The translations under genes were made by a program, and so were the position numbers. Shown piece by piece: positions 1-64,000 of a stretch of DNA of 64,000 bases. Position 1 is the first letter of the stretch. Each line of letters begins with the position of its first letter. The DNA lies in IMG/VR virus record IMGVR_UViG_3300050821_013777, positions 1 through 64,000 of that record; one strand, given 5' to 3'. Below the pieces are notes generated by a model, which saw only the letters and a list, made by a program, of their open reading frames with translations, had not been told where the DNA came from and made no database searches. This stretch comes from a virus.

Positions 1-10
1 GGAGACGCTG

Positions 11-223
11 ATGCCCGGCAAACAATTCGTGGCCGCCGGCCGGAAGAGCACCGCGAAAGCGATTCGCGATTTCCGTGCAGCGATGCGCAGCAAAGACTGC
101 CGGCGCGCCAGTGTGATCCTTGAACAGATCGAGACGGGCTACGCGCGACGTGCGACTGTCTACCAGCTCACGGACACGTTCTACGCAGCTGGGTGCTCTC
201 GCCCTTGGGAACGGAAACGCTGA
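11..223 (+). CDS. small basic protein, unknown
   Basis: 70 residues, Arg/Lys-rich and probably helical, with no family recognised. The ATG overlaps the stop of a gene truncated by the window edge (TGA at 9-11), in the junction GGAGACGCTGATG that recurs at the next two gene boundaries. This indicates a translationally coupled rightward operon entering the window. Confidence 0.55.
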   Translation: MPGKQFVAAGRKSTAKAIRDFRAAMRSKDCRRASVILEQIETGYARRATVYQLTDTFYAAGCSRPWERKR

Positions 224-456
224 TGGCCCTCAAGCCCAAGACGCGCATAAAGCTCACGTGCTCCGCCTGGTCGGGCGACACCGGCCGGGTCGAGAAGTAC
301 GTGCCGTTCGATTACTACTACGTGCGGCTCCGCAGCAGCGGCCGCCAGTTCGTGCACGCGCGCTGCGTGGTGCCGACGACGGCCCGCGGGCGCGCCTCGC
401 CGGAAGGGCGTGCGAAGTCGAGCGCACAGTACGCGGGCGCGCGTCGGAGACGCTGA
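223..456 (+). CDS. small basic protein, unknown
   Basis: 77 residues. The first half reads like a small beta-barrel (KTRIKLTCSAW, DYYYVRLRSSG) and the tail is Arg-rich. The start at 223 is chosen because the ATG overlaps the previous TGA in the repeated junction sequence; an in-frame upstream ATG at 193 would overlap the previous gene by 31 bp. Function unknown. Confidence 0.55.
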   Translation: MALKPKTRIKLTCSAWSGDTGRVEKYVPFDYYYVRLRSSGRQFVHARCVVPTTARGRASPEGRAKSSAQYAGARRRR

Positions 457-773
457 TGGCCGCGAAGCGCAAGGTCCGGCGCGGACTCGCCACGAACATC
501 CTGTGCGTGCTCAAGCACGAGGGGAAGGCGAACGACAGCTACTTCGCGCGCCGCTTCGGGTACTCGGTAGGGACCGTCGAGCGCGTGCTCCGGTCGCTGG
601 AGAACCAAGGGCTCGCGCAGATGGCGATGGCCGACCGCGGAAACTACTTCCTCACCCAGAAGGGTTGGGGGAAGGTCCTCCGCAGCAAGGCGTGCCCAGC
701 AGGGAAAAACTTCGCAGTGACGAGAGCGCACTCCGATTCGCGCTACGTGCCGATCGGCGGCGCGCGGCACTAG
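456..773 (+). CDS. winged-helix DNA-binding protein
   Basis: 105 residues. The pattern helix, turn, recognition helix (YSVGTVERVLRSLENQGL) followed by a wing-like strand pair (ADRGNYFLTQKGWG) is typical of MarR/PadR-like winged-helix regulators. It is the last gene of the rightward operon, and its stop converges with the leftward operon ending at 770. Its target is unknown; a small transcription regulator is the likeliest role. Confidence 0.6.
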   Translation: MAAKRKVRRGLATNILCVLKHEGKANDSYFARRFGYSVGTVERVLRSLENQGLAQMAMADRGNYFLTQKGWGKVLRSKACPAGKNFAVTRAHSDSRYVPIGGARH

Positions 774-1072
774 TCGCTCTTCGACTCGACGAGCTTCTGC
801 GCGGCCCACCACGCGCGCATGTCTTCACGGTGATGGACGATCGCGTTCTGAATCAGATCGGCGTCTTCTTCGGCGGCACACTGACCGCACGGTTTGCCGT
901 GGTTGTCGCCGTCTTCGCGGCACGGAATCGGATTGGGCCGATGGGCTGGGCAGCGGAGATTTGGTCCTGGCAAGAACCACCAACCGATCGCTTGAAGGCC
1001 AGCGGCGCCGCCGACGCCGACCGCGGTGCTGGTGCAGCCGGGATGTTCGCACTCCCACTTGTTGAGCGCCAC
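770..1072 (-). CDS. zinc-binding small protein with shared C-terminal tail
   Basis: 100 residues, GTG start. Cysteine and histidine pairs (CEHPGC, CPAH, CGQC) suggest a structural zinc site. It ends WWAAQKLVESKSD, which fits the tail found on about 23 small proteins in this window. Last gene of the leftward operon. Function unknown. Confidence 0.6.
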   Translation of the reverse strand: MALNKWECEHPGCTSTAVGVGGAAGLQAIGWWFLPGPNLRCPAHRPNPIPCREDGDNHGKPCGQCAAEEDADLIQNAIVHHREDMRAWWAAQKLVESKSD

Positions 1073-1076
1073 GAGG

Positions 1077-1424
1077 TCAGCCCTTCGACTCGGTGAGCTT
1101 CTTCTCAGCGAGCAGCGCGCGAGCGGTTTGGATCAGCGCGGGCAGGATCGACCTCGCGAGCTGGCCAAACTCAGGCCGCGCTCTGGCTCCAGTGTAGTCA
1201 CTCAATACCTCTCGACACCGCCCGCACACCTCTGTGTTGGTGAAGCCGAGGATTTGCTGTTGTGAGCTGGTGCTGGCTGCGATAGTCGCGCTCAGAAAGG
1301 CGCCGCTCATGTGGAAGTTGCACACGTCGCGGTCGCATAGCGAGCAGACAGCCTTGAACGAGCCCTCGCACAGCTTCCCGGCTGAGTCGGGGATGTCGCA
1401 CAGCCTGACCGTTCGCTCCCCCAT
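1077..1424 (-). CDS. zinc-binding small protein with shared C-terminal tail
   Basis: 115 residues. An N-terminal CSLCDRDVCNFHM zinc motif is followed by CGRC, and the protein ends ALLAEKKLTESKG. It is a paralog of 55952-56341 on the other strand, which has CPLCEKDFCREHF and ends ALATYKLESSGK. The pairing of a zinc domain with the tail in two distant copies supports a real family. Function unknown. Confidence 0.65.
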   Translation of the reverse strand: MGERTVRLCDIPDSAGKLCEGSFKAVCSLCDRDVCNFHMSGAFLSATIAASTSSQQQILGFTNTEVCGRCREVLSDYTGARARPEFGQLARSILPALIQTARALLAEKKLTESKG

Positions 1425-1993
1425 TAGTTGACCGTGAGCTGCTTGATCGCCGAGCGCAGTAGCACCTCGTCGGACGCAGTAGGATCCATCGCTGACACGA
1501 TCGGATCATACTCGTACGCTTTAAAACCGAGGTTCTTCAGCGCTCCTCGAACCGAGTCGAGCTTGCGACGCTGGGTGGGTGATAGCACAGGCTCCTGAGC
1601 CGCCGCGTTCTGAAGAGCTGTGAAGGCCGGCACCGCGACGCCCTGCGCAGCCTGCGCGTCGGCGTGCCGCTTGATCGCCGCATCCACGATCCGCTGCAGG
1701 TCCGCTGTGCGGTCCCCCTCGTGAACGATCCGGGCGACTCGTGCCTCGCGGCCGTTGAAGATCCAGCGAAAGAATCCTGCCACCGCTCCGTGCGGAACGA
1801 CGAGCAGGATCCCGGTGACCAGCATCGTGAGCGCGAGCAGCGTGGAGCCGGTCTGCCCGAGCAGCTTGCCCGAGATGCGCGCGACCAGCTCTCCGATGAG
1901 GCCGCACGTGCCGGCGAAGGCGTAGAAGAACGTGCCGAGCAGCAACAGGACGCCGATGAGGAGACGCTTGCGGGCGGGGTGCATGGTGGTCAT
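1424..1993 (-). CDS. two-helix membrane protein with RuvA-C-like domain
   Basis: 189 residues. Two hydrophobic segments at about residues 10-30 and 45-68 have the feel of the second half of the FtsK N-terminal membrane domain (GLIGE, then a long hydrophobic helix). The C-terminal 50 residues (DSVRGALKNLGFKAYEYD) resemble the RuvA C-terminal three-helix domain. The end, LLRSAIKQLTVN, is a loose version of the shared tail. No ATPase domain is present. The role may be membrane recruitment of a DNA enzyme, but that is inferred. Confidence 0.5.
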   Translation of the reverse strand: MTTMHPARKRLLIGVLLLLGTFFYAFAGTCGLIGELVARISGKLLGQTGSTLLALTMLVTGILLVVPHGAVAGFFRWIFNGREARVARIVHEGDRTADLQRIVDAAIKRHADAQAAQGVAVPAFTALQNAAAQEPVLSPTQRRKLDSVRGALKNLGFKAYEYDPIVSAMDPTASDEVLLRSAIKQLTVN

Positions 1994-2040
1994 GGGGTTT
2001 GTCCTTTCTTAGAATCGGTAGGTAGCAGACGGCGTGCCAA

Positions 2041-3045
2041 CTAGCGCTTCTTCATGATCTTCGCTGTCGCTTGGGTGAGCAGCTCCTTGTCGCGCTCCTC
2101 TTGCGCCTTCACCGCGTCCATCGCGGCCCTGTCGATGTGCCTCGTAAAGGCGGCGCGAATCAGCCGCGTGAGCACATTCGGTGGAAGCGCGTCTACTTCC
2201 CACGAGCTGTTGCCGAACTTGGCGATGTAGTTAGCGGCGCGCGGATCGGCGATCTTGGCAGGGTTGGGCGGTGGGTTGTACTGCTTGACTTGGGCGATCG
2301 TGAGGCCAACTTTCTCGACCTGTAGCCACAGGACGCCGAACTCTTTGAGCCGAACGGAGATGTCGCGCACCATGTCCTCGCCGCTGGGGTCGTGGTCCCC
2401 GAGATACAGGACGACCGGTGTGCGGAGCGCCTGGCTGATGTTCTCGTGCATGTACTGTTTAGCTTCGCGCCGTTCCTCGTCGTCCTCATCGAGGCCGTTC
2501 GTGCGTTCGAGGCGCTCGTAGATGTCGTCATAGAGCGTTCGATCGGTCACGCACGCCGTCTTGATTCGCTCCGCCGACTCCTTCATGGCGCTCGCGCTGC
2601 TGTAGCCCTTGTTCACCATCAGCGTGGCGTGGAACTCGTACGCGATCGGTTCGAGCACGCCCGCGAGGGCTTGCTTCTCGACCCACAGCTCGACGTACTT
2701 GGGCTGGCCCTTCCATCGTGGCAGCCGGTACGAACGGAGCGCGGATGACACACGGTCCTGGAGGTCATCCCACTCGTTCGGTGTGTTGGGTTCGCGCCCG
2801 CGGTCCTCGATCGCGTCCCAATCGATCATGCCGGCGTAGCGTGCATCGGTAAGAAGCGCTGTCAACTTTTTGTACTCCGTGTCCTTGTTGGGGATGAGGT
2901 CGCGGCTCACGAATTGATAGTAGAGCTGGCGTGCGGTGAGCCGGAGCCCCTGCCCTTGGTACTCCTGAATGATCGAGTCCATCTGCTCGATCTTTTCGCG
3001 CGCGTCTGCGCGGAAGTTTATCGAACGGAATTTCTCCTTGGCCAT
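2041..3045 (-). CDS. TopoVI-A/Spo11-like (Mini-A type) TOPRIM protein
   Basis: 334 residues. LTARQLYYQFVSRDL near residues 36-50 matches the tyrosine-bearing winged-helix motif of TopoVI subunit A and Spo11. A TOPRIM signature follows: Glu in LWVEKQAL (about 123) and the DxD of GDHDPSG (217/219). The protein is close to full A-subunit length, and no GHKL ATPase B subunit is seen nearby, as in the Mini-A proteins described from mobile elements. Likely a DNA cleavage or topoisomerase-related enzyme. The start overlaps the upstream stop (TAATG). Distinguishing Mini-A from a topoisomerase subunit would need a profile search. Confidence 0.6.
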   Translation of the reverse strand: MAKEKFRSINFRADAREKIEQMDSIIQEYQGQGLRLTARQLYYQFVSRDLIPNKDTEYKKLTALLTDARYAGMIDWDAIEDRGREPNTPNEWDDLQDRVSSALRSYRLPRWKGQPKYVELWVEKQALAGVLEPIAYEFHATLMVNKGYSSASAMKESAERIKTACVTDRTLYDDIYERLERTNGLDEDDEERREAKQYMHENISQALRTPVVLYLGDHDPSGEDMVRDISVRLKEFGVLWLQVEKVGLTIAQVKQYNPPPNPAKIADPRAANYIAKFGNSSWEVDALPPNVLTRLIRAAFTRHIDRAAMDAVKAQEERDKELLTQATAKIMKKR

Positions 3046-3290
3046 TAGGACTGCCCGCCCCGCATCATGGCTACCAGGAACGGGTCCGGCTCGCTGACGT
3101 GCGTGGGCTCCTCGGGCGACAAGGTGACCAGGGTGGGCTCCTCCGCGGCGGCGAAGGCGGCCTCCTCGACCAGGATGGCGTCGGGCCCCCGCCGGCTGCA
3201 GCTGATGCAGAAGCGGCAACCGTTCGCGTTGTCGAAGTTGACCAGCATGACGTCGGAGCCGCAGTTCGCGCACTCGCCGAGGCGGGTCAT
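3045..3290 (-). CDS. zinc-ribbon small protein
   Basis: 81 residues. An N-terminal zinc ribbon (CANCGSD, then CRFCISC) is followed by an acidic, Pro/Glu-rich tail. Overlaps the start of the TOPRIM gene by one base, so it is co-translated with it. Function unknown. Confidence 0.6.
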   Translation of the reverse strand: MTRLGECANCGSDVMLVNFDNANGCRFCISCSRRGPDAILVEEAAFAAAEEPTLVTLSPEEPTHVSEPDPFLVAMMRGGQS

Positions 3291-3538
3291 GACGAAGCGC
3301 TCCCGGCGTGCTTGGCGCGGAAGGCGTCGGCTTCGGAGCCGAGAGTCGACCGGCACCAAGTGCTGCCCTCGTCGGCGTACTCGCGATCAGCTTCGAGACG
3401 CGGACGGACCTCCACAGTGAACCCGGCCGGGTGCAATCGCACTACGCGCGCCAGATACACCCCACCAGCCACCAGCTCGCCAATGTCGTGTGTGTTGTGA
3501 ACTAGGATCGCAGTGTCGACTGAGATGTGACTCGCCAT
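3287..3538 (-). CDS. divergent EGxxW-family protein
   Basis: 83 residues. The N-terminal half is beta-rich and YADEGSTWCRS is followed by a helix, matching the window's EGxxW family, but the tail (FRAKHAGSASS) is degenerate. It is the first gene after the leftward promoter at 3560-3587, with a GGAGG Shine-Dalgarno in a leader of about 20 bases. Function unknown. Confidence 0.6.
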   Translation of the reverse strand: MASHISVDTAILVHNTHDIGELVAGGVYLARVVRLHPAGFTVEVRPRLEADREYADEGSTWCRSTLGSEADAFRAKHAGSASS

Positions 3539-3559
3539 GGTCCCTACCTCCACGCCAGG

Positions 3560-3587
3560 AACATAGCAGTTTCTGTGCCTGCGTCAA
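3560..3587 (-). promoter_or_regulatory. sigma70-type promoter, extended -10
   Basis: On the minus strand, TTGACG and TATGTT are separated by 16 bp, with TGC directly before the -10 (extended -10). The downstream CCTGGC also follows the -10 at 11013, 11209, 23495 and 59022. It drives the operon running from 3538 toward 770. Confidence 0.7.
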
Positions 3588-3595
3588 CACCCCAG

Positions 3596-3793
3596 TTACC
3601 GCGGTGTCCCAGGCCCACCGTGCTCCACCGGCACAGTGTGTTCGAGAGCGAGTGTGCTGCCGCATTCACAGCAGTTGCGGAGTTCGAGTTCAGGATTGCC
3701 GTTCTCGGCCAGCTGCATCCCCATGAGGACCGTCCGCTGACGGAACTCGATCGGGTCCGCCCGAAGCCTGTCGTGGTCCTCAGCTGTGCACAT
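3596..3793 (-). CDS. small zinc-motif protein
   Basis: 65 residues with CCECGSTLALEH, a probable zinc knuckle. It ends just upstream of the 3560 promoter and is the last gene of the preceding leftward operon. Function unknown. Confidence 0.5.
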   Translation of the reverse strand: MCTAEDHDRLRADPIEFRQRTVLMGMQLAENGNPELELRNCCECGSTLALEHTVPVEHGGPGTPR

Positions 3794-3821
3794 TGAGATG
3801 TCTCTTCGGTAGGCCAGTATC

Positions 3822-4163
3822 TTAGCTTGAGGCCAACTTCTTGGCTGCCCAGCGCCAAGAGAAAAGCTCTCGGGCCGCAGGAGTGAGCTGCACGAGCCAG
3901 GGGCCCGCGAGGCGCTGCCCCAACCGCGGAGGGTCGATCCTGGTGCCCGCTTCTTGCTCGTCCTCCGTCACGAGCCCAGCGTAGAACGCCACGATGTGCG
4001 AGCAGCCCCCGCCGTCGTACTCGCCGGTCCCTGGATCGTCTTCGACGCAGCCCCCGCAGCTGCAGCGAACAATGCGACTCGACTCGTACGTAAGCTCGTG
4101 CCACATCTCGTTGTTTTTGAGCTGCGCGGCCTGGATGCGGATGCGTGCGAGCAGCTTCTTCAT
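3822..4163 (-). CDS. SWIM-like zinc protein with shared tail
   Basis: 113 residues. VRCSCGGC, then GGCSHIVAF, gives the CxC-x(n)-CxH arrangement of SWIM zinc domains, which usually bind DNA or protein. The end, FSWRWAAKKLASS, matches the shared tail. The start overlaps the stop of the upstream paralog 4160-4468. A third relative lies at 5586-5999. Role unknown. Confidence 0.65.
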   Translation of the reverse strand: MKKLLARIRIQAAQLKNNEMWHELTYESSRIVRCSCGGCVEDDPGTGEYDGGGCSHIVAFYAGLVTEDEQEAGTRIDPPRLGQRLAGPWLVQLTPAARELFSWRWAAKKLASS

Positions 4164-4468
4164 GGTGCGCTCAGCGCGAGCTTCCTGACCGCGTAGCGCC
4201 ACTCGAATTCTTCGCGACCTGCCTGAGTGAAGTTGACCGTTGCGACGCCGACGAAGCCCGGCTCAAACAACCCACGTACGTGATTGCACGCCTCATCGCG
4301 TGATGGCATCTCGATGTTGCTGGACACGTAGGCTATCGGCCCTCCGGCCATCGGCCCCCACCGACATGTACAGCGCAGCCGATCCCGCTCAACGCTCATA
4401 TGCACGTGTGATACCCGGTTGGTGTAGCCGGGATCTTCGATGACAGTCGCCAGGAGCAACCACTTCAT
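4160..4468 (-). CDS. SWIM-like zinc protein with shared tail
   Basis: 102 residues. LRCTCRWG, then EACNHVRGL, forms a CxC-x(n)-CxH SWIM-like site, and the end is FEWRYAVRKLALSAP. Tandem paralog of 3822-4163: both have an F-x-W-R-[WY]-A-x-[KR]-K-L ending. Function unknown. Confidence 0.65.
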   Translation of the reverse strand: MKWLLLATVIEDPGYTNRVSHVHMSVERDRLRCTCRWGPMAGGPIAYVSSNIEMPSRDEACNHVRGLFEPGFVGVATVNFTQAGREEFEWRYAVRKLALSAP

Positions 4469-4764
4469 TGGAGCCTCGCCGCGCGCCTCTTTGCGAAGAC
4501 CGCTTCGATCCTGCGCTCCTCTTCGGCCTCGAACGGGTCGAACAGCATCCGGTCGCGCGCCTCGATGCGAGCTACGGCTGCTGCGAAGCCCCGGTCCATC
4601 GTGAGCTTCGCGGCGCGTGCGCCGCAGGCCCGCCACGGCGTGCTGAGGTTGCCGAGCCGAACGCGCCGTGACGTGATGACATCGAGCGCCGCCGTGCGCG
4701 CGTCGGCGAGTAGGTGCGACTGGGCGAGCTTCGCGGCACGGTGGTAGGCGTTCCAGATGGTCAT
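4465..4764 (-). CDS. small helical Ala/Arg-rich protein
   Basis: 99 residues, predicted mostly helical and rich in Ala, Arg and Glu, with no motif recognised. ATGA overlaps at both ends show it is an operon member. Confidence 0.55.
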   Translation of the reverse strand: MTIWNAYHRAAKLAQSHLLADARTAALDVITSRRVRLGNLSTPWRACGARAAKLTMDRGFAAAVARIEARDRMLFDPFEAEEERRIEAVFAKRRAARLQ

Positions 4765-4931
4765 GGTCGTGGCCCCTTTCGTTTCTGGATGGACTCCGCT
4801 ATGCCCCACGCGAGCCAGGCGATGATCGAAACAGCAAGAGCGGCGCGACGAGCAGGCTCGTTGCCAGCGATCCTGAAGACGCTCCAGGCAAGGAAAAATA
4901 CGAGCCATGCGACTTTGAGTCTGGAAATCAT
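4761..4931 (-). CDS. small two-helix membrane protein
   Basis: 56 residues read directly from the minus strand: ATG at 4931, TGA at 4761-4763 overlapping the next ATG. Two hydrophobic stretches (VAWLVFFLAWSVF and ALAVSIIAWLAWGIA) flank a charged loop, and the C-terminus is basic. No homology recognised. Confidence 0.55.
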   Translation of the reverse strand: MISRLKVAWLVFFLAWSVFRIAGNEPARRAALAVSIIAWLAWGIAESIQKRKGPRP

Positions 4932-5167
4932 CGTACCTCCGACAGAATCAGCCTGCGCGCGGCTACCAGCGCGTCTCGCGACTCTTCATCGCCTCGGCAC
5001 CAGACGTAACCTTCATCACTGAGCAGGGCGAGACCCGAGATCGCGCGCGTGTCACCGCGCCACAGAAATGCGGTTGGTCCAGTACGCTCTACAGTTCCTG
5101 GGACGACTGCAGGCTCATGAAAGGCAGGCGCGGCGAAGATCTTGTCGCCTTCGACGACGGCGCTCAT
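4928..5167 (-). CDS. EGxxW-family protein with shared tail
   Basis: 79 residues: a short beta-rich N-terminal part, then SDEGYVWCRGDEESRDAL and the tail VAARRLILSEVR. A typical full-length member of the EGxxW family that is amplified at 42511-46813. Overlaps both neighbours. Function unknown. Confidence 0.7.
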   Translation of the reverse strand: MSAVVEGDKIFAAPAFHEPAVVPGTVERTGPTAFLWRGDTRAISGLALLSDEGYVWCRGDEESRDALVAARRLILSEVR

Positions 5168-5589
5168 CCTCCAGACTCCGCGAGCCGCCGAGCGGCTTCA
5201 GTCGCAAACACGTCTGGCGGGACCGGTCCAGTAGGTGGAATGGGATTGGTGGGAACGGACAAATCTACAAGCCCACGCAGTCGATGCACGATCGCGTGTC
5301 GGCTGTCGGTTGGCACTCCTGTGTACAGTGTGGGGTTGTAGTCCCACAGCAACGAGTCAGGTCGAAAAGCACGATAATAGCCGTGTACGTTGATGCCCAT
5401 GTACTCGGGCGGCAGTGTGCTTGCATCAACATAGTTTTCTGCCTGTGCCATCGTGTCGAACACGGCAATGACGGTGTATTCCTCAGCGCGCTGATAGACG
5501 CCGTTGGCTACGATGAGCCAGCACTCAGGGAGGACATCGATCATGGACCTGATCGTCTGTGCTTGCGTGAGGTACTCATGAACGCTCAT
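5164..5589 (-). CDS. unknown protein with shared C-terminal tail
   Basis: 141 residues. The N-terminal domain is beta/alpha (WLIVANGVYQRAEEYTVIAV) and is followed by a Pro-rich linker (PIPPTGPVPP). The end, FATEAARRLAESGG, is the shared tail attached to an unrelated domain. Function unknown. Confidence 0.65.
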   Translation of the reverse strand: MSVHEYLTQAQTIRSMIDVLPECWLIVANGVYQRAEEYTVIAVFDTMAQAENYVDASTLPPEYMGINVHGYYRAFRPDSLLWDYNPTLYTGVPTDSRHAIVHRLRGLVDLSVPTNPIPPTGPVPPDVFATEAARRLAESGG

Positions 5590-5999
5590 TGGGAAGACTC
5601 CTGCAGTAGCCGCTGCGAAACGAGATGGCCGAAGAGCTGCTGGCCGATGGGAGTGAGATCTGCGAGGTAGATGGAATCGGGTCCGTCCGGTGCGCGCACG
5701 AGCTGAGAGTTCTGCCTGGTCGTGAGGCGCCCGGTGATGAGCGCGGCGAGATGCCAACATGGTGAGGGGAGTGTCTCGCCGATCGGCCAGCAGATGTACT
5801 CGCCGGAGCCGCAGCTGCAACGAAGCGTCTGTCGCTTGTACTTCCGCGACGGCGGGTAGAGCGCGATGTCGAGCGGACGCAGATCGACGATATTTTCGTA
5901 GCGTATGTCCTTGTCGGATGGAACCCAGTACGTGGCCACGAGCGCGTAGCGAGAAACCCGCCCCGACTTCGTTACGTACGCTCCCCGGCGACGACTCAT
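5586..5999 (-). CDS. SWIM-like zinc protein with shared tail
   Basis: 137 residues. LRCSCGSGEYIC, then PCWHLAALI, gives a CxC-x(n)-CxH SWIM-like site. The tail is FGHLVSQRLLQESSQ. Third member of the trio with 3822 and 4160. The N-terminal half (residues 1-60) is basic and differs from its paralogs. Confidence 0.65.
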   Translation of the reverse strand: MSRRRGAYVTKSGRVSRYALVATYWVPSDKDIRYENIVDLRPLDIALYPPSRKYKRQTLRCSCGSGEYICWPIGETLPSPCWHLAALITGRLTTRQNSQLVRAPDGPDSIYLADLTPIGQQLFGHLVSQRLLQESSQ

Positions 6000-6289
6000 T
6001 GAGATGACGCATGCAGGAGATAGGCGGCGATCAGGGTGCTGCGCGTGAGGAGATCTTCATTCATCTCCCACTTGATGCCACGCTCCTGCGCGAAACAGAC
6101 TGTCCTGTAGCCTCCGTCACCGATGTCGTCGAGCTGCACAGCGAAGGCGATCCAGCCGTAGCTGTTGCCGTTGCCGTTGCTCACCTCGCTGCCGAGGACA
6201 GTTACGGACCCTGTGCGCGTCTCGACCGGCGAGTCGGTGGGCAGATAGATGGTCGACACGCGCGACCCGACGACGACAGGGAGAGCCAT
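5996..6289 (-). CDS. divergent EGxxW-like protein with shared tail
   Basis: 97 residues. Beta-rich N-terminal part (SRVSTIYL, GSVTVLGSEV), then QERGIKWEM in place of DEGxxWxRG, and the end STLIAAYLLHASSQ. A diverged relative of the EGxxW family. Function unknown. Confidence 0.6.
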   Translation of the reverse strand: MALPVVVGSRVSTIYLPTDSPVETRTGSVTVLGSEVSNGNGNSYGWIAFAVQLDDIGDGGYRTVCFAQERGIKWEMNEDLLTRSTLIAAYLLHASSQ

Positions 6290-6303
6290 GGGAGGTCCAG
6301 TCC

Positions 6304-6726
6304 TCAGCGATACATCATGAAGGGCATCATCGAGCCAGGGAACTGCGCCGCGAATGCGGCTACCCGCAGCTCACGGGGCAGCTTCGCGCGCTTCACGGCA
6401 ACCGCCGCCTGCCGAAGGCATTTGACCACGCGGTCCTCGTGCTCCTTGTCGCGTGCGCGATCGGCCTTCGCTTTGTCGAGCCTGCGCTTACGATCCTCGG
6501 CGGCGACGGCCCGTTTGAGCGCCGTGACGGCCTTGCCTGTCCAGCCGCGGACCCAAGTCTTGCCTTCGAAGTCCAGCCTGAGGCTAAAGTCCGGAGTAAA
6601 CGCGTTGCGACCGTCATCGTCTTGGGTTGTCGTCGTCCGCCCGAACGTCCGACCGCCACCGTTTTCGTTGGGGACTGTGTGCGTTATCTTCGTCCCCTTC
6701 GCGACCTTGATCTCTCTCGTGTCCAT
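6304..6726 (-). CDS. unknown, charged helical protein
   Basis: 140 residues. The N-terminal half is polar with beta character, and the C-terminal half is a Lys/Arg/Ala-rich helix (residues 70-125) suggesting nucleic-acid or coiled-coil contacts. The end is hydrophobic and Met-rich (MMPFMMYR), unlike the shared tail. Confidence 0.55.
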   Translation of the reverse strand: MDTREIKVAKGTKITHTVPNENGGGRTFGRTTTTQDDDGRNAFTPDFSLRLDFEGKTWVRGWTGKAVTALKRAVAAEDRKRRLDKAKADRARDKEHEDRVVKCLRQAAVAVKRAKLPRELRVAAFAAQFPGSMMPFMMYR

Positions 6727-6750
6727 GTTCGTCTCCTCTGTTTGGGCGCT

Positions 6751-7278
6751 CTACACTGACTCCTGCAGCATCTTCGCGGCGACCACGCTCCTGCGCAGCA
6801 GTGGGTCCTTTTTCGCGGCGCGGAGCTTGGTCTGGTCGAGACCGATTGCGCCTGCCCACTCCGGAACGAACAGCCGTTCTTCGTCATGCTTGCTGATGAT
6901 GGATGGCTGCTGCACCCAGCCCTTGCCATTGACGTACTTCGCTGGTTGCACAGTCTCTGTCTGGACCGTCCAGGTAATGCGCTTGATCCTGACGCCCGCG
7001 GCTGCGAATCGCGCTGCCTGTACGACGTCCACTTCTGACCAGCCGGTTCGTTCGAGCAGCTTGACGCGCTCCTCGGGCGTGCGGCGCTTGATCTTACCGC
7101 GCCGTATGATCGCCGGGGCCTTCTCATCGAGCAAGGCGCGCACGCGACGCAGCTCTTTGAGCACGCGCTGACGGGCGTGGCGCCGAGCGATAGGGCGGGC
7201 GGCTGTGCCACCGACTGTGCGAAGGCTGCGCGCGAGTTGCTTGAGGGCGTCGTCGAACTGGGTGTCGTTGGTTTTCAT
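6751..7278 (-). CDS. unknown helical protein with shared C-terminal tail
   Basis: 175 residues. Basic helical N-terminus and a central KRRTPEERVKLLERTGW segment. The end, RRSVVAAKMLQESV, fits the tail motif. Overlaps the next upstream gene by four bases. No family recognised. Confidence 0.6.
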   Translation of the reverse strand: MKTNDTQFDDALKQLARSLRTVGGTAARPIARRHARQRVLKELRRVRALLDEKAPAIIRRGKIKRRTPEERVKLLERTGWSEVDVVQAARFAAAGVRIKRITWTVQTETVQPAKYVNGKGWVQQPSIISKHDEERLFVPEWAGAIGLDQTKLRAAKKDPLLRRSVVAAKMLQESV

Positions 7279-7559
7279 GGCAGCTTAGCTCCGACTGGAA
7301 GACCCTTCAGGCGTACTGCCAACTCGCGCAACACCACTCGTGGGGGCGCCGTGGTGCTAACCAGGTCACCTCGACGCAGCAGCGTCACCTTCTTCGTATC
7401 TAGGTGATTTGCGTGAACGAGCAGTGAATTGTATGCACCGTTCGCCACAGGCAGGTGTGCACGCACGCGCACGATGTACCTGAGTGCGCGCAGCACCAGG
7501 AACGGATGCCGTGGGAATGCTGCCCGTAACTGCTCGGCATGCTCGCTGTGGGTTTTCAT
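7275..7559 (-). CDS. unknown small protein
   Basis: 94 residues, basic, with helix then strand character. Its first residues (MKTHSEHAEQLRAAF) resemble the start of the downstream gene (MKTNDTQFDDALKQL) and may reflect an old duplication of the gene start. No function assigned. Confidence 0.5.
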   Translation of the reverse strand: MKTHSEHAEQLRAAFPRHPFLVLRALRYIVRVRAHLPVANGAYNSLLVHANHLDTKKVTLLRRGDLVSTTAPPRVVLRELAVRLKGLPVGAKLP

Positions 7560-7936
7560 GGCAGCACAGTCTCGATTGCAGTTTCGGGGCCAGCCAGGTA
7601 CATGACGGCGAGCAGCTCGTCGAGCTTGGCGAGACGTTCGGGCAGGGGCATCGCGCCGAGTTTGATGCACGCGGCGACCCGTTGTGTGGGCGGAAGGTCA
7701 CTCGGAATCAGCCACGCGAGTGCCGGATGGACCCACAGCCACTTGTCGCCTTTGTGGTCGTCGTGCCCGGTCCTCGGCTCGAACCCAGCGGCTCGAACCA
7801 TCTGACGGTACATCTCGATGATCTGCAACGGTACGAGACCCTGCGCGCGAAAGACGCTCGCGTCGAACCCGCGTGGGTTGCCGCAGTTGCAGTACCACGC
7901 AGGGCCGGTCTTCTCGCGATACGCGCCGGGCTTCAC
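7556..7936 (-). CDS. unknown protein with CxC motif
   Basis: 126 residues. WYCNCGNP near the N-terminus is followed by a helical domain of Met/Leu/Ala character. It lies between the VWA module and the small-protein operon, with overlaps at both ends. Function unknown. Confidence 0.55.
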   Translation of the reverse strand: MKPGAYREKTGPAWYCNCGNPRGFDASVFRAQGLVPLQIIEMYRQMVRAAGFEPRTGHDDHKGDKWLWVHPALAWLIPSDLPPTQRVAACIKLGAMPLPERLAKLDELLAVMYLAGPETAIETVLP

Positions 7937-8418
7937 ACCTCACCTCGCAGCAGCAGCTCGGCGGTGAGGCTGTCCTGCAGCTCAGAGTCGAGCGCGACCT
8001 CCTGTAGCCGTCCCAGCCTTCGCGCCTCGACTGCCCACGCCGGCACGAACGCGCCGAGCGCGGACTTGTCGACAGAAACACCCGCTGCGAGCATCTCGTC
8101 GAGCGCTATTGACCTGTCGATATCTTCAGGATGGGCGAAGTGCGTGTAGTGCATGCGGTGAAGCTCCATCAGCCTCCTCATGAACGGCTCGGCAGCGAGC
8201 ATGACAGGCACACCCGTGGCCTTGAGACCCCCTTTCTCGATCAGTGTTTCCGCTGCCCTGATGGCAGGGAGGGCGAACGAGAGCTGGTGCTTGATGGACT
8301 GTATCCCAGACCCACCGTGCTCGCGGCTGATGTACGCCATCGCGAACAGCGCGAGGCGCACGTGCCCCCGGTCGAGGGCCTTGTTGATCAGTTCGGGAGC
8401 GCGCGCCGACCGGTTCAC
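7933..8418 (-). CDS. unknown helical protein beside the VWA gene
   Basis: 161 residues, almost entirely helical (LINKALDRGHVRLALFAMAY, RAAETLIEKGGL). The GTG start overlaps the stop of the VWA gene (GTGA), so it is probably the third partner of the MoxR-VWA module. No family recognised. Confidence 0.55.
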   Translation of the reverse strand: MNRSARAPELINKALDRGHVRLALFAMAYISREHGGSGIQSIKHQLSFALPAIRAAETLIEKGGLKATGVPVMLAAEPFMRRLMELHRMHYTHFAHPEDIDRSIALDEMLAAGVSVDKSALGAFVPAWAVEARRLGRLQEVALDSELQDSLTAELLLRGEV

Positions 8419-9773
8419 GCGTCGTCCTCGACCCAGACCACGTCGCCGTAAGGCATCGTGAAGTTCTTGTTGCCTCCAACAATCGCCCAGATGGTATGAA
8501 ACCCCGGCTCGTCCGGCTGGTCGATGTAGCCGTCCGTCACGACCACGCACACCGTGATCTTGTTCTTCAGCTGCGAGACCGCTTCGAGTGCGGGCGCCAT
8601 GGCCGTGCCGCCGCCACCCTTCATCATCGAGCGCGCCTGCCTGATGTTGGCGATCGGCTTGATGCCATGTACCTCGGCGTCGCAGATGCACAGCGTGATG
8701 TTCGAGCCCACGGCCTTGAGCACACCTTGTACCTCTGACAACGCCTCCGCGAGCTGCTCGTCGCCCATGCTGCCGCTCGTATCGATGACACACGCGACCT
8801 CGGGCTGTGGCGCGTGCAGCGCGGGGACGACCGGGCGGCCCACGCCGAAGCCGACACCGGCCTGGCGCCGCGACACCTTCCCCCACGTGAGATCGGCCGA
8901 TCCACTCCGGTAGGCGACAGCGCCGCGGATGACCCGTGCGAGCTTCGTGCGCCACGGGATCTTCGCCGGCTTGAGCATCTCGTCGGCCCAGCGCTCCAGG
9001 CTCGACGGGACGGTTCCGCGCCTCTTCGAGGCATAGTCCTTCACTGCCTCGGCGGTCGCGCGCCGCATGCGCTCCAGCTCGGCCTCAGAGCGCCCCTCGC
9101 CAGGCTTCCCGGTCGGGTCGGGCTCGCCAGGGATCGGGTGCTGCGCACAGCCGCCGCAGTGGCCCCCGGTGACGCCCGCCTGGGGCTGGCCCTTGCCCGG
9201 CGCGCCCTGCCCCTGCCCCGAGCCTTGCCCGCCCTGCGGCTGCTTCGGCTGCTTCTTCTCCCACTCTTCGAGGAGCTTGTAGTACACCTCAGCAGTCAGC
9301 CCCTCGGGGAACTTGAACTGCTCGGGGAAGAGTCCGTCCTTCGGCAGCGCGGCGAACTTGCGCACGTCGGTGTTGATCGCGAGATCCCCTGCCCAGTTCC
9401 ACCGCCGCGCCTTCGAGAACATCTCGTTCGACGGCTCGGGCTTGATGCCGAGAGCTGTGGCGCGGTCGGCGTGCTTGAGCGCGAGGTGCATTGCCTCATG
9501 CACAAGCACGCCGGCCAGCTCGTCGCTCGTGATGCTCGCGACGAACTTCGGGCTCCACCACAAGACCCCGTCCCGGCTGACAGCGAGTGTGGCGGGCATG
9601 CCGAGCGCCTCCATGATCACGTGCTGCTCGGGCGAGATCTCGCGGCGGATGAGCCCGCGCAGGAGCACCCCGAAGTACGGAGCGATCCCGATCGAGTTGC
9701 CGTCCTTCCGCTTGCCGGGATCGACAACGCGAATCATGCCTGCTGCCAACTTGTCTCGGGGACTGAGTGCCAT
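8415..9773 (-). CDS. metallopeptidase-like plus VWA-domain protein
   Basis: 452 residues. The N-terminal domain carries HEAMH (92-96), a zincin-type HExxH motif. A long Gly/Gln/Pro/Lys-rich linker with two Cys pairs follows. The C-terminal domain is a VWA fold with MIDAS elements DTSGSMG, GGGGTAM and VVTDGYID. This is the DUF2201-type layout that is normally encoded next to a MoxR ATPase, as here. Such pairs are thought to act as chaperones or metal-dependent remodelling systems. Whether the HExxH site is catalytic is not known. Confidence 0.75.
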   Translation of the reverse strand: MALSPRDKLAAGMIRVVDPGKRKDGNSIGIAPYFGVLLRGLIRREISPEQHVIMEALGMPATLAVSRDGVLWWSPKFVASITSDELAGVLVHEAMHLALKHADRATALGIKPEPSNEMFSKARRWNWAGDLAINTDVRKFAALPKDGLFPEQFKFPEGLTAEVYYKLLEEWEKKQPKQPQGGQGSGQGQGAPGKGQPQAGVTGGHCGGCAQHPIPGEPDPTGKPGEGRSEAELERMRRATAEAVKDYASKRRGTVPSSLERWADEMLKPAKIPWRTKLARVIRGAVAYRSGSADLTWGKVSRRQAGVGFGVGRPVVPALHAPQPEVACVIDTSGSMGDEQLAEALSEVQGVLKAVGSNITLCICDAEVHGIKPIANIRQARSMMKGGGGTAMAPALEAVSQLKNKITVCVVVTDGYIDQPDEPGFHTIWAIVGGNKNFTMPYGDVVWVEDDA

Positions 9774-9808
9774 GGTGGTTGCTCCTTAGTGCAATCGTCG
9801 CGCCGGAT

Positions 9809-10972
9809 CTAGAACGTCTCGTTGAGGAGCGGCAGCATCCGGGAGAGCGCCGGCTTGCCGCTCGTGGCGAACTCCTTGGCCCCGATGACGGGCTCCAGCA
9901 CCCGCGCGATGCAGAGGGCGCGCGCCGCAGGGACAGCGATGTCCGCGGTGGTCTTGCTGACCTGGTCGATGAGGCGCCAGCAGTTGGCAGCGCGGGGCCC
10001 GCGGTTGGCGGCCTTCTCGGGGATGACGAGCGACGCGCACGCACTCAAAACCGCGAGCGAGCGATCCGGGCGGCGTTCGTCGTGCGTGAACTTCACCTTG
10101 CCGTCGAGCAGCTCCGCGGGATCGGGCAGGTCGACGTTGTTCTGCCAGACGCGGAACTCGGCCACCCAGCTCTGCCCCACGAAGCCGCCGATCAGCTCAT
10201 CGGTGTCGATCTCGTTGAGGCCGTGCACACGAGCCGACGTGAGCGCAGTGGCGGCATACTCGACCGAGCGCCGCGAGGGCCATGCCATCGACGCCTGCGC
10301 GCTGGCCTTCTCGGGACGCTTGTGGAGCAGCTCGGGGCGGCGGAAGATGAAGCCGCCGATGAGGCCGCGGGAGTGCGCCTCCGCGGCGGGCCACGCTGCC
10401 ATCACGCGAGCCTCCTCGGCTTCGGGATTGGGCGCGCTGGTGGACGTCGTGTCGGAGCCGAAGCCGCCAAGCAGGCCCTCGACCCAGGACGACGGGTCGA
10501 GCCCTTCGAAGTTGTAGTGCCCGAAGCGGTTGGCGAGCGCCGGAGGGAGGTCCCAGCCACCGGCCGCGTCTCCCGTGCTGTTGGCGGCGCCAATGACCCG
10601 AACGCGCTTGTTGAAGACGAACGAGCCGAGCGTGCGGAGCTGGACGAGGCCGAGCAGCGCGGCCTGCAGGGCGGGCGGGGCCGTGTTGATCTCGTCCACG
10701 AAGAGGATCCCGCCGTTCTCCAGCTGGACTGCCCAATCGGGCGGAGGGTACCGCAGGAAACCGTCAGCGTGCGGTACGGGCACAACTCCGAACTGACCCT
10801 CGCCGCGCTCGCCTGGTGAGATGCGATAGGCGAAGAGGCCAGACGACTTCGACACCGCGCGGACGTTGGACGTCTTGCCGGTGCCGGGCTCTCCATGAAG
10901 GAGACCGGGCAGGCCCCAGTGCCCTTCAGGACTCGGGCAGAAGAAGAGAGCGTGCAAGATTTTCTGGTTCAT
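9809..10972 (-). CDS. MoxR-type AAA+ ATPase
   Basis: 387 residues. Walker A GEPGTGKT (27-34) and Walker B ILFVDEIN (89-95), with the VQLENGGILFVDE context typical of MoxR/CbbQ ATPases. First gene of the operon, before the VWA protein. ATG at 10972 chosen for the AGGAGA Shine-Dalgarno ten bases upstream; an in-frame ATG at 11017 overlaps the promoter. Likely remodels a phage or host complex together with the VWA partner. Confidence 0.8.
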   Translation of the reverse strand: MNQKILHALFFCPSPEGHWGLPGLLHGEPGTGKTSNVRAVSKSSGLFAYRISPGERGEGQFGVVPVPHADGFLRYPPPDWAVQLENGGILFVDEINTAPPALQAALLGLVQLRTLGSFVFNKRVRVIGAANSTGDAAGGWDLPPALANRFGHYNFEGLDPSSWVEGLLGGFGSDTTSTSAPNPEAEEARVMAAWPAAEAHSRGLIGGFIFRRPELLHKRPEKASAQASMAWPSRRSVEYAATALTSARVHGLNEIDTDELIGGFVGQSWVAEFRVWQNNVDLPDPAELLDGKVKFTHDERRPDRSLAVLSACASLVIPEKAANRGPRAANCWRLIDQVSKTTADIAVPAARALCIARVLEPVIGAKEFATSGKPALSRMLPLLNETF

Positions 10973-11012
10973 TGGTCGGGTCTCCTTGGGCAGGTTTCGG
11001 TGACGAGCCAGG

Positions 11013-11021
11013 AACATAGCA
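11013..11021 (-). promoter_or_regulatory. extended -10 promoter of the MoxR operon
   Basis: The minus strand reads TGCTATGTT followed by CCTGGC, the same extended -10 block as at 3560 and 11206. No good -35 is visible at 16-18 bp, so it may need an activator or rely on the TGn extension. Confidence 0.5.
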
Positions 11022-11124
11022 CACGGCGTTCCAACTCCTGTAGCAGCTTTTGGCCTGTGTGAAGCCTCAACCGTATCAAATCCGCCCAGCCTGTGCGGGT
11101 TTACTGGCGCGTTTACGCCACACC

Positions 11125-11140
11125 AGTCACCAGGGTGACT
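11125..11140. promoter_or_regulatory. operator-like inverted repeat 1
   Basis: AGTCACC-AG-GGTGACT, an almost perfect dyad in the divergent region between the MoxR and 11239 operons. A similar 16-mer lies 50 bp away at 11175-11190. Probably a repressor or activator site. Confidence 0.55.
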
Positions 11141-11174
11141 TTGCGCCTCTTTCTATGGAGCCCATTCGCGCGAC

Positions 11175-11190
11175 GGTTACTAGGGTGACC
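11175..11190. promoter_or_regulatory. operator-like repeat 2
   Basis: GGTTACTAGGGTGACC shares 12 of 16 bases with the repeat at 11125. It overlaps the expected -35 region of the rightward promoter with -10 at 11209, so binding would affect that promoter directly. Confidence 0.5.
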
Positions 11191-11205
11191 CGATGGTATC
11201 AATCG

Positions 11206-11214
11206 TGCTATGTT
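11206..11214 (+). promoter_or_regulatory. extended -10 promoter for 11239 operon
   Basis: TGCTATGTT followed by CCTGGC, then a leader with GGAGGAAC before the ATG at 11239. The -35 region coincides with operator-like repeat 2, and no consensus TTGACA is present. Confidence 0.55.
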
Positions 11215-11238
11215 CCTGGCTTCGGAGGAACCCAGCCG

Positions 11239-12147
11239 ATGAAGACCAAGCGAACCGACCCGCACCGCCCTGGAGCCATCATCCCGGCCGACTACGACTG
11301 TTTTGGGTTCTTCGCGTACGGCGGCGCCTACGAGCCACCGTACAACATGGAGCTGCTGACCTCACCTGCTGTGCAGGCTGGCGGCATGGTCAGCATCGAC
11401 CGTGAGAGCGGCGGCTGCCAGGTGTGCGGCGCGAACTACCGCTTCGGCGTGCTGTTCAAGCACACACCCACCGGGCAGTTCATCAAGATGGGCCACGAGT
11501 GCGCGCGGAAGTACGAGATCCTCGCCGACTTCGCCTCGTTCGACGCCGCCTTCGAGGCGCACAAGCGCGCGAACGCCGCTGTCATCCAGGCTGCGAAGAA
11601 CAAGCACGACTTCGAGCGCTACCTCGACAAGCATGAGGGCCTCCGCGAGGCGCTCGCCTGCGGCCACCGCATCACGAACGATCTCGCCGACAAGCTCCGG
11701 CAGTACCGCTCGCTCTCGCCCGCCCAGATCGCGCTCGCGTTCCGGCTCCAGAGCCAGCAGCTCTGCCCGGCGCGCCCCACCGAAGCCAACGTCCCGGCGC
11801 CGCCGGAGGGCCGCCAGAAGATCCGCGGCGTCGTCATCAGCACGAAGACCTTCGAGGGCGACTTCGGCGTCTCCATCAAGATGACCGTCAAGGTCACGAC
11901 CCCTGCCGGTACCTGGCTCTGCTGGGGCACGAAGCCCGCTACGGTCGAGGGGCACAGCTTCAACGAGGGCCCGCTCAAGGGCCGCGAGATCGAGTTCACC
12001 GCGACGCTCAAGAAGGGCCGTGAGGCGCACTTCGCGCTCTTCTCGCGGCCGACCAACGCGAAGTGCGTAGACGCCCAGCTCGAACTGGAGCCCCGCCCCG
12101 GCGTCGCGGGCGTCGTGTGCGAACAGCTGAACGCAGGGCTGCGCTAG
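11239..12147 (+). CDS. zinc-motif protein with OB-like C-terminal domain
   Basis: 302 residues. CQVCGANYRFG and a later MGHECARKYE suggest a zinc site near residues 55-90. The middle is helical and the C-terminal 110 residues are beta-rich (KIRGVVISTKTF, SIKMTVKV, KGREIEFTATLKKG), resembling an OB fold. A nucleic-acid-binding role is plausible but inferred. ATG chosen for the GGAGG site 10 bases upstream. Confidence 0.65.
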   Translation: MKTKRTDPHRPGAIIPADYDCFGFFAYGGAYEPPYNMELLTSPAVQAGGMVSIDRESGGCQVCGANYRFGVLFKHTPTGQFIKMGHECARKYEILADFASFDAAFEAHKRANAAVIQAAKNKHDFERYLDKHEGLREALACGHRITNDLADKLRQYRSLSPAQIALAFRLQSQQLCPARPTEANVPAPPEGRQKIRGVVISTKTFEGDFGVSIKMTVKVTTPAGTWLCWGTKPATVEGHSFNEGPLKGREIEFTATLKKGREAHFALFSRPTNAKCVDAQLELEPRPGVAGVVCEQLNAGLR

Positions 12148-12151
12148 TCCT

Positions 12152-12355
12152 ATGGCAGCACAAACTGAAGGCTGCATGTCGTGCAGGGACGGCCTGCCGT
12201 CCGGTGCATGCTGGAAAAGCCCGCGAACGTGTGGCCACCACTGTGGCGACTTCTGGACGACGGTTTGTTGCTGGTGCCGCTCGACTGCGACCAAGCCAGG
12301 CAACTATACGGTCGACAAGAAGGACAAGAAGCTCGGTGCCGTCGCCCGGCGGTGA
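12152..12355 (+). CDS. cysteine-rich small protein (frame uncertain)
   Basis: 67 residues with many Cys (CMSCRDG, CGHHC, CCWC), perhaps metal-binding. An overlapping frame from 12181 or 12208 to 12429 reads equally well (LLDDGLLLVPLDCDQARQL, HLLDAIDRALARELQQ). Base composition does not separate them, so either or both may be real. Confidence 0.35.
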   Translation: MAAQTEGCMSCRDGLPSGACWKSPRTCGHHCGDFWTTVCCWCRSTATKPGNYTVDKKDKKLGAVARR

Positions 12356-12467
12356 CACTCGGACAGTGGGCGGTGCCTCACTTGCTCGACGCGATCGACA
12401 GAGCGCTGGCACGTGAGCTGCAGCAGTAAAGACCGATACCCCCTCAACCTGTGTGAAGGAGATAGCG

Positions 12468-13376
12468 ATGAAGACCAATCCCGACAACGACCTGATGATT
12501 ACCCCCGAAGCAGCTGGCGTCTGCGGCGCCGTGTCCTACTGGCGCGCGAGCGGCTCCGTGTCGATCGCCACCATGAAGGCAGCGTGGGACGCGGCAGGGC
12601 TCGATGAGAAGCTGTTCCGCAAGGTGCCCGAGCCCGAGACGGCGCTGCGCCGCGCGGTGCTCGACCTCGCCAAGCGGGTGACCGTCAACGACAAGACGGA
12701 GCGGCGCACGCTCATTCGACCCCAGGTGGAGGCATCGACCTGGGCCGTGGTCGAGGAGATCGTGCAGGAAGGCGAGACTCCGACGTACAAGACGTTGGAG
12801 ATCGTTTCCTTCGTCAAGGATCTCGGCCCGCACTTCTTTCCTGCTGATGGGACATCTGCGCAGACGCAGCAGATCGCTGAGACTGTAATGGCGAGGTTCT
12901 CCGCTCAGCAGGGCCTCTTCGCCCCCGAGGACATCACCGGCTGGCTGGTCAGCCTCGCCTACAAGCAGGGTGCTGTCACGCTGCGCGACTCAGGCGGCGT
13001 CTACTTCATTCCGCGCCCGGCGATGGACTTCTGGAACAAGGCCGCCAACGCGATCCAGTCTGTCAGCGACCACAAGGTCTTCCGCATCCCGGCGATGCGC
13101 AACGACGAGGCGGTCGCCGCCATCATCGACGCCGTGACCGCGGAGGCCGAGCAGGAGGCGCAGAAGATCAACGACGAGATCATGGCGGGCCTGGGCGACC
13201 GCGCCATCGAGACCCGCAAGACGCGCATCGCCGAGCTGCTCGCGAAGGTCGGCTCGTACGAGGAGCTGGTCGGGCAGAAGATGAAGATCACTGAGCGGCT
13301 GGAGTCGCTGCAGGCAGCGGTCGCGACGGCGAAGCTGATCGGCTCGGCCCCGGCCGAAGAAGCGGCAACGGCCTAG
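12468..13376 (+). CDS. DUF6744-like phage protein
   Basis: 302 residues. I believe it resembles a phage/plasmid family of unknown function with the pattern IVSFVKDLG, an ITGWLVSLAYKQGAV segment and a helical C-terminus (residues 240-295, coiled coil likely). ATG at 12468 follows GAAGGAG. Expressed with the following small genes. Confidence 0.6.
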   Translation: MKTNPDNDLMITPEAAGVCGAVSYWRASGSVSIATMKAAWDAAGLDEKLFRKVPEPETALRRAVLDLAKRVTVNDKTERRTLIRPQVEASTWAVVEEIVQEGETPTYKTLEIVSFVKDLGPHFFPADGTSAQTQQIAETVMARFSAQQGLFAPEDITGWLVSLAYKQGAVTLRDSGGVYFIPRPAMDFWNKAANAIQSVSDHKVFRIPAMRNDEAVAAIIDAVTAEAEQEAQKINDEIMAGLGDRAIETRKTRIAELLAKVGSYEELVGQKMKITERLESLQAAVATAKLIGSAPAEEAATA

Positions 13377-13378
13377 CT

Positions 13379-13579
13379 GTGAAGATCCTCCGCATCGTGC
13401 TGCACGTGAACAATGGCAAGAGCCCCGACGTGCACGTGCAGCTCGATGCGGTCCTCCCACCCGAGACGCAGTTCCACGACGTCATCTACCTGCCCGAGCC
13501 TCATCTGATCACCGGGCTCCGCTCCCCGCCGAGCGACTACGTCACCGTTCGACCGATCTCTATCCTGAAGGGAACCTGA
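13379..13579 (+). CDS. small beta-rich protein, unknown
   Basis: 66 residues, GTG start, alternating strands (KILRIVLHVNN, DVHVQLDAVLP). It follows the 12468 gene by two bases. Function unknown. Confidence 0.55.
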   Translation: MKILRIVLHVNNGKSPDVHVQLDAVLPPETQFHDVIYLPEPHLITGLRSPPSDYVTVRPISILKGT

Positions 13580-13582
13580 CCC

Positions 13583-14242
13583 ATGAAGATCCAGCACACG
13601 CCCCCGGACGCGACGACGGAGACACTGCGGGCGTACTTCGCTCCTACTAGCGTGTGCCCCACTATCACGTACACGAAGTATGACGATGGCGGGGAGGCGG
13701 GCGGGCTCCTCGTTTACGAGCGCACCTGGCGCAGCAGATCGCTGGTCGCACGACGGAAGGCTGACGGCTCGTGGACGGGTACAAAGGTTGTGCCCAGGAC
13801 CGAGCAGGAGTTCGTGAACACTATCGTAGCGCACAAGGATCGTGAGCTGTCGAGCCTGCCTTTGGAGGTCGTGTCTGCGCTTGACGCTCTATCAAAAGAA
13901 GCTGCGCCAGAAACCACTAACGCAGAGCGAATGCGCGTGAAACGAGCGATTGCCGACGCCAAGCGAAACCCTCGTGCGCGGCCACCCCATGAGGACAAGG
14001 CAGCTGCGTTCCTCAAGGCGTCGTACGGCGATCAGATCGGGAAATTCTGGCAGGTGGAGCCCTTGCCGTTCGACGCGAGCGCGCAGCTCACTGAATGGAC
14101 GGATGCTGAGCTTGTTCGAGCGCTCAAGATGTTCAGAGACATAGCCATACAGAGAAACGCAGCTGGCGTCATTCGTGCATTCGAAAGAGAAATCCTGCGC
14201 CGAGAAGATCTCCGCGAAGCTCGTATCGACCGCAACCTCTGA
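13583..14242 (+). CDS. unknown 219-residue protein
   Basis: The N-terminal 70 residues are beta-rich (GGLLVYERTWRSRSLVARRK) and the rest is helical and charged. Good Shine-Dalgarno (AAGGGAACC) before the ATG. No family recognised. Confidence 0.55.
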   Translation: MKIQHTPPDATTETLRAYFAPTSVCPTITYTKYDDGGEAGGLLVYERTWRSRSLVARRKADGSWTGTKVVPRTEQEFVNTIVAHKDRELSSLPLEVVSALDALSKEAAPETTNAERMRVKRAIADAKRNPRARPPHEDKAAAFLKASYGDQIGKFWQVEPLPFDASAQLTEWTDAELVRALKMFRDIAIQRNAAGVIRAFEREILRREDLREARIDRNL

Positions 14243-14256
14243 AAGGAACCTGACCC

Positions 14257-14496
14257 ATGGACCCCATCATCTCGTTTCTGTGCTCCCCACTCGGCATCGT
14301 GCTGGCCATCATCGCGGCGGCGCTCGCGGGCCGGTTCCTCTGGCACGTCGTGATTTTTGCCCTCGAATTCGCGCTGGTCGCGGCCATCGTCGGCGTGGTC
14401 ATCTACGCGGCCGGCGGCTTCGGCGACATCGTGGAGCGACCAGGCCCTGCACAGCACCAGGCCCCGGTGACGTACCACGCGGCGCGGAGGATCTGA
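14257..14496 (+). CDS. small membrane protein
   Basis: 79 residues with two adjacent transmembrane helices (about residues 10-30 and 33-55) and a polar C-terminal tail. Its stop overlaps the next ATG. Could be holin-like or an envelope protein; no motif decides. Confidence 0.55.
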   Translation: MDPIISFLCSPLGIVLAIIAAALAGRFLWHVVIFALEFALVAAIVGVVIYAAGGFGDIVERPGPAQHQAPVTYHAARRI

Positions 14497-14822
14497 TGGC
14501 ATCCTGCGTTTGTGTTGATCCGAGGTGTCCGTACGCTCGCGGGATCGGCGGGCAGGGCTCGCACCCCGCGCACGATGTCCTGGCGGCGATGGGGCAGGGC
14601 TCGCCTGCGGCGCCACTACACACAGGGCTTGCTGGCTACACGACCGTGAAGACATTCGTGGCGACCCGTCACGAGGCCCGCGAGCAGCTCGGCGAGACGC
14701 TCACAGAGTGGCTCGTGCAGCATCCACAGCTCGAAGTGGTCGCGCAGCAGGTGCTGCAATCGTCAGACTCGACCCACCATTGCACGACAATCGTCCTGTT
14801 CTTGAAGGAGACATCGACATGA
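14496..14822 (+). CDS. unknown small protein
   Basis: 108 residues. N-terminal CVCVDPRCPY cysteine cluster, then an alpha/beta region ending in a strand (HHCTTIVLFLKE). Overlaps both neighbours. Confidence 0.5.
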   Translation: MASCVCVDPRCPYARGIGGQGSHPAHDVLAAMGQGSPAAPLHTGLAGYTTVKTFVATRHEAREQLGETLTEWLVQHPQLEVVAQQVLQSSDSTHHCTTIVLFLKETST

Positions 14823-15292
14823 TCACCGATCACGCATCAATCGAAGAGCTGGGCGTCCAGCTGGCCTTGGTCCAGGGAACGATCCGAATCGCATCCCGCC
14901 ATCAGGGAACCGTCTTCGTCTGCTCGGTTGCCGTTCCGGGCGGCTCTGCGACGATGGCCAACGCATCTCTCGGGAATGCCCTTGCCGCTTCGATCGCGTT
15001 CCTGCGAATGCACGCCCCGAGGCAGATCGAGGCGGTCGCACCTGCCGAGCCCGCCGATGAACCTGTCCGAGCCGACCCGGAGGGTGCGAGGATCGGCCCC
15101 GCGCCACAAAGAAACGGAACTGAAACACACGCCGGCTATCTCATGGCCGTGCACTGTGCCAGCTGCGGGTACGGTGAGGATGAGGGTGAATGCTTCGTTC
15201 AGGGCCAGCCGTGCCCGAACTGCGCTACCGTCGGTCGCAGCTGTGCACGGCCGCCGCACCACGATGAAGACCACGACTTCGAAGGGAGCTAG
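14819..15292 (+). CDS. unknown protein with C-terminal zinc motif
   Basis: 157 residues. The N-terminal domain is alpha/beta (TIRIASRHQGTVFVCSVAV), followed by an acidic Pro/Ala linker and a C-terminal CASCGYGEDEGEC plus CPNC zinc-like cluster. Function unknown. Confidence 0.5.
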   Translation: MITDHASIEELGVQLALVQGTIRIASRHQGTVFVCSVAVPGGSATMANASLGNALAASIAFLRMHAPRQIEAVAPAEPADEPVRADPEGARIGPAPQRNGTETHAGYLMAVHCASCGYGEDEGECFVQGQPCPNCATVGRSCARPPHHDEDHDFEGS

Positions 15293-15294
15293 TC

Positions 15295-15783
15295 ATGAAA
15301 CGCGTACTGTTGTTGCTGGTGCTGTTGTCGACGATGGGATGCGGGTCTGTCGACGCCCGACGTGATGATGCAGGTACCGGCGGGAGCGCCGGCCAGCTCG
15401 ACACAGGTCAGGGCAGCGCGGGCGGGGCGGCGATTGATGCCGGCGCGGATCACGAAGCTATGGGCGGCGCGGGCGGGCAGCAGGTCGACGCCTCGGTCGA
15501 TGCTGGCTGTGTGCCGACATCGTGCACGACGTGCGTGAACGGGGCGCCCGTACCTACCGCAGACGGCACACAGTGTGGCGGCGGACTGTGTGACGGGGTG
15601 CCGAACTTTGTCGGCCAGCGTTCCTGTGTCTCCACGAACTACGCGTGCAAAGCCGGCGCGTGTGTCGCGACGACCGTCAACTGTTGTGCCGAGCTAGGGT
15701 GTGCGAGTGGGCAGGCGGCGTGCACAGGGACATCAGGGCTCGCGCTGACAGCGCCAACGTACTGCAACTCGGTGTGCAGCTAA
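15295..15783 (+). CDS. secreted lipoprotein, myxobacterial type
   Basis: 162 residues. Signal peptide (KRVLLLLVLLSTMGC) with lipid-accepting Cys at about 18. A low-complexity Gly/Ala/Asp stretch (GTGGSAGQ, GGAAIDAGAD) is followed by a Cys-rich C-terminal half. This linker style is common in Polyangia lipoproteins. In a phage it could alter the host surface or block superinfection. Probably host-derived, which hints at the host. Confidence 0.65.
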   Translation: MKRVLLLLVLLSTMGCGSVDARRDDAGTGGSAGQLDTGQGSAGGAAIDAGADHEAMGGAGGQQVDASVDAGCVPTSCTTCVNGAPVPTADGTQCGGGLCDGVPNFVGQRSCVSTNYACKAGACVATTVNCCAELGCASGQAACTGTSGLALTAPTYCNSVCS

Positions 15784-15786
15784 GGA

Positions 15787-16053
15787 ATGAGCCTCGCTGC
15801 CGATCCTGCTGTTCGAGCTGCGCTTCGCGAGATCATCGATGGCGATACGAGTACCATCGCCATCGCGCGGAAGATTCTCGAATACCTCGATGGCGAGTCA
15901 CGGCGCTGCGGCTGCCGACATCTATTTGTCGAGCACGGGCCGAAGACCCGGCGCTGCGACAAGTGCAAATGTCAGCGCAGCCGTGCGGCCAGCTCCACTG
16001 CCGGGCGCGCGTCCTCAAGCCCGTGTCCACGCCCGGCGAGCGTCTCGCGGTAG
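15787..16053 (+). CDS. small zinc-motif protein, 3-prime end overlaps wlbA
   Basis: 88 residues. The first 60 residues look real (helical, then CGCRHLFVEH and CDKCKC, a Cys/His cluster). The last 27 codons run antisense to the end of the convergent gene at 15972 and look like shadow sequence, so a frameshift or an atypical end is possible. Confidence 0.45.
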   Translation: MSLAADPAVRAALREIIDGDTSTIAIARKILEYLDGESRRCGCRHLFVEHGPKTRRCDKCKCQRSRAASSTAGRASSSPCPRPASVSR

Positions 16054-16844
16054 ACCGCGCTGTGCAGGCTCTCGAAGCCGGCGAACTCGACCCGTTGGCC
16101 GTACATCTCGATCCAGCGCTCCGATCGCCCGGACGCGGTCTCGCCCGTCGAGAGCGTCCAGTCTACGGTCGCTGCGCGCTCGAACGATGATGTGCCGGCT
16201 ACCAAGTCAGGAAGACGCGTGTCGACATGCGTCTTTCGCTCCGCGCCGAACTTCCACAACAGGAAGTCGAGCATGTGAATGCCGATGTTGGTCAGCAGGC
16301 CGCCGCTCTTCTCAGAATCGCCCTTCCAGCTCCGGGCGAACCAGCGACCGCGGGGTGTGATGTAGTGCAGACGTACGTGCGTGGCCTCGTCACGGAGACC
16401 TTGCAGCAGCTTCGCGTGACGGAGCTGCAGGACGGTGAAGACCTGGCGGTTGTCCACACCGATGTTCGCGGCTTGGTTTGCCGCCTGCTCGTCGTAGGCT
16501 AGAGCGTCCAAATTCTTCGGATCGAGCACCAGGGGCTTCTCGCAGATCACGCGCGCGCCCACCCGCAACCCCATCCGAATGTGTGTGTCGTGCAGGTAGT
16601 TCGGCGAGCATACAGACAGCCAGTCGACGCCATTGCCTTCACGACGCAGCTTCTCTAGGTGCCGCTCGAAGCGCTCGGGCTCAGTGAAGAACTCGGTTTC
16701 GCGGTCGAACCGATCCAGCACGCCCACAGCATCGTGCGGGTCGAGCGCGGCGACGAGCTTGCCACCTACGTCCTTGATGGCCTGCATGTGGCGGGGGGCG
16801 ACGAAGCCAGCGGCGCCGATGAGTGCAAAACGAGGTTGTGACAT
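15972..16844 (-). CDS. wlbA: WlbA-type UDP-GlcNAcA 3-dehydrogenase
   Basis: 290 residues, Gfo/Idh/MocA family. FALIGAAGFVAPRHMQAIKD is a Rossmann motif very like WlbA/WbpB. SVCSPNYLHDTHI, CEKPLVL (catalytic Lys) and GGLLTNIGIHMLDFLLW follow in family order. The enzyme oxidises C3 of UDP-N-acetylglucosaminuronic acid. WlbE- and WlbB-like partners are encoded 43 kb away at 59034 and 60143. ATG at 16844 preferred. It is convergent with 15787 and divergent from the glycosyltransferase operon. Confidence 0.8.
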   Translation of the reverse strand: MSQPRFALIGAAGFVAPRHMQAIKDVGGKLVAALDPHDAVGVLDRFDRETEFFTEPERFERHLEKLRREGNGVDWLSVCSPNYLHDTHIRMGLRVGARVICEKPLVLDPKNLDALAYDEQAANQAANIGVDNRQVFTVLQLRHAKLLQGLRDEATHVRLHYITPRGRWFARSWKGDSEKSGGLLTNIGIHMLDFLLWKFGAERKTHVDTRLPDLVAGTSSFERAATVDWTLSTGETASGRSERWIEMYGQRVEFAGFESLHSAVYRETLAGRGHGLEDARPAVELAARLR

Positions 16845-16863
16845 GCGCGGCAGGATAACGCCC

Positions 16864-16892
16864 TTGACGCCGAAGTGCCAGCACTCTAGCAT
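16864..16892 (+). promoter_or_regulatory. strong promoter for the glycosylation operon
   Basis: TTGACG, 17 bp, TAGCAT, then 8 bases to the GTG at 16901. Transcription would begin at or within a base or two of the start codon, so the mRNA is predicted to be leaderless. Confidence 0.7.
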
Positions 16893-16900
16893 TCGCCATC

Positions 16901-17089
16901 GTGAACAAGAAGTCGCGCCGGCTGCTGTTTTCCGCGCTTCGTGTGTGGCGGCGCTGGCAAGCGACAGGGGGCTACTGGTGGAACGCCGGTACGCCCGAGA
17001 GTGAGCTGCTGCAGGCGCTATTCTTGAACGTGAAGATCGGCATGGAAAACATGGAAACAGTCCTGGAATCTGCTGCGAGGTCTGCGTGA
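16901..17089 (+). CDS. small protein heading the glycosyltransferase operon
   Basis: 62 residues, basic N-terminus (KKSRRLLFSALRVWRRW) and helical C-terminus. GTG start placed directly after the 16864 promoter. Overlaps the next gene by four bases. Function unknown. Confidence 0.55.
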   Translation: MNKKSRRLLFSALRVWRRWQATGGYWWNAGTPESELLQALFLNVKIGMENMETVLESAARSA

Positions 17090-19197
17090 AGCTCGTCGTC
17101 CTCGACTCGACCGCAATCGTCGCGACCGGGCCCGGCTCGCCCGCGTACTTCTCCCGCTACCTGGTCGAGTACCTGCGCGGCGCCGGACATGAAGTCACGA
17201 TCGCCCGCGGCTTCGACGATCGCCTGTGCGCGCCCGCCGATGCTGTATGGACTGAGTGGGCAAACGAGGATGCGTTCGAGGCGGCGGCGTCCGGCGTCTG
17301 CAAGCGCTTGGTCGTACGTCTGCGCGGATTCGAGGCGTTCGGGCCGCTCGATCGGCTCGAATGGTCGAACGTCGACGCGCTCGTGTACGAGAGCCCGTTC
17401 CTCAAGCAGCTTGTGGAGAGCCAGCTACCGGGGCTGCGCGGGTTCCGCTCGCATGTCATCCCGAGCGGTGTCGACGTCAACAGCATCCCCTTCAAAGAAC
17501 GCAAGCCGGGACCCGTTGTCGCGCTGGTCGCGCGCGGCGTGGCCGACAAGGGCTATCAGCTCGCGTTCGAATGGGCGCGACGGCGGCCCGACATCCAGCT
17601 CCACGTCGCGCTCGCGCTCCCCGAGCCGCGCCTTAAACGCTACCTCGAATACACGAAGCCTGACAACGTGACGATCCATCCGCAGGTCGACACGGTGAGG
17701 TGGTTGGATGAGATCGATGCCAACTATCTCCTGAGCGCCTCGAACTGGGAGTCACTCGGGTACACGATCGCTGAGGCGATGGCGATGGGGATCAAGCCGC
17801 TGATCCACGACACACCGGGAGCGAAGCTGAACTGGGAATCGGACGTGACCGGTAAGTGCGTGCTGTGGTTGGGGCTGGACGAGCTGGACAAGCTGACTCG
17901 GTGGCAGCGTCTCGAACCCCCAGGAGCGTATCACTCCGGCGTCTACCGCCACTTTGTCGAAGAGCGCCTCGACGCCTACAACCAGTCGCGGAAGTTCACT
18001 GAGTTGATGCTGGGGTTGCCTGCGCGCGTTCCGGTTCGGCTCCCGAGCGCGGCCGGACTTATTCTCCAGATCGAATCTGCCATCCAAGCAAACCAGCTTG
18101 AGATCGCCGACGCACTACTGCTCGAATTTCGTGACCGTACACCCCGTCTCAGGGGGTTTGATGATCACCGTGCAGGGCTCGCGCTCAAACTCGCAGCCAC
18201 CTATTACAGTGCCAACGACTACGGACGCGCGCGAGTCTGGGCACTGCGCTCACTGGGCGATGTTGTACGAACGGACACGCTGTGCTTGCTTGGGGAGATC
18301 GCAGCAGCAGAGAGCGATCTAGAGAATGCCGAACGCTGGTACGACGCCTCGCTAAAGGTTGTCAGCCCGGCGTCGTGCTACGTGACTACCGGACTCGCGG
18401 AAGGTAGAGGAAAGCGCTGCGTGGAGATCGCCAGCGAGCTGTACCCAAACCTCACGCGTGCAGCCGAGCCACCACGACGATATCTCATCGTGGTGGCTGT
18501 GCGGAACGCAGAGAAGTTCGTCGATGCGTGCCTCGAATCGATCATGCAACAGACGCGGCCGCTCTTTTGCGCCCTCATGGACGACGGCAGCGACGATGAG
18601 ACGTTCTCGATTGCTTGCCGGGCTGTGGCGCGGGGTGGTGGACGAATCCATGCGCGCACGCACGGGGGACGGAACTACTCGCTCCGCAACATCGCTGAGG
18701 CAATCCGTACGCACGGCCAGCCTGACGACGTGGTCGTGATTGTGGACGGGGATGACAAGCTAAAGCCCGGCGCTCTCGATTTGCTGGACACCGTGTACGC
18801 AGCTGGTGCCTGGATGACATACGGAAACTTCGTGACGTCGGATGGACGCCCGAACTGGATGCCTCCATACCCGCATCGGATCGTCGAGGCGAGCGCCTTC
18901 CGCTCCTACCCGTGGGCGGCATCGCATCCGAAGACGTTCAAGAAAGAGCTGTTCGACAAGATCAACCAGGACGACTTTCAGCACGATGGCGAGTGGTTCA
19001 AGACGGCTGGAGATGTTGCGCTCATGATCCCGATGCTGGAAATGGCCGCTGAGCGCGCTGTGTACGTGCCGCAAGTGCTCTACGAGTATACAGAAGACAA
19101 CCCGCTCGGAGACCATCACGTCAACTCCGACGAACAGGTTAGGGTGCGCGACCTGATCTTGGTCAAGAAGCCATACCAGCGGCTGGAGAAGCTGTAG
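17086..19197 (+). CDS. bifunctional glycosyltransferase (GT-B plus GT2)
   Basis: 703 residues. Residues 1-310 form a GT-B domain with ALVARGVADKGYQLAFEW and the donor-site segment SNWESLGYTIAEAMAMG. Residues 330-450 are TPR-like (RARVWALRSL, CLLGEIAAAESDLENAERWY). Residues 465-703 are a GT2/GT-A domain with IVVAVRN, DDGSDDE and DGDD. Two successive sugar transfers by one protein are likely. The TPR-like part is shared with 21696 and 23507. Acceptor unknown. Confidence 0.75.
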   Translation: MKLVVLDSTAIVATGPGSPAYFSRYLVEYLRGAGHEVTIARGFDDRLCAPADAVWTEWANEDAFEAAASGVCKRLVVRLRGFEAFGPLDRLEWSNVDALVYESPFLKQLVESQLPGLRGFRSHVIPSGVDVNSIPFKERKPGPVVALVARGVADKGYQLAFEWARRRPDIQLHVALALPEPRLKRYLEYTKPDNVTIHPQVDTVRWLDEIDANYLLSASNWESLGYTIAEAMAMGIKPLIHDTPGAKLNWESDVTGKCVLWLGLDELDKLTRWQRLEPPGAYHSGVYRHFVEERLDAYNQSRKFTELMLGLPARVPVRLPSAAGLILQIESAIQANQLEIADALLLEFRDRTPRLRGFDDHRAGLALKLAATYYSANDYGRARVWALRSLGDVVRTDTLCLLGEIAAAESDLENAERWYDASLKVVSPASCYVTTGLAEGRGKRCVEIASELYPNLTRAAEPPRRYLIVVAVRNAEKFVDACLESIMQQTRPLFCALMDDGSDDETFSIACRAVARGGGRIHARTHGGRNYSLRNIAEAIRTHGQPDDVVVIVDGDDKLKPGALDLLDTVYAAGAWMTYGNFVTSDGRPNWMPPYPHRIVEASAFRSYPWAASHPKTFKKELFDKINQDDFQHDGEWFKTAGDVALMIPMLEMAAERAVYVPQVLYEYTEDNPLGDHHVNSDEQVRVRDLILVKKPYQRLEKL

Positions 19198-19292
19198 TGG
19201 ACGACGTCCTACTCGGCGTAGTGATCGGAGTCGTCGGTACGCTCGTCGTCGAGTTCGTGCTCTTCGCCTACATGATCAGGCCGCCGCGATGA
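19197..19292 (+). CDS. 31-residue single-helix membrane peptide
   Basis: Read directly: GTG at 19197 overlapping the previous TAG, TGA at 19290-19292 overlapping the next ATG. Nearly all of it is one transmembrane helix (GVVIGVVGTLVVEFVLFAYM). Overlaps on both sides support translation. Role unknown, perhaps anchoring the glycosylation complex. Confidence 0.5.
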   Translation: MDDVLLGVVIGVVGTLVVEFVLFAYMIRPPR

Positions 19293-19492
19293 AGGTTCGT
19301 ATCGAGTACGAGATCACGGTGGACGACCCAGACGAAACCGAGAAAGCCTGGCGAGCGTTGGCGCAGCAGCTCACGCCCAGAAAATGGACCATCAAGGAGG
19401 TGCAGTTCTGTACTCGGCTGGAGCAGCCTGGGCCAACCACGTTCCAGAACGTACGCGTCATTCGTGTCGTTGCCGGCGAGGCGAAGCCGTGA
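19289..19492 (+). CDS. small alpha/beta protein, paralog of 21523
   Basis: 67 residues: MKVRIEYEITVDD, a helix, then KWTIKEVQF and RVIRVVAGE. The gene at 21523-21699 has the same pattern (MKLTIEYEVPEG, LKWIEGWKLEQVGPTKF). Overlapping neighbours. Function unknown. Confidence 0.6.
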   Translation: MKVRIEYEITVDDPDETEKAWRALAQQLTPRKWTIKEVQFCTRLEQPGPTTFQNVRVIRVVAGEAKP

Positions 19493-19824
19493 CGCCCAAC
19501 ATGCCCCTCGTCTGGCTGCTCCTACTCGTTGACGTCGTCGTCTCGTCCCTCGGCAGCGTTGCCGCGAAGCGGGCGCTGGTGACAGGTGGGCCTCGATGGG
19601 TCGTTGCTGCGATGCTGATCTACTCGCTCGCGAACATCACCTGGATCGCGACACTGAGGAGCGGTGCCGGGCAGCTCGCGCGAATGGGTGTGCTCTGCGA
19701 CCTATCGAACTGCATCGCCGTCATTGTGCTTGGGCTGGTGGTCTATCGAGAGGCGATGACGCTACGGCACGGTGTCGGGCTCGCTGTCGCGATGGCTGGA
19801 ATCGTGCTGCTGGGAGGGGAGTAG
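19489..19824 (+). CDS. SMR-type small transporter / flippase candidate
   Basis: 111 residues with four hydrophobic helices (LVWLLLLVDVVVSSLGS, VVAAMLIYSLANITWIA, NCIAVIVLGLVVYREAM, GVGLAVAMAGIVLLGG). This matches the size and pattern of EmrE/ArnE-like small DMT proteins. Beside glycosyltransferases, a role flipping a lipid-linked sugar, as ArnE/F do, is more likely than drug export, but it is inferred. GTG start at 19489 by overlap. Confidence 0.65.
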   Translation: MTPNMPLVWLLLLVDVVVSSLGSVAAKRALVTGGPRWVVAAMLIYSLANITWIATLRSGAGQLARMGVLCDLSNCIAVIVLGLVVYREAMTLRHGVGLAVAMAGIVLLGGE

Positions 19825-20033
19825 TGGCCAAGCTGAAATTCTCTGGTGCGAGCGGGCGGAGGCCGCAAGCTGAGGCGCGCAGCTATGTCTACAGCGTGAT
19901 TGTGGCTATGCTCGACAATGAGCTAGGCGAGTCACAGGGCTGGATGTTCGGCGGCATCGAAGAGGAGCCCGACGAGAGACGCGTGCGAAAAGCCGTCAAA
20001 GCTGTGCGCGCCGAGATGTTGCGGAAACCCTGA
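19824..20033 (+). CDS. small basic protein, unknown
   Basis: 69 residues, GTG start in a TAGTG overlap. Helical, with an EEEPDERRVRKAVKAVRAE charged helix at the C-terminus. No family recognised. Confidence 0.5.
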   Translation: MAKLKFSGASGRRPQAEARSYVYSVIVAMLDNELGESQGWMFGGIEEEPDERRVRKAVKAVRAEMLRKP

Positions 20034-20899
20034 TGATCACCCTCGTCGTCTTCTCGAAGGACCGCGCGCTCCAGTGCGACAGCCTGCTGCGGAGCGTGAA
20101 GGACCACTGCACGGGGATCGATCAGATCGTGGTGCTGGCGAAGGCATCCTCTGAGCTGCACATCGCTGCATACAAGAAGCTGCGGGAGGAAGGCGAGTAC
20201 GACGAGCTGACAGTGAACGGTGTCGATGGGGGGTTGCCGCTCGGTGAGGACATCTATCAGGCCATCAACGACTCGATGTACACCGCCCTCGCCGTCGATG
20301 ATCAACTCTTCTACGCGCCATCGAACTTCGTGGCTGCGGCTGAAGCACTCGATCTCGAAGGCGGGTTCATTTGGTCGTGGCGACTCGGAGATGGGAAGCA
20401 GGCTGTACGTGTCGGCGACAGGTTGAACTATTGGACCTGCTCCGCGCTCTCGACTGATCCCGACTACGGCTACCTCTGGCACTCGGACGGCGCACTCTAC
20501 AAGACCGTCGACTATGTCAAGATGCTCGACAAGTACCTGCCCGACTGGCGAACCGGCACGTACACCCCCAACGATCTCGAAGGGCTGGTTGCGACGAAGC
20601 GCAAGCTCTGGGCTCCGCATGCCGGACCGCATCTCGGCCCCCTCACACCCGCGTGCGTTACCTGGCAGCTGAACCTCGCGCGACGCGACTATGCAAGGGG
20701 GTCGCCCGTGTTCGAGATTCCTGAGACGCGCCTCGACGCTCTGGCACAAGCGTACCTCGACGGCAAACGGGTGAACAACGACGCTCTGTACGGAGCGCTG
20801 AGCGCGAATCCGCTGCGCTGGAACCAGCCCGGCGATCGGCCGACGCACATACGCGCGTGCGCGGAGGCGTCGCGGTACTGGGCGAGCTGCGTACGATGA
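20033..20899 (+). CDS. GT-A-type glycosyltransferase
   Basis: 288 residues. The N-terminus LVVFSKDRALQCDSLLRSV is a GT2-like nucleotide-sugar entry. ALAVDDQLFYAP supplies a DD metal site and WSWRLG follows. Cytosolic. Member of the glycosylation operon, overlapping genes on both sides. Donor and acceptor unknown. Confidence 0.65.
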   Translation: MITLVVFSKDRALQCDSLLRSVKDHCTGIDQIVVLAKASSELHIAAYKKLREEGEYDELTVNGVDGGLPLGEDIYQAINDSMYTALAVDDQLFYAPSNFVAAAEALDLEGGFIWSWRLGDGKQAVRVGDRLNYWTCSALSTDPDYGYLWHSDGALYKTVDYVKMLDKYLPDWRTGTYTPNDLEGLVATKRKLWAPHAGPHLGPLTPACVTWQLNLARRDYARGSPVFEIPETRLDALAQAYLDGKRVNNDALYGALSANPLRWNQPGDRPTHIRACAEASRYWASCVR

Positions 20900-21063
20900 A
20901 CATACTTGGACGTCGCGACGTCGTTGTTTGTACCGCGTGCGGCAGGTACATAGCCGGCTACGTGCCGCGCGGCGGGGACGGTACGATTTTTCCTCGTCGG
21001 CACAAGAATGACCGGCGCAAATGGTGTGGTGGCAGCACCTTGCCAGGAAGAATCCCAAAATGA
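20896..21063 (+). CDS. zinc-knuckle small protein
   Basis: 55 residues: VVCTACGRYIAGY, then RRKWCGG, basic throughout. ATGA overlap with the preceding glycosyltransferase. Function unknown. Confidence 0.5.
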   Translation: MNILGRRDVVVCTACGRYIAGYVPRGGDGTIFPRRHKNDRRKWCGGSTLPGRIPK

Positions 21064-21143
21064 TCGAGCGCATGAAGCTGTGGTGTGTGGAGAACCCCAC
21101 CCTGTGCAAGACGCCTGATGTACAGGTCGGCGAGCTGAAGTGA
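21060..21143 (+). CDS. 27-residue peptide, unknown
   Basis: ATG at 21060 and TGA at 21141 overlap both neighbours in the usual coupled way. Two Cys (LWCVENPTLCK). Supported only by its junctions. Confidence 0.35.
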   Translation: MIERMKLWCVENPTLCKTPDVQVGELK

Positions 21144-21526
21144 TCCTTCATCCACACGTCGAGGTTCGGCTCTCGCCAATTCACGGCTTCGGGATTTTCG
21201 CGACGAGGCCGATCGTGCAAGGCGAGGCTGTTACGGGTTGGCGAGCAGATAAGGACTTCTGGCTGTCGCCGCACGAATGGATCTCGCTGCCCCCTAACCT
21301 GCGAGCCTTCCTCTACACGCACTGCTGGCGTGGCCCGGACGGGTGGTACGGCAGTCACGACGGTGCGCGCTTCACAAATCATTCGAAGACGCCGAACCTC
21401 ATCTACAGCGAAGTGAAGCATACCTCGTATGCGCTGCGGGACATCGACGCAGATGAGGAGCTGACGGAGAACTACGAGGAGTTCGACGCCGTCTTCAACG
21501 AGTACGCTGAAGAGCTGAAGCCGTGA
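21140..21526 (+). CDS. SET-domain methyltransferase-like protein
   Basis: 128 residues. HGFGIFATRPIVQGEAV opens the SET fold. GARFTNHSKTPNLIY and YALRDIDADEELTENYEEF are the RFxNHSxxPN and D-I-x-x-x-E-E-L-T-x-x-Y motifs of SET lysine methyltransferases. No pre- or post-SET zinc region. Uses S-adenosylmethionine if active; the substrate may be a phage or host protein. GTG start overlaps the previous stop. Confidence 0.75.
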   Translation: MILHPHVEVRLSPIHGFGIFATRPIVQGEAVTGWRADKDFWLSPHEWISLPPNLRAFLYTHCWRGPDGWYGSHDGARFTNHSKTPNLIYSEVKHTSYALRDIDADEELTENYEEFDAVFNEYAEELKP

Positions 21527-21699
21527 AGCTGACTATCGAGTACGAGGTTCCGGAAGGCACCTCAAAAGAGCAGGCGGTAAAGCTCGTCGCCAAAAAGCAT
21601 CGGCCGTTGAAGTGGATCGAGGGGTGGAAACTAGAACAGGTCGGTCCTACCAAGTTCAAGAAAGTTGGCGTCCTGACCATCACCACGGAGCCGAAGTGA
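21523..21699 (+). CDS. small alpha/beta protein, paralog of 19289
   Basis: 58 residues, GTG in an overlap with the SET gene. Same strand-helix-strand pattern as 19289-19492 (IEYEV, KWIEGWKLEQVGPTKF). Its stop overlaps the next GTG. Confidence 0.55.
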   Translation: MKLTIEYEVPEGTSKEQAVKLVAKKHRPLKWIEGWKLEQVGPTKFKKVGVLTITTEPK

Positions 21700-22565
21700 C
21701 TCCCGACGTCGCCGAACTCTGCGCCGTGGGTGAAGCCGCATTCGCGAACGACGAATTCGAGGAGGCAGAAGCCTGGTACGAACTGGCGTGCTCAGGCGGG
21801 TACCGAGTCGTTCGACCGGGGCGGCCTACGCGGCACGACTGTCTCATCCCGAATCGCTTCGCGCGCTGGGAGCAGCTGCGGGCGATGATGTACGAGCGAT
21901 CGGTGCGACGGCTGGCAAAGCCTGATCCAGGGCACGTGCTCGCGGTGATGACCGTGAGGGGGCGAAACATCCCGCGAGCTACGACTTCGATCATGCGCGC
22001 GCTGTTGACGTGGGATGCGTGGAAGGGCCGACACAGGCTGCTCACAGATGGAGACAACTGCCCGCTGGAGGGGCAGGCTAAAACGTTTTTCAGGGCACTT
22101 CATTGGGCCGCGCAGATCTCGAACCTGACCGCCCTCACCCTTCTCGAAGACGACGTTGTGCTCGCGAAGAATGCGCTCGACTACATCGCGACGACGCGTA
22201 TCGACCCGGACCTGGCGTTCGTGTCGTGGTTCTCGATCGACAGCTACCTCGGCCCGCGGCTGCTACCGCTGCTCCACTGCGTCGATGCGCGTGACTACCA
22301 GTACAACCAGGCGATCACGTTTCCAGCGCGCACAGTGCACGAGCTGCTCGCCTCGGACGCGCTCAAGAACTGGTCTGAGCCCCATGGCGCGGACCGCATC
22401 TACAAGGACGTGTTCCCAGACCGCAAAGTCGGCATCCACTACCCGAACCTTGTGCAGCATGTCGGCGGCACAGCGTCGCTCGTGGGAAACAACCACCAGG
22501 GCGCTCGCACTTCACCTACTTTTATTGGCGAAGGCGCTGACGCGCTCGCGCTGGTGGGAGCATGA
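21696..22565 (+). CDS. glycosyltransferase with TPR-like N-terminus
   Basis: 289 residues. The N-terminus GEAAFANDEFEEAEAWYELACSG carries the TPR-like helix pair shared with 17086 and 23507. The GT-A-like domain follows, with LLEDDVVLAKNALDY (DxD-like EDDV) and WFSIDSYLG. GTG start by overlap. Likely part of the phage glycosylation pathway. Confidence 0.6.
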   Translation: MTPDVAELCAVGEAAFANDEFEEAEAWYELACSGGYRVVRPGRPTRHDCLIPNRFARWEQLRAMMYERSVRRLAKPDPGHVLAVMTVRGRNIPRATTSIMRALLTWDAWKGRHRLLTDGDNCPLEGQAKTFFRALHWAAQISNLTALTLLEDDVVLAKNALDYIATTRIDPDLAFVSWFSIDSYLGPRLLPLLHCVDARDYQYNQAITFPARTVHELLASDALKNWSEPHGADRIYKDVFPDRKVGIHYPNLVQHVGGTASLVGNNHQGARTSPTFIGEGADALALVGA

Positions 22566-22598
22566 AGCGCTGGCTCCTCCTGCAGCCAGGGATGATGG

Positions 22599-22784
22599 AT
22601 GATGGACGAGGCGCTCGTGCTGACGGACGACGAGCTTATCGCGACGCAGGCGATCTGGAATGACGAAGAGGATGTAAAGAAGATTCGCGCCGCGACGAAA
22701 GGCGACTGGGTCGTGACCAACGAGGGCTTCGCGATTCGCATCGCCGACGAGCCGCTCTCAGGCGAGTACAGGATCCCGCGCTGA
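22599..22784 (+). CDS. small acidic protein
   Basis: 61 residues, acidic helix then a strand pair (GDWVVTNEGFAIRIADEP). Last gene before the intergenic element at 22786-22908. Function unknown. Confidence 0.5.
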   Translation: MMDEALVLTDDELIATQAIWNDEEDVKKIRAATKGDWVVTNEGFAIRIADEPLSGEYRIPR

Positions 22785-22785
22785 T

Positions 22786-22815
22786 TTGACACCAGCCCCC
22801 TGCCCAAGCGATCCT
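22786..22815 (+). promoter_or_regulatory. promoter of sRNA/leader copy 1
   Basis: TTGACA at 22786-22791 and GATCCT at 22810-22815 (18 bp), with ACATAG beginning seven bases after the -10. The same TTGACA to ACATAG spacing (29-30 bases) is found before copy 2 at 31861. Confidence 0.55.
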
Positions 22816-22821
22816 CGTCTG

Positions 22822-22908
22822 ACATAGGGAGGCGAAAGCCTCTCGTTCCGGCGACTCGAAAATCGGGCGCTCACTACAGAGAATGGTCTCTGTGGCGGGC
22901 GCCTTTTT
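22822..22908 (+). ncRNA. small RNA or attenuated leader, copy 1
   Basis: About 87 bases. The 5-prime ACATAG is followed by hairpin GAGGCGAAAGCCTC, then a 22-base core (GCGACTCGAA, A, ATCGGGCGCTC, 22851-22872) and a long terminator stem (ACAGAGA-ATGG-TCTCTGT inside GGCGC/GCGCC) ending in TTTTT. Copy 2 at 31861 conserves the order and 21 of 22 core bases. It is either an independent sRNA or an attenuator for the virion gene at 22983. Confidence 0.65.
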
Positions 22909-22982
22909 GCGTGTCGGCACCTCTCCTGCAGTCCTGGCTGTGGGGAGATCGGGGAGTCCGGCCCCCGAAGAGGAGACGAAAG

Positions 22983-23477
22983 ATGGCCTTCACACAGTTC
23001 GCGAAGAAGCTCTACTTCAACATCACGTGGGCAGCGGGCTCAACACTCTCGACCAAGGTCGTTCCGTGCACGCCGTTTCGCGCGTCGGTAACGATCGGTG
23101 ATCGCTACGGCGCGCTGCTCGAAGCGCTTCCCGCGCTGACAGGCAACTCGCCCAACACGATGAAGGAGCGGAATGGTGTCTCGGCGTGGTTCGTGCCACG
23201 CAGTGGTGGCGCGGCAGCAGTGACCTCGGCCGGCGGACCGGTATATGTGGACTTCGTCGGAGCCACGCTGGGACAGACGATCAACAACAACACGGCGCTC
23301 CTGCCGTACCTGAGCCTCGACGGTACCAGCGTCAACCGAAACCGTGGGACGGACACCATCTATGGGACGCTCGGTCAGAAGCGCGACTTCGCCGTTCGTC
23401 TGCGCCGTCCGACCACGACGACCGCGTCGTTCTCCGGCGTCCTGTACGTCTGCCGCAACCACTCGATCGAGGTCTAG
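22983..23477 (+). CDS. probable virion protein, unknown
   Basis: 164 residues, beta-rich (NITWAAGSTLSTKVVPCTPF, FSGVLYVCRNHSIEV), low in charge, Thr/Ser/Gly-rich. Strong Shine-Dalgarno (GAGGAGACGAAAG). Composition resembles the structural proteins at 29252 and 36131; a capsid-associated or spike protein is plausible. Confidence 0.5.
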   Translation: MAFTQFAKKLYFNITWAAGSTLSTKVVPCTPFRASVTIGDRYGALLEALPALTGNSPNTMKERNGVSAWFVPRSGGAAAVTSAGGPVYVDFVGATLGQTINNNTALLPYLSLDGTSVNRNRGTDTIYGTLGQKRDFAVRLRRPTTTTASFSGVLYVCRNHSIEV

Positions 23478-23494
23478 TCGCTCGACGATCATGC

Positions 23495-23500
23495 TAGGCT
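23495..23500 (+). promoter_or_regulatory. -10 element of a leaderless promoter
   Basis: TGCTAGGCT, then CCTGGC, then the ATG at 23507. Extended -10, no clear -35. The first transcribed base would be at the start codon. Confidence 0.5.
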
Positions 23501-23506
23501 CCTGGC

Positions 23507-24814
23507 ATGAGCCGACAGATCGTCGAGGTCGAACGCATTGAGGGATTCGCTGAGATTCAACTGCCCGAGTCGGCCCGCTTCGTCTTTGCAGCACCAGGAC
23601 GAGGCGGGCCGAAGTTGTGTCAGATCCGCGCCGCGCTGGCGCCGCGCGGGCGCCTGCGGCTATCAGGGACAGCCGGGCGCATCTTTGCTGACTTCGATCC
23701 GGGGCCGCCTACAGAGCCGCTGATCGCGCTCGACACAATCGCACGTAGCGACGCTGCAGGCTTGGAGCGCATGCTGCTGTCGGCGCTCCCGCACGTGGAT
23801 GAAATCGTGCTCGGAGTCGATGAGCGGAGCGACACGGCCACGGTGGAGGTGGCGCAGATGTACGCGGATAGCTTCTACATCTTCGCGGCGAGCGACGTCG
23901 GGCTCACTGAGGAGGAGTGGGCTGCGGACAAGATCCACTTCGCGAATGCACGGAATCTCGGCCGGGAGCGCGTTCAGTCGCCGTGGACCCTGGTCGTGGA
24001 TGCCGACGAATACGTGGGCCAAGCAGCTGATCTGCGTGAGGCCGTGGCCAAGTATCCAGACGCCGAGCACCTCGAATCAACGATCTTCTGTGGGGGTGTC
24101 AGAGTCGACTCCGATCGACAGCGTCTTGCCCGCACGTTGCTGCGCTGGACCGCGCCATCCCACAACCAACTCATGGTCAAGACCGGCGTCGGCTACAAGA
24201 CCGAGCTGCATATCATCGAGGACAAGAAGCTCCGGACTGCGACGGAGAACGCACGCCGGGATGCTCAGCGCAGCGAAGGAATCGAGCTGCTCGTCGACGA
24301 AGCTGGCAAGGGCAACATCTCAGCGCTGCTCCATCTCGCGAAGCACCGCGCTGGCCTTGGTGACACCGTGGAGGCTGTGCGCCTCGTGGAGGACTATCGC
24401 CTGCGCATCGAGCCCCATAGCGTGCTTGCCGACGAGCGTGCGATCACTGCGCTCACGCTGGGCTTTCGCTTCTACTACGAGGACGATCTTGCCCAGGCAG
24501 AGGTGTGGGCGCTGCGCGCGCTGCTCGACGGCCCTCGTGTCGCGGCGTTCTGCCTGCTTGGCGACATTGCAGAGGAGCAGTGCGATCTGCCGCGGGCTCG
24601 GGGATGGTACGAGGCGGCCTGTTCGATCACGACACCGGAGAGGGTCGATTGGCCGGGCGTTACGGAGATGCGCTGGGGACGACTCGACGGGATCAAGCTG
24701 GCGATTCTGGATCCAACAACTGCGCCGGTGGCGTACATCACCACCGTGCCGGAGACTACTTCGTCCCCTCCCAGTCCCGAAACTCATAATGGAGACCCAT
24801 CGCCAACGCCTTGA
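23507..24814 (+). CDS. GT2 glycosyltransferase with TPR-like domain
   Basis: 435 residues. Residues 70-200 are GT-A like: LLSALPHVDEIVLGVDERS, then FANARNLGRERVQSPWTLVVDADEYVG with a DADE metal motif. Residues 290-370 are TPR-like (AEVWALRALLDGP, CLLGDIAEEQCDLPRARGWYEAAC), homologous to the middle of 17086. The C-terminus is Pro/Ser/Thr-rich. Preceded by a leaderless-type promoter. Confidence 0.7.
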   Translation: MSRQIVEVERIEGFAEIQLPESARFVFAAPGRGGPKLCQIRAALAPRGRLRLSGTAGRIFADFDPGPPTEPLIALDTIARSDAAGLERMLLSALPHVDEIVLGVDERSDTATVEVAQMYADSFYIFAASDVGLTEEEWAADKIHFANARNLGRERVQSPWTLVVDADEYVGQAADLREAVAKYPDAEHLESTIFCGGVRVDSDRQRLARTLLRWTAPSHNQLMVKTGVGYKTELHIIEDKKLRTATENARRDAQRSEGIELLVDEAGKGNISALLHLAKHRAGLGDTVEAVRLVEDYRLRIEPHSVLADERAITALTLGFRFYYEDDLAQAEVWALRALLDGPRVAAFCLLGDIAEEQCDLPRARGWYEAACSITTPERVDWPGVTEMRWGRLDGIKLAILDPTTAPVAYITTVPETTSSPPSPETHNGDPSPTP

Positions 24815-24965
24815 CCGCGACTAAGAAGGCCGTCAGCCAGGCGGCCTCGACGCCGATCACAGCTGCAGCGTCGGTGACAGGCGACTCGTAGTAGTCCCAG
24901 GCCGTTCCTGCGCCGCTCTCGATGCGCTGCCAGACGGATGGTGGCGAGTCTGCCACCGAGATCAT
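24756..24965 (-). CDS. small membrane protein, structural region
   Basis: 69 residues with one hydrophobic segment (AAWLTAFLVAVKALAMGL). Last gene of the leftward structural operon; its end overlaps the convergent glycosyltransferase by 59 bases. Confidence 0.5.
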   Translation of the reverse strand: MISVADSPPSVWQRIESGAGTAWDYYESPVTDAAAVIGVEAAWLTAFLVAVKALAMGLHYEFRDWEGTK

Positions 24966-25450
24966 CTCCTGGACGGTGAGAGCAGAAGAATGAGCACGAG
25001 ACCGCCGAACACGGCGCCACCGATCATCAGCGTCTTCTTTTTGACCTTCATCCCGCCAGGCAGCTTCACCATTGCACCGCCGCCTCTTCCTCCGCCTCCG
25101 CCGCCAGCCGCGTCGCCGCCATCGTCACCACTGGCATCTCCGCTGCTGTCGTCCTGCGCTGCACCTCCTCCACTGGGGGCAGGTGCGGGTCGCGGCGCTG
25201 GCCCAGGTCCACCCGGACTGCTGGTAACTGTGCTGAGCCCAGCTTGGACGAGAGAGCCGCTCCCTGGCGCGTAGGCGTTCGCCGCACTAGCGGCTGCCTG
25301 CTGCGCGAGCTTGCTCCGCAGGACAGCCTTGTCGATGCGATAGATGCCTTTCGCCCCTGCCTTGACGCCGTGGCTTGTCGCAACGACAGCCTTCTTGACG
25401 TAGTGAAGCGGGTTCAGCGAGAACCCGAGCGGCGCAGCCTGGATGATCAT
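24962..25450 (-). CDS. membrane-anchored virion protein candidate, PLGFS family
   Basis: 162 residues. The N-terminus IIQAAPLGFSLNPLHYV matches 26272-26676 (ITTASPLGFSITNAF). A helical region precedes a Pro/Ala and Gly/Asp low-complexity linker, and one C-terminal helix (TLMIGGAVFGGLVLILLL) with a basic tail. The topology (head, linker, C-terminal anchor) recurs through the structural region. Confidence 0.6.
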   Translation of the reverse strand: MIIQAAPLGFSLNPLHYVKKAVVATSHGVKAGAKGIYRIDKAVLRSKLAQQAAASAANAYAPGSGSLVQAGLSTVTSSPGGPGPAPRPAPAPSGGGAAQDDSSGDASGDDGGDAAGGGGGGRGGGAMVKLPGGMKVKKKTLMIGGAVFGGLVLILLLSPSRR

Positions 25451-25464
25451 CTCGCGAGCGCCCC

Positions 25465-25548
25465 CTACTTGGCGACTTTGATTCCGAGAACGAGCGCAGA
25501 CCCTGCGAGCAGCGCGCCGAACAGAATCGGCAGATATCCCTTACCCAT
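25465..25548 (-). CDS. 27-residue membrane peptide
   Basis: Read directly: ATG at 25548 after GGGAGAAAGTC, TAG at 25465. Single helix LPILFGALLAGSALVLGI with basic ends. Short membrane peptides of this kind are common in membrane-containing virions. Confidence 0.55.
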   Translation of the reverse strand: MGKGYLPILFGALLAGSALVLGIKVAK

Positions 25549-25567
25549 GTGACTTTCTCCCTTCGCC

Positions 25568-26275
25568 CTAGTCGGGCTTCTTGGCGGCCGGTTTCTTCTT
25601 GTGCATGAGCATATACCCGCCCACGCCCGCGATGCCGATCAACCCGACGAACAGCAGCAGATGATGAGGCTTGTGCCCCGCGTGCTCTTCACCGCCGTGA
25701 CCACCACCGCCGCCTCCACCGTCGTCCCCACCGCCGCCTCCACCGTCATCTCCGCCTCCGCCGCCGTCAGCAGCGTCCTGATGCGGCGTCAGGTCGACAG
25801 CGGGCGAAGCTGGCGAGACGCTCGGGGCCGGCTGCGGCATGTTCTGGACCATGGCGGGTGGCTGCTGAGCAGCCTGTTGCTGTTGCGCAGCGATCTGCTG
25901 TGCCTGCTGCGCCTGGTAGAGCTGCTGCTGCAGGAACTGAAGTCGCGCCGCTGCCGCCTGGTCGTGTGCGGCGATCCGCTCCAAGCGGAAGTGCTCGCGA
26001 TCCCAGTTCGATTGCGCCACCCGCGCGCGCTCGATCGCACCACGATCGGGACGCACGATCGTGTTGTAGTAGTTGCGCGTGACCGTCGGGCCCGGAATGA
26101 ACCGCGTGGGACCGGGCCTGTAGACTGTGCGAACCGGCCCAGGCGTGTAGCGGTTGACGACCCGTGGCGGCTGCACAACGACTGCGCGAGGTGCAGGCAT
26201 CGCCGGACGTACTGGAGCAACAACAGGATGGAAAGCAGCGGCTCGGGAAGGCTGACCGAAGTACATGGCATTCAC
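25568..26275 (-). CDS. membrane-anchored virion protein candidate
   Basis: 235 residues. Pro/Arg/Val-rich N-terminus, a Gln/Ala-rich coiled coil (about 95-140), a Gly/Asp/His linker, and one C-terminal helix (LLLFVGLIGIAGVGGYMLM) followed by Lys-rich residues. Could be a stalk or tape-like protein projecting from a membrane. GTG at 26275 by overlap, or ATG at 26266. Confidence 0.6.
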   Translation of the reverse strand: MNAMYFGQPSRAAAFHPVVAPVRPAMPAPRAVVVQPPRVVNRYTPGPVRTVYRPGPTRFIPGPTVTRNYYNTIVRPDRGAIERARVAQSNWDREHFRLERIAAHDQAAAARLQFLQQQLYQAQQAQQIAAQQQQAAQQPPAMVQNMPQPAPSVSPASPAVDLTPHQDAADGGGGGDDGGGGGGDDGGGGGGGHGGEEHAGHKPHHLLLFVGLIGIAGVGGYMLMHKKKPAAKKPD

Positions 26276-26676
26276 CTTTTCAAGAGGAGGAGCAGGAACA
26301 GAAACCCAACGCCGACTCCGGCGTAGACAAGCATGTGACTGTTCTCGACAGGCAGCTGCGCGCCAGGAGCTTCACTGTCGTCACCAGGCGGCGGTGTGTT
26401 GTCCGGCACCAGGATGGCACCCGGCGGCGGGGCTTGCCCCGGCTGCACCATGATTACCCGGCCCTGGTCCATGAAGCGACGGGCCTTACGAATCTGGCGC
26501 TGCACTTGATGCGTGTACTGCATCACCTGCGAGGTAGCATCGGGGGCGTACGCCTGCGCTCCGGCAGCGACGAGTGCCTGCGCGCGCGGGTCGCTGGCGA
26601 CAGCGACCGCGTCGTGTGCGACGGTCCTGAACGCGTTCGTGATCGAGAAGCCCAGAGGCGATGCAGTAGTGATCAC
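26272..26676 (-). CDS. membrane-anchored virion protein candidate, PLGFS family
   Basis: 134 residues. Starts V-ITTASPLGFSITNAF and ends with one helix (MLVYAGVGVGFLFLLLLL) plus KR. Paralog of 24962-25450 by N-terminus and layout. GTG at 26676 chosen because the TACAGT -10 lies 7 bases upstream; a longer frame would place the promoter inside the gene. Confidence 0.6.
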   Translation of the reverse strand: MITTASPLGFSITNAFRTVAHDAVAVASDPRAQALVAAGAQAYAPDATSQVMQYTHQVQRQIRKARRFMDQGRVIMVQPGQAPPPGAILVPDNTPPPGDDSEAPGAQLPVENSHMLVYAGVGVGFLFLLLLLKR

Positions 26677-26683
26677 GAGAGAT

Positions 26684-26713
26684 ACTGTACGGGGCACGGG
26701 CCGGGGGCGTCAA
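26684..26713 (-). promoter_or_regulatory. leftward leaderless promoter, structural operon
   Basis: Minus strand: TTGACG at 26708-26713, 18 bp, TACAGT at 26684-26689, then 7 bases to GTG at 26676. Divergent from the promoter at 26735. Confidence 0.65.
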
Positions 26714-26734
26714 ATTGGCTGGCGGACCGGCGAT

Positions 26735-26764
26735 TTGCAGGCGAGGGGCACAGACAGGTATCCT
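26735..26764 (+). promoter_or_regulatory. rightward leaderless promoter, structural operon
   Basis: TTGCAG, 18 bp, TATCCT, then 9 bases to the ATG at 26774. The two divergent -35 elements are 21 bp apart, so the operons may be co-regulated. Confidence 0.6.
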
Positions 26765-26773
26765 GGTGAGAAG

Positions 26774-27778
26774 ATGCGATTCGGCGCTGTCGCTCCGCTG
26801 CTACGAGCACACCAAGTGACCACGCTCGCGGATCGTGTGGTGCTGCTGCGAAAGCTGGTCTGGTTCGGCGCGACGGCGTTCGATCCGCACGAGCCCCCTG
26901 TTGGGAGCTTGCAGGACCCGAACATGCGCCAGATCGGCTTGGAGATCACGCAGCCGTGCCGCGGACGCGACGACATGTGCGAGCTGCATTCGATCTACTG
27001 GTTCACCAAGAACAACACGCGCTACACCGGCGACATCACCTTCAAGGACACGTTCCAGAGCGCGTGGCGGACGCTGCAGTACGGCGGCGGGGACTGTCTG
27101 CCGCTATCGACGCTAGTCCTGTGCTTGAACAGGAAGCGCGCAGAAGGCACGTTCGTGCCGCTGAGTGAGATCGAAGAAGGTGATCTCATCATGGCCGATG
27201 GCGACTGGACGCGTGTGGAGAAGAGCTGGTTCACGGGACGGAAGCCGATACTCGCGTTCGAGCTGAGCAACGCAACAGTGCTGCGATGCTCGCCCGAGCA
27301 CAGGCTGCTCACGCTTGATGGTCACGAACGGCGCGCGGCGCATGTCGAGGTCGGCGAGCATCTGCTCACGCCGCGACGCGAGATTTCGCTCGGGTATGGC
27401 AGCATCATCCCGGTGTCGCCTGGTGGTGCACGCGTCGTCGCGATCCGCCGTGAGCCAGGCGCGCAGCTGTGCATGGACATCACCACCGAAGCCGGGCATT
27501 TCTGGCTACCGGAGTCAGACACGCTCGTCCACAACTGTGATGACCATGCTGTCCAAAACGCCGTGCTCGCAATGGTGAACGGGTTCGAGACGCGCTTTCG
27601 CATTACGAGCAACACCGGGTCGAGCTGGGACCACATCTACCTGCAGGCTGGCGTCCCGAAGACACAGCCGCGCCGTTGGGTCACGCTCGACACGACGCTG
27701 CCCGGCCGCGACCGATTTGACGTGCAGCCCCCATTCGCGAAGAAAGAAGACTTCCCCGTGACGGAGCCCCGGCGATGA
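26774..27778 (+). CDS. transglutaminase-like protein interrupted by a mini-intein
   Basis: 334 residues before splicing. Extein halves join as GGGD|CDDHA, the GDCDD motif of transglutaminase-like cysteine peptidases. WDHIYLQA and WVTLDTTLP supply the expected His and Asp. The intein (27095-27535) sits exactly before the catalytic Cys. The spliced protein is about 187 residues. Located in the structural operon, so a virion-associated peptidase, cross-linking or cell-wall role is possible. Confidence 0.75.
   Translation: MRFGAVAPLLRAHQVTTLADRVVLLRKLVWFGATAFDPHEPPVGSLQDPNMRQIGLEITQPCRGRDDMCELHSIYWFTKNNTRYTGDITFKDTFQSAWRTLQYGGGDCLPLSTLVLCLNRKRAEGTFVPLSEIEEGDLIMADGDWTRVEKSWFTGRKPILAFELSNATVLRCSPEHRLLTLDGHERRAAHVEVGEHLLTPRREISLGYGSIIPVSPGGARVVAIRREPGAQLCMDITTEAGHFWLPESDTLVHNCDDHAVQNAVLAMVNGFETRFRITSNTGSSWDHIYLQAGVPKTQPRRWVTLDTTLPGRDRFDVQPPFAKKEDFPVTEPRR
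27095..27535 (+). mobile_element. 147-residue mini-intein
   Basis: Starts with Cys (CLPLSTLVLC, block A). Block B is LRCSPEHRLLTLDG with the conserved His. Block F is MDITTEAGHFWL. It ends VHN before Cys+1. No homing-endonuclease domain fits in 147 residues. The frame is intact through both junctions and all splicing residues (Cys1, block-B His, terminal Asn, Cys+1) are present. Confidence 0.85.
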
Positions 27779-27954
27779 AAAGAGAAGGCAGGTGCGTGCT
27801 GCTGAGCCCTGCGCTGATCGCGAAGCTCCAGGTTCCATACGGCGCGGGAAAAGGCGCGTGGAGCGTCACATACCTGGATCGTTCGGGGCGTCGACAAGGC
27901 AGTGGCGTCGAGAAGCTAGGACGGAAGCCAGCATACGTGCGGTGCCCGCGATGA
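27775..27954 (+). CDS. small basic protein, unknown
   Basis: 59 residues from ATG 27775, overlapping both neighbours. Basic and beta-rich (AWSVTYLDRSGRRQG), single Cys near each end. Function unknown. Confidence 0.5.
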   Translation: MKREGRCVLLSPALIAKLQVPYGAGKGAWSVTYLDRSGRRQGSGVEKLGRKPAYVRCPR

Positions 27955-28166
27955 GCGACGGCAACACGCGTACGCTCTCGTTCCCGAACGGCGGGACGAT
28001 GGAGATCCCACTGCCGGGGTCGAAGGCCCGCTTCGCGATGAAGCCAGGATCGATTCTCTCCGACTCGCCGGCCTGCCCGACGCGCGCCACGCTCATCGCA
28101 GGCGTGGTGCTCGGCGTCGCGCTCGGTGTCGGCGTCACCGCCTGGTACGTGAGCCGTCACCGATGA
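27951..28166 (+). CDS. small C-terminally anchored membrane protein
   Basis: 71 residues: polar N-terminus (NTRTLSFPNGGTMEIPLPG), then one C-terminal helix (LIAGVVLGVALGVGVTAWYV) and SRHR. Same layout as other structural-region membrane proteins. Confidence 0.6.
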   Translation: MSDGNTRTLSFPNGGTMEIPLPGSKARFAMKPGSILSDSPACPTRATLIAGVVLGVALGVGVTAWYVSRHR

Positions 28167-28378
28167 CGGGTGGACAGTTTCCACCGATGTCGATTCCGGT
28201 CGCGCCACCGGCGCAGGCACCGTCGAGCATCGCAGTGACGTGGGCAATGTTGGGGAAGTACGTTTCGCAGCTCGCGGCAGCGCATGCGCACGCGGACGTC
28301 ACGATCATCATGAAGGGCGGCAAGGTGGAGTTGATTCGCGTTACCCAGACGTGTTTGCCGAGCCAACTGCCACGGTAG
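28163..28378 (+). CDS. small protein, unknown
   Basis: 71 residues. Pro/Ala-rich N-terminus, then a helix-strand unit (LAAAHAHADVTIIMKGGKVELI). Member of the structural operon by overlap. Confidence 0.5.
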   Translation: MTGGQFPPMSIPVAPPAQAPSSIAVTWAMLGKYVSQLAAAHAHADVTIIMKGGKVELIRVTQTCLPSQLPR

Positions 28379-28384
28379 TAGGAT
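28355..28384 (+). promoter_or_regulatory. leaderless promoter inside the operon
   Basis: TTGCCG, 18 bp, TAGGAT, then GGCAAC and the GTG at 28391. Lies over the end of the preceding gene, giving an internal start for downstream structural genes. Confidence 0.6.
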
Positions 28385-28390
28385 GGCAAC

Positions 28391-29248
28391 GTGATCACGC
28401 AAGCCATCGGTGCTGGCAGCATCTTTCCGAGCCGCAGAACGTGCTTCTGGCAGGAGCAGATCGACGGCCTCGAAGCTCAGCTCTGTGACGACGGCGAGGT
28501 CACCTTGTGGCGCGACGACCAGCATAACGTCTGGTTGCCGAGTGAGCCGCCACCGGCGCGCTGGAAGAAGGCTTTTCGTCACCACAACCCATCGACCGCG
28601 CTTCTTGGTGCTGGTCCGCTGCCGGGCATCTGCACGCCGCACAAGGCAGTACCACTCACGAAGATTCGTCGGCTGCAGAACGCGCTGCGCGGGCTCGCGA
28701 CACGATCGAGGGATGGATCGCTTCGCGTTGTCGCCGACGGGCTCATCGGTTCGCGAACGGTCGCGGCTGTCAACCGCGCGATGGTCACCTACGTGGGAAC
28801 GCCCCACACGCTGGCTACGGGGAATCTCACGCACGCCCAGGTCTCTGCGTTCGCACCGCAACTCACTGCTTCCATCGATCAGGCTCCGCGCCAGGCAGCC
28901 TCGCCGGCAGCTTCACAGGCGCCCGCCTCGTCGATGCCGCCACCCGTGACAACCCCGTGGCCTTCGCCATCACCGCAAGGAGCGCCGTCCATGCCCGCGT
29001 ACTACCCAGACGATCCCCAATACTACCCGCCACCGCGTCCTGCGTACTATCAGTCGGCGCCGACCTACTACGGGCCGACGCGCGCACCGGGTGGACTGCC
29101 AGCGGATCACGCGTCACTCGACGTGAAGGCGTTCGTGCCTGCGCAGTACGAGCACATTCGCGTGAACCCGACCACGGCGATGCTGCTGGTCGGGTTCAGC
29201 GTCCTGGCTGTGCTGTTCGTCCTCGACAAGAAAAAGAAAGCGAGCTGA
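28391..29248 (+). CDS. peptidoglycan-binding-like, membrane-anchored virion protein
   Basis: 285 residues, GTG start. Residues 75-150 (LTKIRRLQNALRG, DGLIGSRTVAAVNRAM) resemble a PG_binding_1 repeat. A Pro/Ala/Tyr-rich linker with YYP repeats (about 165-235) follows, then a C-terminal helix (AMLLVGFSVLAVLFVL) and KKKKAS. Likely a virion protein contacting the cell wall during entry. Confidence 0.6.
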   Translation: MITQAIGAGSIFPSRRTCFWQEQIDGLEAQLCDDGEVTLWRDDQHNVWLPSEPPPARWKKAFRHHNPSTALLGAGPLPGICTPHKAVPLTKIRRLQNALRGLATRSRDGSLRVVADGLIGSRTVAAVNRAMVTYVGTPHTLATGNLTHAQVSAFAPQLTASIDQAPRQAASPAASQAPASSMPPPVTTPWPSPSPQGAPSMPAYYPDDPQYYPPPRPAYYQSAPTYYGPTRAPGGLPADHASLDVKAFVPAQYEHIRVNPTTAMLLVGFSVLAVLFVLDKKKKAS

Positions 29249-29251
29249 GCC

Positions 29252-29710
29252 ATGTCACTTCTACTCATTCCCGCAGGCACAGGCCCGAGCACCGATCCTG
29301 TACTCACGCCGGAGTACATTTCAATCTGTGCGGTCGACAGCGGTTCAGGGGGGAATCTTCTCCTGAACATGCAGGGCGTAAACAATCCGACCGTGGCAGG
29401 TGCAGCAGACCTGTCGACGTTCTTCGGCAAGAACATCAACGAGCTGCCCATCTCCCGCGCGTTTCGGCCGATCTATACGCCGAACCCGTGGGGTGGCGGC
29501 GCGAACCGTGAGGCGCTTTCGGCGGTGCAGATTCGAGGAAATCTCGCCGTCACGATCTATCCAGTCGGCGCAGCCGGTGTTCTCCTCGGCGTCACCTATG
29601 ACGGGGAGACAGTCGCGGGGGTCCAGGTCCCGTTCCTGGAGCTGGTCGGGTCTGGTGTCGCGCAGTCCTGGCGCATCGATCTGCAGCTCCGTCACTCGAT
29701 CACGTGCTGA
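29252..29710 (+). CDS. probable virion protein, beta-rich
   Basis: 152 residues, low charge, beta-rich (LAVTIYPVGAAGVLLGVTYDG, SWRIDLQLRHS). No membrane helix. Size and composition suggest a single jelly-roll or capsid-associated protein, but no family is recognised. Confidence 0.5.
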   Translation: MSLLLIPAGTGPSTDPVLTPEYISICAVDSGSGGNLLLNMQGVNNPTVAGAADLSTFFGKNINELPISRAFRPIYTPNPWGGGANREALSAVQIRGNLAVTIYPVGAAGVLLGVTYDGETVAGVQVPFLELVGSGVAQSWRIDLQLRHSITC

Positions 29711-29941
29711 GTGGCCCGCAAGATCAAAGGTGCCTTCTGTGAGCGGGAGATGCTCCCGAAGAGTGCCTTTGACCGGCGGAGCTTTCGCTGGAAGAAGAAC
29801 GGTCGCAGCTGGGTGATGGTCGGGTGCCGGCGCGGGAAGTTCAAGCGCGGTCGCTGCTCGAACGGACTTCGGGCACACGTGATCTTGGTGAAGTCGACCG
29901 GCTCGTGCCCGATGGGCGGCCGGCTGATTCAGAAGGGGTGA
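29711..29941 (+). CDS. small basic Cys-containing protein
   Basis: 76 residues, GTG start immediately after the previous stop. Very basic with four Cys (FCERE, VGCRRGKFKRGRC, GSCPMGG); may bind nucleic acid inside the virion. Confidence 0.5.
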   Translation: MARKIKGAFCEREMLPKSAFDRRSFRWKKNGRSWVMVGCRRGKFKRGRCSNGLRAHVILVKSTGSCPMGGRLIQKG

Positions 29942-29945
29942 AGAG

Positions 29946-30203
29946 ATGGCGAAGCCTTCTTGTCAACGTCTCGGCGCGAAGATTCTCGAATGGCACGACG
30001 GGGGCGGCTCCGTCATGTACGCTGTGGGCAGCTCGCTCTACGCCGGACATCGTGTCCCGCGAGATCTCGCTGAGCGCGCGGCCGGGCAGCTTGACTCACT
30101 CGTGTCGTCGGCTCGGGCGCGCATGCACGGCTGGAACGCGAAGGACGCACGCTCGCTAGAGAGCATGGCGAAGCGGCTGCGCAAGCGAACCTGTCAGCTC
30201 TAA
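29946..30203 (+). CDS. small basic helical protein
   Basis: 85 residues, helical C-terminal half, basic end (AKRLRKRTCQL). Good Shine-Dalgarno (GGGGTGAAGAG). Last gene of the rightward run; its stop overlaps the convergent gene at 30200. Confidence 0.5.
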   Translation: MAKPSCQRLGAKILEWHDGGGSVMYAVGSSLYAGHRVPRDLAERAAGQLDSLVSSARARMHGWNAKDARSLESMAKRLRKRTCQL

Positions 30204-30313
30204 CGCGGCAAGAGCACGTTCACGAGCACCTGCGTGAGCAGGTACAGCAGCGCGCCACCTGCAGCTGCGCCGACTATGATGGCGACGCCGAGCCACCGTT
30301 CGTGATGCTTCAT
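30200..30313 (-). CDS. 37-residue membrane peptide
   Basis: Read on the minus strand from ATG 30313. Charged N-terminus (MKHHERW), then one helix (AIIVGAAAGGALLYLLTQVL). Its start overlaps the stop of 30310-30555. Confidence 0.55.
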   Translation of the reverse strand: MKHHERWLGVAIIVGAAAGGALLYLLTQVLVNVLLPR

Positions 30314-30555
30314 CGCGGGCAGCTCGGGATGAGCCGCGTGATGATGTCGCGGCACCGCGGGCAGGTGACTTCGGCGAGGGGCTGGAAGTACCCGGCCATG
30401 TCCAGCGATGGCACGCACAGCGCCTGACCAAAGTCCCGCTTCAGCCGACCGATCGTGAACGGCACATCGCTGACTGCGTGAAGCAGCGTCTTCGACAAGC
30501 CGGCGCGGCTGCCGCGGTACGCGCCGGCAAGAACGCCATCCGCGTGGAACGCCAT
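30310..30555 (-). CDS. small protein with zinc knuckle
   Basis: 81 residues, ending EVTCPRCRDIITRLIPSC, a probable metal site. Operon member beside a thioredoxin-like protein, so redox-active Cys are an alternative. Function unknown. Confidence 0.5.
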   Translation of the reverse strand: MAFHADGVLAGAYRGSRAGLSKTLLHAVSDVPFTIGRLKRDFGQALCVPSLDMAGYFQPLAEVTCPRCRDIITRLIPSCPR

Positions 30556-30836
30556 CAGCGAGCCCGCCCGAGCAGCGCCCTGATCTCACGTACGCCAGTC
30601 GTGCCCTCGAAGCGATGCATCTTGCCTGTCGAGTCCATCACAATCGTCGTCGGCGTGGCGCGCACCTTCATCTTGTCGCCGAACGCTGTCTCGTGCCCAC
30701 CCTTGCTGACGTCATAGATGCCGAGCGGATGGGGGAAGCCGTGCGCAGCCTGCTGCAGCTTCGGCATGAAGTCGTGGCAGGCACCGCAGCCGTCTTGAAT
30801 GAACACGAACGCGGCGGGGCGCGGTCGAGGCGGCAT
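30555..30836 (-). CDS. thioredoxin-fold protein
   Basis: 93 residues. DGCGACHDFMP carries a CxxC (CGAC) active site. GGHETAFGDKMKVRATPTTIVMD contains the cis-proline (ATPT) expected of thioredoxins. Cytosolic, no signal peptide. May reduce disulfides or support virion folding. Confidence 0.7.
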   Translation of the reverse strand: MPPRPRPAAFVFIQDGCGACHDFMPKLQQAAHGFPHPLGIYDVSKGGHETAFGDKMKVRATPTTIVMDSTGKMHRFEGTTGVREIRALLGRAR

Positions 30837-31099
30837 CAGGCGGCGCTCCGTGCGAGCTGAGACGCAGCGAAGAGCACATCTCGCGATTCCTTGCTGACGT
30901 CGCGCGACCACGTGAGCCCCTCGTCTTCGTAGTCCCAGACCGGAGGTATGTTGAAACCCTTCGTGGCGATCGAGAAGCAGCGGCGCCCGCCCAGACACGA
31001 CGGGTTCAGCACCTCGACACCGACGACCCCGAACTGCATCGCCACGGCGACAAGCTGTCCCTGTTCGAGCAGGACTGCAGCCGGAGCCTTGTTGGCCAT
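30836..31099 (-). CDS. EGxxW-family protein with shared tail
   Basis: 87 residues: beta-rich N-terminus (GQLVAVAMQFGVVGVEVL), DYEDEGLTWSRDVSKESRDV, tail LFAASQLARSAA. The only family member in the structural region. ATG overlap with the next gene. Confidence 0.65.
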   Translation of the reverse strand: MANKAPAAVLLEQGQLVAVAMQFGVVGVEVLNPSCLGGRRCFSIATKGFNIPPVWDYEDEGLTWSRDVSKESRDVLFAASQLARSAA

Positions 31100-31350
31100 C
31101 AGCGGTCCCTGCTCTGTTGCACGATATATGTGAGCCCGCCGACGAGCAGGAAGATGCCGCTGTTCACGATGTACGCGGCGGCATCCTTCACCGTGTCGTG
31201 CTCGCCGTCCATGAGCGCTCGCACAGCGAGCCCGGCGACGAAGCCCGCAGCGCTGCCGATGGTCGCTGGCACCATGAAGTCGGACAGGCGGACCGGGCGC
31301 GCGCCGGCCAGGAGATGCTGCCGGCGCGGTGGATAGTAGTGGGCGTGCAT
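31099..31350 (-). CDS. membrane protein, structural region
   Basis: 83 residues, two hydrophobic helices (VPATIGSAAGFVAGLAV and AAAYIVNSGIFLLVGGLTYIV), His/Arg-rich N-terminus. Confidence 0.55.
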   Translation of the reverse strand: MHAHYYPPRRQHLLAGARPVRLSDFMVPATIGSAAGFVAGLAVRALMDGEHDTVKDAAAYIVNSGIFLLVGGLTYIVQQSRDR

Positions 31351-31532
31351 CAGCGATCGACCTTTACGCTGCAGCCGAGTTTCTTGGCGAGCTTCTCCGC
31401 TTTGCGAATGGCGGTTTTCTGCGTGCCGTGACGAGAGACGACATCTTGCGGACGGTCGCCGGTCGCTACGGCGAACATGCGCTGGTTGCCAGTGCGCGGG
31501 CGGTAGCTGTAGACGATGAGGTTGCAGGCCAT
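31350..31532 (-). CDS. small basic alpha/beta protein
   Basis: 60 residues (LIVYSYRPRTG, TAIRKAEKLAKKLGCSVKV). No family recognised. Confidence 0.5.
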   Translation of the reverse strand: MACNLIVYSYRPRTGNQRMFAVATGDRPQDVVSRHGTQKTAIRKAEKLAKKLGCSVKVDR

Positions 31533-31540
31533 CGTGTTTT

Positions 31541-31804
31541 TTACCTGCGGGTCTTGCAGGCCACTTCGCCGCGCTCGCACAGCTGCTGCCGAGCGTCTTC
31601 GAGCATTCGCTTTGCTGCCTGCTTGTACCCACGCGGGATGCCTGAAGCGGCAGGCGTCCACACGTTGATTCTCCCGTTCTTTTGGATCGTACCGATCCAG
31701 GTCGGGAAGGGCAGCGTCTTGCCGGAGTCGACACGCAGCTCGTTCTTGTCGACCATGACGGTGAAGTATCCGGGATGGGCTGTGCCCTTTTCGATCTTCG
31801 CCAT
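31541..31804 (-). CDS. small protein, first gene of leftward operon
   Basis: 87 residues: beta-rich N-terminus (FTVMVDKNELRVDSG), then a basic helix. The TAAAGT -10 lies 7 bases before the ATG, so a leaderless transcript is expected. Function unknown. Confidence 0.55.
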   Translation of the reverse strand: MAKIEKGTAHPGYFTVMVDKNELRVDSGKTLPFPTWIGTIQKNGRINVWTPAASGIPRGYKQAAKRMLEDARQQLCERGEVACKTRR

Positions 31805-31811
31805 GCCCACC

Positions 31812-31839
31812 ACTTTACCCTCGATTTGACAGCCGCCAA
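31812..31839 (-). promoter_or_regulatory. leftward leaderless promoter overlapping the sRNA promoter
   Basis: Minus strand TTGGCG (31834-31839), 16 bp, TAAAGT (31812-31817), 7 bases to ATG 31804. The rightward TTGACA of the copy 2 RNA (31826-31831) lies within this spacer, so the two promoters should compete. Confidence 0.6.
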
Positions 31840-31860
31840 AATCTCCACGACACTGGCGTT

Positions 31861-31943
31861 CACATAGAGGGTTTCGTCCCTCACCTTTAGCGACTCGAAG
31901 ATCGGGCGCTCCTCCGCAGACAACTGCGGGCGAGCGCCCTTTT
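31861..31943 (+). ncRNA. small RNA or attenuated leader, copy 2
   Basis: About 83 bases: ACATAG, hairpin AGGG-TTTCG-TCCCT, the core shared with copy 1 (31889-31910, one difference), then terminator GGGCGCTCCTCCGCAG-ACAA-CTGCGG...GCGCCC with TTTTT. Own promoter TTGACA 29 bases before ACATAG. Precedes the virion gene at 31997. Confidence 0.65.
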
Positions 31944-31996
31944 TGCGTTTCTAGCCTCCGAGTCGCTCCAACACCCCCCACCCAGGAGCACTCGAA

Positions 31997-32668
31997 ATGC
32001 TGACGCAGAACGGACCCGGCGGACGCGGCTCCATCCCTGCGCTCGTGATGCGCACGGGTCTCATTCAACCGGTCGACCCGGCGAACGCGCGCCGCGACGT
32101 CCAAGCGAACCACGTGCGCGATGTGACCCACTGGCCGACCGATCAGATTCCCTCGCCCGACGGCATGGATTCGCTGCCACCGGCGATGCCGATGTCGACC
32201 GCGCCACAGATGACGCCGATCCCGGCGCCGTACAGCCCGCTGACGACTGCAGTCGCGCAGACCGTCGCGGCCGTGCCGCCGCAGCCGATCACCAACCTCT
32301 CGCCCGGCCCGATGCCACGACGGGAGAGCGACCGGCACCACTGGCATCACCAGCATCGGCACGTGCACCCGATGGTCGCCGACATCCAGCGGCTGCATCC
32401 CGGCGCGCGCTTGCACGGCGCCGACGACATCCTGCTCGGTGAGTGGAACGGCAAGCCGGTGGCGAAGTTCGAGATCGCTGCCTCGCCGCCCGCGAACGGT
32501 GCACAGGGCGCCATCTACGCGCTCCGCGACGCCGCCCGCCATCTCGTGCAGAGCGGGCTCGCAGCGCTGCCGCCGGAGCTTGTCGGTGGTCCGCTCGCGG
32601 CGCTCATGCGCGGCGGCGCCGTCGAGCTGCATTTTCAGAATGGGGTTGTCGCTCGAACGGCGCTCTGA
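31997..32668 (+). CDS. probable virion protein, His/Pro-rich
   Basis: 223 residues. Residues 50-110 are Pro/Met-rich, then an HHWHHQHRHVHP cluster (about 114-125), then an alpha/beta C-terminal domain (IYALRDAARHLVQSGLAAL). Shine-Dalgarno AGGAG in a C/A-rich leader. First gene after sRNA copy 2, near the major capsid candidates. Confidence 0.5.
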   Translation: MLTQNGPGGRGSIPALVMRTGLIQPVDPANARRDVQANHVRDVTHWPTDQIPSPDGMDSLPPAMPMSTAPQMTPIPAPYSPLTTAVAQTVAAVPPQPITNLSPGPMPRRESDRHHWHHQHRHVHPMVADIQRLHPGARLHGADDILLGEWNGKPVAKFEIAASPPANGAQGAIYALRDAARHLVQSGLAALPPELVGGPLAALMRGGAVELHFQNGVVARTAL

Positions 32669-32706
32669 CCCCCAACCCACACCAACACGACAGCAAGGAG
32701 ATCGAG

Positions 32707-32817
32707 ATGGCCAAGAAGAGGAAGTGCCGGTACGGCGTCAACAAGATCAAGGGGACCTGCCTCAAGCACAAGCGCACGGGCTTGAGCGGCTCGCGTCACC
32801 GTCGCAAGCGGCGCTAG
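32707..32817 (+). CDS. 36-residue highly basic peptide
   Basis: Read directly from ATG 32707 (AAGGAG upstream) to TAG 32815. About half Lys/Arg, with two Cys (KKRKCRYGVNKIKGTCLK). Such peptides can condense DNA in virions. In the operon between two virion genes. Confidence 0.6.
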   Translation: MAKKRKCRYGVNKIKGTCLKHKRTGLSGSRHRRKRR

Positions 32818-32865
32818 TTCCACCCCACCACACCCAAAACCACAACCCCAACAAAGGAACACATC

Positions 32866-33402
32866 ATGGCTCGACACAGGTTCCGCGGGTTCGGTGACGG
32901 CGGGGGAAATCCCGCCATCGCTGGTCCGCTCATCGGCGGCGGTGCCACGCAGATCGGCATCATGCTCGCTCACCTGCACGCGAAGAAGAATCCGGCGGCT
33001 CTCCGGCACTCGGGGATTCACGGGCTCGTCCTCGGCGGTCTCGTGGGCGGCGCGCTGGCGTTCACCCACAAGCATCGGCAGACGGGCATCAGCGCGCTCG
33101 TCACCGTCGGCATCATCACGCTGCCCCGCATCCTGGAGGGCTTCATGGGCCTCGGTCATCGCGACGAGACCATGAAAGGCTACGAGCTGGGGATCATCAC
33201 GCCCCAGGCGTACGAGGCTCTCTCGGGCGCAGGCGACGAGGCCGCTGTCCAGATCATGGACTCGGGCTCGGGCTCGACCGGAATGCTCGGAACGCACGTC
33301 GCGGAGGAAATCCATCCGATGGCGGGCGCGGGCGGCGCGGGCGAGTACGTCGAGATGCTCGGCAGCTCGGGCTTCGGCTCGAACTTCCTCAGCGCGCAGT
33401 AG
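32866..33402 (+). CDS. membrane virion protein candidate
   Basis: 178 residues. Gly-rich N-terminus and two hydrophobic stretches (LIGGGATQIGIMLAHL, GLVLGGLVGGALAF), then a polar C-terminal half. C/A-rich leader with AAGGAAC. Directly upstream of the major capsid candidate. Confidence 0.55.
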   Translation: MARHRFRGFGDGGGNPAIAGPLIGGGATQIGIMLAHLHAKKNPAALRHSGIHGLVLGGLVGGALAFTHKHRQTGISALVTVGIITLPRILEGFMGLGHRDETMKGYELGIITPQAYEALSGAGDEAAVQIMDSGSGSTGMLGTHVAEEIHPMAGAGGAGEYVEMLGSSGFGSNFLSAQ

Positions 33403-33479
33403 GCGCGATCGATTTTTCTGTGCGTCCGGCGAGCCGCTGCTCCGGCGCAGGTGACCAACTTCGGCGGCAAACCCACAAA

Positions 33480-33513
33480 GAGGGGGACCACACCGGCTAA
33501 GCCGACCCCCCTC
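33480..33513 (+). promoter_or_regulatory. stable leader hairpin before capsid candidate
   Basis: GAGGGGG pairs with CCCCCTC (with an inner CGGC/GCCG), ending just before the GAAGGAAC Shine-Dalgarno of 33529. Likely stabilises the mRNA or controls translation. Confidence 0.45.
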
Positions 33514-33528
33514 GAAGGAACAACTCAG

Positions 33529-34314
33529 ATGGCAAATACCGGCACACTGACTGTGCGAGTTCGGGGGGTTCCGTTCCCCATCGAGTTCGCGGACTGGACC
33601 CACGACCGCCTCTACGCCACCGTCGAGTTCGAAGGAACCGACAGCCAGGTGATCCAGGCGTTCATCGGCGCGCAGGGCGCCACGATCCCGGGCGGCGCGC
33701 GCACGCTGACCTCGGTGGACACCAACATCCCGCGCTCGGGTGACACCGGGTTGCAGGAGGGTTGGGAGATGCTGATCTACAGCATCCAGATCCAGATCGA
33801 CCGCGAGATGGCGCGCAATGCGTCCCAGCAGTTCTTCCAGCTGCAGGACCAGACCAACGTGGGCGGCGCGACGCAGTTCAGCCGCAACGTCCACCTCGGG
33901 GGCTACGACCCCAGCAACACCGCGGGCGGCGTGCTCTTCGACTTCCTCCGGAAGACCTACCACAAGTTCCAGGTCAACCAGAAGGTCCAGTCGGAGGGCC
34001 CGGTGTCCAAGTACCCGCAGGGGTCGGGCATCTCGGTCTTCGGCACCACGACGAACCTGGAGAACGCGAACAACGGCTTGCCGTCGCCGCGTGACCAGTC
34101 GGCGTTCGTGCTGCCGATCTGGCTCCGCCCGAACATCGCGTACGTGGCGCTCCTCGCGCCACAGGCGACGCTCGGCATCGGCGGCGCCTCGGTCGCGTCG
34201 GGCCCGCCGTTCCCGACGGTCGAGGGCTACTTCGACTGGTCGTCGATCCCGGCGACCAACATCGGGTTCGACGTGAAGGAGACCTTGGAGGGTCAGGAAG
34301 GCCCCCTCAACTAG
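33529..34314 (+). CDS. major capsid protein candidate
   Basis: 261 residues. Beta-rich throughout (GTLTVRVRGVPFPIEF, YATVEFEGTDSQVIQAF, SQQFFQLQDQTNVGGA). No membrane helix, and a strong Shine-Dalgarno after a leader hairpin. Flanked by membrane virion candidates and followed by a group I intron and a strong terminator, as expected for a highly expressed gene. Size suits the larger of two single jelly-roll capsid proteins (P23-77 VP17-like). No sequence match recognised. Confidence 0.5.
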   Translation: MANTGTLTVRVRGVPFPIEFADWTHDRLYATVEFEGTDSQVIQAFIGAQGATIPGGARTLTSVDTNIPRSGDTGLQEGWEMLIYSIQIQIDREMARNASQQFFQLQDQTNVGGATQFSRNVHLGGYDPSNTAGGVLFDFLRKTYHKFQVNQKVQSEGPVSKYPQGSGISVFGTTTNLENANNGLPSPRDQSAFVLPIWLRPNIAYVALLAPQATLGIGGASVASGPPFPTVEGYFDWSSIPATNIGFDVKETLEGQEGPLN

Positions 34315-34632
34315 CGATAGTTGAGTGAAGAACTCGGTGAATTGCTGGAAACTCCTTAAGCCATGAACACCACAACGCAGCCGAAAACGGCAATCGTGAC
34401 GGTTCGAAAAGTTCACGGATTGGACAATCAGCAGCCAAGCCTCACTCGCGTGGGGAAGGTTCAGAGACTAGGGGGCAACCCCGTAGGGTCCAAGCGGATC
34501 CGAAGTGCCGAGCACCTGTTCGCAGGTGGTGATGTAGTCCGACCTGAATCGAAAGATTCAGAGGTGTGCTGGAAGCGAGCACACCGCAACGTGGCCAGCT
34601 TCTGCGCCGCCCCGTCGTCTGATCGAGAGCTG
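34309..34632 (+). ncRNA. group I intron (subgroup IA)
   Basis: About 324 bases, ORF-less. P3 CTCGGT (34333-34338) with GCCGAG (34507-34512). Conserved GTTCAGAGACTA (34459-34470) and P7 GACTA/TAGTC (34535-34539). P7.1 GGGG/CCCC and P7.2 GGGTCC-AAGC-GGATCC, both typical of IA. P8 CACCTG-TTCG-CAGGTG. P9 CTGAATC-GAAA-GATTCAG. P9.1 GGTGTGCT/AGCACACC. AACTAG occurs at both ends (34309 and 34633), so splicing after CTC would regenerate the stop codon. Exact splice sites are inferred. Confidence 0.85.
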
Positions 34633-34657
34633 AACTAGGCTCGATCCGAACGACAAG

Positions 34658-34693
34658 AAAACCCCCGACGCTCGAAAGAGTGTCGGGGGTTTT
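34658..34693. terminator. strong bidirectional terminator
   Basis: AAAACCCCCGACGCTC, loop GAAA, GAGTGTCGGGGGTTTT: a 16-bp stem with A/T tracts on both sides. Serves the capsid operon from the left and the convergent endonuclease gene from the right. Confidence 0.85.
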
Positions 34694-34698
34694 CTCTT

Positions 34699-36009
34699 TT
34701 ACAGCCCATTCATCCCAGGTGGATACGGGACGCCTTTTTTACCGAACAGTTCGGGGTGCTCTTCTTGTAGATGTCGTGCGAGTTGTACGGCGTGCTTGTA
34801 GCGTCTCCACCCAGCGACGATCGCGACGCCTTGCTCAGTCAGCTGGCCGTTCTTCAGCAGACCCCAGCGGCCGAACGCACCTACTGGCGCGCGTACTCCT
34901 CGATCTACTTCGTCAAGACGTTCAGCACGCTCGCCGAACGCGAGAAGTAGTCGAACGCGGTTCATGGAGTGGACGAAGGCCCTTGCGTCGAGGAGCTGCA
35001 GCATCTCTCCGGCGCGCAGTGTGATGTGCGTGCCTTCATCAGTGTTTCGATGGTAGCTGCCTGCCTCGAAGGTCCAGCCGAACGCCTCAGCGAGCGCACG
35101 CTTGACAACTCGGTGCTCAGCGGCGTGCCCTGCGAGACGCAAGTCCTTGCTATTCTTTCCGTCTACGAACGCCCCGTCCCCGTCTAGCCATCCGAGCGCG
35201 AATTCTCGTGCAGCGTCGGGTGAAGGGAACGGCGCAGCGAAGATCTGCGCAAGCGCGACGCGCGCTATCCGCAGCAGCGGGCTCGACTTCCGCACGTGAA
35301 TGATGCCAGCATTTTCGCCTCGTCCAGGTGCGCGAGCGCGCTCGGCTACAATCTCGACGCCAAGAGCCTCATACTTCTGGCGCGCGTGCACAGCAGGTTC
35401 GTCCCAGGCGTGCAGCACCTCCAGCGAAAGTCGTGATCGGGGCAGCCCCCACTGGGCGAGCAAATCAATCGCGTGAGCCAGCAGTAGTGGGTTCGTGTTC
35501 GCAAAGGTGAAGTCGACGGCCTCTTGCCCCTTCGTTCCCTCAGCCTGCCAGAGACCTAGCACACGATAGACGGCCAGTGGTGGCGGAACACGGGTCAGCT
35601 CGAACGGCGGCTCGTGCTGGTTCCAGATCGACAGGGCCCCCCCTGCACCATCGACGGGAAAGTAGCTCTCGTGCGTGACATGTGGCAGCCAGTCGAAAGC
35701 ACTGTCTGCTCGGGGCCGCGCAGCGTACGGCTCGGCGCTCTCCGCCTCGACGTGCAGTACGGTGCCGCGCTCGATCCCCGGCGCGCAGTATCGCGGCAGC
35801 GTGACATCGACGGACGCCCGCGACGGCGGCCGGCGGGCGTACGCGAAGAATGGCGTGCTGCTGTTCACACGCAGACGCAGCCACCCTGGCGCCTGAAACG
35901 TCCCATCGAGCGTCCTGTATTCAGCGGGTATTGTCATGCAAGGCGACGTCCCCGTACCAACATTCGCTTTCTTTCCCTGGAAATACGCGACGACGCTGAA
36001 CTTGACCAT
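34699..36009 (-). CDS. LAGLIDADG homing endonuclease
   Basis: 436 residues. Two LAGLIDADG helices: VLGLWQAEGT (about 150-159) and ALGWLDGDGAF (271-281), each with the acidic catalytic residue, plus intervening beta regions. The first 140 residues are extra and unrecognised. The gene lies next to, but outside and antisense to, the group I intron, so it may mobilise itself or the intron. A TAAACT -10 lies 9 bases before the ATG. Confidence 0.75.
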   Translation of the reverse strand: MVKFSVVAYFQGKKANVGTGTSPCMTIPAEYRTLDGTFQAPGWLRLRVNSSTPFFAYARRPPSRASVDVTLPRYCAPGIERGTVLHVEAESAEPYAARPRADSAFDWLPHVTHESYFPVDGAGGALSIWNQHEPPFELTRVPPPLAVYRVLGLWQAEGTKGQEAVDFTFANTNPLLLAHAIDLLAQWGLPRSRLSLEVLHAWDEPAVHARQKYEALGVEIVAERARAPGRGENAGIIHVRKSSPLLRIARVALAQIFAAPFPSPDAAREFALGWLDGDGAFVDGKNSKDLRLAGHAAEHRVVKRALAEAFGWTFEAGSYHRNTDEGTHITLRAGEMLQLLDARAFVHSMNRVRLLLAFGERAERLDEVDRGVRAPVGAFGRWGLLKNGQLTEQGVAIVAGWRRYKHAVQLARHLQEEHPELFGKKGVPYPPGMNGL

Positions 36010-36092
36010 TTGAAGGTAAGTTTAGCACCGCCGTCAATCGCCCGTCTGTGGTCGATTACACGAAGCTGGCTTTCCGGAGCAGTCGGGCCAGT

Positions 36093-36122
36093 TTGCCTTC
36101 CACCCCGCACCCGTCCTATCAT
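36093..36122 (+). promoter_or_regulatory. leaderless promoter for second capsid candidate
   Basis: TTGCCT, 18 bp, TATCAT, then 8 bases to ATG 36131. Confidence 0.65.
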
Positions 36123-36130
36123 CGCTTTCT

Positions 36131-36625
36131 ATGAGCGTCGGCGACATCTCTCCTGGTCTCGAAGCGATGATGGTCCAGCTCGGGCCGTGGATTCACCACA
36201 TCAAGGCGGCCCTCGATCCGCTGCTCGGGCAGCCGATCATCCGCATGCCCTATTCGCTGCCGCTCGCGCAGGCGCAGGTCATCCCGCCGGGTGGACAGAA
36301 CGTCGTGCTCAACTCGACGTCGTTCACCTTCAACCTCGAATGGCCGATGGAAGTGCACGAGGTGAAGTTCTCGCAGGACATCGCGCACACCTACCGCGAC
36401 TGGCAGGTGTACATCCAGGATCAGACGTTCAACCAGCCGCTGCAGAAGAACGCGTCGTCGGTGGCCGATCTCGTCGACGACAACACCGGCAAGTGGGTCT
36501 GGCGGTTTCCCTGGACGATTCGTCCGAAGGGTGGCGCGATGAACGTGGCCGTGAACAACCTCGACACGGTGAACCCGATCACCGTCGACATGTCGTTCCT
36601 CGGCTTCCTGATGATCCCACGGTAG
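36131..36625 (+). CDS. minor capsid protein candidate, jelly-roll like
   Basis: 164 residues, strongly beta (NVVLNSTSFTFNLEW, GAMNVAVNNLDTVNPITV, MSFLGFLMI) with few charges. The size equals the smaller capsid protein of P23-77-type viruses (about 170). Followed by structural and transglycosylase genes. Functional assignment is by size, composition and context only. Confidence 0.5.
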   Translation: MSVGDISPGLEAMMVQLGPWIHHIKAALDPLLGQPIIRMPYSLPLAQAQVIPPGGQNVVLNSTSFTFNLEWPMEVHEVKFSQDIAHTYRDWQVYIQDQTFNQPLQKNASSVADLVDDNTGKWVWRFPWTIRPKGGAMNVAVNNLDTVNPITVDMSFLGFLMIPR

Positions 36626-36630
36626 TCGCG

Positions 36631-37092
36631 ATGGCCGAAGGCCGTTCATTCTCTGAGCTGGCAGGCAGTGGGGTCCTTGGCGGCCCGCGCGCGGGCTCGC
36701 GCTCGACACCGAACCAGGTCCCCACACCGAACTCCGAGCCGCTCGGCGCGAAGACGGGTGCACCGCCACGCGTGCGCTTCTACTCGACGAAGATCATCCC
36801 ATTTACTGCGATCGGCGTGCGGGGCGCTGAGCCGACGCAGATCATTCCGCCGACGCCGCCAAATCGTCTCATCACGCTGACCGCACCGTTCGTCGGGTTC
36901 ACGATCTACATCGGCGACTCGGGCGTCTCTCCTACCACTGGACTGGCACTGCCGCCGGGCCGTGACTATCAGGCGCAGCTGGTCGGTCTGCAGGAACTGT
37001 ACGCTGTGACGGACGCACCCATCTATATGACGCTGCAGATTCAAGTGTCGCCGATCCTGTTCGCGGAGCGTGAGCGAAAGACCGAGCTGTAG
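36631..37092 (+). CDS. probable virion protein, beta-rich
   Basis: 153 residues. Gly/Ser/Pro-rich N-terminus (about 45 residues), then beta strands (LITLTAPFVGFTIYIGDSG, IYMTLQIQVSPILF). Follows the 36131 capsid candidate by five bases. Possibly a vertex or cement protein. Confidence 0.5.
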   Translation: MAEGRSFSELAGSGVLGGPRAGSRSTPNQVPTPNSEPLGAKTGAPPRVRFYSTKIIPFTAIGVRGAEPTQIIPPTPPNRLITLTAPFVGFTIYIGDSGVSPTTGLALPPGRDYQAQLVGLQELYAVTDAPIYMTLQIQVSPILFAERERKTEL

Positions 37093-37104
37093 GAGCGCAC
37101 GCAG

Positions 37105-37692
37105 GTGATCCCCCTGGCGTTGCTCGCGATGACGGGACTGATCGTCGCGGCCTACAAACTGACGAACGACCACAATCTCGCGCGCATCGCTGCTGGCACA
37201 GGGCTGCCGCTGCAGTACGTACAGTTCGCGGCGAAGGCAGCCCACGCGAATGGGGTGCCGCTCGAATGGGTCCTGGCGACGATCATCGTCGAGTCGAAGG
37301 GAAACCCTCGTGCTCGCGGCGACGCTGGCGGAAAATCTGTAGGATTGATGCAGGTCAACGTCGTGGCGAACGCAAAGGTTCTGGCGAACGCGGGTGTGAC
37401 TTCCACACAGATGTTCGATCCGGCTACGAATATCCGCATCGGCACACAACTACTCGCCGGGTTCAAACAGCGCGTACTTGATGCGCTCGTCGGCCACGCA
37501 CCGTCGCTACCACTCGACGAGTTGACTCGCCTCGAATACAAGGGGCCAAAGTCCATCGAAGGTGCCATCCGAAGTGGCAGGAACCCGCTCACGGCGTATC
37601 CTGACGCGCCACAGGCCGTTACGCGTTGGCGAGAGGCGCTTGCGACGGTCCGAGCAGCAGCTGGACCGCAGACGATTCGCGTCTTCTCGTAG
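37105..37692 (+). CDS. membrane-anchored lytic transglycosylase
   Basis: 195 residues, GTG start. N-terminal helix (PLALLAMTGLIVAAY), then an SLT-like domain: WVLATIIVESKGNP with the catalytic Glu, KSVGLMQVN, and FDPATNIRIGTQLLAGF. In a virion operon it most likely opens peptidoglycan during genome entry, as in PRD1-type phages, rather than at lysis. Confidence 0.75.
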   Translation: MIPLALLAMTGLIVAAYKLTNDHNLARIAAGTGLPLQYVQFAAKAAHANGVPLEWVLATIIVESKGNPRARGDAGGKSVGLMQVNVVANAKVLANAGVTSTQMFDPATNIRIGTQLLAGFKQRVLDALVGHAPSLPLDELTRLEYKGPKSIEGAIRSGRNPLTAYPDAPQAVTRWREALATVRAAAGPQTIRVFS

Positions 37693-37702
37693 AGGGGTCG
37701 CG

Positions 37703-37844
37703 GCTCCGGCGGCGCATCGCGTGTACCGCCGGAGCTACTGTTTCCCCGCGGTACTGTCTTCTGCCACTTCTTCGAGTGGTGGCAGTCTCCGGGGCGACGA
37801 TTTGAGCGCGGCCGAGACGTAGACTACCACGGCCGGGCGCTTTT
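37703..37844 (+). terminator. hairpin-rich non-coding segment ending in a terminator
   Basis: The 189 bases between genes 37693 and 37881 hold three stems: GCTCCGGCGG/CCGCCGGAGC (37703-37735), CTGCCAC/GTGGCAG (about 37764-37790), and GCGCGGCCG/CGGCCGGGCGC followed by TTTT (to 37844). It separates the transglycosylase gene from the promoter at 37843. A small RNA here is possible but no second promoter is evident. Confidence 0.5.
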
Positions 37845-37872
37845 GACCCCGGCTGCCCCCCTGGTGTAGCCT
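37843..37872 (+). promoter_or_regulatory. leaderless promoter for the 37882 operon
   Basis: TTGACC, 18 bp, TAGCCT, 9 bases to ATG 37882. The -35 begins in the terminator T-run. Confidence 0.65.
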
Positions 37873-37881
37873 GATCGCACG

Positions 37882-38349
37882 ATGATCGTCCGCACGTACG
37901 TGGTCAAGATGCCGACTGCCGTGTCCACGGTGCCGCTGGACATCCTGGTGCAGAACAACCCTGGCTCGCAGTCCGCACCTGTCGTGGCTGGCAGCGACGG
38001 CGCCTACTACGAGGTGCTCGGCCGCCCGTTTCGCATCCCCGTGCTCGCATCTGCAGGGCAGGCCGGTGGCTTCGTCTCGCCACTGCGTCTCGGCTTCTCG
38101 ATCGCGATCACTCCATACGCGGCGGCCATCTCGGCAGCTGTGCCGGGCGCGCAGCTCTCAGCGTCGCTCGCGAGCTTGTCGAGCACGGATGCAGGTCCGT
38201 CGATCGCGCTACCCGCGTTTCCTGATCCGGCTGGCGGCCCGTCGCTGCGCCTCGTGGGTGGCATCGCGACGGCAGGATTGTTCTTCATCGTGTCGCTGTT
38301 CGTGGCCGAAGCCAAAGACGCTGATCGATCGGGGACGTCGGGGAGCTGA
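37882..38349 (+). CDS. membrane-anchored virion protein candidate
   Basis: 155 residues. Beta-rich N-terminal domain (VRTYVVKMPTAVSTVPLDIL), Ser/Ala linker, and one helix near the C-terminus (GGIATAGLFFIVSLFVAEA). Stop overlaps the next ATG. Confidence 0.55.
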   Translation: MIVRTYVVKMPTAVSTVPLDILVQNNPGSQSAPVVAGSDGAYYEVLGRPFRIPVLASAGQAGGFVSPLRLGFSIAITPYAAAISAAVPGAQLSASLASLSSTDAGPSIALPAFPDPAGGPSLRLVGGIATAGLFFIVSLFVAEAKDADRSGTSGS

Positions 38350-38798
38350 TGATCTCCTCGAACCTCGGCGCCGGCTACGCGCTCGTCACGTACCCTCCGG
38401 ACTGGAACCCGAACGAGGGGGGCGGCCCAGTTCGCCGCGCGCCTGGCTCGAACGTCGAGGTCGCGCACGCCGGCAACACCGTGTACCGCACGCCGAACAC
38501 GAACGTCATCGAGGCAGAGCCCGGCGCGCGCTGGCCGGGTGACCTCTCGAAGATGATGTTCCTGCCCGACGGCCGTCTCGTACCGGCGACGGCCGCTGCC
38601 TACGATATGTTCCGCGGCGCAGATGATCCGTTCGTACGTGGCAAGTTCAGTGTGAAGGTCAAGCGCTCGATCGGCGCGAGCGTGGTGGCGATCGTCGGCG
38701 CCGGCTTCGGTGCGGCGCTGGCGCCCAGCGACCGACGCGTGGCGGGCACGGTGGTGGGTGCAGTCGCCGGAGGAATCCTCGGGCTGATCTTCGGGTAG
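38349..38798 (+). CDS. membrane-anchored virion protein candidate
   Basis: 149 residues. Polar head with repeated Asn/Pro/Gly, then a Gly/Ala-rich C-terminal hydrophobic region (SVVAIVGAGFGAALA, GTVVGAVAGGILGLIF), likely one hairpin or two helices. Confidence 0.55.
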   Translation: MISSNLGAGYALVTYPPDWNPNEGGGPVRRAPGSNVEVAHAGNTVYRTPNTNVIEAEPGARWPGDLSKMMFLPDGRLVPATAAAYDMFRGADDPFVRGKFSVKVKRSIGASVVAIVGAGFGAALAPSDRRVAGTVVGAVAGGILGLIFG

Positions 38799-38802
38799 AG
38801 CG

Positions 38803-38973
38803 ATGGTCACGCTCGCGCGCCCCCTCGGTTCATTCTCCGCCGACGCCAGGACCGCAGTCCAACAGGCGCCAGGGTACTTCATGGCCTGGTACACGGTGAA
38901 GTCGGTTGGCCTCTGTGTCGCCGTCGCAGCGCTGGCGTTCGTGATCGGGAGAGCAGGACGCAAATGTTCCTAG
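38803..38973 (+). CDS. 56-residue single-helix membrane protein
   Basis: ATG 38803 to TAG 38971, overlapping the next gene by 10 bases. Polar N-terminus, helix SVGLCVAVAALAFVIG, basic end (RAGRKCS). Confidence 0.55.
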   Translation: MVTLARPLGSFSADARTAVQQAPGYFMAWYTVKSVGLCVAVAALAFVIGRAGRKCS

Positions 38974-39668
38974 ACGACGCCGGCCGCCAGCTCATGGCCG
39001 AGCGTAACGGCGAGCACGCGAACGCCAGCGTGCAGCTTCTCGGGCCTCCGAAGCCCACCGGTGCCGATGCACAGCAGGCGGCCGCACTGCTCGCGCCGAT
39101 GCAGACGAACCGCCAGGCGCGGATGGTGCTCGGCGTCGTCGCGCAGTACCTGCAGCAGGGCTACCAGACCGCAGCGACCGTGCCATCGTTTATCTCGCCG
39201 ATCGACGGCACGTCCATCGCGTCGAAGGCGATGATCTCGCTGCTCGACACGGACAACCGCTACGCGATGCGCGTCTACGCTGGGCTGCCGGACAACGACG
39301 CGCCGGTGAGCCCGCTCGATCGCAAGAAGGTTGCGCTGGCCGTGACACAGGCGCTGTCGAGCACAAAGCTCGTGAGCACTGAGGCGGCCGATCTGAACCG
39401 CGGGCTCGTCGGTTCGCTGATCGATCTGTTCAAAGAGGGGCTGCAGAAGCTCGCGACTGACGCGGCCCACAACCCGCTCGCGGCGCTCAAGTGGGCCGGC
39501 GTTGGGCTGGCGGTGCTCATCGGGCTCTTCATCGCTGGCAAGCTCGTGCACACGATCGCGTTCGGCGGCGCTGGGCACGGTGGAGAGGCCGATGCGCTGC
39601 TCGAAGCTGAGGAGGCGGCCGTGGCCATCATGGGTGCCAGGTTGCGCAAGCCCCGCCGCAAGCGTTAG
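38964..39668 (+). CDS. membrane-anchored virion protein candidate
   Basis: 234 residues. Helical, Ala/Gln-rich N-terminal two thirds, one strong helix (WAGVGLAVLIGLFIAGKLV, about 172-190), then an acidic helix and RKPRRKR end. Typical of the group. Confidence 0.6.
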   Translation: MFLDDAGRQLMAERNGEHANASVQLLGPPKPTGADAQQAAALLAPMQTNRQARMVLGVVAQYLQQGYQTAATVPSFISPIDGTSIASKAMISLLDTDNRYAMRVYAGLPDNDAPVSPLDRKKVALAVTQALSSTKLVSTEAADLNRGLVGSLIDLFKEGLQKLATDAAHNPLAALKWAGVGLAVLIGLFIAGKLVHTIAFGGAGHGGEADALLEAEEAAVAIMGARLRKPRRKR

Positions 39669-39671
39669 AAT
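39642..39671 (+). promoter_or_regulatory. leaderless promoter for 39678
   Basis: TTGCGC, 18 bp, TAGAAT, TCTGGC, ATG. The end of the preceding gene supplies both elements. Confidence 0.6.
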
Positions 39672-39677
39672 TCTGGC

Positions 39678-39860
39678 ATGATCGGTCAAGCACCACCCCC
39701 CAAGAGCAACGCGGGCCTCGCAGCGGCCATCTTCGGCGGCTTGGCAGCGGTCGGCGGCATCGCGGCGGCGGCCTACGTGTCGCGGCCGAAGCCCGCGACG
39801 GGCCCGAAGCTGAGCGGGCCGCGGTTCAAGCAGAAGAAGCCCTGCGGCTGCGGGCGCTGA
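39678..39860 (+). CDS. 60-residue membrane protein
   Basis: Single helix (LAAAIFGGLAAVGGIAAAAYV), then Pro/Lys-rich tail ending KKPCGCGR. Confidence 0.55.
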   Translation: MIGQAPPPKSNAGLAAAIFGGLAAVGGIAAAAYVSRPKPATGPKLSGPRFKQKKPCGCGR

Positions 39861-40075
39861 TGAATCCTGAGCTATCAGCGTTTTTTGCGTCTACGCGGCG
39901 CTGCGCCACCAAGACAGAACTTGTTGATCTGCTTGTTGATGACCCATCCCTTGTGGCGATGGAACGTTCGGATCGTGCCGTCCCTTCCTTGTCGCGCCGG
40001 AATCGATCCACACCGCCACTTCTTTGGTACTCCGGGTCTCATGTGACGAATTTACAGGTTCGAGCGGAAAAATGA
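39860..40075 (+). CDS. small protein, unknown
   Basis: 71 residues from an ATG overlapping the previous TGA. Helical N-terminus (ELVDLLVDDPSLVAM), polar C-terminus. Its stop overlaps 40072. Confidence 0.45.
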   Translation: MNPELSAFFASTRRCATKTELVDLLVDDPSLVAMERSDRAVPSLSRRNRSTPPLLWYSGSHVTNLQVRAEK

Positions 40076-40179
40076 AAACCTGCTGGTGGGTAGTGCACAA
40101 CCTGCTCGCCCACCCACTGCTGGTTATTTGGCCGCGTGCAGGTCGTAGACTGCACGACTGGAGTGCATTCAAGATGTGA
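40072..40179 (+). CDS. small phage protein with HNLxAHPLLV motif
   Basis: 35 residues: WWVVHNLLAHPLLVIWP, then LHDW. This VHNLxAHPLL...LHDxT pattern recurs in many phage small proteins of unknown function. Start overlaps the previous stop (ATGA). Confidence 0.6.
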   Translation: MKTCWWVVHNLLAHPLLVIWPRAGRRLHDWSAFKM

Positions 40180-40211
40180 GCTGGGTCTTTAAAAACGCTG
40201 GAGGTCGAGGC

Positions 40212-40234
40212 CCTGCGCAATCGTACTGCGCAGG
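40212..40234 (+). promoter_or_regulatory. hairpin in leader of 40290 gene
   Basis: CCTGCGCA, seven-base loop, TGCGCAGG, followed by AGGAGGATTATCTCC (a second small stem sequestering a GGAG). The 110-base region 40180-40289 has no ORF and may be a structured leader controlling the next gene. Confidence 0.45.
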
Positions 40235-40289
40235 TAAACAGGAGGATTATCTCCCTAGCTCCTAAAGGCGGTCTGAATGGAGTATGTCC

Positions 40290-41393
40290 ATGGCCGTACT
40301 ATCAGAGTTGATAAGATTCGATGCTACCGAGCGGTCTGCCTCGCGAGTCAACAAGCCAGAAGTTTCGGAAGCGCTGAAGGATCTTGCCGCCCTACTGAGA
40401 TTGGGTAAATTCAAGACCCAGCGCTGGCGCGACGAGCTGCCGTGGGACGAATCCTACGTCAAGGAGGCTGTCGCCATCGAGCGCGTCCTCCAGCCCCACC
40501 GCCGCGCCGGCTTGGTTGGGGCATCGGCCGCAGCTCCCGCGGGGCTTGAAGAAGCGGGGTTCATCTGGCGGCAGATCCTGCGGGGAAGCGATGTACAGCC
40601 CTTCGATCCGTGCGCCGATAGAGGTCCCTGTACTAAGAAGGACAGATATTACGTCGAGCATGTCACCATCTCGGTCGATCACCCCGACTCTATCCTCCGA
40701 GCGACCCGATCTCCTGTTACGCCGCTGGCCAACATTAGGAAACTCGCCGACGCATTCTGCTTCGTAGCCATGCCCCTGTGGGCGCTCGATCCGCAGATCT
40801 TTACCAACGAGATAAGGCGCTCAGTGGACGCCTTCTGGGACCTCGAAGATCTCAACTTGGACGTCTACGCCCTGGCGCCCCTATCCCTATACTCCTTGGC
40901 TGGGCATGTCGCCAGTGAAGCCGGTACCGAGATGTACGCCCCGCCACCGTTACAGCAAGTAGTGGTGGGCCTGCGGATGAATGTCCCCATGTTCCGCTCT
41001 ATGCAGATTGATGTGGCCGACCTGCGGAAGGACATGGAGCAACTCCGCGCTCGGGTCGACAAGTTGGAGGAGACCACCCGTAGTATGCAGCGGCAAATTG
41101 CATCAATACAGGAGAGCTTGGCTTCAGTACAAAATGAGGTGGCCGCCCAGCGCTTGGAGATCCTTAATCTGTCCTCCCTGCTCTCCCAGGCCCAAGCGGC
41201 GCCGACCTACTTCGGCCAAGACCCGCTGCTGTTCGCAGTACCCCGGGGTACCATGCTCGCGACGGCCAACGTCCAGGCCATCCTAGGCCCCTGCTGGGGT
41301 GCCGACATTGATGATGCAGTGGTCACGGCCGCGGGGTTCCGTCCCAATAAAGCTCTCCGCGCCAAGTACACCAAATCGCTGAGGTGGGCATGA
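40290..41393 (+). CDS. unknown 367-residue protein with coiled coil
   Basis: Base usage is visibly less GC-biased at third positions than its neighbours, suggesting separate acquisition. N-terminal helical part, a central domain with FCFVAMPLWALDP, and a long coiled coil at about residues 243-300 (heptads in DVADLRKDMEQLRARVDKLE), then a short C-terminal domain. Not recognised; a moron-type or defence/exclusion gene is possible. ATG at 40290 preferred (GGAG eight bases upstream) over 40284. Confidence 0.6.
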   Translation: MAVLSELIRFDATERSASRVNKPEVSEALKDLAALLRLGKFKTQRWRDELPWDESYVKEAVAIERVLQPHRRAGLVGASAAAPAGLEEAGFIWRQILRGSDVQPFDPCADRGPCTKKDRYYVEHVTISVDHPDSILRATRSPVTPLANIRKLADAFCFVAMPLWALDPQIFTNEIRRSVDAFWDLEDLNLDVYALAPLSLYSLAGHVASEAGTEMYAPPPLQQVVVGLRMNVPMFRSMQIDVADLRKDMEQLRARVDKLEETTRSMQRQIASIQESLASVQNEVAAQRLEILNLSSLLSQAQAAPTYFGQDPLLFAVPRGTMLATANVQAILGPCWGADIDDAVVTAAGFRPNKALRAKYTKSLRWA

Positions 41394-41572
41394 GTCCATA
41401 CGAAGCGCGGCTGCTTGTACGAGCGCTCGACGCTTTCATGGACGCTCGAACGGAAGCCACCCGAACAGCACTCACGAAAGTGTTGGAGGCTGTTCCTCTC
41501 GACCGAAACTATCGTGGAGGGATGCTGCACCTGGAAGCTCTCCATGAGCAGCATGAGAAGGAGCCGTACTGA
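41390..41572 (+). CDS. small helical protein
   Basis: 60 residues, overlapping the previous stop (ATGA). Charged helices (EARLLVRALDAFMDART). Probably the partner of 40290. Confidence 0.5.
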   Translation: MSPYEARLLVRALDAFMDARTEATRTALTKVLEAVPLDRNYRGGMLHLEALHEQHEKEPY

Positions 41573-41587
41573 ACTCCCTTCTAGCGA

Positions 41588-41794
41588 TCAGCGCGGCACG
41601 ACGCAGCGGCGGAAGAACTTCTCGCGAGCCTCGCCGAGCGCCCGGCGACCGCCGCCGGTCTTGCCGTGGGCCTCGTGGGCGCGCCCCAGAGCGTTCAGGG
41701 CCGCGGTGCAGTGGCCGAAGCCAGCATTCGAGATGACCTCGTTGGCGTGCGTCTCGACGAGCTGAGAGCGCTTGGAGCGACGGCGGCGGGTCAC
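41588..41794 (-). CDS. small basic protein
   Basis: 68 residues, GTG start. Arg-rich ends (TRRRRSKRS, EKFFRRC) around a helical centre. Last gene of the leftward array. Possibly DNA-binding. Confidence 0.45.
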   Translation of the reverse strand: MTRRRRSKRSQLVETHANEVISNAGFGHCTAALNALGRAHEAHGKTGGGRRALGEAREKFFRRCVVPR

Positions 41795-42067
41795 TTACTT
41801 CACACAGGAGCTTTTGAACACCGAAAACGCCTTGCTGGTCAGCTCTGTACGAAGCGAGATCTGCCTGCCGCCGGCTCGGCGTTCGCTCTGGGCGCGACCC
41901 ATGTACATCGCCATGTTGTGCAAGTAGGAGAGTGCCGCTGCGCACGAACGATCTTTGACAGCCGCGATGGCGTTGCCTGCAGCCGCCTCAGCTTCATGGG
42001 CTGCCGCATCGAAACGTTTTGTGTGCTCCTCCGCGCTCGACCCCAACCCCCGCCGCCGACGCTTCAC
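41795..42067 (-). CDS. small basic helical protein
   Basis: 90 residues. GTG at 42067 overlaps the upstream TGA; a longer GTG at 42076 is possible. KRRRRG N-terminus and Ala-rich helices. Confidence 0.5.
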   Translation of the reverse strand: MKRRRRGLGSSAEEHTKRFDAAAHEAEAAAGNAIAAVKDRSCAAALSYLHNMAMYMGRAQSERRAGGRQISLRTELTSKAFSVFKSSCVK

Positions 42068-42330
42068 TTGCCGCACGCCTCTTCAGCAAGCCCTGCCGCT
42101 TTGTGCAGCCGGCTGCCGCTGAACCACAGGGCGGCCGCGCCGAGCAGCGACAGCGCCGCAGGGCCCCACCCCTTGTGGAAGCCCCGGTAGATCCCGTAGC
42201 CGCCGAGCCCGAGGCTGCCAAGGCGGGTGACGCCGCCGGCAACCTTGAGTGCCGTCGCGTTCGGGCAGGAGGGCATCGGGCCGCCCAAGAGCTGGACGTC
42301 GGGAGAGCCGCTGATCGTGTAAATCTCCAC
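42064..42330 (-). CDS. small membrane protein
   Basis: 88 residues with two weak hydrophobic helices (TRLGSLGLGGYGIY, GPAALSLLGAAALWFSG). GTGGAG Shine-Dalgarno; TATCCT about 21 bases upstream could be its -10. Confidence 0.5.
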   Translation of the reverse strand: MEIYTISGSPDVQLLGGPMPSCPNATALKVAGGVTRLGSLGLGGYGIYRGFHKGWGPAALSLLGAAALWFSGSRLHKAAGLAEEACGK

Positions 42331-42428
42331 GAATCAGATGGTACTAGGATAGTGGGTTGGCGTGCAACTCTTCGGCTTCGACGGCAGGCTGTCCCACCTC
42401 CACCACGCTCATGCCGGGCACCAAAATA

Positions 42429-42509
42429 TTAAGAGTGATCGACGCGCCCGACCCCACGGTACACCTTGCCGTCGATCGCGGTGATTTTGTCGCCCGGCGC
42501 CCGGAGCAT
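42429..42509 (-). pseudogene. remnant of an EGxxW-family gene start
   Basis: 26 codons from ATG 42509 read MLRAPGDKITAIDGKVYRG, like the N-termini of 45144 (AGDKITAAVYL) and 44651 (QGDIITARS), then reach a TAA. The following 90 bases stay open only in another frame. Looks like a decayed copy; the 180 bases 42331-42510 hold nothing else I can support. Confidence 0.4.
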
Positions 42510-42510
42510 T

Positions 42511-42879
42511 TCAGTGGTTCAGGACTACGCGGGCTGCGAAAGTGTTCTGGCCAATCACGCCAGCAGGTCCCGTCGGCCCGGTTGGACCGATCGGGCACGG
42601 CTGCCCTGACTCCCAGAGCTTCTTGGCTGCGAGCAGCACCTGCACGTCCTCAGAATCTTCTGCGTGTGCGCCACGGACCCACGAAATGCCCTCATCGTGA
42701 TCGTAGGCAGGTACGATCGGCGTCGCGGCGCGGACCTGCGGCTCGTCTGGCATCCAGTAGAACCCGATCGCTTCTTTGTAGTCGGGAGGCGCTGCTAGTA
42801 GTCCCTCGGTGACAACGCTGCCGATCACTATCTGCCCGCTGACGAGCCCAGTGATCTTGCTGTCGCGCGCCGGTCTCAC
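42511..42879 (-). CDS. EGxxW-family protein with collagen-like extension
   Basis: 122 residues, GTG start. YDHDEGISWVRGAHAEDSED, tail LLAAKKLWESGQ, then 31 further residues beginning CPIGPTGPTGPAG, a collagen-like Gly-X-Y run. The only member with such an extension. Confidence 0.65.
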   Translation of the reverse strand: MRPARDSKITGLVSGQIVIGSVVTEGLLAAPPDYKEAIGFYWMPDEPQVRAATPIVPAYDHDEGISWVRGAHAEDSEDVQVLLAAKKLWESGQPCPIGPTGPTGPAGVIGQNTFAARVVLNH

Positions 42880-43163
42880 TCGGCGACCTGAGCCACTTGC
42901 ACCACAGCGTTGCCGCCTTCGAGCCTGTAGTCGAACGAGACGACCACCTTGTCGTCCTCGCTGGCCACGTCGCAGTTGCTGTCCTTCATGGCCTTGAGCG
43001 CGCGGTCGCGGAGCCTGCCGATAACCGCGAATGCCTTTTCTGTGTCGGCGCGATCGGCCTCGGCGATCGGGATGGCCACGTCGTCGGCGATCAGGTGCAC
43101 GTCGTCGTGCACGCGGGTGATGGTTGCGTCGGAGGCTCGCTTCGTGGCAGGCCGGAACACCAT
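42876..43163 (-). CDS. unknown small alpha/beta protein
   Basis: 95 residues. Strand-helix pattern (VHLIADDVAIPI, KAFAVIGRLRDRALKAM, KVVVSFDYRLEGGNAVVQV). TAATCC lies 6 bases before the ATG with a TTGACG farther upstream, so it may start a leaderless transcript. Not an EGxxW member. Confidence 0.55.
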   Translation of the reverse strand: MVFRPATKRASDATITRVHDDVHLIADDVAIPIAEADRADTEKAFAVIGRLRDRALKAMKDSNCDVASEDDKVVVSFDYRLEGGNAVVQVAQVAE

Positions 43164-43172
43164 GTTCGGGGA

Positions 43173-43436
43173 TTATGCCAGGCTCCTGGCTGAGGCGTCA
43201 AGACGGTAGGCGGCGAGGAGAGCATCGGGGTTGTCCCAGCCCTTGGCCCAGACCGTGCCCTGCGCGGCGTAAGACAAGACCCACCAGTCGGTGCCGCCGA
43301 CCACGACAATAGGCGATCCATCTGACGTGTGCCCCTCGACGATCCCTTTGAGGACGCGCCAAGAATTCCAGTCGTGCCCACCGAATACCAACAGCACGCG
43401 CTCCCCTGCCTCCACCGATGCCGGATGCAGCGCCAC
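43173..43436 (-). CDS. EGxxW-family protein with shared tail
   Basis: 87 residues, GTG start. GERVLLVFGGHDW, then SYAAQGTVWAKGWDNP (the diverged EGxxW) and tail LLAAYRLDASARSLA. Confidence 0.6.
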   Translation of the reverse strand: MALHPASVEAGERVLLVFGGHDWNSWRVLKGIVEGHTSDGSPIVVVGGTDWWVLSYAAQGTVWAKGWDNPDALLAAYRLDASARSLA

Positions 43437-43709
43437 CTACGCCGACCACTCCAGCATGAACGCCGCGAGTAACGACTCCCGTCCCGCGGCGCTCGTGTCT
43501 CGGCTCCAAGTCACGCCCTCATCGCGCACGCGCAGCGCCGCAGCTGCAGGATCGTGCTGGCCTGCTCGACAGTTGAACCAGTCGCCGTCGACGTCGTCTG
43601 GGCGACTGAAGCAGGCCACTATGTCTGCTTCTAGGATTCGGGGATCGCGATCAAAAAATCGGCTTCCTTCATTCACGATCACGATTCTGGTGCCTGGATG
43701 CAGGTCCAT
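43437..43709 (-). CDS. EGxxW-family protein with shared tail
   Basis: 90 residues. HPGTRIVIVNEGSRFF beta start, VRDEGVTWSRDTSAAGRES, tail LLAAFMLEWSA. ATG 43709 preferred over the TTG one codon upstream. Confidence 0.65.
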   Translation of the reverse strand: MDLHPGTRIVIVNEGSRFFDRDPRILEADIVACFSRPDDVDGDWFNCRAGQHDPAAAALRVRDEGVTWSRDTSAAGRESLLAAFMLEWSA

Positions 43710-44098
43710 CAACGACGCCGAAAGCTCGAAGCGTTCTTCGCAGGGACGGGCCGAAATCGCGGTGGCGCTGATGGACGTCGCAGCTGGTTGCGCACGGTCA
43801 TGTCGTGCCAGTCCGCGACGGCGTCGCTCAATCCCTTCATCGCGTCGGTAAGCGGATCTCGATCCTCTCGCGCGAGCATGTTCGCCGCCTTCAACGACTC
43901 GACTTCGCTACTCTCCTCGCGGTGATCGCCCCGAATCCAGGTGATACCCTCATCAGCCACAAGTAGCGTCCCTGATTTGTGCACGTCGTAGAAATGGTGC
44001 CAGTCGAAGCGTCCAGACCGCTGCAGCTGAGTCGTCGGGGCAGCTGCGCGCACAACCTTACCGTTGTTGCACACTATGATGATCGTGAAGCCGATCAT
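43709..44098 (-). CDS. EGxxW-family protein with C-terminal extension
   Basis: 129 residues. FTIIIVCNNGKVV start, VADEGITWIRGDHREESSE, LKAANMLARED, then about 50 extra helical/basic residues ending SSFRRR. The tail is thus internal in this member. Confidence 0.6.
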   Translation of the reverse strand: MIGFTIIIVCNNGKVVRAAAPTTQLQRSGRFDWHHFYDVHKSGTLLVADEGITWIRGDHREESSEVESLKAANMLAREDRDPLTDAMKGLSDAVADWHDMTVRNQLRRPSAPPRFRPVPAKNASSFRRR

Positions 44099-44397
44099 CG
44101 ATCGCGCTCTCCTGCAGAGAACTCGGCGTCCCACTGGTCGAGGTTCGCGACCCATGCTTCGCGTGACATCTGCCCACGCATGTACAGACCATGTGCTTCT
44201 TCCAGACCTATCGCCTTTGGCCCGCGCAGCTTCCACGCAGCGAGCATCGCTTGCGCGTCCTGCGAATCGTCACCGTGCCAGCCATTGATCCAGTCGATGC
44301 CCTCTGCTCCCTCATCACGCGCGGCGCCATGCCTAATGCCACGGAGAATCACCCCGTTCTTGATGCGCGTGACGAGACGCTGTGCGGAGTCACTCAT
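44095..44397 (-). CDS. EGxxW-family protein with C-terminal extension
   Basis: 100 residues. EGIDWINGWHGDDSQDAQ, LAAWKLRGPK, then a further helical extension of about 38 residues. N-terminal part shorter than in relatives. Confidence 0.6.
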   Translation of the reverse strand: MSDSAQRLVTRIKNGVILRGIRHGAARDEGAEGIDWINGWHGDDSQDAQAMLAAWKLRGPKAIGLEEAHGLYMRGQMSREAWVANLDQWDAEFSAGERDR

Positions 44398-44639
44398 TGT
44401 GCTGCCTGGGGCGGCTCCTCTTCGTCGGTGTCGATCTCGCCGGCCTGCATCTTTGCCTCGGCTCGATCAAATCCGGTCATGAGCTGTTCGACGCACGATC
44501 GGCATAGTCCAGCGAACGCAGGTATACCGTTGACGATGACCTCCCTGAGTTCGAGGCGCGCGAGCAGCTCCGCCGGCTGATCGCACATGGAGCAGATGCA
44601 ATCGAACTCGTCACTCGGGAGGAGAAAACGCAACTTCAT
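44394..44639 (-). CDS. zinc-binding small protein
   Basis: 81 residues: DCICSMCDQPAELL, then GLCRSCVEQLM, a four-Cys zinc site, and an acidic C-terminus. Embedded in the EGxxW array. Function unknown. Confidence 0.6.
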   Translation of the reverse strand: MKLRFLLPSDEFDCICSMCDQPAELLARLELREVIVNGIPAFAGLCRSCVEQLMTGFDRAEAKMQAGEIDTDEEEPPQAAQ

Positions 44640-44650
44640 GTCGCTCGACC

Positions 44651-44890
44651 TCACGGTTCGCTGTTGGTGAGCTTCTGTACAGCGTCGACTACGACGAAGT
44701 CGGACTCGGTACGCTCGCCGCGCACCCACGTCGCACCCTCGTCGGCGAGCTGGAAGTAGTGGTTGAAGAGTGCACCGCCCGGAAGGCGCAACTGCACGAA
44801 CATCCGTGTGCCGTCGACGGTGTGCACCTTGCCGATGCCGAGCACGCCGCCGCGTGACCGCGCTGTGATTATGTCACCCTGTTTGATCAT
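44651..44890 (-). CDS. EGxxW-family protein with shared tail
   Basis: 79 residues. QGDIITARSRGGVLGIGKV start, LADEGATWVRGERTES, tail VVDAVQKLTNSEP. Its start overlaps the end of the interrupted paralog at 44887. Confidence 0.65.
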   Translation of the reverse strand: MIKQGDIITARSRGGVLGIGKVHTVDGTRMFVQLRLPGGALFNHYFQLADEGATWVRGERTESDFVVVDAVQKLTNSEP

Positions 44891-45144
44891 GCTGCGCTCC
44901 TTGCCAGTTTTGCCGCTGCGAGCAACGCTCGCGCTTTGTCATCCCACGCCTGCAGCCACCCGCGTACTCACGTCGCACCCTCGTTGGCATCATCCTCGAA
45001 GCCGCTGCGCAAATCAGCGTCGGTCCACATGAACGAACCAACAAACTGATGCCCACATACCTCGCCGTGGTACAGCCGGCCTGTGTGCTCGCCAACGACG
45101 GTCACCTTCGTGCCGTTCGCAGGGCTGTTCACGCGCTTGCCCAT
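44887..45144 (-). pseudogene. EGxxW-family gene with in-frame TGA at the Trp codon
   Basis: From ATG 45144 the frame reads to NEGAT, then TGA at 44968-44970, and continues in frame as VRGWLQAWDDKARALLAAAKLARSAA to the normal overlapping stop at 44887. The TGA replaces the conserved Trp (TGG) by one base. Without it the protein would be an ordinary 85-residue member. Either a recent nonsense mutation, readthrough, or a sequencing error. Confidence 0.7.
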
Positions 45145-45512
45145 CAGCGCACCAGCCCCTGTGGGATGAGCTTGTCGTCCCAATAGATGTCGTCGTCTAA
45201 CCAGTGGTAGGAATCGTCGTACCAATCTTCATCGTGCAGGAATAACATCGACGACTCCCTGTTTCCTGCGAGCGCAAAGGCGGCCAACATCGTCGTCACG
45301 TCTTCGCTGTCGATGTCTGGCCAACCGCGAATCCAATAGATGCCCTCGTCACGTCCGTCACAGTCGAGCACGAACGAGCTGATCCCCGCGGTTATCTCAG
45401 CGCCTACGTAGAGTACGGCCTGTTGTTGGCAGAAGCGCGCTCGCATCACGAAGGTCGAGCCGTCTGACAGATACACAGCAGCGGTAATCTTGTCGCCAGC
45501 GTGGAGGCTCAT
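45144..45512 (-). CDS. EGxxW-family protein with acidic extension
   Basis: 122 residues. AGDKITAAVYLSDGSTFV start, GRDEGIYWIRGWPDIDSED, MLAAFALAGNRESS, then an Asp/Trp/Tyr-rich extension (DWYDDSYHWLDDDIYWDD). Confidence 0.65.
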   Translation of the reverse strand: MSLHAGDKITAAVYLSDGSTFVMRARFCQQQAVLYVGAEITAGISSFVLDCDGRDEGIYWIRGWPDIDSEDVTTMLAAFALAGNRESSMLFLHDEDWYDDSYHWLDDDIYWDDKLIPQGLVR

Positions 45513-45808
45513 TCTGCACTCCGTCGAAGCCGCCAGCTCGCGAGCAACGCGTCGACTTCAGGTGTGCCGCGCTCGTGCCAACCACGAATCCACGTCGCGC
45601 CCTCGTCGGCGAGCAGCGCTGTTTCAGCGTAGCCCCACGAGGTGCCCCAGCGGAACCTTCCACGGTTGTCGATGTCGACGGCGCCGCTGACGTCGACACG
45701 ATGTACGAAGCCGCCATTACTGACCGCTGTGATGTACGGCCAGCCTGTATACTTGTCGAACAGCAGATGAGGCAGCGATGGCTGCACTTCCTGATCGCGC
45801 GTGCTCAT
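45509..45808 (-). CDS. EGxxW-family protein with shared tail
   Basis: 99 residues. The N-terminal half is beta-rich (ITAVSNGGFVHRVDVSGAVD), then LADEGATWIRGWHERGTPE and tail LLASWRLRRSAE. Confidence 0.65.
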   Translation of the reverse strand: MSTRDQEVQPSLPHLLFDKYTGWPYITAVSNGGFVHRVDVSGAVDIDNRGRFRWGTSWGYAETALLADEGATWIRGWHERGTPEVDALLASWRLRRSAE

Positions 45809-46203
45809 CGTCGGCGTTCCGCTGCGCGCTTCAGGACCTCGGCCCATGGACGCAGCTCAAAGTCGTGTTCTCCTTCGTGCCCTTCAGGCAGTGGGCACGA
45901 AACGTAGTCGTAAGCTGGCCCGCGCGCGTTGCAGTCGCCGTCGATCTGCCGATACTCGTTCACGGCTACAAGCACGTGACCTGTGTGGGATTTGTAGAAG
46001 TTTGGATCGACGTGGCCGATCTCGCCCGGTACCGAGATGGAGATCTCAGTCCAGCTCTTTGTCATCGACGCGGCGACATCAGCGATCGTAGCGAGCCCGT
46101 CGCGGAACTTGATTAGGTCGCGGCATGTGCCGTCGCCGCGATTGAGGTGCAGCCCAGACTCGGCATCGCAGTCGAGGCAACGCACGTCCCAGTAGGTGCT
46201 CAC
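45805..46203 (-). CDS. zinc-motif protein in the EGxxW array
   Basis: 132 residues. VRCLDCDAESGLHL near the start and SCPLPEGHEGEHDFE near the end; the latter resembles 49527 (CERESDHEGKHAYD) and the end of 14819. Function unknown. Confidence 0.55.
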   Translation of the reverse strand: MSTYWDVRCLDCDAESGLHLNRGDGTCRDLIKFRDGLATIADVAASMTKSWTEISISVPGEIGHVDPNFYKSHTGHVLVAVNEYRQIDGDCNARGPAYDYVSCPLPEGHEGEHDFELRPWAEVLKRAAERRR

Positions 46204-46475
46204 GCTGCGCTCCTGGCGAGCAGTCCAGCAGCACGGAGCGCAAGAGCTTCAGGTTCGGTTGGTCTGTACCATCCTCGAATCCAGGTCACGCCTTCGTCGG
46301 CAAAGTAGCGCGAGCAAGCCCAGCCGCCTTCGCCCACTCCGCCGTTTTGGGCGCTTTCAATCGCCGCGTCGAATCCCTCGCGGAGAAGATCCCGACCACT
46401 GACGCGCGCCAGATATATACAGCTGTCTTCCGCGTCGAAGAGCGTAATCCCTATGCCTAGTACCAGCGCGCTCAC
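46200..46475 (-). CDS. EGxxW-family protein with shared tail
   Basis: 91 residues, GTG in overlap. VLGIGITLFDAED start, FADEGVTWIRGWYRPTEPE, tail LRAAGLLARSAA. Confidence 0.65.
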   Translation of the reverse strand: MSALVLGIGITLFDAEDSCIYLARVSGRDLLREGFDAAIESAQNGGVGEGGWACSRYFADEGVTWIRGWYRPTEPEALALRAAGLLARSAA

Positions 46476-46813
46476 GGCTCGAAGCTCCCAACGAGGGCCC
46501 GTGTCGCAACGAGCGCCTCGGTGTCATCGACCCAGCCTGGCACCCACGACACGTCTTTGTCGGCGTAGCGGTGCTCAGTCACAAGCCGGGTGATCGTGTG
46601 CTCGGCCTTGAACGACACAGAGCCGAGCGCCACGATGTGCGCGTGCCCGGCGCGGTAGGTCCCGCGAAGAGCGTCATCCGCGAGGAGTGCTGTGACCCGC
46701 GAGACGACGATAGTGACCTGCTGGCCGAGGAAGAAGCCCGGCGGCGGGTTGACGATCTGGGTGCGGGCTTGGGTGGTGGGGCGCCCGAGCCGGCCTGCTG
46801 GTCTGGTTATCAC
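46472..46813 (-). CDS. divergent EGxxW-family protein with shared tail
   Basis: 113 residues from GTG 46813. Beta-rich centre (GQQVTIVVSRVTALL), then YADKDVSWVPGWVDDTE and tail LVATRALVGSFEP. Confidence 0.55.
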   Translation of the reverse strand: MITRPAGRLGRPTTQARTQIVNPPPGFFLGQQVTIVVSRVTALLADDALRGTYRAGHAHIVALGSVSFKAEHTITRLVTEHRYADKDVSWVPGWVDDTEALVATRALVGSFEP

Positions 46814-47064
46814 CCTGCTGCCCTTTCGTTGACCGCTGGGCACGTGATGCATCGAACACGGGTAGGTGCGAAGGTGGGCTTGCGCGAGATGATCGCGCGC
46901 ATCGGGTTTTTGGCGAGCGGGATGGAGACGGCTTTGTAGCACCCGCATTCCAGCGTCAATATCCAGCACTGACCGCCGCCGCGAGTGTCGCGCGTCTCGA
47001 TGTGCACGACGTCGCGCCAAGGACGCCAGTTGCCGTTTTCGTCCTTGCCCAGGCCCATCCTCAC
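46810..47064 (-). CDS. zinc-motif small protein
   Basis: 84 residues. CWILTLECGCYKAV and RVRCITCPAV, a four-Cys site within a beta-rich fold. GTG 47064 overlaps the previous stop; ATG at 47058 is an alternative. Confidence 0.55.
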   Translation of the reverse strand: MRMGLGKDENGNWRPWRDVVHIETRDTRGGGQCWILTLECGCYKAVSIPLAKNPMRAIISRKPTFAPTRVRCITCPAVNERAAG

Positions 47065-47513
47065 GTCTCGTTGAACGAGCCGGACAGCTCCTGTCGCGCG
47101 CCAGCGAACGCGGCGAAGCGCTGCTCGATCTCCATCGACTCGGCGAAGTCGTAGCCGAGCCCGAGGCGTAGCAGGTGGCGCACGGTGCCCAGGAAGCCGC
47201 TGATGCCCTGCTTGGCCTGGTACTTCTCGATGGCCGTCTTGAGGCGCGCTTCCATTCTGCAGCCACGGGTCGGCTCGTCGAGCGCCTCTGTGTCGAGCGC
47301 GTTGCCTGGCGACCAGCCGAGCTGCGTGCGCAAGAGAAAGCGCGCAGCGGCTGCCAGATCACATGATGGAGGTGTGCTTTCGTCGGTGCAGAAGTGCTGG
47401 CGGGCGTACTTGGTCAGCGCCTGGCCGGCTTTAGGCTCCAGACGGAAGCCGGGGATGACGTTGCCACCTTTGATGTGCTCGTCACGGCGACTGTGGGCTC
47501 CGCGGAGGGTCAT
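47061..47513 (-). CDS. helical protein, unknown
   Basis: 150 residues, helical with Ala/Glu/Arg-rich segments (AARFLLRTQLG, RLKTAIEKYQAKQG). One Cys pair. Between the EGxxW array and the toxin-like genes. Function unknown. Confidence 0.5.
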   Translation of the reverse strand: MTLRGAHSRRDEHIKGGNVIPGFRLEPKAGQALTKYARQHFCTDESTPPSCDLAAAARFLLRTQLGWSPGNALDTEALDEPTRGCRMEARLKTAIEKYQAKQGISGFLGTVRHLLRLGLGYDFAESMEIEQRFAAFAGARQELSGSFNET

Positions 47514-48124
47514 GGGGCTGCGACCAGCGGGTTCACAGTGAAGTAGTCTTCGCGCCCATGGACGCCGGCCCCGATGATGCGCAGGAACGACCGGCGCGTG
47601 TCGCGCTTCAGCGGGAGGCTTTCGTGAGGGGTGAGGATTCCGATCTCGCACAGCTCGCCGGCCTTGAGCACTTCGGCATCGCGGTACGGGTAGTCGTCCG
47701 CCACGTGGCCGATGTCGCCGTCCTCCGACGTGTCTTCGTGCTCTGCGTTCCAGACCGCGCAGCTGTCGTCGATGTTGCTGGCGATCAGAATGCGCACGTC
47801 GCGGTCCAGTGTGACAGCTCGTCGGCCACCCCATGTCGGCGGACCACCACCCCACCCATAGACGCCGCGAATGATGCCGGCCTCGGTGTGCAGCGCCCGC
47901 CTGTGCTTCGCTCGCGCGCCTCGGTGAGGCGTCCCCGCCTGTGCCAGCGACTCGTCGATGGTCAGGAAGCCAACGTCGCCCTTCTGGATGAACACCGACG
48001 CGACGATGTCTCGATACGCCGCGTAGGCGTTGGGTACAGAGTCTGGCTCGCCCTGGACGTACGGCATCATGAGGCACCGAGTGCCGGTGTACTTCGGAAA
48101 CTCGACTGCGCTCGCGGTCTTCAT
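47510..48124 (-). CDS. cupin/dioxygenase-like protein, TIDE...TPHESLPL family
   Basis: 204 residues. GFLTIDESLAQAG, AKHRRALHTE, IASNIDDSCAVWN and LTPHESLPLKRD. I recall a uniform family with these motifs in algae and large-genome viruses, with His residues placed like a cupin metal site. Activity unproven. Overlaps the ART-like gene. Confidence 0.5.
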   Translation of the reverse strand: MKTASAVEFPKYTGTRCLMMPYVQGEPDSVPNAYAAYRDIVASVFIQKGDVGFLTIDESLAQAGTPHRGARAKHRRALHTEAGIIRGVYGWGGGPPTWGGRRAVTLDRDVRILIASNIDDSCAVWNAEHEDTSEDGDIGHVADDYPYRDAEVLKAGELCEIGILTPHESLPLKRDTRRSFLRIIGAGVHGREDYFTVNPLVAAP

Positions 48125-48570
48125 CGCTTGCACACCAGCTTCGTGAGGTCGACGATCTCGCGGGTGCTACTGTCGCCGTCGACTGTGACGATGCCGTCGT
48201 GCCCACGCGCTGCGACTTTGCAAGAGAGTGCTTTGCCCCGGCCGCCGAGCGCGCGGTGCAGCTGCGCCTTCCAGCTGTTGTCGTCGTAGCGGATCTCGCC
48301 CGACGTGTTGAAGGAGAGCACCAGCGGGTTCTTGAAGTGGACCTCGCCCGCCTCCCAGCCCCGCGGCAGCTCGCCTGACCGCTCGGGGCTGTGCAGCATG
48401 TAGCGGCCTGCCGGCTCGATGTCCTGCTGGTACGTCGGGCCGAGCTTCGGCGACGGCGTCGTGCTGCGAACGAAGCGAACGGTGGCTGGGCGGCCGGTCT
48501 CGAACCGCACCCCGTATTCGGTCGCGGCGGCGGTGGGCAGCGAGGCTCTCGGGACGCGGGCTTTGGCCAT
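48121..48570 (-). CDS. ADP-ribosyltransferase-like protein
   Basis: 149 residues. GEVHFKNPLVLSFN and ARGHDGIVTVDGDSSTREIVDL match the NPLvl and G-x-DGIv-x-x-x-EIV patterns of small ART/PolyVal-type domains. Phages use ARTs to modify host RNA polymerase or translation. The catalytic residues are not securely placed. TAGAAT lies 7 bases before the ATG. Confidence 0.45.
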   Translation of the reverse strand: MAKARVPRASLPTAAATEYGVRFETGRPATVRFVRSTTPSPKLGPTYQQDIEPAGRYMLHSPERSGELPRGWEAGEVHFKNPLVLSFNTSGEIRYDDNSWKAQLHRALGGRGKALSCKVAARGHDGIVTVDGDSSTREIVDLTKLVCKR

Positions 48571-48577
48571 GCCCCGA

Positions 48578-48583
48578 ATTCTA
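48578..48583 (-). promoter_or_regulatory. -10 element of leaderless promoter for 48570
   Basis: Minus strand TAGAAT, 7 bases, ATG. The -35 (TGGCGG) is weak. This promoter would drive the long leftward operon through the EGxxW array. Confidence 0.5.
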
Positions 48584-48624
48584 GCCCCGATCCGCCCGCG
48601 GCCGCCATCCTGAACAGGCGTTTA

Positions 48625-48640
48625 GTAACCCATAGGTTAC
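48625..48640. promoter_or_regulatory. operator-like palindrome 1
   Basis: GTAACC-CATA-GGTTAC, a perfect 16-bp dyad in a locally AT-richer divergent region. Related dyad 28 bp away at 48653. Confidence 0.6.
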
Positions 48641-48648
48641 TTTTTATC

Positions 48649-48677
48649 TTGTCAACCCTATAAGGTTGCAGTACGGT
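48649..48677 (+). promoter_or_regulatory. leaderless promoter for the 48687 operon
   Basis: TTGTCA, 17 bp, TACGGT, 9 bases to ATG 48687. The second palindrome covers the spacer, so a bound repressor would block this promoter. Confidence 0.6.
48653..48668. promoter_or_regulatory. operator-like palindrome 2
   Basis: CAACC-CTATAA-GGTTG, arms ACC/GGT as in palindrome 1, centre-to-centre spacing 28 bp (close to three helical turns). Suggests cooperative repressor binding. Confidence 0.55.
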
Positions 48678-48686
48678 GACCCCAAG

Positions 48687-48953
48687 ATGCCGCGGAAAAC
48701 GAAGTCGGTCAAGAGGGGGAGAACGAACCCCATTCGCGAGAGCATCCAAAGGGCTCTCGCCGATGCCGGGCTCCGCAACGACGCCCTCCAGCTCGTCGAG
48801 CAGCTCGCGCTGTACTGGATCACTGAAGGCACGTCCGGCGACGAGCCCGGTGCCGCGAAGGGAGCCTACGAGCGACTGGCGCGCCACGGGTACACGTTGA
48901 ACAGCACCAGGACGCTGCTGTACCGCCCAGATGGAAGCGAGGTGGTGCGATGA
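48687..48953 (+). CDS. small basic protein, operon leader
   Basis: 88 residues. Basic N-terminus (PRKTKSVKRGRTNP) then helices (ALQLVEQLALYWIT). First gene after the double operator. Could be the autoregulator, though no clear helix-turn-helix is seen. Confidence 0.55.
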   Translation: MPRKTKSVKRGRTNPIRESIQRALADAGLRNDALQLVEQLALYWITEGTSGDEPGAAKGAYERLARHGYTLNSTRTLLYRPDGSEVVR

Positions 48954-49285
48954 AGCGGAAGGCGCATTCAGGCGTGAAGGGCAAGCCGCGGGTCGATTGG
49001 CGCTGTTCGCACGGCAATCGGATCACACCTGGCAGCGACGGCCCCTGCGGCTGTCACGTGATTGCCGACTCGGTAGTCCTGCAGGTGAAGTTCGAGAAGC
49101 TCGTCGCGGAGGCTGCGCGCCGCGGGATCGCTGTTGTCGCTGACTCCGACGCCATGGCGCTCAGCCTCCGCGACGTCGTAGATCGCGGCGACGATCTTCG
49201 CCGGCTCGGCGACATCGTGCAGGTGCACGGCGCTTGCGGAGGCATGACCGGTAGCGGTGGCGGCCACCCACACGGAGTGTATTGA
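48950..49285 (+). CDS. zinc-motif small protein
   Basis: 111 residues. WRCSHGNRI and GPCGCHVI suggest a metal site; the centre is alpha/beta (ADSVVLQVKFEKLVAEAARRG). Gly/His-rich end. Confidence 0.5.
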   Translation: MKRKAHSGVKGKPRVDWRCSHGNRITPGSDGPCGCHVIADSVVLQVKFEKLVAEAARRGIAVVADSDAMALSLRDVVDRGDDLRRLGDIVQVHGACGGMTGSGGGHPHGVY

Positions 49286-49527
49286 TGGGCTGGATTTCTG
49301 ACCGCCACATGAAACGCGGCGGATCAATCGGGCCCGGCGGTCTCGGCGCCGACAAGAGGGGCGCGCCGCTGCGCAAGGTCGTCGCCAATCTCACCGGCTA
49401 CCTCAATATGTTCCAGGCAGATACGGTGCTGCTGGAATGCGGGCACGAGGGGAAGTCCTGGGGCGGTAGCCGCGCTCGTTGCGTGAAGTGCAAACAGCTC
49501 GCTGCTGCGGCGAAGGGGAACATCTGA
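49285..49527 (+). CDS. small basic zinc-motif protein
   Basis: 80 residues. VLLECGHEGKSWG and ARCVKCKQL form a C-x-H...CxxC site. Overlaps both neighbours. Confidence 0.5.
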   Translation: MGWISDRHMKRGGSIGPGGLGADKRGAPLRKVVANLTGYLNMFQADTVLLECGHEGKSWGGSRARCVKCKQLAAAAKGNI

Positions 49528-49853
49528 TGGCAAAGAAGAGACCGACCAAAGGAGTGCGCGACCAGCAGGAATTCTGTCCGGTCCGCGACAATCTCGGCGT
49601 CCAGTGTGAGCGCGAGTCCGACCACGAAGGCAAGCACGCCTATGACTTGGCGACTGGCGGCTCACACCAGTGGTCGGGCGGCCTCATTCCTCTCAGCGTG
49701 TATGCTGCGCTTGAGGCACGCACCGGGCTAGTCGTCTCCGATTTGTTGTACCTTGCCCGCACCGCAATGCCCGATACCTGCTTCGCTACTAACGACCGGG
49801 TGCGCCGCGGGCAGAAGCTCCTGGAGATGGTCGGGTGGAAGGCGGTTCGATGA
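49527..49853 (+). CDS. small protein with HEGKH motif
   Basis: 108 residues. FCPVRDNLGVQCERESDHEGKHAYD resembles 45805 and 50050 (RVAEHKGQHSHA), an 'E-x-x-H-x-G-x-H' cysteine-histidine unit. C-terminal helices. Function unknown. Confidence 0.5.
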   Translation: MAKKRPTKGVRDQQEFCPVRDNLGVQCERESDHEGKHAYDLATGGSHQWSGGLIPLSVYAALEARTGLVVSDLLYLARTAMPDTCFATNDRVRRGQKLLEMVGWKAVR

Positions 49854-50053
49854 TCGCCAAGCACGATCCGAGTGACGGGAGGGTGCACGTACGGACGCGT
49901 GGCGCACCGATCAACGCTGCGCTGTGCGGGAAAACGGGACAGACCACCGTCAGCTCGGCATCCGGCTGGTGGGGACCTGACGGCAAGGGATGGTCCGATG
50001 TCTGTCGCGAATGTCACCGCGTCGAGCACAAGCTGAAGGACGTGGTCTCGTGA
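49850..50053 (+). CDS. small zinc-motif protein
   Basis: 67 residues. AALCGKTGQTTV and VCRECHRVEH suggest a four-ligand zinc site. Overlapping neighbours. Confidence 0.5.
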   Translation: MIAKHDPSDGRVHVRTRGAPINAALCGKTGQTTVSSASGWWGPDGKGWSDVCRECHRVEHKLKDVVS

Positions 50054-50448
50054 TCCCCGGCCAGCGCTGCACGCGCGTAGCGGAACACAAGGGCCAGCAC
50101 AGTCACGCTCTGGCTGAGGATGTCGATTGGGTGTTCTTCTTTGGGAAGCATGAACGCTGCACGTACGTCGAGCCGCCAGAGCAAGGCGCACCGGAGGGGT
50201 TGATGAGCGTGCCGATGCCAGCGCTCCAACCGGCTCCAGCCCCATCGTTGGAGGAGGCGCTCGCGCGCCTTCGCAGCGCCGGCTGGATGGTCGCCGTGCA
50301 CAACGACTACCGCCAGGACGGCAAGCTGATGACGTTCTGGCTCTTCACGCGCGCCGACGAGACCGGGAAGATGGTTGCCGTCAAAGGCGAAGGTCCCACC
50401 GATGACGAAGCGCTGGCACAGGTGTACCGGCAGGTGACGGGACGATGA
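50050..50448 (+). CDS. unknown protein with H-x-GQH motif
   Basis: 132 residues, GTG start. N-terminal RCTRVAEHKGQHSHA, Pro/Ala linker, then an alpha/beta domain (EEALARLRSAGWMVAVHNDY, FWLFTRA, DEALAQVYRQV). Confidence 0.5.
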   Translation: MIPGQRCTRVAEHKGQHSHALAEDVDWVFFFGKHERCTYVEPPEQGAPEGLMSVPMPALQPAPAPSLEEALARLRSAGWMVAVHNDYRQDGKLMTFWLFTRADETGKMVAVKGEGPTDDEALAQVYRQVTGR

Positions 50449-50675
50449 GGAATCGCAGTCTCGGCTACCTGCCGCTCGGCACCAGCAAGCTGCCCATTCA
50501 GATCGAATGGACACCCCGCGGGCACGCGAACGTCAAGCCGGCGAAGTGCCCTGACCATCCACGCGCTGGTCAAGTCGCCGACCTAACGATGAGGCGGCTA
50601 ACGATCTCGTGCTTCGCTTGCACGCAAGTGCTGCTTATCGTCCCTGGACCTTTTCGCGTAATAGGGAGCGAGTGA
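50445..50675 (+). CDS. small zinc-motif protein
   Basis: 76 residues. KCPDHP and SCFACTQVL suggest a metal site. Basic, beta-rich. Overlaps both neighbours. Confidence 0.45.
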   Translation: MRNRSLGYLPLGTSKLPIQIEWTPRGHANVKPAKCPDHPRAGQVADLTMRRLTISCFACTQVLLIVPGPFRVIGSE

Positions 50676-51133
50676 TGAAGAAGACCAAAGAGAAGCCCAC
50701 CTGGACGAAGCGTGACTGGACGCCCGTCCGCAACGGCGACGCCTACTGCTCTCCGGCGTGCGGCGGCGGTCCGGTCGTCTGCTCGATCAAACGCTACGAG
50801 CACGCTGTCGATGTCGCCAACGAAGTCGCACGCGATCTCGGGCCAGGTTGGAAGCCTGTTGTGACTGAGAATCTCGGGTGGCACGCCCGCGTGTTCTCTC
50901 CTTGCGGGCGCATCAGTATCTCGTTGCCGACGCTGCCCAATGATAGCGGGTACACAGCCTTCCTCGGACCGAAAGAGATCCAGCCCGCCGGCAAGTGGGC
51001 CGAGCATGGACGCACGCCGCGAAAGGCGATCGAGAACGTGCTGAACGCCGCACGCCACGACCTCGGGCTGATCGAGAAGACGATCACAGGTCTGGAGATT
51101 CCGGTCGCACGCCAAAGGAGAGTGACTGCGTGA
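50675..51133 (+). CDS. unknown alpha/beta protein
   Basis: 152 residues. Cys cluster YCSPACGGGPVVC, a helix, strand region, then a C-terminal helix (KAIENVLNAARHDLGLIEKTI). No family recognised. Confidence 0.5.
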   Translation: MKKTKEKPTWTKRDWTPVRNGDAYCSPACGGGPVVCSIKRYEHAVDVANEVARDLGPGWKPVVTENLGWHARVFSPCGRISISLPTLPNDSGYTAFLGPKEIQPAGKWAEHGRTPRKAIENVLNAARHDLGLIEKTITGLEIPVARQRRVTA

Positions 51134-51741
51134 GCCGCTTACCCGGCAAGAAGATCCGTACCGAGCGATTCAAGCTCAAAAGCGGCAAGGTCGTGGACCT
51201 GGAGCTGCGCCTGCTGGACGATGGTCAGTTCTACATGCAGGTCGAGCGGACCGGCTACCGCAGCGCGAAGCTGGAAGACCTGCGTGCGGAGGTGAGGCCC
51301 CTGCTGGAAGCGACCAACACCATCGCCTGGCGTCCTGTCATCGTCGTCCACTACAGCAAGCCGGGCGAGGACGGGCAGCACTGGATCAATGGTAATCACG
51401 TCGACAAGACCTACGTCACCATCGGCTTCAACGCCGGCTGGATGTCGACTGAGCCAATGGACGACGTGCAGCACCGCTGGCAGTCAGCTGATCCGGATGA
51501 GAAGACCCACGAACTGCCGCCGCTCGATAGCGACTGGAAGAAGAGCTACATCTACCCGGACAACACGCTGCCGTTCACGCCGGATCGTTGGCGGACGCTG
51601 CTCAAGATCCAAGCCGGGCTCATCGACATTCAAGCGAAGATCGCCGAACTGATGGAAGACGCGACCGGCGCCAAGCTCGATGCGGTGGCGCTGCCCCAGC
51701 TGCTTGAGGCCGTGCCGACCAAGAAAGCGAGAGGACAGTGA
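51130..51741 (+). CDS. unknown 203-residue protein
   Basis: GTG start. Beta-rich first part (FKLKSGKVVDLELRLLDDGQFYMQV), a central aromatic region, and helical C-terminus. Overlaps both neighbours. Confidence 0.5.
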   Translation: MSRLPGKKIRTERFKLKSGKVVDLELRLLDDGQFYMQVERTGYRSAKLEDLRAEVRPLLEATNTIAWRPVIVVHYSKPGEDGQHWINGNHVDKTYVTIGFNAGWMSTEPMDDVQHRWQSADPDEKTHELPPLDSDWKKSYIYPDNTLPFTPDRWRTLLKIQAGLIDIQAKIAELMEDATGAKLDAVALPQLLEAVPTKKARGQ

Positions 51742-51920
51742 GAGAGAACCCGGACGACGAACGACTGTGCATCCGCCTACAGCCCATCGAGGACGGCAAG
51801 TGGATGTGGAATGTTGGCTACCCGCACGGCATCACCTACGAGCACGGCGAGTCGGACAGCCCCGAGAACGCTCTCGCCACGGCGAAGGTCGCGTTGCGCC
51901 TGCTGAGCACGAAGCGATGA
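51738..51920 (+). CDS. small protein, unknown
   Basis: 60 residues, GTG start: strand pair (LCIRLQPIEDGKWMWNVGY) and helix ENALATAKVALRLL. Confidence 0.5.
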   Translation: MRENPDDERLCIRLQPIEDGKWMWNVGYPHGITYEHGESDSPENALATAKVALRLLSTKR

Positions 51921-52237
51921 CCTCCAAATACTTCCCGCCGCAGAACGCGATCAAGACGGGGCGCAACCGAAAGGTCGAGATCACCGTGACCAAGGAGAAG
52001 CGCGGGCGGGTGCCCGATGATGTCACAGCCGAACGGCTCGCCGCGGCCGGCATCATCAGCTCCGACCCGAACGCCAAGCGCGCAAAGTCCGCTGGCAGCT
52101 CCCCTGCGCTGCGCATCGCCTGCCCGGTGTGCGACGCGCCGGCCGGTTCCTACTGCACGAAGCTGGTGGACTACAAACCCGTGCAGCAGACCATCGCCCA
52201 CAAGCGGCGGCGCGAGGAAGAGGAGCGAACGCGATGA
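51917..52237 (+). CDS. small basic zinc-motif protein
   Basis: 106 residues. CPVCDAPAGSYC followed by IAHKRR resembles the zf motif CPxCxAxxGxxC...H of actinobacterial and phage proteins. Helical basic end. Probably nucleic-acid binding. Confidence 0.55.
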   Translation: MTSKYFPPQNAIKTGRNRKVEITVTKEKRGRVPDDVTAERLAAAGIISSDPNAKRAKSAGSSPALRIACPVCDAPAGSYCTKLVDYKPVQQTIAHKRRREEEERTR

Positions 52238-52515
52238 CCGATAAAGCCCCGAACAAGCCCGTCAAGATCTTCGCCGTCCACACCCGCCTGTACGCGCTCG
52301 ACAGCGACCATCGGTTGTGGCTGTTCGTGTACGGCCGGTGGGAGCGACTCAAGGCGCCGGAGAACGACGTGGGCGAGGAGCTGGCGATCGCAGCGTTCAC
52401 GGCGTCGTACGTTCGTGACGACGTGTGGAGCGGATTCACCGAGTACGCACTCCTGTTCGACGGTCGACTGTTCGAGTCGCACGAGACCTCCGGTACCTGG
52501 TGCGAGATCACGTGA
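52234..52515 (+). CDS. small beta-rich protein
   Basis: 93 residues with many aromatic residues (HRLWLFVYGRWERL, WSGFTEYALLFDG). Unknown. Confidence 0.5.
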   Translation: MTDKAPNKPVKIFAVHTRLYALDSDHRLWLFVYGRWERLKAPENDVGEELAIAAFTASYVRDDVWSGFTEYALLFDGRLFESHETSGTWCEIT

Positions 52516-52901
52516 TGGCGATAAACGAAGACAAGACCCCTCGCATCTGCGACACCTGCCCTTGGCGCGTAGTGAACCACGGCAAGCCGCACCCCGCCGG
52601 CTGGTATCGCCTATCGAACCTGAAGCGCCTGTGGGCGGGCCTGCGATCCGGGCGGGCGCCTGGCATGATCTGCCACAGCACCGATTCGAAGAATACCGAG
52701 TACGGTGGCGACGCTCCGATCAAGCCGGGGCACGAGATGGAATGCGGTGGAGCGCTCTATCTGCTCATTCGCAACGTCAATGCTGTCGGCGCCGGGCAGC
52801 CGCAGCCAATCCAGCCGCCGCTCACGAAGCGCTGCATTGGCAGGCTCGTGGAGCGGCACATGTTCGGTGGAGGGGTAGCGGTCATCCCCCGGCGAACGTA
52901 G
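52515..52901 (+). CDS. DUF6283-like Cys-motif protein
   Basis: 128 residues. CDTCPWRVVNHG, MICHSTD and EMECGGAL: four Cys arranged as in a phage/actinobacterial family of unknown function with CxxCPWR and MxCH motifs. Function unknown. Confidence 0.55.
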   Translation: MAINEDKTPRICDTCPWRVVNHGKPHPAGWYRLSNLKRLWAGLRSGRAPGMICHSTDSKNTEYGGDAPIKPGHEMECGGALYLLIRNVNAVGAGQPQPIQPPLTKRCIGRLVERHMFGGGVAVIPRRT

Positions 52902-52917
52902 ACGACGTCGGCGTGCC

Positions 52918-53352
52918 ATGGAAGGCGGGGGGCTGATGTCTGGCTCGAACGCAGGAACCGGCTGGCCACTGACGTTGCGCTGCGCGAAGTGCAAGCGCGG
53001 TCGGGACTGGCGCCGCTCCGATACGAACGACACTCATCTCATTCGCACGGGGCGAACGAGGCCGTACACAGGAGGCAACTGCGGCGCGCGAGGGCTCAAC
53101 ACCTTTCACGAGTACGCGTGCGCAGTATGTGGCCATGTCGGCTGGAGTCGCCACAACGACGTCGCACAAAAGCCCCTCGCCCACTACGTCGAGATTGTCG
53201 AGATTGCAACAGGCAAGGTCGAGCGGCGTATGGGACCAATGGCAGAGGCCAAGGCTGAGAAGGTCGAGCGTGGGGCGATTCTGCGTATTAGCGACGACTT
53301 CACGACGCGCACCGGGACAGCTGCAGCGCTGGCGAAGGAAGCAGCGCGATGA
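52918..53352 (+). CDS. zinc-ribbon protein
   Basis: 144 residues from ATG 52918 (or 52936). LRCAKCKRGRDW and YACAVCGHVGWSRH give a four-Cys ribbon. Charged helices follow. Unknown role. Confidence 0.55.
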   Translation: MEGGGLMSGSNAGTGWPLTLRCAKCKRGRDWRRSDTNDTHLIRTGRTRPYTGGNCGARGLNTFHEYACAVCGHVGWSRHNDVAQKPLAHYVEIVEIATGKVERRMGPMAEAKAEKVERGAILRISDDFTTRTGTAAALAKEAAR

Positions 53353-53603
53353 CCAAGCACCTCGACGTGGCCGGCGACACCTATGCAGACATCGTCGTCT
53401 GGCGCTGGGAACGCGCGCGGATGCGCTGGGTATCGAGCCTACGCGATGGCACCGAACTTGTAGTTGCCCTCCAGCGGTTTGGGCGTCGGTCGTTCTGGAA
53501 TCCTTCGATCGACGGGACAGCACTGCCTGACAACGGATTTCACGATCCGGAGGCAGCACAGAAAGCTGCGTTCGCTGCGTGGGAACAGAAGGTCAGTCGC
53601 TGA
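53349..53603 (+). CDS. small alpha/beta protein
   Basis: 84 residues, aromatic-rich (IVVWRWERARMRWVSSL), helix at the C-terminus (EAAQKAAFAAWEQKV). Immediately upstream of the recombinase. Confidence 0.5.
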   Translation: MTKHLDVAGDTYADIVVWRWERARMRWVSSLRDGTELVVALQRFGRRSFWNPSIDGTALPDNGFHDPEAAQKAAFAAWEQKVSR

Positions 53604-54310
53604 TGCCCAAAACAGACCACCTCGCGATCCTGCAGACGCACGAGATGAAGCCGATTATGGATGTCGCGCGCGCCGCAGGCCCCCTCGCCTTCGCGCTCAC
53701 CGCCTGGTGCTACGAATTCGGCGCGCGCACTGCGGAGCCCGGCCTGCAGCTGCTCAAGGACGTCGACATGCGCATCGGCCGCGCCCGCCCGGCGCACCTC
53801 AAAGCCGGCAAGCCCCCCGCGTGGCACATGCTGATGCCATTCTGCCGCGAGGCGCTGCCGGCGTGGCTCGGGGAGCGCAGCTCCAGTTCCTTTCGCCCCG
53901 AGCAGGCGCCCTACCTCTTCCCGAGCCGCATCACAACAGGACGCTGCTATACCTGCGCTGGGTCCGGCCAGCGTCCCGTGCTCAAGCGCCAGGGCAAGCG
54001 CCGCTTCACCGACTCGACGGTCGAGTGCCATCACTGCAACGGTACCGGCGTGCGTTGGGGCGTCGCGCGACAGGAGGTCTACACGATCGTCTCAGGCGTG
54101 CTGAAGGCCGCCAAGGTCGACAAGTCTTGTCGGCACCCGCACGTGCTCCGACATTCGATCATCACGCACCTGCTCGACGCAGGCGTGGCTGACAAGGTGG
54201 TGCAGGACCGCGTCGGACACAAGCAGCTCAACACGACGTTGGAGTACAAGCGAATGACCGAGTCAGCGCTCGCCGAGGTCGAGGCAAAGATGTCGAAGGT
54301 GTACGGATGA
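53603..54310 (+). CDS. tyrosine recombinase with inserted zinc module
   Basis: 235 residues, the catalytic domain of a phage integrase-type enzyme: Arg42 (FGARTAEP), HPHVLRHS (H180, R183), VGHKQLNTT (H206) and Tyr215 (LEYKRM). Between the first Arg and the HxxR box sits a DnaJ-like zinc insert: CYTCAGSG (115-122) and CHHCNGTG (142-149). No N-terminal arm-binding domain. Could mediate integration or dimer resolution. Confidence 0.8.
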   Translation: MPKTDHLAILQTHEMKPIMDVARAAGPLAFALTAWCYEFGARTAEPGLQLLKDVDMRIGRARPAHLKAGKPPAWHMLMPFCREALPAWLGERSSSSFRPEQAPYLFPSRITTGRCYTCAGSGQRPVLKRQGKRRFTDSTVECHHCNGTGVRWGVARQEVYTIVSGVLKAAKVDKSCRHPHVLRHSIITHLLDAGVADKVVQDRVGHKQLNTTLEYKRMTESALAEVEAKMSKVYG

Positions 54311-54326
54311 CAAAGGAGACCCGCCC

Positions 54327-55112
54327 ATGACCACTGAACGCAAATCGCACCACCCGCTCGAAGGCGGCAGCCGCATCAGCGCCTACGCCTTTACCACGCC
54401 CGAGCTGACGCTCGTTCACGATCCGCACGATCCGCTCTACGACCATCGGATTGAGACGAGGAAGCTCACGCGCGAATTCCTCCTGTCGATCGCGATGCGC
54501 GGCGTGGAGACCCCCATCTCTGTCCGCCGCCGCGGAAGCGAGAACGTCGTCATCCGCGGCAAGCAGCGCACAAAGGGCGTTATCGTGGTCAACGCGCTCG
54601 GCCCCGGCATTCCCTATACCGGTCCGGTGAAGTCGATCCACGAGGCGATTCGCACGTACGGTGCGGATCAGGACTTCGTCAAGAAGGTCACGATGTGGGT
54701 GACCAAGCCGCTGCGCATTCGGGCTGTGCCAGCGAACGCGGGCGACGAGAAGGATGCTCGCATGTCGATGCGCGTGGAGAATTCCATGCGGTACGGCGAC
54801 GTCCGCGAGGAGACCATCCGCGCCGCGAAGGCAGAGCACGAGAAGTACGGCACGTCGGCGGAGGACATCGCTACGAGCGAAGGCGTTTCGATCGCCACAG
54901 TGAAGCGTTGGCTCGCAACGGATCTCGCGGCGCCGCGGGGCTCCAAGAAGCGCAGCAAAGGCGGCCGCCCGTCTGTCAAGCAGATCGGCAACCTCGTCGA
55001 GCGAGTACGCGCACACATGACGCCGCGCGAGGTCGCTCTCCTCGACTGGGTCACCACAGGCAAATCAGCAGAGAAGCACGTGGCCGAGCTATTCCTGGGG
55101 ACAGCTGCGTGA
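54327..55112 (+). CDS. ParB/Srx-fold protein with HTH
   Basis: 261 residues. VETPISVRRRGSENVVIRGKQRTKGV corresponds to the ParB nuclease/CTPase core (GRQR box variant). The middle helices include an HTH-like stretch (TSAEDIATSEGVSIATVKRW). Basic linker. No ParA nearby. Together with the recombinase it suggests partition or replication control. Confidence 0.6.
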   Translation: MTTERKSHHPLEGGSRISAYAFTTPELTLVHDPHDPLYDHRIETRKLTREFLLSIAMRGVETPISVRRRGSENVVIRGKQRTKGVIVVNALGPGIPYTGPVKSIHEAIRTYGADQDFVKKVTMWVTKPLRIRAVPANAGDEKDARMSMRVENSMRYGDVREETIRAAKAEHEKYGTSAEDIATSEGVSIATVKRWLATDLAAPRGSKKRSKGGRPSVKQIGNLVERVRAHMTPREVALLDWVTTGKSAEKHVAELFLGTAA

Positions 55113-55363
55113 GCGACTGGCCGTACTATACCGTGCCAGCGTTGACAGGGCTGCTGCTCGCTGCTGACGATATTCGGCTGCGGCTGCTCCGACGCGGCGA
55201 CAGGCGAGCAGCGCGCGCCGCGGAGCTGCTGGTTCGGAGCGGGGGAGCAGCAACTGCTGAGTGTTTGAACGGTAGCTGCCACGCGCTGCGATCTCCCGCT
55301 TGCTCGGACGGCCGCTGTAGACACCACTGCCGCACGAACTGCGAATGTCCGGGAAACCAATGA
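55109..55363 (+). CDS. small Cys-rich helical protein
   Basis: 84 residues, GTG start. N-terminal helix rich in Arg (IRLRLLRRGDRRAARAAELL), then a Cys-rich end (CLNGSCHALRSPAC, CRHHCRTNCEC). Confidence 0.5.
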   Translation: MSDWPYYTVPALTGLLLAADDIRLRLLRRGDRRAARAAELLVRSGGAATAECLNGSCHALRSPACSDGRCRHHCRTNCECPGNQ

Positions 55364-55551
55364 GACGTCGCCGACTAAAACAAGACCACTACGTGAACAT
55401 CCTCGACATCGAGAGTCGTCGTGTTCTGAAGCAGATCGGGCCGCTCGGCTCTCGTAAATTCGCCGGACGTACCGAAACTGGCATACTGCGAACGCTCGAC
55501 ACCAAGACGCAGTTCACAATAATCACTACGAAGAGGGAGCCGACTCTGTGA
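55360..55551 (+). CDS. small basic protein
   Basis: 63 residues from an ATG overlapping the previous stop. Basic with strand pairs (YVNILDIESRRVLKQI, TQFTIITTKRE). Confidence 0.45.
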   Translation: MRRRRLKQDHYVNILDIESRRVLKQIGPLGSRKFAGRTETGILRTLDTKTQFTIITTKREPTL

Positions 55552-55955
55552 CCGCGGCGGTATGCGCGGTGGTGTGCTTTCTCGCGCTGTGTTCAGTTGC
55601 GGTTGAGTGCGCCCGTCTGCGCAAGGCTCTTCGGCAAACAGAGCGCAAGCTCGCCGATCTCGAAACCGAGCGCGCCGAGCAGGCAGCGCGACTGCTTGCA
55701 CGTAGTGCCTCATGCGTCGCTGGTGTTGAGCTGCCAGACATAGCGGACCTGCGCTGGGTTCCGGAAAGTCAGACATTCGAAACTGGTGGCATACAAGCCA
55801 ATGAGATCGTGCTCAAGCTAGGAGACATCTTTGTAAAGATGGTCAACGGGCTTGTATATGTCGGCCCTGGACCGGCGCTGCCAGACAGCACTACCTATGG
55901 AAAAGCCGTAGTTACTTCCTACCGGAACCGTGTTGCTGCAAAGGCCAAGACATGA
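55548..55955 (+). CDS. membrane-anchored coiled-coil protein, spanin-like
   Basis: 135 residues, GTG start. N-terminal helix (AAVCAVVCFLALCSVAVEC), then a coiled coil (RLRKALRQTERKLADLETE, to about 65), then a beta-rich C-terminus. Layout like an i-spanin, close to the lysis genes. No outer-membrane partner seen. Confidence 0.45.
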   Translation: MTAAVCAVVCFLALCSVAVECARLRKALRQTERKLADLETERAEQAARLLARSASCVAGVELPDIADLRWVPESQTFETGGIQANEIVLKLGDIFVKMVNGLVYVGPGPALPDSTTYGKAVVTSYRNRVAAKAKT

Positions 55956-56341
55956 AAAAAGAGGTCACTGTCTGCGACGCCGAACACTGCCGCACGCTCT
56001 CGGATCGGGTCTGTCCCCTGTGCGAGAAGGACTTCTGCCGAGAGCACTTCAAGCCCATGCTGTTCGCTCGGCTCTGCGTACAGAAACCCGGCTTGCCGCA
56101 GCCAGGGCAGGCACCGTTCGCGCCAGGGCAGGAGAAGTTCGACACGCACAACGCGTTCGAGGAGCAGATCGGTATCTGCGAATGGTGCTACGGAGACTTG
56201 AATCTTGCCCAGTATGGTCCTGAGCCGAGGTCAGCGCGGAGAGATATTTTGCGGCCACTCATCAGGGGACTGAGGTCGCAGATGATCGATGCCTGCCGCG
56301 TCGCGCTCGCTACGTACAAGCTGGAAAGCAGCGGGAAGTGA
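55952..56341 (+). CDS. zinc-binding protein with shared tail
   Basis: 129 residues. CPLCEKDFCREHF and CEWCYGDL zinc motifs, end VALATYKLESSGK. Paralog of 1077-1424 on the opposite strand, and the only tail-bearing protein encoded rightward. Confidence 0.65.
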   Translation: MKKEVTVCDAEHCRTLSDRVCPLCEKDFCREHFKPMLFARLCVQKPGLPQPGQAPFAPGQEKFDTHNAFEEQIGICEWCYGDLNLAQYGPEPRSARRDILRPLIRGLRSQMIDACRVALATYKLESSGK

Positions 56342-56643
56342 GCACGCGCGATCGGCGGCGCGCCCGCGCCATCACGAAGTCGCAGCGGCAGCGCCGACAG
56401 AATAAGCCTGTCAAACGTGCAATAGAGCTGCTCGTCGCGTCGTCGCACGAACTTCCCTTCGCTGGGATCCAGACACTGCTCGTCGCGCCTGGCGAAACTG
56501 TGCGTGTGGGCGACGCGATCTACACATCGAGTGAGTATCCGAGCCGCGCGACTGCAAGGCAGCGAGGCTCAGAGTTCGAGCTAGGCGTGGCCATCGCAGC
56601 TATAGGTGACGCTGTGACCGTCCGTTTGCACCACAGGGCGTGA
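56338..56643 (+). CDS. small basic protein, unknown
   Basis: 101 residues, GTG start. Basic N-terminus (STRDRRRARAITKSQRQRRQ), alpha/beta C-terminus. Ends just before the lysozyme promoter. Confidence 0.5.
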   Translation: MSTRDRRRARAITKSQRQRRQNKPVKRAIELLVASSHELPFAGIQTLLVAPGETVRVGDAIYTSSEYPSRATARQRGSEFELGVAIAAIGDAVTVRLHHRA

Positions 56644-56653
56644 CCGCGATACG
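56625..56653 (+). promoter_or_regulatory. leaderless promoter for the lysozyme gene
   Basis: TTTGCAC then, 16 bp on, GATACG (56648-56653), 8 bases to GTG 56662. Confidence 0.55.
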
Positions 56654-56661
56654 ATACGGGT

Positions 56662-57321
56662 GTGCTGGACACTACGCGCGCCACGGGGATCGACGTCTCG
56701 CACTGGCATCCGATCCAGGACGCAGGTGCGATTCGTGGCGCTGGCATCTCGTTCATCGGTGCGAAGATCACTAACGGGATGGGCACCGACGCCATGGCCC
56801 GGACGCACATCGCTGCGATTCGCACCCAGCCGTTCGTGCTGGCCATCTACTACCACTTCGCGATGCCGGGCGACCCGGTCAAGCAGGCGGACCACCTTCT
56901 CGACACTATCGGGCCGCTGCGGGGCAATGAGCGCCTAGCGCTCGACGTCGAGGGCGGACAGGCACCGCACCTGCCCTGGATCGTCGACTTCATGGGCGAG
57001 CTGGCTCGTACGTACACGGACCGCCGGCACATCGTCTACAGCTCGGCGCGGGTCTTGAACAGGGTGCTTGCCGGCGCGGCGTGGCCTGGTGCAGCCGCCT
57101 ACGATCTGTGGCTGCCGCGGTACTCAACAGATGAACCCGAGATTCCGTCGCCGTGGACGAGCTGGCAGTTCTGGCAATTTTCGCAGACCTACCAGTGCGA
57201 TGGTGTTGGCACCTGCGATGCGAACTACTTCTGTGGCGATATTCCTGCCCTGAAGGCATATGCAGCCCTACAACCAAGTGCCGTCGCCAGCACGACGCCT
57301 GGACCGCGCCCGGCGGGATAG
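56662..57321 (+). CDS. GH25-type lysozyme
   Basis: 219 residues. GIDVSHWHPIQD is the N-terminal active-site motif of GH25. FIGAKITNG, YYHFAMPGDPVKQADHLLD, ALDVEGGQ (DxE catalytic pair), YSSARVLNRV and WQFWQFSQ follow in family order. No signal peptide, so release needs the holin-like protein at 58055. The C-terminal 54 bases overlap the antisense HNH gene. Confidence 0.8.
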   Translation: MLDTTRATGIDVSHWHPIQDAGAIRGAGISFIGAKITNGMGTDAMARTHIAAIRTQPFVLAIYYHFAMPGDPVKQADHLLDTIGPLRGNERLALDVEGGQAPHLPWIVDFMGELARTYTDRRHIVYSSARVLNRVLAGAAWPGAAAYDLWLPRYSTDEPEIPSPWTSWQFWQFSQTYQCDGVGTCDANYFCGDIPALKAYAALQPSAVASTTPGPRPAG

Positions 57322-57801
57322 CTCAGCACTGTTTTCGGTGTTGTGGTGACGCGTGTGATCGGCCAGCGTTGTCACCTTGAGATTCCTGTATCGATTGTCC
57401 GTACGGATCTTGTTTCGATGATGCACATGTTCGTCGGGGCGTAGATACCTCCCGATGTGCTTCTCAACCACGAGACGGTGCTCCGCTACATAGCCCAGAG
57501 CATTCGCGAACGGGTGCGCAGGCTTCAAGACGTAGACATATCCGCCGTTCATCAGGACATACCCGACAGTGGGCTTTCCTGGGATGATGTACTTCCTGGT
57601 CGATCTCACTCGCGCCTCGATCGCGGCACGCGATAGCGGTCTGCCTTTCTTGACTTCGCTGATCGACCGCCGGGGAATGCTTGCTGCTCTCAGCCGATTA
57701 CTTACGGTCGTCGGTGAGACTCCAAGTTGATTAGCGACCTGGCGGAGTGTTAATTTCAGATCTAGGTATAGGCGTCTCAGCTCAACGTCGTCCACTGCCA
57801 C
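57268..57801 (-). CDS. HNH homing endonuclease
   Basis: 177 residues, GTG start 7 bases after TACACT. N-terminal HTH (LTLRQVANQLGVSPTTVSNRL) and central EHRLVVEKHIGRYL, then EHVHHRNKIRTDNRYRNL with the HNH residues. Lies antisense between lysis genes, an insertion typical of free-standing phage HNH enzymes. Confidence 0.75.
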   Translation of the reverse strand: MAVDDVELRRLYLDLKLTLRQVANQLGVSPTTVSNRLRAASIPRRSISEVKKGRPLSRAAIEARVRSTRKYIIPGKPTVGYVLMNGGYVYVLKPAHPFANALGYVAEHRLVVEKHIGRYLRPDEHVHHRNKIRTDNRYRNLKVTTLADHTRHHNTENSAELSRRARSRRRAGDGTWL

Positions 57802-57805
57802 AATG

Positions 57806-57814
57806 TAAAGTGTA
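57806..57814. promoter_or_regulatory. overlapping divergent -10 elements
   Basis: Plus strand TAAAGT (57806-57811) lies 5 bases before ATG 57817; minus strand TACACT (57809-57814) lies 7 bases before GTG 57801. They share three bases, so only one can be used at a time. Confidence 0.5.
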
Positions 57815-57816
57815 GC

Positions 57817-58029
57817 ATGCCAGCGCCCACCTACTTCCTGTCGTTCCTGTGGCGACGCGGTGGGGACGCCGTCTGGCACCCCGTCGATGCAGTGTCGGCC
57901 GAGCACCCGCTCGACTACATCAAGCGAGCGCGGCTGCACGCGAACCCCGACTACGAGTATCGGCTGCTGTTCTTCTGCGAGATCCCCCTGGACGTCTATG
58001 AGCGCCACCGGCCGCCTTCGGTCGAATAG
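57817..58029 (+). CDS. small protein in lysis region
   Basis: 70 residues (YFLSFLWRRGGDAVW, YRLLFFCEIPLDVYE), alpha/beta, aromatic-rich. Function unknown. Confidence 0.5.
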   Translation: MPAPTYFLSFLWRRGGDAVWHPVDAVSAEHPLDYIKRARLHANPDYEYRLLFFCEIPLDVYERHRPPSVE

Positions 58030-58054
58030 GGTCACTCGTGCGATACTTGCCAGG

Positions 58055-58396
58055 ATGGACCCTGCAGGCACGCCCGACTTCGGCCACCTCGCTCAGTACG
58101 GCGCCATCGGCATCGTCGCTGGCGGCCTACTGCTGCTTGTCGTCGGGATCTTCCGTCAGCTGGTAACGCACGTCCTGAAGCAGAACGAACAACGTGATGA
58201 GTACCAGCGCGAGCATGGCGCGAAGACCCTCGAATCGCTCCACGCCATCGGGCAGGGCCTGCGGGACATGCAGAACGAGCTGCGCAACTTTCGCGTCGAA
58301 GTGAGCCGCGACGTCGCCGACATGGTTCGTGACGAGGTCACGTCAGCCGGCTCGCGTGGGTACCGCACCGACAAGAAGCCACCCCGCGGCGGATAA
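58055..58396 (+). CDS. holin-like membrane protein with coiled coil
   Basis: 113 residues. One transmembrane helix (GAIGIVAGGLLLLVVGIF, about 16-33) and a C-terminal amphipathic coiled coil (LESLHAIGQGLRDMQNELRNF). ATG follows GATACT by 7 bases. The position after the lysozyme suggests a holin or pinholin; an i-spanin is the alternative. Confidence 0.55.
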   Translation: MDPAGTPDFGHLAQYGAIGIVAGGLLLLVVGIFRQLVTHVLKQNEQRDEYQREHGAKTLESLHAIGQGLRDMQNELRNFRVEVSRDVADMVRDEVTSAGSRGYRTDKKPPRGG

Positions 58397-58466
58397 AAAA
58401 GTGCCCCCCTCGACCATGGACGTAATCGAGGGGGGCTGGAGGACCCGCCAGCCTGCCGTGTCGAAG
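58395..58466 (-). ncRNA. candidate small RNA on the minus strand
   Basis: A near-consensus promoter on the minus strand (TTGACG 58497-58502, 18 bp, TAGTAT 58473-58478) points into an ORF-less gap. It is followed by hairpin GGCTGG/CCAGCC and terminator CCCCTCGA/TCGAGGGG with TTTTTT at 58395-58400. Predicted length about 72 bases. The terminator may also end transcripts of 58499-58981. Confidence 0.6.
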
Positions 58467-58498
58467 GATCAAATACTAGCGCAGCGCCGCTGATGTCG

Positions 58499-58981
58499 TC
58501 AAGCCGCAGCGGCCCGGCCGACTGTCAGCTGGTCGAGCGCGGCACTGACCTCTTCGTCCTTGTCCAGAATCGCGCGGTCGATCCAGCCGCGGACGCATTC
58601 GAGGCGGTTGCCGGCGAGTCGCTCCCAGACGTAGCAGTTCGAGAGCGCAGTGCGCGTGTGCTCGTCGTTGAATTTGGCCACATCCTGGATGGCGCGCGTG
58701 ATCATGTCCTTGATCCGCGGCAAGTCCTTCGGGTCGCAGAGCACGCCGAACGGCGTTCGCAGGATACACAGGCGCGTGAGCCGCCGCGCGTAGCCAGTTG
58801 CGACGACGTCGGCGCCGCGCCGGTCATCGGAAATCTGGACCTCGCGAACGACCACGAGCTTGTCCCCGTTCTTGGCCGGCACACGCTTGGTCGACCCCGG
58901 CTGGCGGCGCACGTGCCCGGTCTCACCACCCTTGATTCGGATAGTGCCGGTGACGACGATCAGGGGCCGCAGTTCGACCAT
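58499..58981 (-). CDS. unknown 160-residue protein
   Basis: Beta-rich first half (LIVVTGTIRIKGGETGHV, KLVVVREVQISDD) and helical second half ending in Ala. Leaderless-type promoter (TATCTT, 6 bases, ATG). Divergent from the aminotransferase. Function unknown. Confidence 0.55.
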   Translation of the reverse strand: MVELRPLIVVTGTIRIKGGETGHVRRQPGSTKRVPAKNGDKLVVVREVQISDDRRGADVVATGYARRLTRLCILRTPFGVLCDPKDLPRIKDMITRAIQDVAKFNDEHTRTALSNCYVWERLAGNRLECVRGWIDRAILDKDEEVSAALDQLTVGRAAAA

Positions 58982-58987
58982 GAGCGG

Positions 58988-59027
58988 AAGATAGCGTCTT
59001 GCTAGGCTCCTGGCAAGCTGCTAGGTT
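58988..59027. promoter_or_regulatory. interlocked divergent leaderless promoters
   Basis: Minus: TTGCCA (59011-59016), 17 bp, TATCTT (58988-58993), 6 bases, ATG 58981. Plus: TTGCTA (58999-59004), 17 bp, TAGGTT (59022-59027), 6 bases, ATG 59034. Each -35 lies inside the other's spacer, so the two cannot be occupied together. Confidence 0.7.
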
Positions 59028-59033
59028 CCTGGC

Positions 59034-60146
59034 ATGGGCGAAAAGCCGCTGATTCCGTTCGTCGATCTGAAGCCGTACGTCGAGCTGGTGCGCAAGTCGC
59101 AGCCGTTCGAGGAGTTCGAGGAAGAGGTCATCTTCAATCTACTCGACGCTCGCGACTTCATCGGCGGCGGGCCCACCACGACGCGCTTCGAGGAAGCTCT
59201 GGCGAAGAAGCTCGACGTCAAGCATGTCATCAGCTGCGCGAACGGTACCGATGCGCTCCAGCTCGCGCTCCGCGCCTGCGGCATCGAGCGGGGCCATCGC
59301 GTGGCGATCCCGAATCTGACCTTCTGGGCCACGCTTGAAGCCGTTGTGAACGTCGGGGCCACGCCGGTGCTGCTCGACATCGATCCGGAAGACCTGCAGA
59401 TGGACCTCAACGAGTTCCTGCGTGCGCACCGTGCTCGCCACTTCGACGCGATCGTGCTCGCACATCTCTTCGGCTGGTGCTCGTCGAAGCTCTCAGAGTT
59501 TCGAGGCATCTGCCGCGACAAGCGCATCACGCTCATCGAGGATGGCGCGCAGGCGTTTGGTGTGCGGCACGAGGGTCAGAGCGTGTTCGCGGATGCTGAC
59601 GTCGCCACGTTGAGCTTCTATCCAGGCAAGGTGCTCGGCGGGATCGGTGACGGAGGCGCGGTGGTGACTCGCAGCGAGCGAATCGCCAAGCGGGTAAGGG
59701 CGCTCGCAAACCACGGTCGCGTCGACCACTTCGATCACGCCGTCGTCGGGTGGAATTCACGAATGGACGCGATCCAGGCGGCATGGCTGCTGCGTGCGCT
59801 GGAGATGAGCGACAAGGTGATCGACGGGCGAAGAGCTGCGCTGACTGAGCTGACCAAAACTGGCGGCGTTGGCTGCGATCTCGGGAACGCCTATCTCGAC
59901 GTGCGGCAGATCGACAACCCGAAGGTCGTCGCAGCGAAGCTCCGTGAACTGGGCGTCGAGGCGCGGCACGTCTACCCGCGCACGATCGCAGATCAACAGG
60001 GCGCCGCCGGCATCGCGATCCCTGTCGGAACCCTCGCGGCGAGCCGGCGCTTCTGCGAGCGGGTTATCAACCTGCCATTGTGGTACGGGATGCCCGACGA
60101 GGACGTGGAGCGCTGCTCGAACGCGTTCGAGGAGGCGATCCGGTGA
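59034..60146 (+). CDS. wlbE: WlbE/WbpE-type sugar aminot­ransferase
   Basis: 370 residues, DegT/DnrJ/EryC1/StrS family. ISCANGTDALQLALRA, IEDGAQAFG (Asp170 to PLP), SFYPGKVLGGIGDGGA (Lys199 Schiff base) and GWNSRMDAIQAA (dimer-site motif). Converts a 3-keto nucleotide sugar to the 3-amino form using PLP. Followed by its expected partner WlbB with a GTGA overlap. The matching dehydrogenase is at 15972. Confidence 0.8.
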   Translation: MGEKPLIPFVDLKPYVELVRKSQPFEEFEEEVIFNLLDARDFIGGGPTTTRFEEALAKKLDVKHVISCANGTDALQLALRACGIERGHRVAIPNLTFWATLEAVVNVGATPVLLDIDPEDLQMDLNEFLRAHRARHFDAIVLAHLFGWCSSKLSEFRGICRDKRITLIEDGAQAFGVRHEGQSVFADADVATLSFYPGKVLGGIGDGGAVVTRSERIAKRVRALANHGRVDHFDHAVVGWNSRMDAIQAAWLLRALEMSDKVIDGRRAALTELTKTGGVGCDLGNAYLDVRQIDNPKVVAAKLRELGVEARHVYPRTIADQQGAAGIAIPVGTLAASRRFCERVINLPLWYGMPDEDVERCSNAFEEAIR

Positions 60147-60751
60147 CTGATGAAGGACTGCTAAACGCCGTAGGCACGGATCTGACTGGTAAGTCGACTG
60201 TGTTTAAGGTCGCCTCGACTGCCATCCTGTACAGCCTTGCCATTGGCGACGACACCAAGATCTGGCGCAACGCACATATCTCTCACGGTGCCGTCATTGG
60301 TGCCAACTGCATGATCGGCGAGGGCGTCCACGTCGGGCCTGGCGTCAAGATCGGCAACGGCTGCCGCATTCAGAACGGTGCGCAGCTCTTCGAGGGCGTC
60401 ACGCTCGAAGAGAACGTCTTCGTCGGCCCACACGTCGTCTTCACGAATGTGCTCGTGCCGCGGGCCTTCTCGAAGCGGGCCGGCGCCTTCGGGCAGACGC
60501 TCGTCAAGCGAGGCGCTTCGATCGGCGCGAACGCCACGATCCTGTGCGGCATCGAGATCGGTGAGTTCGCGATGGTCGGCGCCGGGTCGACGGTGACGAG
60601 ACCCGTGCGACAGCGATCGATTGTCGTCGGAAACCCTGCGCAGTTTCGCGCCGACGTCTGCGATTGTGGCGGGAAGTTGTTCCATCTTCAGTGCCCCCAG
60701 TGCCGCGCCAAGTACAGCTACGATGAGACTGGTCCGGTACGCGTGAAATGA
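60143..60751 (+). CDS. wlbB: WlbB/WbpD-type N-acetyltransferase
   Basis: 202 residues. Left-handed beta-helix hexapeptides (IGANCMIGEGVHVGPGVKIG), the MVFTNV-like segment HVVFTNVLVPRAF and TLVKRGASIGANATI, as in WbpD/WlbB. N-acetylates the 3-amino group using acetyl-CoA. An unusual C-terminal zinc ribbon (CDCGGKLFHLQCPQCRAKY) ends the protein. Confidence 0.8.
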   Translation: MTDEGLLNAVGTDLTGKSTVFKVASTAILYSLAIGDDTKIWRNAHISHGAVIGANCMIGEGVHVGPGVKIGNGCRIQNGAQLFEGVTLEENVFVGPHVVFTNVLVPRAFSKRAGAFGQTLVKRGASIGANATILCGIEIGEFAMVGAGSTVTRPVRQRSIVVGNPAQFRADVCDCGGKLFHLQCPQCRAKYSYDETGPVRVK

Positions 60752-61281
60752 AGAGGCGTCGGCCGAAGTTTGTGCGGATTCCGCTGCACGGTACCCGTGG
60801 GAAGAATTCATACGCGATAATCGACGCAGCTAACTTGCTGCTAGTTGCGCCGCACCGCTGGTTCCTCTCTAAGAGCCCGACGAGCGACATGTGCTACGCG
60901 ATCCGTACTGGAATCAAGAAGGGGGGCAAATACACTACCGTGTACATGCATGCAGTAGTTCGCCCTGACCTCAAGAAGATCGACCATAGAAACAGAAATG
61001 GTCTCGACAACCGGAGGAAGAACCTTCGTCGCGCATCTGAGGGGCAGAATCAGATGAACCGAGGGTTGCCAAAGAACAACACCAGCGGATTCAAGGGCGT
61101 GTCACACGTTAAGCGAAACGGGAAGTGGCGGGCACACATTAGGCGCAGTGCTCTTTTCTATCTTGGCGACTTCCCCACAGCGCGTGAAGCTGCACTAGCT
61201 TATGACGCTGCCGCGCGCAAGCACTGTGGTCGATTCGCTCGATTCAATTTTCCTCGTCGTGGCGAACGCTCTGTGCGATGA
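60748..61281 (+). CDS. HNH-AP2 homing endonuclease
   Basis: 177 residues. YMHAVVRPDLKKIDHRNRNGL with the following LDNRRKNLR forms the HNH_3 core. GFKGVSHVKRNGKWRAHI and the helix REAALAYDAAARKHCG are an AP2 DNA-binding domain. Inserted in the same strand between acetyltransferase and methylase genes with overlaps at both ends. Its base usage looks less GC-biased than neighbours. Confidence 0.8.
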   Translation: MKRRRPKFVRIPLHGTRGKNSYAIIDAANLLLVAPHRWFLSKSPTSDMCYAIRTGIKKGGKYTTVYMHAVVRPDLKKIDHRNRNGLDNRRKNLRRASEGQNQMNRGLPKNNTSGFKGVSHVKRNGKWRAHIRRSALFYLGDFPTAREAALAYDAAARKHCGRFARFNFPRRGERSVR

Positions 61282-62081
61282 ATCCATTTCTTAGATGGGC
61301 AGGCGGTAAACGAAAACTCGTAACCGAGATCGCTCCGTGGCTCCCTTATGGTGGTCAATATCATGAATGCTTTCTAGGTAGCGGCGCACTCTTCTTTGCT
61401 CGTCGACCACTATTTGCTTTCCTGTCCGACTCAAACACACTGCTCACGAGAACGTTCGTTGCTGTCCGCCACGATGTCGATGCAGTGATCGCCGCACTCA
61501 AGATTTACGCAGCGGCTTACGCTGAGCACGGTGCTCCATTCTATACCCATGTACGTTCACACCTGAACGAGAACATGGAGGACCCTGAACTGGCTGCCAT
61601 GTTCATTTTCCTCAACAAAACAAATTTTCAAGGCATCTGGCGCGTAAACAGCAGTGGCAAGTACAACGTTCCGTCGGGCACGTTCTCGTCACCACCAACG
61701 ATCTGCGACGAGCCTACGCTGCGTGAGTGCTCGAAGGCGCTCGCCCCCGCGAGGATCATCAACTGTGATTTTCGTGAAGTCGAACGGCGCGCACAGTCGG
61801 GAGACACTGTGTACTGTGACTCGCCGTACGTTCCCGCCTCGGCGACATCCAATTTCACAGCGTACACGAAAGAGCCATTCGGGCCGGACGCGCAGAAGGC
61901 CCTGCGCGACATGGCGCTGCGGCTCAAGACTCGGGGCGTGCACGTTGTTTTGTCGAACTCCGACACGCCGATGGTGCGCGAGCTGTACGCTGGCTGGGAG
62001 CTGAAAGAGATCAGCCGCAGCGGCACGATCAGCTCGAACGCCGCGGGCCGGCAGGCGGTACAGGAGCTGCTGATTCGGTGA
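61278..62081 (+). CDS. D12-class DNA adenine methyltransferase (Dam-like)
   Basis: 267 residues. FLRWAGGKRKL (SAM-binding motif), YHECFLGSGALFF, NKTNFQGIWRVN, GDTVYCDSPYVP (DPPY motif with Ser in place of the first Pro) and HVVLSNSDTP. Makes N6-methyladenine, probably at a GATC-like site, perhaps to evade restriction. Confidence 0.8.
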   Translation: MNPFLRWAGGKRKLVTEIAPWLPYGGQYHECFLGSGALFFARRPLFAFLSDSNTLLTRTFVAVRHDVDAVIAALKIYAAAYAEHGAPFYTHVRSHLNENMEDPELAAMFIFLNKTNFQGIWRVNSSGKYNVPSGTFSSPPTICDEPTLRECSKALAPARIINCDFREVERRAQSGDTVYCDSPYVPASATSNFTAYTKEPFGPDAQKALRDMALRLKTRGVHVVLSNSDTPMVRELYAGWELKEISRSGTISSNAAGRQAVQELLIR

Positions 62082-62566
62082 GGAAGAAGCCCAAGCCGCC
62101 CCACCCAAAGCGACCGTGCGAGGTCTGCGGTCGACACATTGCCAACGTGATGAAGGAGAAGCATCGTGCGAGCCAGCTGTGCGGCGCGTACGCGCGAACA
62201 CAGAAGCTACGCCAAGCCGGCTACATCCGGTGCAAAAGCTCAGCACGGCCCATCGAGTGTGCCGGCGTTGACGTGGTCCGAGACCTGACGGTGTACACGT
62301 CTCCAGGCACAGTTGTTCGCGGGGATCCTCAGTTTCATGTCATCAAGGTCCCGTGGGCTCCGTGCTGGGCGGTACTCGTCGCCGAGGCGTGCGGGCGGCT
62401 GCCGCACCAGGAGTACAAGCGGAACCAGCTCCGTCGGAAGCTGCTAATGAGCGCCGCGTACGACGAGCCGTGGCGGCAGACGCTCGAAGCGATCTACAAG
62501 CTCGACGGTGATCAGAAGGCCATCGACGACATGGTGCACGCTGCTGTCAAGGCGTTGCCAAAGTGA
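62078..62566 (+). CDS. zinc-motif protein, unknown
   Basis: 162 residues, GTG start. CEVCGRHIANVMKEKHRA, a probable C2H-type finger, then an alpha/beta domain and a helical end. Operon member after the methylase. Confidence 0.5.
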   Translation: MRKKPKPPHPKRPCEVCGRHIANVMKEKHRASQLCGAYARTQKLRQAGYIRCKSSARPIECAGVDVVRDLTVYTSPGTVVRGDPQFHVIKVPWAPCWAVLVAEACGRLPHQEYKRNQLRRKLLMSAAYDEPWRQTLEAIYKLDGDQKAIDDMVHAAVKALPK

Positions 62567-62931
62567 CTCTGCGTCCTGGCGCCTCGGAAGTCTTTCGAAT
62601 CATCACGCCGTGCGAGCTGGCCGATGGCAAGAGGCACGTGGTGTCGCTGCGGCTTAGAGCAGACAACCGAGTCACGTTCGAGGGCACCTGCGACTGGCGA
62701 ACAGCCCAGGCTGTCGAGAAGCTCGGCGACCTCCTCACGTGCCGCCGGATGATCGAGGCGCTGAAGGTCAGCATCCGCGGCACAGCACGGGGTCTCGCAA
62801 TAGAGAGGTGCGGCTCGTGCAACATGCTGGTCATTGCGTTCGGCGATGGCCGCTGCCCTGACTGTGCTAGGCGCGGCCTGCACGACGTGCCGTTATGGTC
62901 GCGCATCCTACGCGACGGGCGCGTTCCCTAA
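62563..62931 (+). CDS. zinc-ribbon protein, unknown
   Basis: 122 residues. Beta-rich N-terminus (RHVVSLRLRADNRVTFEG), then a ribbon CGSCNMLVIAFGDGRCPDCA. Its end is convergent with 62928. Confidence 0.5.
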   Translation: MTLRPGASEVFRIITPCELADGKRHVVSLRLRADNRVTFEGTCDWRTAQAVEKLGDLLTCRRMIEALKVSIRGTARGLAIERCGSCNMLVIAFGDGRCPDCARRGLHDVPLWSRILRDGRVP

Positions 62932-63782
62932 CCGAAGGCTGGGTGGTTGGTGGGCAGCGTCGACGGGGTCTCGGGCTCCTCCGACTTCGGGGGCGCTGGT
63001 TGCGGCAGGTCATCGACGTAACCTTCCGGCCGCGGACCCGCACCCCACGGCATCGGCGGCGAGGAGGCTTCGGAGCGGTACTTCGGCGCCGCCAGCCGAC
63101 GTGAGAGTCGCGAGTCGGGGCGGGCGCGCTTCTTCTCGGCAGCCACCCTCCCGCGCTCCCCGCCGTGCTCGACGTGAAGGTTGCGGTCGGCGAACACGTC
63201 TGTCTCGTTGCCAGCGGCGTCGCGCACGGCCATGTAGCCGCCGTCGGTCATGGTGAACGGCGCCGTGAGCTTCCCCATCCGATCGAAGGGGGCCTGGCCG
63301 TTCGGGTCAAAGTAGCTCGGGAGCACGTAGTTCGAGACCGGAATCTGTCGCGTCTCGGTGCCGACCGTCGCATCCTGCAGATAGTGATCGCCCTCCACCG
63401 GGTCACAGCTCTCGAAGGCGACTTCGCGACCGTCGGGCATTGGCTTCCACACGGAGCAGTCCGGGTCGAGGCTCTCCTCACAGCACTCGTGCGGTCCCGA
63501 CTCGGCATTGTTCTCCGCCAGGACGCGCGCGAAGATGAGCCCCAGCTCGTCGGTGTGGTAGCCGAGCGCATCTGCCACGTCGATCACGTCCTGAACGGTC
63601 ATGACCCGGATCTCGCCGTTCGCGACTTCGTCATCCGGGATCGTGTCGTAGAGGACCACTGGCACGTAGGGGATGTCGTATGCCTTGCAGAACTCCTCGG
63701 ACTGGCGATCCCACGCCTCGACGAGAAACGCCTGCGTGACGGGGTCGATGGTGGTGGTCTGGAAGACGACGCCGATCTGCAT
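62928..63782 (-). CDS. unknown 284-residue protein
   Basis: Acidic alpha/beta first 110 residues (IGVVFQTTTIDPVTQAFLVE), a Cys-containing centre (CCEESLDPDCSVW), a basic stretch and a Pro-rich C-terminus. No family recognised. Start overlaps the stop of the upstream lipoprotein gene (TGATG). Confidence 0.55.
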   Translation of the reverse strand: MQIGVVFQTTTIDPVTQAFLVEAWDRQSEEFCKAYDIPYVPVVLYDTIPDDEVANGEIRVMTVQDVIDVADALGYHTDELGLIFARVLAENNAESGPHECCEESLDPDCSVWKPMPDGREVAFESCDPVEGDHYLQDATVGTETRQIPVSNYVLPSYFDPNGQAPFDRMGKLTAPFTMTDGGYMAVRDAAGNETDVFADRNLHVEHGGERGRVAAEKKRARPDSRLSRRLAAPKYRSEASSPPMPWGAGPRPEGYVDDLPQPAPPKSEEPETPSTLPTNHPAFG

Positions 63783-63955
63783 CACTGCGCGCCCCCATCG
63801 TGTGGTTTCTTGCTGTCGGTCGGCGGCGGGTAGCACCCCTGCCCGTTTGGGTCCTGCGAGCAGCTCGGGCCAGGCGGTGTGCTGGTCGTGGCGTAGCAGC
63901 CGCACAGCGCGCTCAGGAGTAGCACCGCGCCGATGATGTTCGAGAGCGTGCGCAT
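63782..63955 (-). CDS. small lipoprotein
   Basis: 57 residues read directly from ATG 63955. Signal peptide IIGAVLLLSALCGC with lipid-accepting Cys at about 20, then a short Pro/Ser/Thr tail with two more Cys. Could be an outer-membrane spanin (o-spanin) or exclusion lipoprotein. The 45 bases to the window end hold nothing I can assign. Confidence 0.55.
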   Translation of the reverse strand: MRTLSNIIGAVLLLSALCGCYATTSTPPGPSCSQDPNGQGCYPPPTDSKKPHDGGAQ

Positions 63956-64000
63956 CACGCTCTAGTTCGCCGCGTGGGCCGTCAAGTATGCGTTGCCGTG

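What the first reader, a model, noticed from the sequence alone, without database searches (positions are those of the whole stretch)
24756..39860. Structural region built of membrane-anchored proteins: possible large tailless, membrane-containing phage
At least ten proteins here have one or two transmembrane helices, usually at the C-terminus after a Pro/Gly linker and followed by Lys/Arg (24962, 25465, 25568, 26272, 27951, 28391, 37882, 38349, 38803, 38964, 39678). They are interleaved with small beta-rich proteins, a membrane-anchored transglycosylase and a tiny basic peptide. No portal, terminase, tape-measure, sheath or baseplate gene is seen in 64 kb. Known membrane-containing tailless phages have genomes of about 10-20 kb, so this would be far larger. 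The packaging ATPase should lie outside the window if this is right.
Basis: inference. Interest (0 to 1): 0.85.

Follow-up and report, generated by a model that had tools for sequence, protein, structure and literature searches.

The report
Possible large tailless membrane-containing phage group
This is part of a bacterial virus whose virion genes look like those of tailless phages with an internal membrane, but whose relatives have complete genomes of about 90-103 kb, more than twice the largest such phage known to me (44 kb); the capsid protein's fold still has to be shown.

Summary
Observation confirmed. 24756-39860 is strongly enriched in proteins with a C-terminal membrane anchor (12 of 32 against 9 of 189 elsewhere in the record, p=1e-6). 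The window is the first 64 kb of a 121.5-kb virus record. Seven relatives share the virion module; four (89-103 kb) close on themselves and are taken as complete. In all eight, three terminase and two portal models find nothing, while tailed controls are hit by PF03237, PF04466 and PF05133. The 261-aa protein at 33529 is the best conserved (61-88%) even where replication genes are unrelated: the likely major capsid protein. A 29-42-aa Lys/Arg-rich peptide lies just upstream of it in all eight. Clusters of anchored proteins like this occur in the proven tailless membrane phages SSIP-1 and P23-77, not in three tailed controls. Not shown: the capsid fold (both AlphaFold2 runs failed, pLDDT 30 or less) and the packaging motor. 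A HerA-like ATPase occurs in five records, is missing from one complete genome, and its nearest relative is an accessory gene of a tailed phage. Best reading: a new group of large, tailless, membrane-containing phages, without detectable relatives in sequence; probable (0.72), not proven.

The parts
33529..34314 (+). 261-aa candidate major capsid protein, strand-biased composition, no known relative
   Evidence: in all 8 records at 61-88% identity, the best conserved protein; no match in PHROGs, Pfam, PDB, phage or plasmid records; composition
32866..33402 (+). 178-aa Gly-rich hydrophobic protein directly upstream of the capsid candidate; probable membrane/assembly protein
   Evidence: in all 8 records, 39-74% identity
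32707..32817 (+). 36-aa Lys/Arg-rich peptide, probable DNA-condensing virion peptide
   Evidence: at the same place in all 8 records, 29-42 aa, 41-53% K/R, mostly with CR(F/Y)G...CLK
31997..32668 (+). 223-aa Pro-rich conserved protein of the capsid block
   Evidence: in all 8 records
36131..36625 (+). 164-aa protein with strand-biased composition, candidate second (small) capsid protein
   Evidence: in all 8 records, 51-62% identity; no detectable homology to 33529
36631..37092 (+). 153-aa probable virion protein
   Evidence: in all 8 records
37105..37692 (+). 195-aa SLT transglycosylase with N-terminal TM helix
   Evidence: Pfam SLT 3.5e-13; TM 1-19; in all 8 records
37882..38349 (+). 155-aa protein, hydrophobic C-terminal part
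   Evidence: in all 8 records
38349..38798 (+). 149-aa protein with two C-terminal TM helices
   Evidence: in 7 of 8 records
38803..38973 (+). 56-aa TM protein
38964..39668 (+). 234-aa protein, TM 172-190, basic tail
39678..39860 (+). 60-aa TM protein, basic Cys-containing tail
24756..24956 (-). 66-aa TM protein
24962..25450 (-). 162-aa C-terminally anchored protein with Gly/Pro linker
25465..25548 (-). 27-aa hydrophobic peptide
25568..26176 (-). 202-aa C-terminally anchored protein with Gly-rich linker
26272..26676 (-). 134-aa C-terminally anchored protein
26816..27778 (+). transglutaminase-like protein split by a mini-intein
   Evidence: Pfam Transglut_core and Intein_splicing; in all records but G004; similar domain in SSIP-1 structural protein gp34
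27951..28166 (+). 71-aa C-terminally anchored protein
28391..29248 (+). 285-aa C-terminally anchored protein; related to 79785-80345(-), which has a weak peptidoglycan-binding match
   Evidence: G007 homologue PG_binding_3 6.4e-18
31099..31350 (-). 83-aa protein with two TM helices
58499..58981 (-). 160-aa protein in all 8 records, next to the 36131 homologue in G002 and G005

Best explanation
24756-39860 is the virion-assembly module of a large dsDNA phage of a previously undescribed group (complete relatives 89-103 kb; this one probably about 130 kb) that most likely makes a tailless icosahedral particle with an internal lipid membrane. Proposed working, inferred unless marked. 33529 (large) and 36131 (small) build the shell. 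32866 and about ten C-terminally anchored proteins fill the membrane under it, their Gly/Pro linkers reaching towards capsid or vertices. The conserved Lys/Arg-rich peptide 32707 neutralises and condenses the DNA. Long collagen-like proteins (66674-72748, 65105-66640 of the record) form receptor-binding spikes. At entry the membrane-anchored transglycosylase 37105 (domain shown), the peptidoglycan-binding anchored proteins and the transglutaminase-like protein 26816 (domain shown) open the cell wall so that the membrane can deliver the DNA. The packaging motor is not identified. Shown: the module, its conservation, the membrane segments, the enzyme domains, and the absence of detectable terminase and portal. 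Not shown: capsid fold, membrane, particle shape.
For: Enrichment of C-terminal anchors, p=1e-6. Seven relatives with the same module; G002, G003 and G005 have exact 127-bp and G007 76-bp terminal direct repeats, i.e. assemblies that close. TerL_ATPase, Terminase_6N, Terminase_3, Phage_portal and SPP1_portal: 0 of 8 over cut-off; tailed controls hit by PF03237 (MW202482), PF04466 (Mx8) and PF05133 (MW202482). In complete G003 the only classical Walker-A proteins are a Dda-type helicase and a MoxR ATPase. 33529 keeps 61-70% identity in G004, G006 and G007, where the DNA polymerase is 25% identical or has no match. Basic peptide at the same place in 8 of 8. Most C-terminally anchored proteins in 30 consecutive genes: 4-11 here, 8 in SSIP-1, 5 in P23-77, 1-2 in tailed MW202482, Mx8 and phiCbK. 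SSIP-1 gp34 (structural) combines a related transglutaminase-like domain with a C-terminal anchor. Composition of 33529 and 36131 is strand-biased, like P23-77 VP16/VP17 (weak).
Against: Capsid fold undetermined: both AlphaFold2 runs failed, and profiles find no relative in PDB, Pfam or PHROGs. hhalign shows no similarity of 33529 or 36131 to P23-77 VP17 or VP16, nor to each other, though such proteins are often undetectable by sequence. No packaging ATPase common to all members; the HerA-like one is absent from complete G003 and closest to an accessory gene of a tailed phage. Transglutaminase-like peptidases also occur in tailed phages (phiCbK gp041). Collagen-like proteins are annotated as tail fibres in tailed phages. 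No particle has been seen; only three tailed genomes served as anchor controls.
Confidence: 0.72

Rival explanations
1. A tailed phage whose capsid, portal, terminase and tail proteins have diverged beyond detection by sequence profiles.
For: 33529 matches nothing known, so its fold is open; the HK97-capsid and tape-measure Pfam models also miss tailed controls, so their silence says little; collagen-like fibre proteins and a weak tape-measure match in G007 (E=0.033) exist.
Against: Terminase and portal models hit tailed controls but none of 8 records; complete G003 has no unexplained Walker-A protein of terminase size; the longest proteins of the complete genomes are collagen/fibre-like, polymerases, helicases and glycosyltransferases; anchored-protein clusters of this density were not seen in three tailed phages.
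Confidence: 0.14
2. A membrane virus without an icosahedral shell (pleomorphic or spindle-shaped), with 33529 as another abundant virion protein.
For: Many anchored proteins; no packaging ATPase common to all members; a MoxR AAA+ plus VWA pair in six records (such a pair in a spindle-shaped archaeal virus is recalled from memory, untested).
Against: 33529 is large, soluble-looking, without a TM segment, and far better conserved than all anchored proteins, as expected of a symmetric shell.
Confidence: 0.1
3. Not a virion module: a plasmid-like or integrative element with a membrane apparatus.
For: A tyrosine recombinase is conserved in 7 of 8 records, and no particle is known.
Against: GH25 endolysin, SLT enzyme, collagen-like fibre proteins and a phage-type replication set; no match in plasmid records for 33529 and none found by pattern scans of cellular genomes.
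Confidence: 0.04

Closest known systems
[quoted passage not shown]
   Same: A cluster of small proteins ending in Gly/Pro linker, TM helix and Lys (gp34, gp36, gp41, gp42, gp52, gp54); a structural protein with a transglutaminase-like domain; no terminase annotated.
   Different: Less than half the genome size; no detectable homology of 33529, 36131 or the other tested module families; SSIP-1 carries an annotated structural ATPase (gp40) in its structural cluster.
Thermus phage P23-77 (Matshushitaviridae), two single-jelly-roll capsid proteins
   Same: Pair of a small (173 aa) and a large (291 aa) capsid protein against 164 and 261 aa here, similar composition; transglycosylase; anchored proteins.
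   Different: 17 kb; packaging ATPase inside the capsid cluster; no sequence similarity found.
Double-jelly-roll tailless phages (PRD1/Tectiviridae, PM2, Autolykiviridae)
   Same: Membrane-anchored virion proteins and cell-wall enzymes on the virion (general knowledge; PRD1 membrane entry described in PMC6356626).
   Different: Genomes of about 7-18 kb (PMC5894146), most prominently with a packaging ATPase; no capsid relationship found.
Portogloboviridae (archaeal SPV1)
   Same: Shell proteins over a membrane and DNA held in a protein-bound condensed core (PMC8459092); a possible parallel to the basic peptide here.
   Different: Archaeal hosts, 20 kb; no sequence relation tested or claimed.

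Membership tests
Caudoviricetes (tailed phages) | Terminase large subunit | tested here: not met
   PF03354, PF03237, PF04466: 0 of 8 over cut-off; one sub-threshold match in G006, E=0.01; controls hit by PF03237 (MW202482) and PF04466 (Mx8). Four of the eight taken as complete.
Caudoviricetes (tailed phages) | Portal protein | tested here: not met
   PF04860 and PF05133: 0 of 8; tailed control detected at 3e-27 by PF05133.
Caudoviricetes (tailed phages) | HK97-fold major capsid protein | tested here: inconclusive
   PF05065 finds nothing here but also misses the tailed control; AlphaFold2 failed.
Caudoviricetes (tailed phages) | Tail tape-measure protein | tested here: inconclusive
   PF10145 finds nothing, but misses all three tailed controls as well; weak match of a coiled-coil protein in G007, E=0.033.
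Single-jelly-roll tailless viruses (Matshushitaviridae, Sphaerolipoviridae, SSIP-1) | Two vertical single-jelly-roll capsid proteins | tested here: inconclusive
   Two conserved proteins of fitting size and composition, but no fold model and no sequence similarity.
Single-jelly-roll tailless viruses (Matshushitaviridae, Sphaerolipoviridae, SSIP-1) | FtsK/HerA-type packaging ATPase | tested here: inconclusive
   HerA-like ATPase in 5 of 8 (PF01935 over cut-off in 4; phrog_2666, which contains the P23-77 ATPase, 2.5e-13 to 8.9e-20) but far from the capsid genes, absent from complete G003, and closer to an accessory HerA of a tailed phage.
Tailless membrane-containing phages in general | Set of virion membrane proteins encoded with the capsid protein | tested here: met
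   Sequence level only: p=1e-6 enrichment and match to SSIP-1 and P23-77 density.
Tailless membrane-containing phages in general | Lipid in the particle, no tail | not testable with these tools
   Needs particles: microscopy, chloroform, lipid analysis.

The most novel reading that the evidence does not exclude
A new high-rank lineage of bacterial viruses: tailless, membrane-containing, about 90-130 kb, with a capsid protein unrelated in sequence to any known one, and with no dedicated packaging ATPase in at least one complete member, so that the shell may assemble around DNA condensed by a tiny arginine-rich peptide instead of being filled by a motor.
Probability: 0.2. Interest if true: 0.95.

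Novelty: new variant of a known kind. Interest (0 to 1): 0.8.

Why it matters
Prokaryotic tailless membrane phages described so far are small: about 7-18 kb for the double-jelly-roll groups, 44 kb for SSIP-1. A group with complete genomes of 89-103 kb that carries its own DNA polymerase and helicases would show that prokaryotes also host large membrane viruses without tails, and would bear on how such virions scale up. It would also mean that tools which expect terminase and portal overlook such viruses in metagenomes. The shared module (33529, 36131, 32866, 32707) gives search markers for them.

Tried and rejected
AlphaFold2 on 33529 alone (pLDDT 28) and with eight sequences (pLDDT 30): no usable fold, so no fold search was run. 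Profile searches in PDB for five virion families: nothing meaningful. Scans of GTDB genomes for a host-borne copy: none. Phage and plasmid records: no match to 33529, and none to 36131 in phage records. HerA-like ATPase as the packaging motor: considered and not adopted. 33529 and 36131 as paralogues: not supported by hhalign. phrog_2 as a terminase test: dropped, because it rings in almost all control genomes and its identity is not given. HK97-capsid and tape-measure Pfam models: not informative, they miss the tailed controls. My gene caller failed on lower-GC record G004; its content was read by tblastn and six-frame search instead.
Full report
What was given. The window is bases 1-64000 of a 121,543-bp virus record. 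I fetched the remainder and called genes on all of it (221 proteins).

In 24756-39860, 15 of 32 proteins have a predicted TM segment against 20 of 189 elsewhere (p=5e-6), and 12 of 32 against 9 of 189 have it at the C-terminus (p=1.4e-6); shuffling the same proteins gives 2.3 on average, at most 7. The usual form is a Gly/Pro-rich linker, a helix, then Lys/Arg.

Relatives. Searches with 33529 found six further IMG/VR records and a search with 36131 a seventh. I read them in pieces. G002 (94,503 bp), G003 (89,081) and G005 (102,927) begin and end with the same 127 bp, and G007 (96,328) with the same 76 bp: such overlaps are what an assembler leaves on a closed genome, so I treat these four as complete. 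The record under study has no such repeat and ends inside a HerA-like gene; conserved neighbours of that gene in the relatives (a 300-400-aa gene and a 600-730-aa coiled-coil gene among them) are missing from it. Compared with G005, some 10 kb are missing, so about 130 kb is likely (inference).

What is conserved. Two blocks recur: A = 31997, basic peptide, 32866, 33529; and B = 36131, 36631, 37105, 37882, 38349, 38964. In G002 and G005, block B lies elsewhere and inverted relative to A. 33529 is the best conserved protein, 82-88% in four relatives and still 61-70% in G004, G006 and G007, where the DNA polymerase is 25% identical or has no match. A structural core kept while replication genes are exchanged is the behaviour of a capsid protein (inference). 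A 29-42-aa peptide with 41-53% Lys/Arg lies about 0.7-0.9 kb upstream of 33529 in all eight; only one to three ORFs of that kind exist per genome.

Tailed or not. Profiles for the terminase (PF03354, PF03237, PF04466) and portal (PF04860, PF05133) find nothing over cut-off in the eight records; tailed MW202482 and Mx8 serve as positive controls for PF03237, PF05133 and PF04466. In complete G003 the only classical Walker-A proteins are a Dda-type helicase and a MoxR ATPase. The longest proteins of the complete genomes are collagen/fibre-like, polymerases, helicases, primases and glycosyltransferases. HK97-capsid and tape-measure models proved uninformative, because they also miss the tailed controls.

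Comparison with proven tailless phages. SSIP-1, a membrane-containing icosahedral phage with two capsid protein types (PMC6356626), has the same kind of genes: gp34, gp36, gp41, gp42, gp52 and gp54 end in linker, helix and Lys, and its structural gp34 carries a transglutaminase-like domain related to that of 26816 (single-sequence search with the intein-free homologue of G007, E=8.7e-13). The maximum of C-terminally anchored proteins in 30 consecutive genes is 4-11 in this group, 8 in SSIP-1, 5 in P23-77 and 1-2 in tailed MW202482, Mx8 and phiCbK. Transglutaminase-like peptidases alone are not diagnostic: tailed phiCbK has one.

What failed. No profile of the module matches PDB, Pfam or PHROGs, apart from the enzyme domains and the intein. 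Composition of 33529 and 36131 is strand-biased and resembles P23-77 VP16/VP17 more than three tailed-phage capsid proteins, which is weak evidence.

The packaging ATPase. A HerA-like ATPase (DUF87 over cut-off in four records) occurs in G001, G002, G005 and G007 and is cut off at the end of the present record. It matches phrog_2666, a family that also contains the P23-77 packaging ATPase. But complete G003 lacks it, and its nearest relative is an accessory 'hera helicase' of a tailed podovirus that also has terminase, portal and tape measure (profile E-value 4e-93 against 1e-5 for the P23-77 ATPase). So the motor is unidentified.

Mechanism, as I think most likely. Shell of 33529 and 36131 over a protein-rich membrane; DNA condensed with the basic peptide; collagen-like spikes for attachment; wall opening at entry by the anchored transglycosylase and peptidoglycan-binding anchored proteins; membrane-driven DNA delivery as in PRD1. 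Only the domains and the conservation are shown; the rest is inference.

Novelty. Known double-jelly-roll tailless elements are 7-18 kb (PMC5894146) and SSIP-1 is 43.8 kb. I found no description of a larger bacterial one in the papers held, which do not cover most subscription journals. I rate it a new variant of a known kind, with a real chance of being more.

Noticed in passing
26816-27778: Mini-intein inside the active-site motif (GGGD / CDDHA) of a transglutaminase-like protein; intein also in G003, a larger protein in G005, none in G007.
   Followed up: partly
34699-36009 (-): Probable LAGLIDADG-type homing endonuclease (from sequence only; no PDB match) between 33529 and 36131; relatives near the capsid gene in G002 and G004.
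   Followed up: partly
L004:13640-15418 (-) (record 116640-118418): IS605 OrfB/TnpB-like protein (Pfam HTH_OrfB_IS605 and Cas12f1-like TNB among the record's hits).
   Followed up: no
21215-21526 (+): 103-aa protein that looks like the source of the SET-domain match (5.6e-7) in the window; assignment inferred from its sequence.
   Followed up: no
8415-10972 (-): MoxR-type AAA+ ATPase (closest PDB entry Midasin) next to a VWA/metallopeptidase protein, conserved in six of the eight records.
   Followed up: partly
59034-60751, 17086-24814, record 72919-76313: DegT aminotransferase, hexapeptide acyltransferase and several glycosyltransferases: a sugar-modification set.
   Followed up: no
L002:2674-8748 (-) (record 66674-72748): 2024-aa collagen-like protein, probable spike or fibre, beside a second collagen-like protein of 511 aa.
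   Followed up: partly
15295-15783 (+): Lipoprotein with GGSAGG-type repeats of a style I associate with Myxococcota: a possible hint at the host.
   Followed up: no
3287-3538, 42511-45808, record 112825-113590 and others: A loose family of small proteins with 37 members in five records, ten of them in this one.
   Followed up: no

What the first reader, a model, noticed from the sequence alone, without database searches (positions are those of the whole stretch)
34309..34632. Group IA intron at the stop codon of the major capsid candidate
Conserved core segments and helices P3, P7, P7.1, P7.2, P8, P9 and P9.1 can be paired by eye. AACTAG is present at both ends. If the last intron base is G34632 and the 5-prime exon ends CTC at 34308, ligation restores AAC TAG, so spliced and unspliced mRNA encode the same protein. 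The insertion is thus nearly cost-free in a highly expressed gene. The 5-prime exon would end in C rather than the usual U, so the sites need testing.
Basis: partly seen in the sequence, partly recalled or inferred. Interest (0 to 1): 0.8.

Follow-up and report, generated by a model that had tools for sequence, protein, structure and literature searches.

The report
Self-splicing intron in a virion gene
A virus from environmental DNA carries a 305-base self-splicing group I intron, but it interrupts the gene eight codons before the true stop, so splicing is needed to make the normal protein end, and a likely homing endonuclease gene lies just downstream; this is a new example of a well-known kind of mobile element.

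Summary
A real group I intron is present: Rfam RF00028, 83.4 bits against a cut-off of 50. Similarity to the host protein in the first five relatives stops at residue 255, codon GGT 34291-34293. All six intronless relatives run straight on to LL[KR]RPVV* or LVKRPVT*. In the window that tail, LLRRPVV*, is encoded at 34599-34622. Only the junction 34293/34599 restores it with U before the intron and G at its end; two one-base shifts are equivalent in protein. P1 puts U34293.G34301 at the cut and a 5-pair P10 is available. So the intron is 34294-34598 (305 nt, group IA-like). Unspliced mRNA would end QEGPLN*. The AACTAG 'repeat' is coincidence. A 436-aa opposite-strand ORF downstream (34699-36009) has two LAGLIDADG-like motifs; decayed relatives sit at the same place in two intronless genomes and none is detected in four others. 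This looks like a free-standing homing endonuclease beside an ORF-less intron (collaborative homing), not proved. Splicing was not tested, and that the gene encodes the major capsid protein is unproved.

The parts
33529..34293 (+). 5' exon of the host gene (codons 1-255, probable virion protein)
   Evidence: 67-88% identical best segments in five viral relatives whose similarity ends at residue 255; a sixth relative at 69%
34294..34598 (+). Group I intron, 305 nt, group IA-like
   Evidence: RF00028 83.4 bits; ends from intronless relatives and U/G rule
34287..34306 (+). P1, with U34293.G34301 wobble at the 5' splice site
   Evidence: RNAfold of 34284-34330; Rfam alignment
34307..34324 (+). P2 hairpin with GCGA loop; holds the in-frame UAG of the unspliced message
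   Evidence: Rfam alignment and fold
34333..34512 (+). P3 (34333-34337 with 34508-34512), enclosing P4-P6 and, between P7 and P3 3' strands, P7.1 and P7.2
   Evidence: Rfam alignment; positions
34466..34539 (+). P7 (GACUA 34466-34470 with UAGUC 34535-34539), the guanosine-binding helix
   Evidence: Rfam alignment; positions
34471..34501 (+). P7.1 (34471-34482) and P7.2 (34486-34501) hairpins, group IA feature
   Evidence: minimum-energy fold; positions
34513..34584 (+). P8 (34513-34528), P9 (34544-34561), P9.1 (34564-34584)
   Evidence: minimum-energy fold; positions
34599..34622 (+). 3' exon coding end, LLRRPVV and stop TGA; its first five bases can pair with 34296-34300 as P10
34656..34700 (.). 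Strong hairpin with T-runs, probable terminator between the two convergent genes
   Evidence: fold -34.3 kcal/mol; near-palindromic repeat
34699..36009 (-). 436-aa ORF, probable free-standing LAGLIDADG homing endonuclease
   Evidence: two LAGLIDADG-like motifs (LGLWQAEG, ALGWLDGDG), sub-threshold LAGLIDADG_3 match, decayed homologues at the same place in L003 and L005

Best explanation
A group IA-type self-splicing intron (34294-34598) interrupts a conserved, probably virion, gene between codons 255 and 256, seven codons plus the stop before its natural end. In the mRNA an outside guanosine held in P7 attacks after U34293 (the U.G pair of P1); the freed exon then attacks after G34598, lined up by P10, joining GGU to CUUCUG and restoring ...ETLEGLLRRPVV*. 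Shown here: the intron core, the intronless alleles and the exon joining they imply. Inferred: that it splices in the cell. The intron has no convincing ORF of its own; the 436-aa opposite-strand ORF just downstream is most likely a free-standing LAGLIDADG endonuclease that cuts the intronless site, so that intron and endonuclease gene spread together (collaborative homing). That last step is inference, probability about 0.45.
For: RF00028 83.4 bits, cut-off 50, only one such match in the 121.5 kb record and none in six relatives. Similarity of the host protein stops exactly at the 5' splice site and resumes as LLRRPVV* after it. Only one of the restoring junctions has U before and G at the end. 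P1 wobble at the cut and P10. For the endonuclease part: motifs and weak Pfam match, patchy and decayed relatives at the same site.
Against: No RNA data. P9.0 could not be assigned with confidence. The ORF's Pfam match is under the cut-off, its structure model is poor, and its target is unknown. Two genomes hold relatives of the ORF without the intron, so the pairing of the two rests on one genome.
Confidence: 0.92

Rival explanations
1. One reading: the intron runs from 34309 to 34632, so splicing recreates AAC TAG and leaves the protein unchanged.
For: AACTAG at both places and a perfect hairpin next to the first.
Confidence: 0.02
2. The intron is a fossil that no longer splices, and the virus uses the QEGPLN end.
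For: No RNA data; the unspliced frame gives an almost full-length protein.
Against: Core, splice-site pairs and the 3' exon codons are all intact; the tail is strongly conserved in relatives.
Confidence: 0.05
3. The downstream ORF is unrelated to the intron: another kind of accessory gene, or an endonuclease with a different target.
For: Pfam match below cut-off, no PHROGs or NCBIfam match; relatives of the ORF occur without the intron; its target is unknown.
Against: Two LAGLIDADG-like motifs; same intergenic position next to the intron site in three genomes; a decay pattern typical of homing genes.
Confidence: 0.5

Closest known systems
Capsid-gene intron of mycobacteriophage LittleE (Cluster J; PMC3706429)
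   Same: Intron in a phage capsid gene, U at the end of exon 1 and G at the end of the intron, found by comparison with intronless relatives, opposite-strand LAGLIDADG-like ORF.
   Different: There splicing was shown and the ORF lies inside an 820-bp intron; here the intron is 305 nt and the ORF is outside it. Sequence relationship was not tested.
Collaborative homing pairs: cyanophage S-PM2 psbA intron with F-CphI, and T3/T7-like phages (reviewed in PMC3984707 and PMC10448857)
   Same: ORF-less intron with an endonuclease-like gene outside it, close to the insertion site.
   Different: The endonuclease here would be LAGLIDADG-like, is not shown to cut, and its target is unknown; F-CphI uses an Endo VII-type motif (PMC6083498, abstract).
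Other viral group I introns with an extended P5 (L055, L058, L106, L112, L118)
   Same: 72-74% identical over about 140 nt, covering P3 to R.
   Different: They lie in other viral contigs; the genes they interrupt were not worked out here.

Membership tests
Group I intron (RF00028) | Covariance-model score above the curated cut-off, whole core present | tested here: met
   83.4 bits against 50, model positions 1-253
Group I intron (RF00028) | U at the end of the 5' exon paired to G in P1, and G as the last intron base | tested here: met
   U34293.G34301 and G34598
Group I intron (RF00028) | Removal restores the sequence of intronless relatives | tested here: met
   Six relatives
Group I intron (RF00028) | Self-splicing with guanosine as cofactor | not testable with these tools
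   Needs RNA work
Group IA subgroup | P7.1 and P7.2 between P7 and P3 | tested here: met
   Both hairpins in the minimum-energy fold; IA1/IA2/IA3 not told apart
LAGLIDADG homing endonuclease (ORF 34699-36009) | Two LAGLIDADG motifs with acidic residues | tested here: inconclusive
   Motif-like LGLWQAEG and ALGWLDGDG by eye; LAGLIDADG_3 13.4 bits, cut-off 22.5
LAGLIDADG homing endonuclease (ORF 34699-36009) | LAGLIDADG fold | tested here: inconclusive
   Model pLDDT 43, fold searches uninformative; profile comparison no better than shuffles
Collaborative homing pair | Free-standing endonuclease gene near an ORF-less intron | tested here: inconclusive
   Position fits and the ORF occurs near intronless sites, but the ORF is not proved an endonuclease
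Collaborative homing pair | The endonuclease cuts the intron insertion site | not testable with these tools
   Needs a cleavage assay
Major capsid protein (host gene) | Sequence or fold match to a known capsid family | tested here: inconclusive
   No match in Pfam, PHROGs, NCBIfam or PDB sequences; model pLDDT 30

The most novel reading that the evidence does not exclude
Probability: 0.35. Interest if true: 0.45.

Novelty: new member of a known kind. Interest (0 to 1): 0.3.

Why it matters
It corrects the exon joining of a conserved virion-region gene that direct translation gets wrong (QEGPLN for LLRRPVV). It also gives a small natural series (empty site, endonuclease relic, intron with intact ORF) in which collaborative homing could be tested, if the ORF is the nuclease it seems to be. 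Group I introns in phage capsid genes are already known.

Tried and rejected
The AACTAG repeat as a signal: coincidence. An ORF inside the intron (34363-34638, 91 aa): it runs through core helices, GC3 0.64, treated as chance. Searches for the host protein and the ORF in annotated phages and plasmids and in bacterial genome contigs: nothing. AlphaFold models of both proteins: too poor to use. Foldseek and VIA-align rows (FtsZ, RidA and others) are not informative and list no LAGLIDADG chain. HHalign of the ORF against five LAGLIDADG proteins gave scores no better than shuffled sequences. No covariation count was made on an intron alignment; the Rfam score was taken as enough. P9.0 was looked for and not assigned.

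Full report
What was claimed and what is there. Rfam finds one RNA family in the whole window, the group I intron RF00028, at 34284-34561 on the + strand with 83.4 bits (cut-off 50, E 1e-19, whole model). The stretch folds better than all 100 shuffles (z -2.7) and shows P2, P7.1, P7.2, P8, P9 and P9.1. The intron is therefore real.

Where it begins and ends. The host protein (33529 onward) has relatives in IMG/VR viral contigs. In the first five, similarity stops at residue 255, a glycine coded by GGT 34291-34293. Six intronless relatives go straight on with LLKRPVV*, LLRRPVV* or LVKRPVT*. The window carries CTT CTG CGC CGC CCC GTC GTC TGA, that is LLRRPVV*, at 34599-34622. Trying all 5' exon ends from 34270 to 34334 with all 3' exon starts from 34561 to 34660, only three neighbouring pairs restore the tail, and only one, 34293/34599, has U before the intron and G as its last base. 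Folding 34284-34330 gives a P1 in which U34293 pairs with G34301 as a wobble pair, and the first five bases of the 3' exon can pair with 34296-34300 as P10. The intron is 34294-34598, 305 nt.

The UAG in it is an in-frame stop inside the intron. Without splicing the protein would end QEGPLN instead of the conserved tail, so spliced and unspliced mRNA do not encode the same protein. The second AACTAG lies after the true stop; an AACTAG also follows the stop in intronless L002, so the repeat is taken as chance.

The neighbour. Between the intron-holding gene and the next gene (36131 onward) lies a 436-aa ORF on the opposite strand (34699-36009), separated by a strong hairpin. It has two LAGLIDADG-like motifs. 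Its core scores 13.4 bits against LAGLIDADG_3, below the cut-off, and the second motif weakly matches double-motif LAGLIDADG proteins from other viral contigs. Homologues lie at the same place in two of the six intronless relatives. In L005 the copy is truncated and has lysine for the acidic residue of the first motif. In L003 the middle is missing and the frame is broken. In the other four the ORF is not detected. Empty site, decayed gene, and intact gene with intron is the pattern homing elements leave. With the ORF outside the intron, the nearest model is collaborative homing as reviewed in PMC3984707 and PMC10448857. No test of cutting was possible.

Comparison with the known. Introns in phage capsid genes are known, for example in mycobacteriophage LittleE, with splicing shown and an opposite-strand LAGLIDADG-like ORF inside the intron, and, cited there, in lactococcal phage Tuc2009 (PMC3706429). 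Other viral contigs hold introns 72-74% identical over about 140 nt, sharing the extended P5. The intron is a new member of a known kind.

Limits. The virus is a 121,543-base record, and these two proteins have no match in the annotated phage collection. No Terminase_6N or FtsK_SpoIIIE match was found in it or its six relatives, but other terminase families were not tried and the records may be fragments, so its type is open, and that the host gene encodes the major capsid protein is unproved. The search tools may leave out near-identical records, so other intron carriers may exist.

Noticed in passing
L135:793-2727 (-); own record G000 about 92-94 kb: A ThyX-like ORF (644 aa) appears to hold an in-frame intein with a LAGLIDADG_3-like domain (21.9 bits, just under the cut-off). 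The ThyX and intein reading is by eye.
   Followed up: partly
window 26513-27775 (+): ORF with weak matches to Transglut_core and to an intein splicing domain, both below their cut-offs.
   Followed up: no
L164:15100-16905 (-); own record about 116.6-118.4 kb: TnpB/OrfB-like IS605-family gene in the viral record.
   Followed up: no
G000 and the records of L002, L003, L004, L005, L006, L012: Seven related viral records of 89-122 kb in which Terminase_6N and FtsK_SpoIIIE were not found, with a conserved main virion-region gene that has no family match; possibly a poorly described virus group.
   Followed up: partly
window 8418-11017 (-): Neighbouring VWA/metallopeptidase-like (DUF2201) and AAA ATPase genes.
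   Followed up: no
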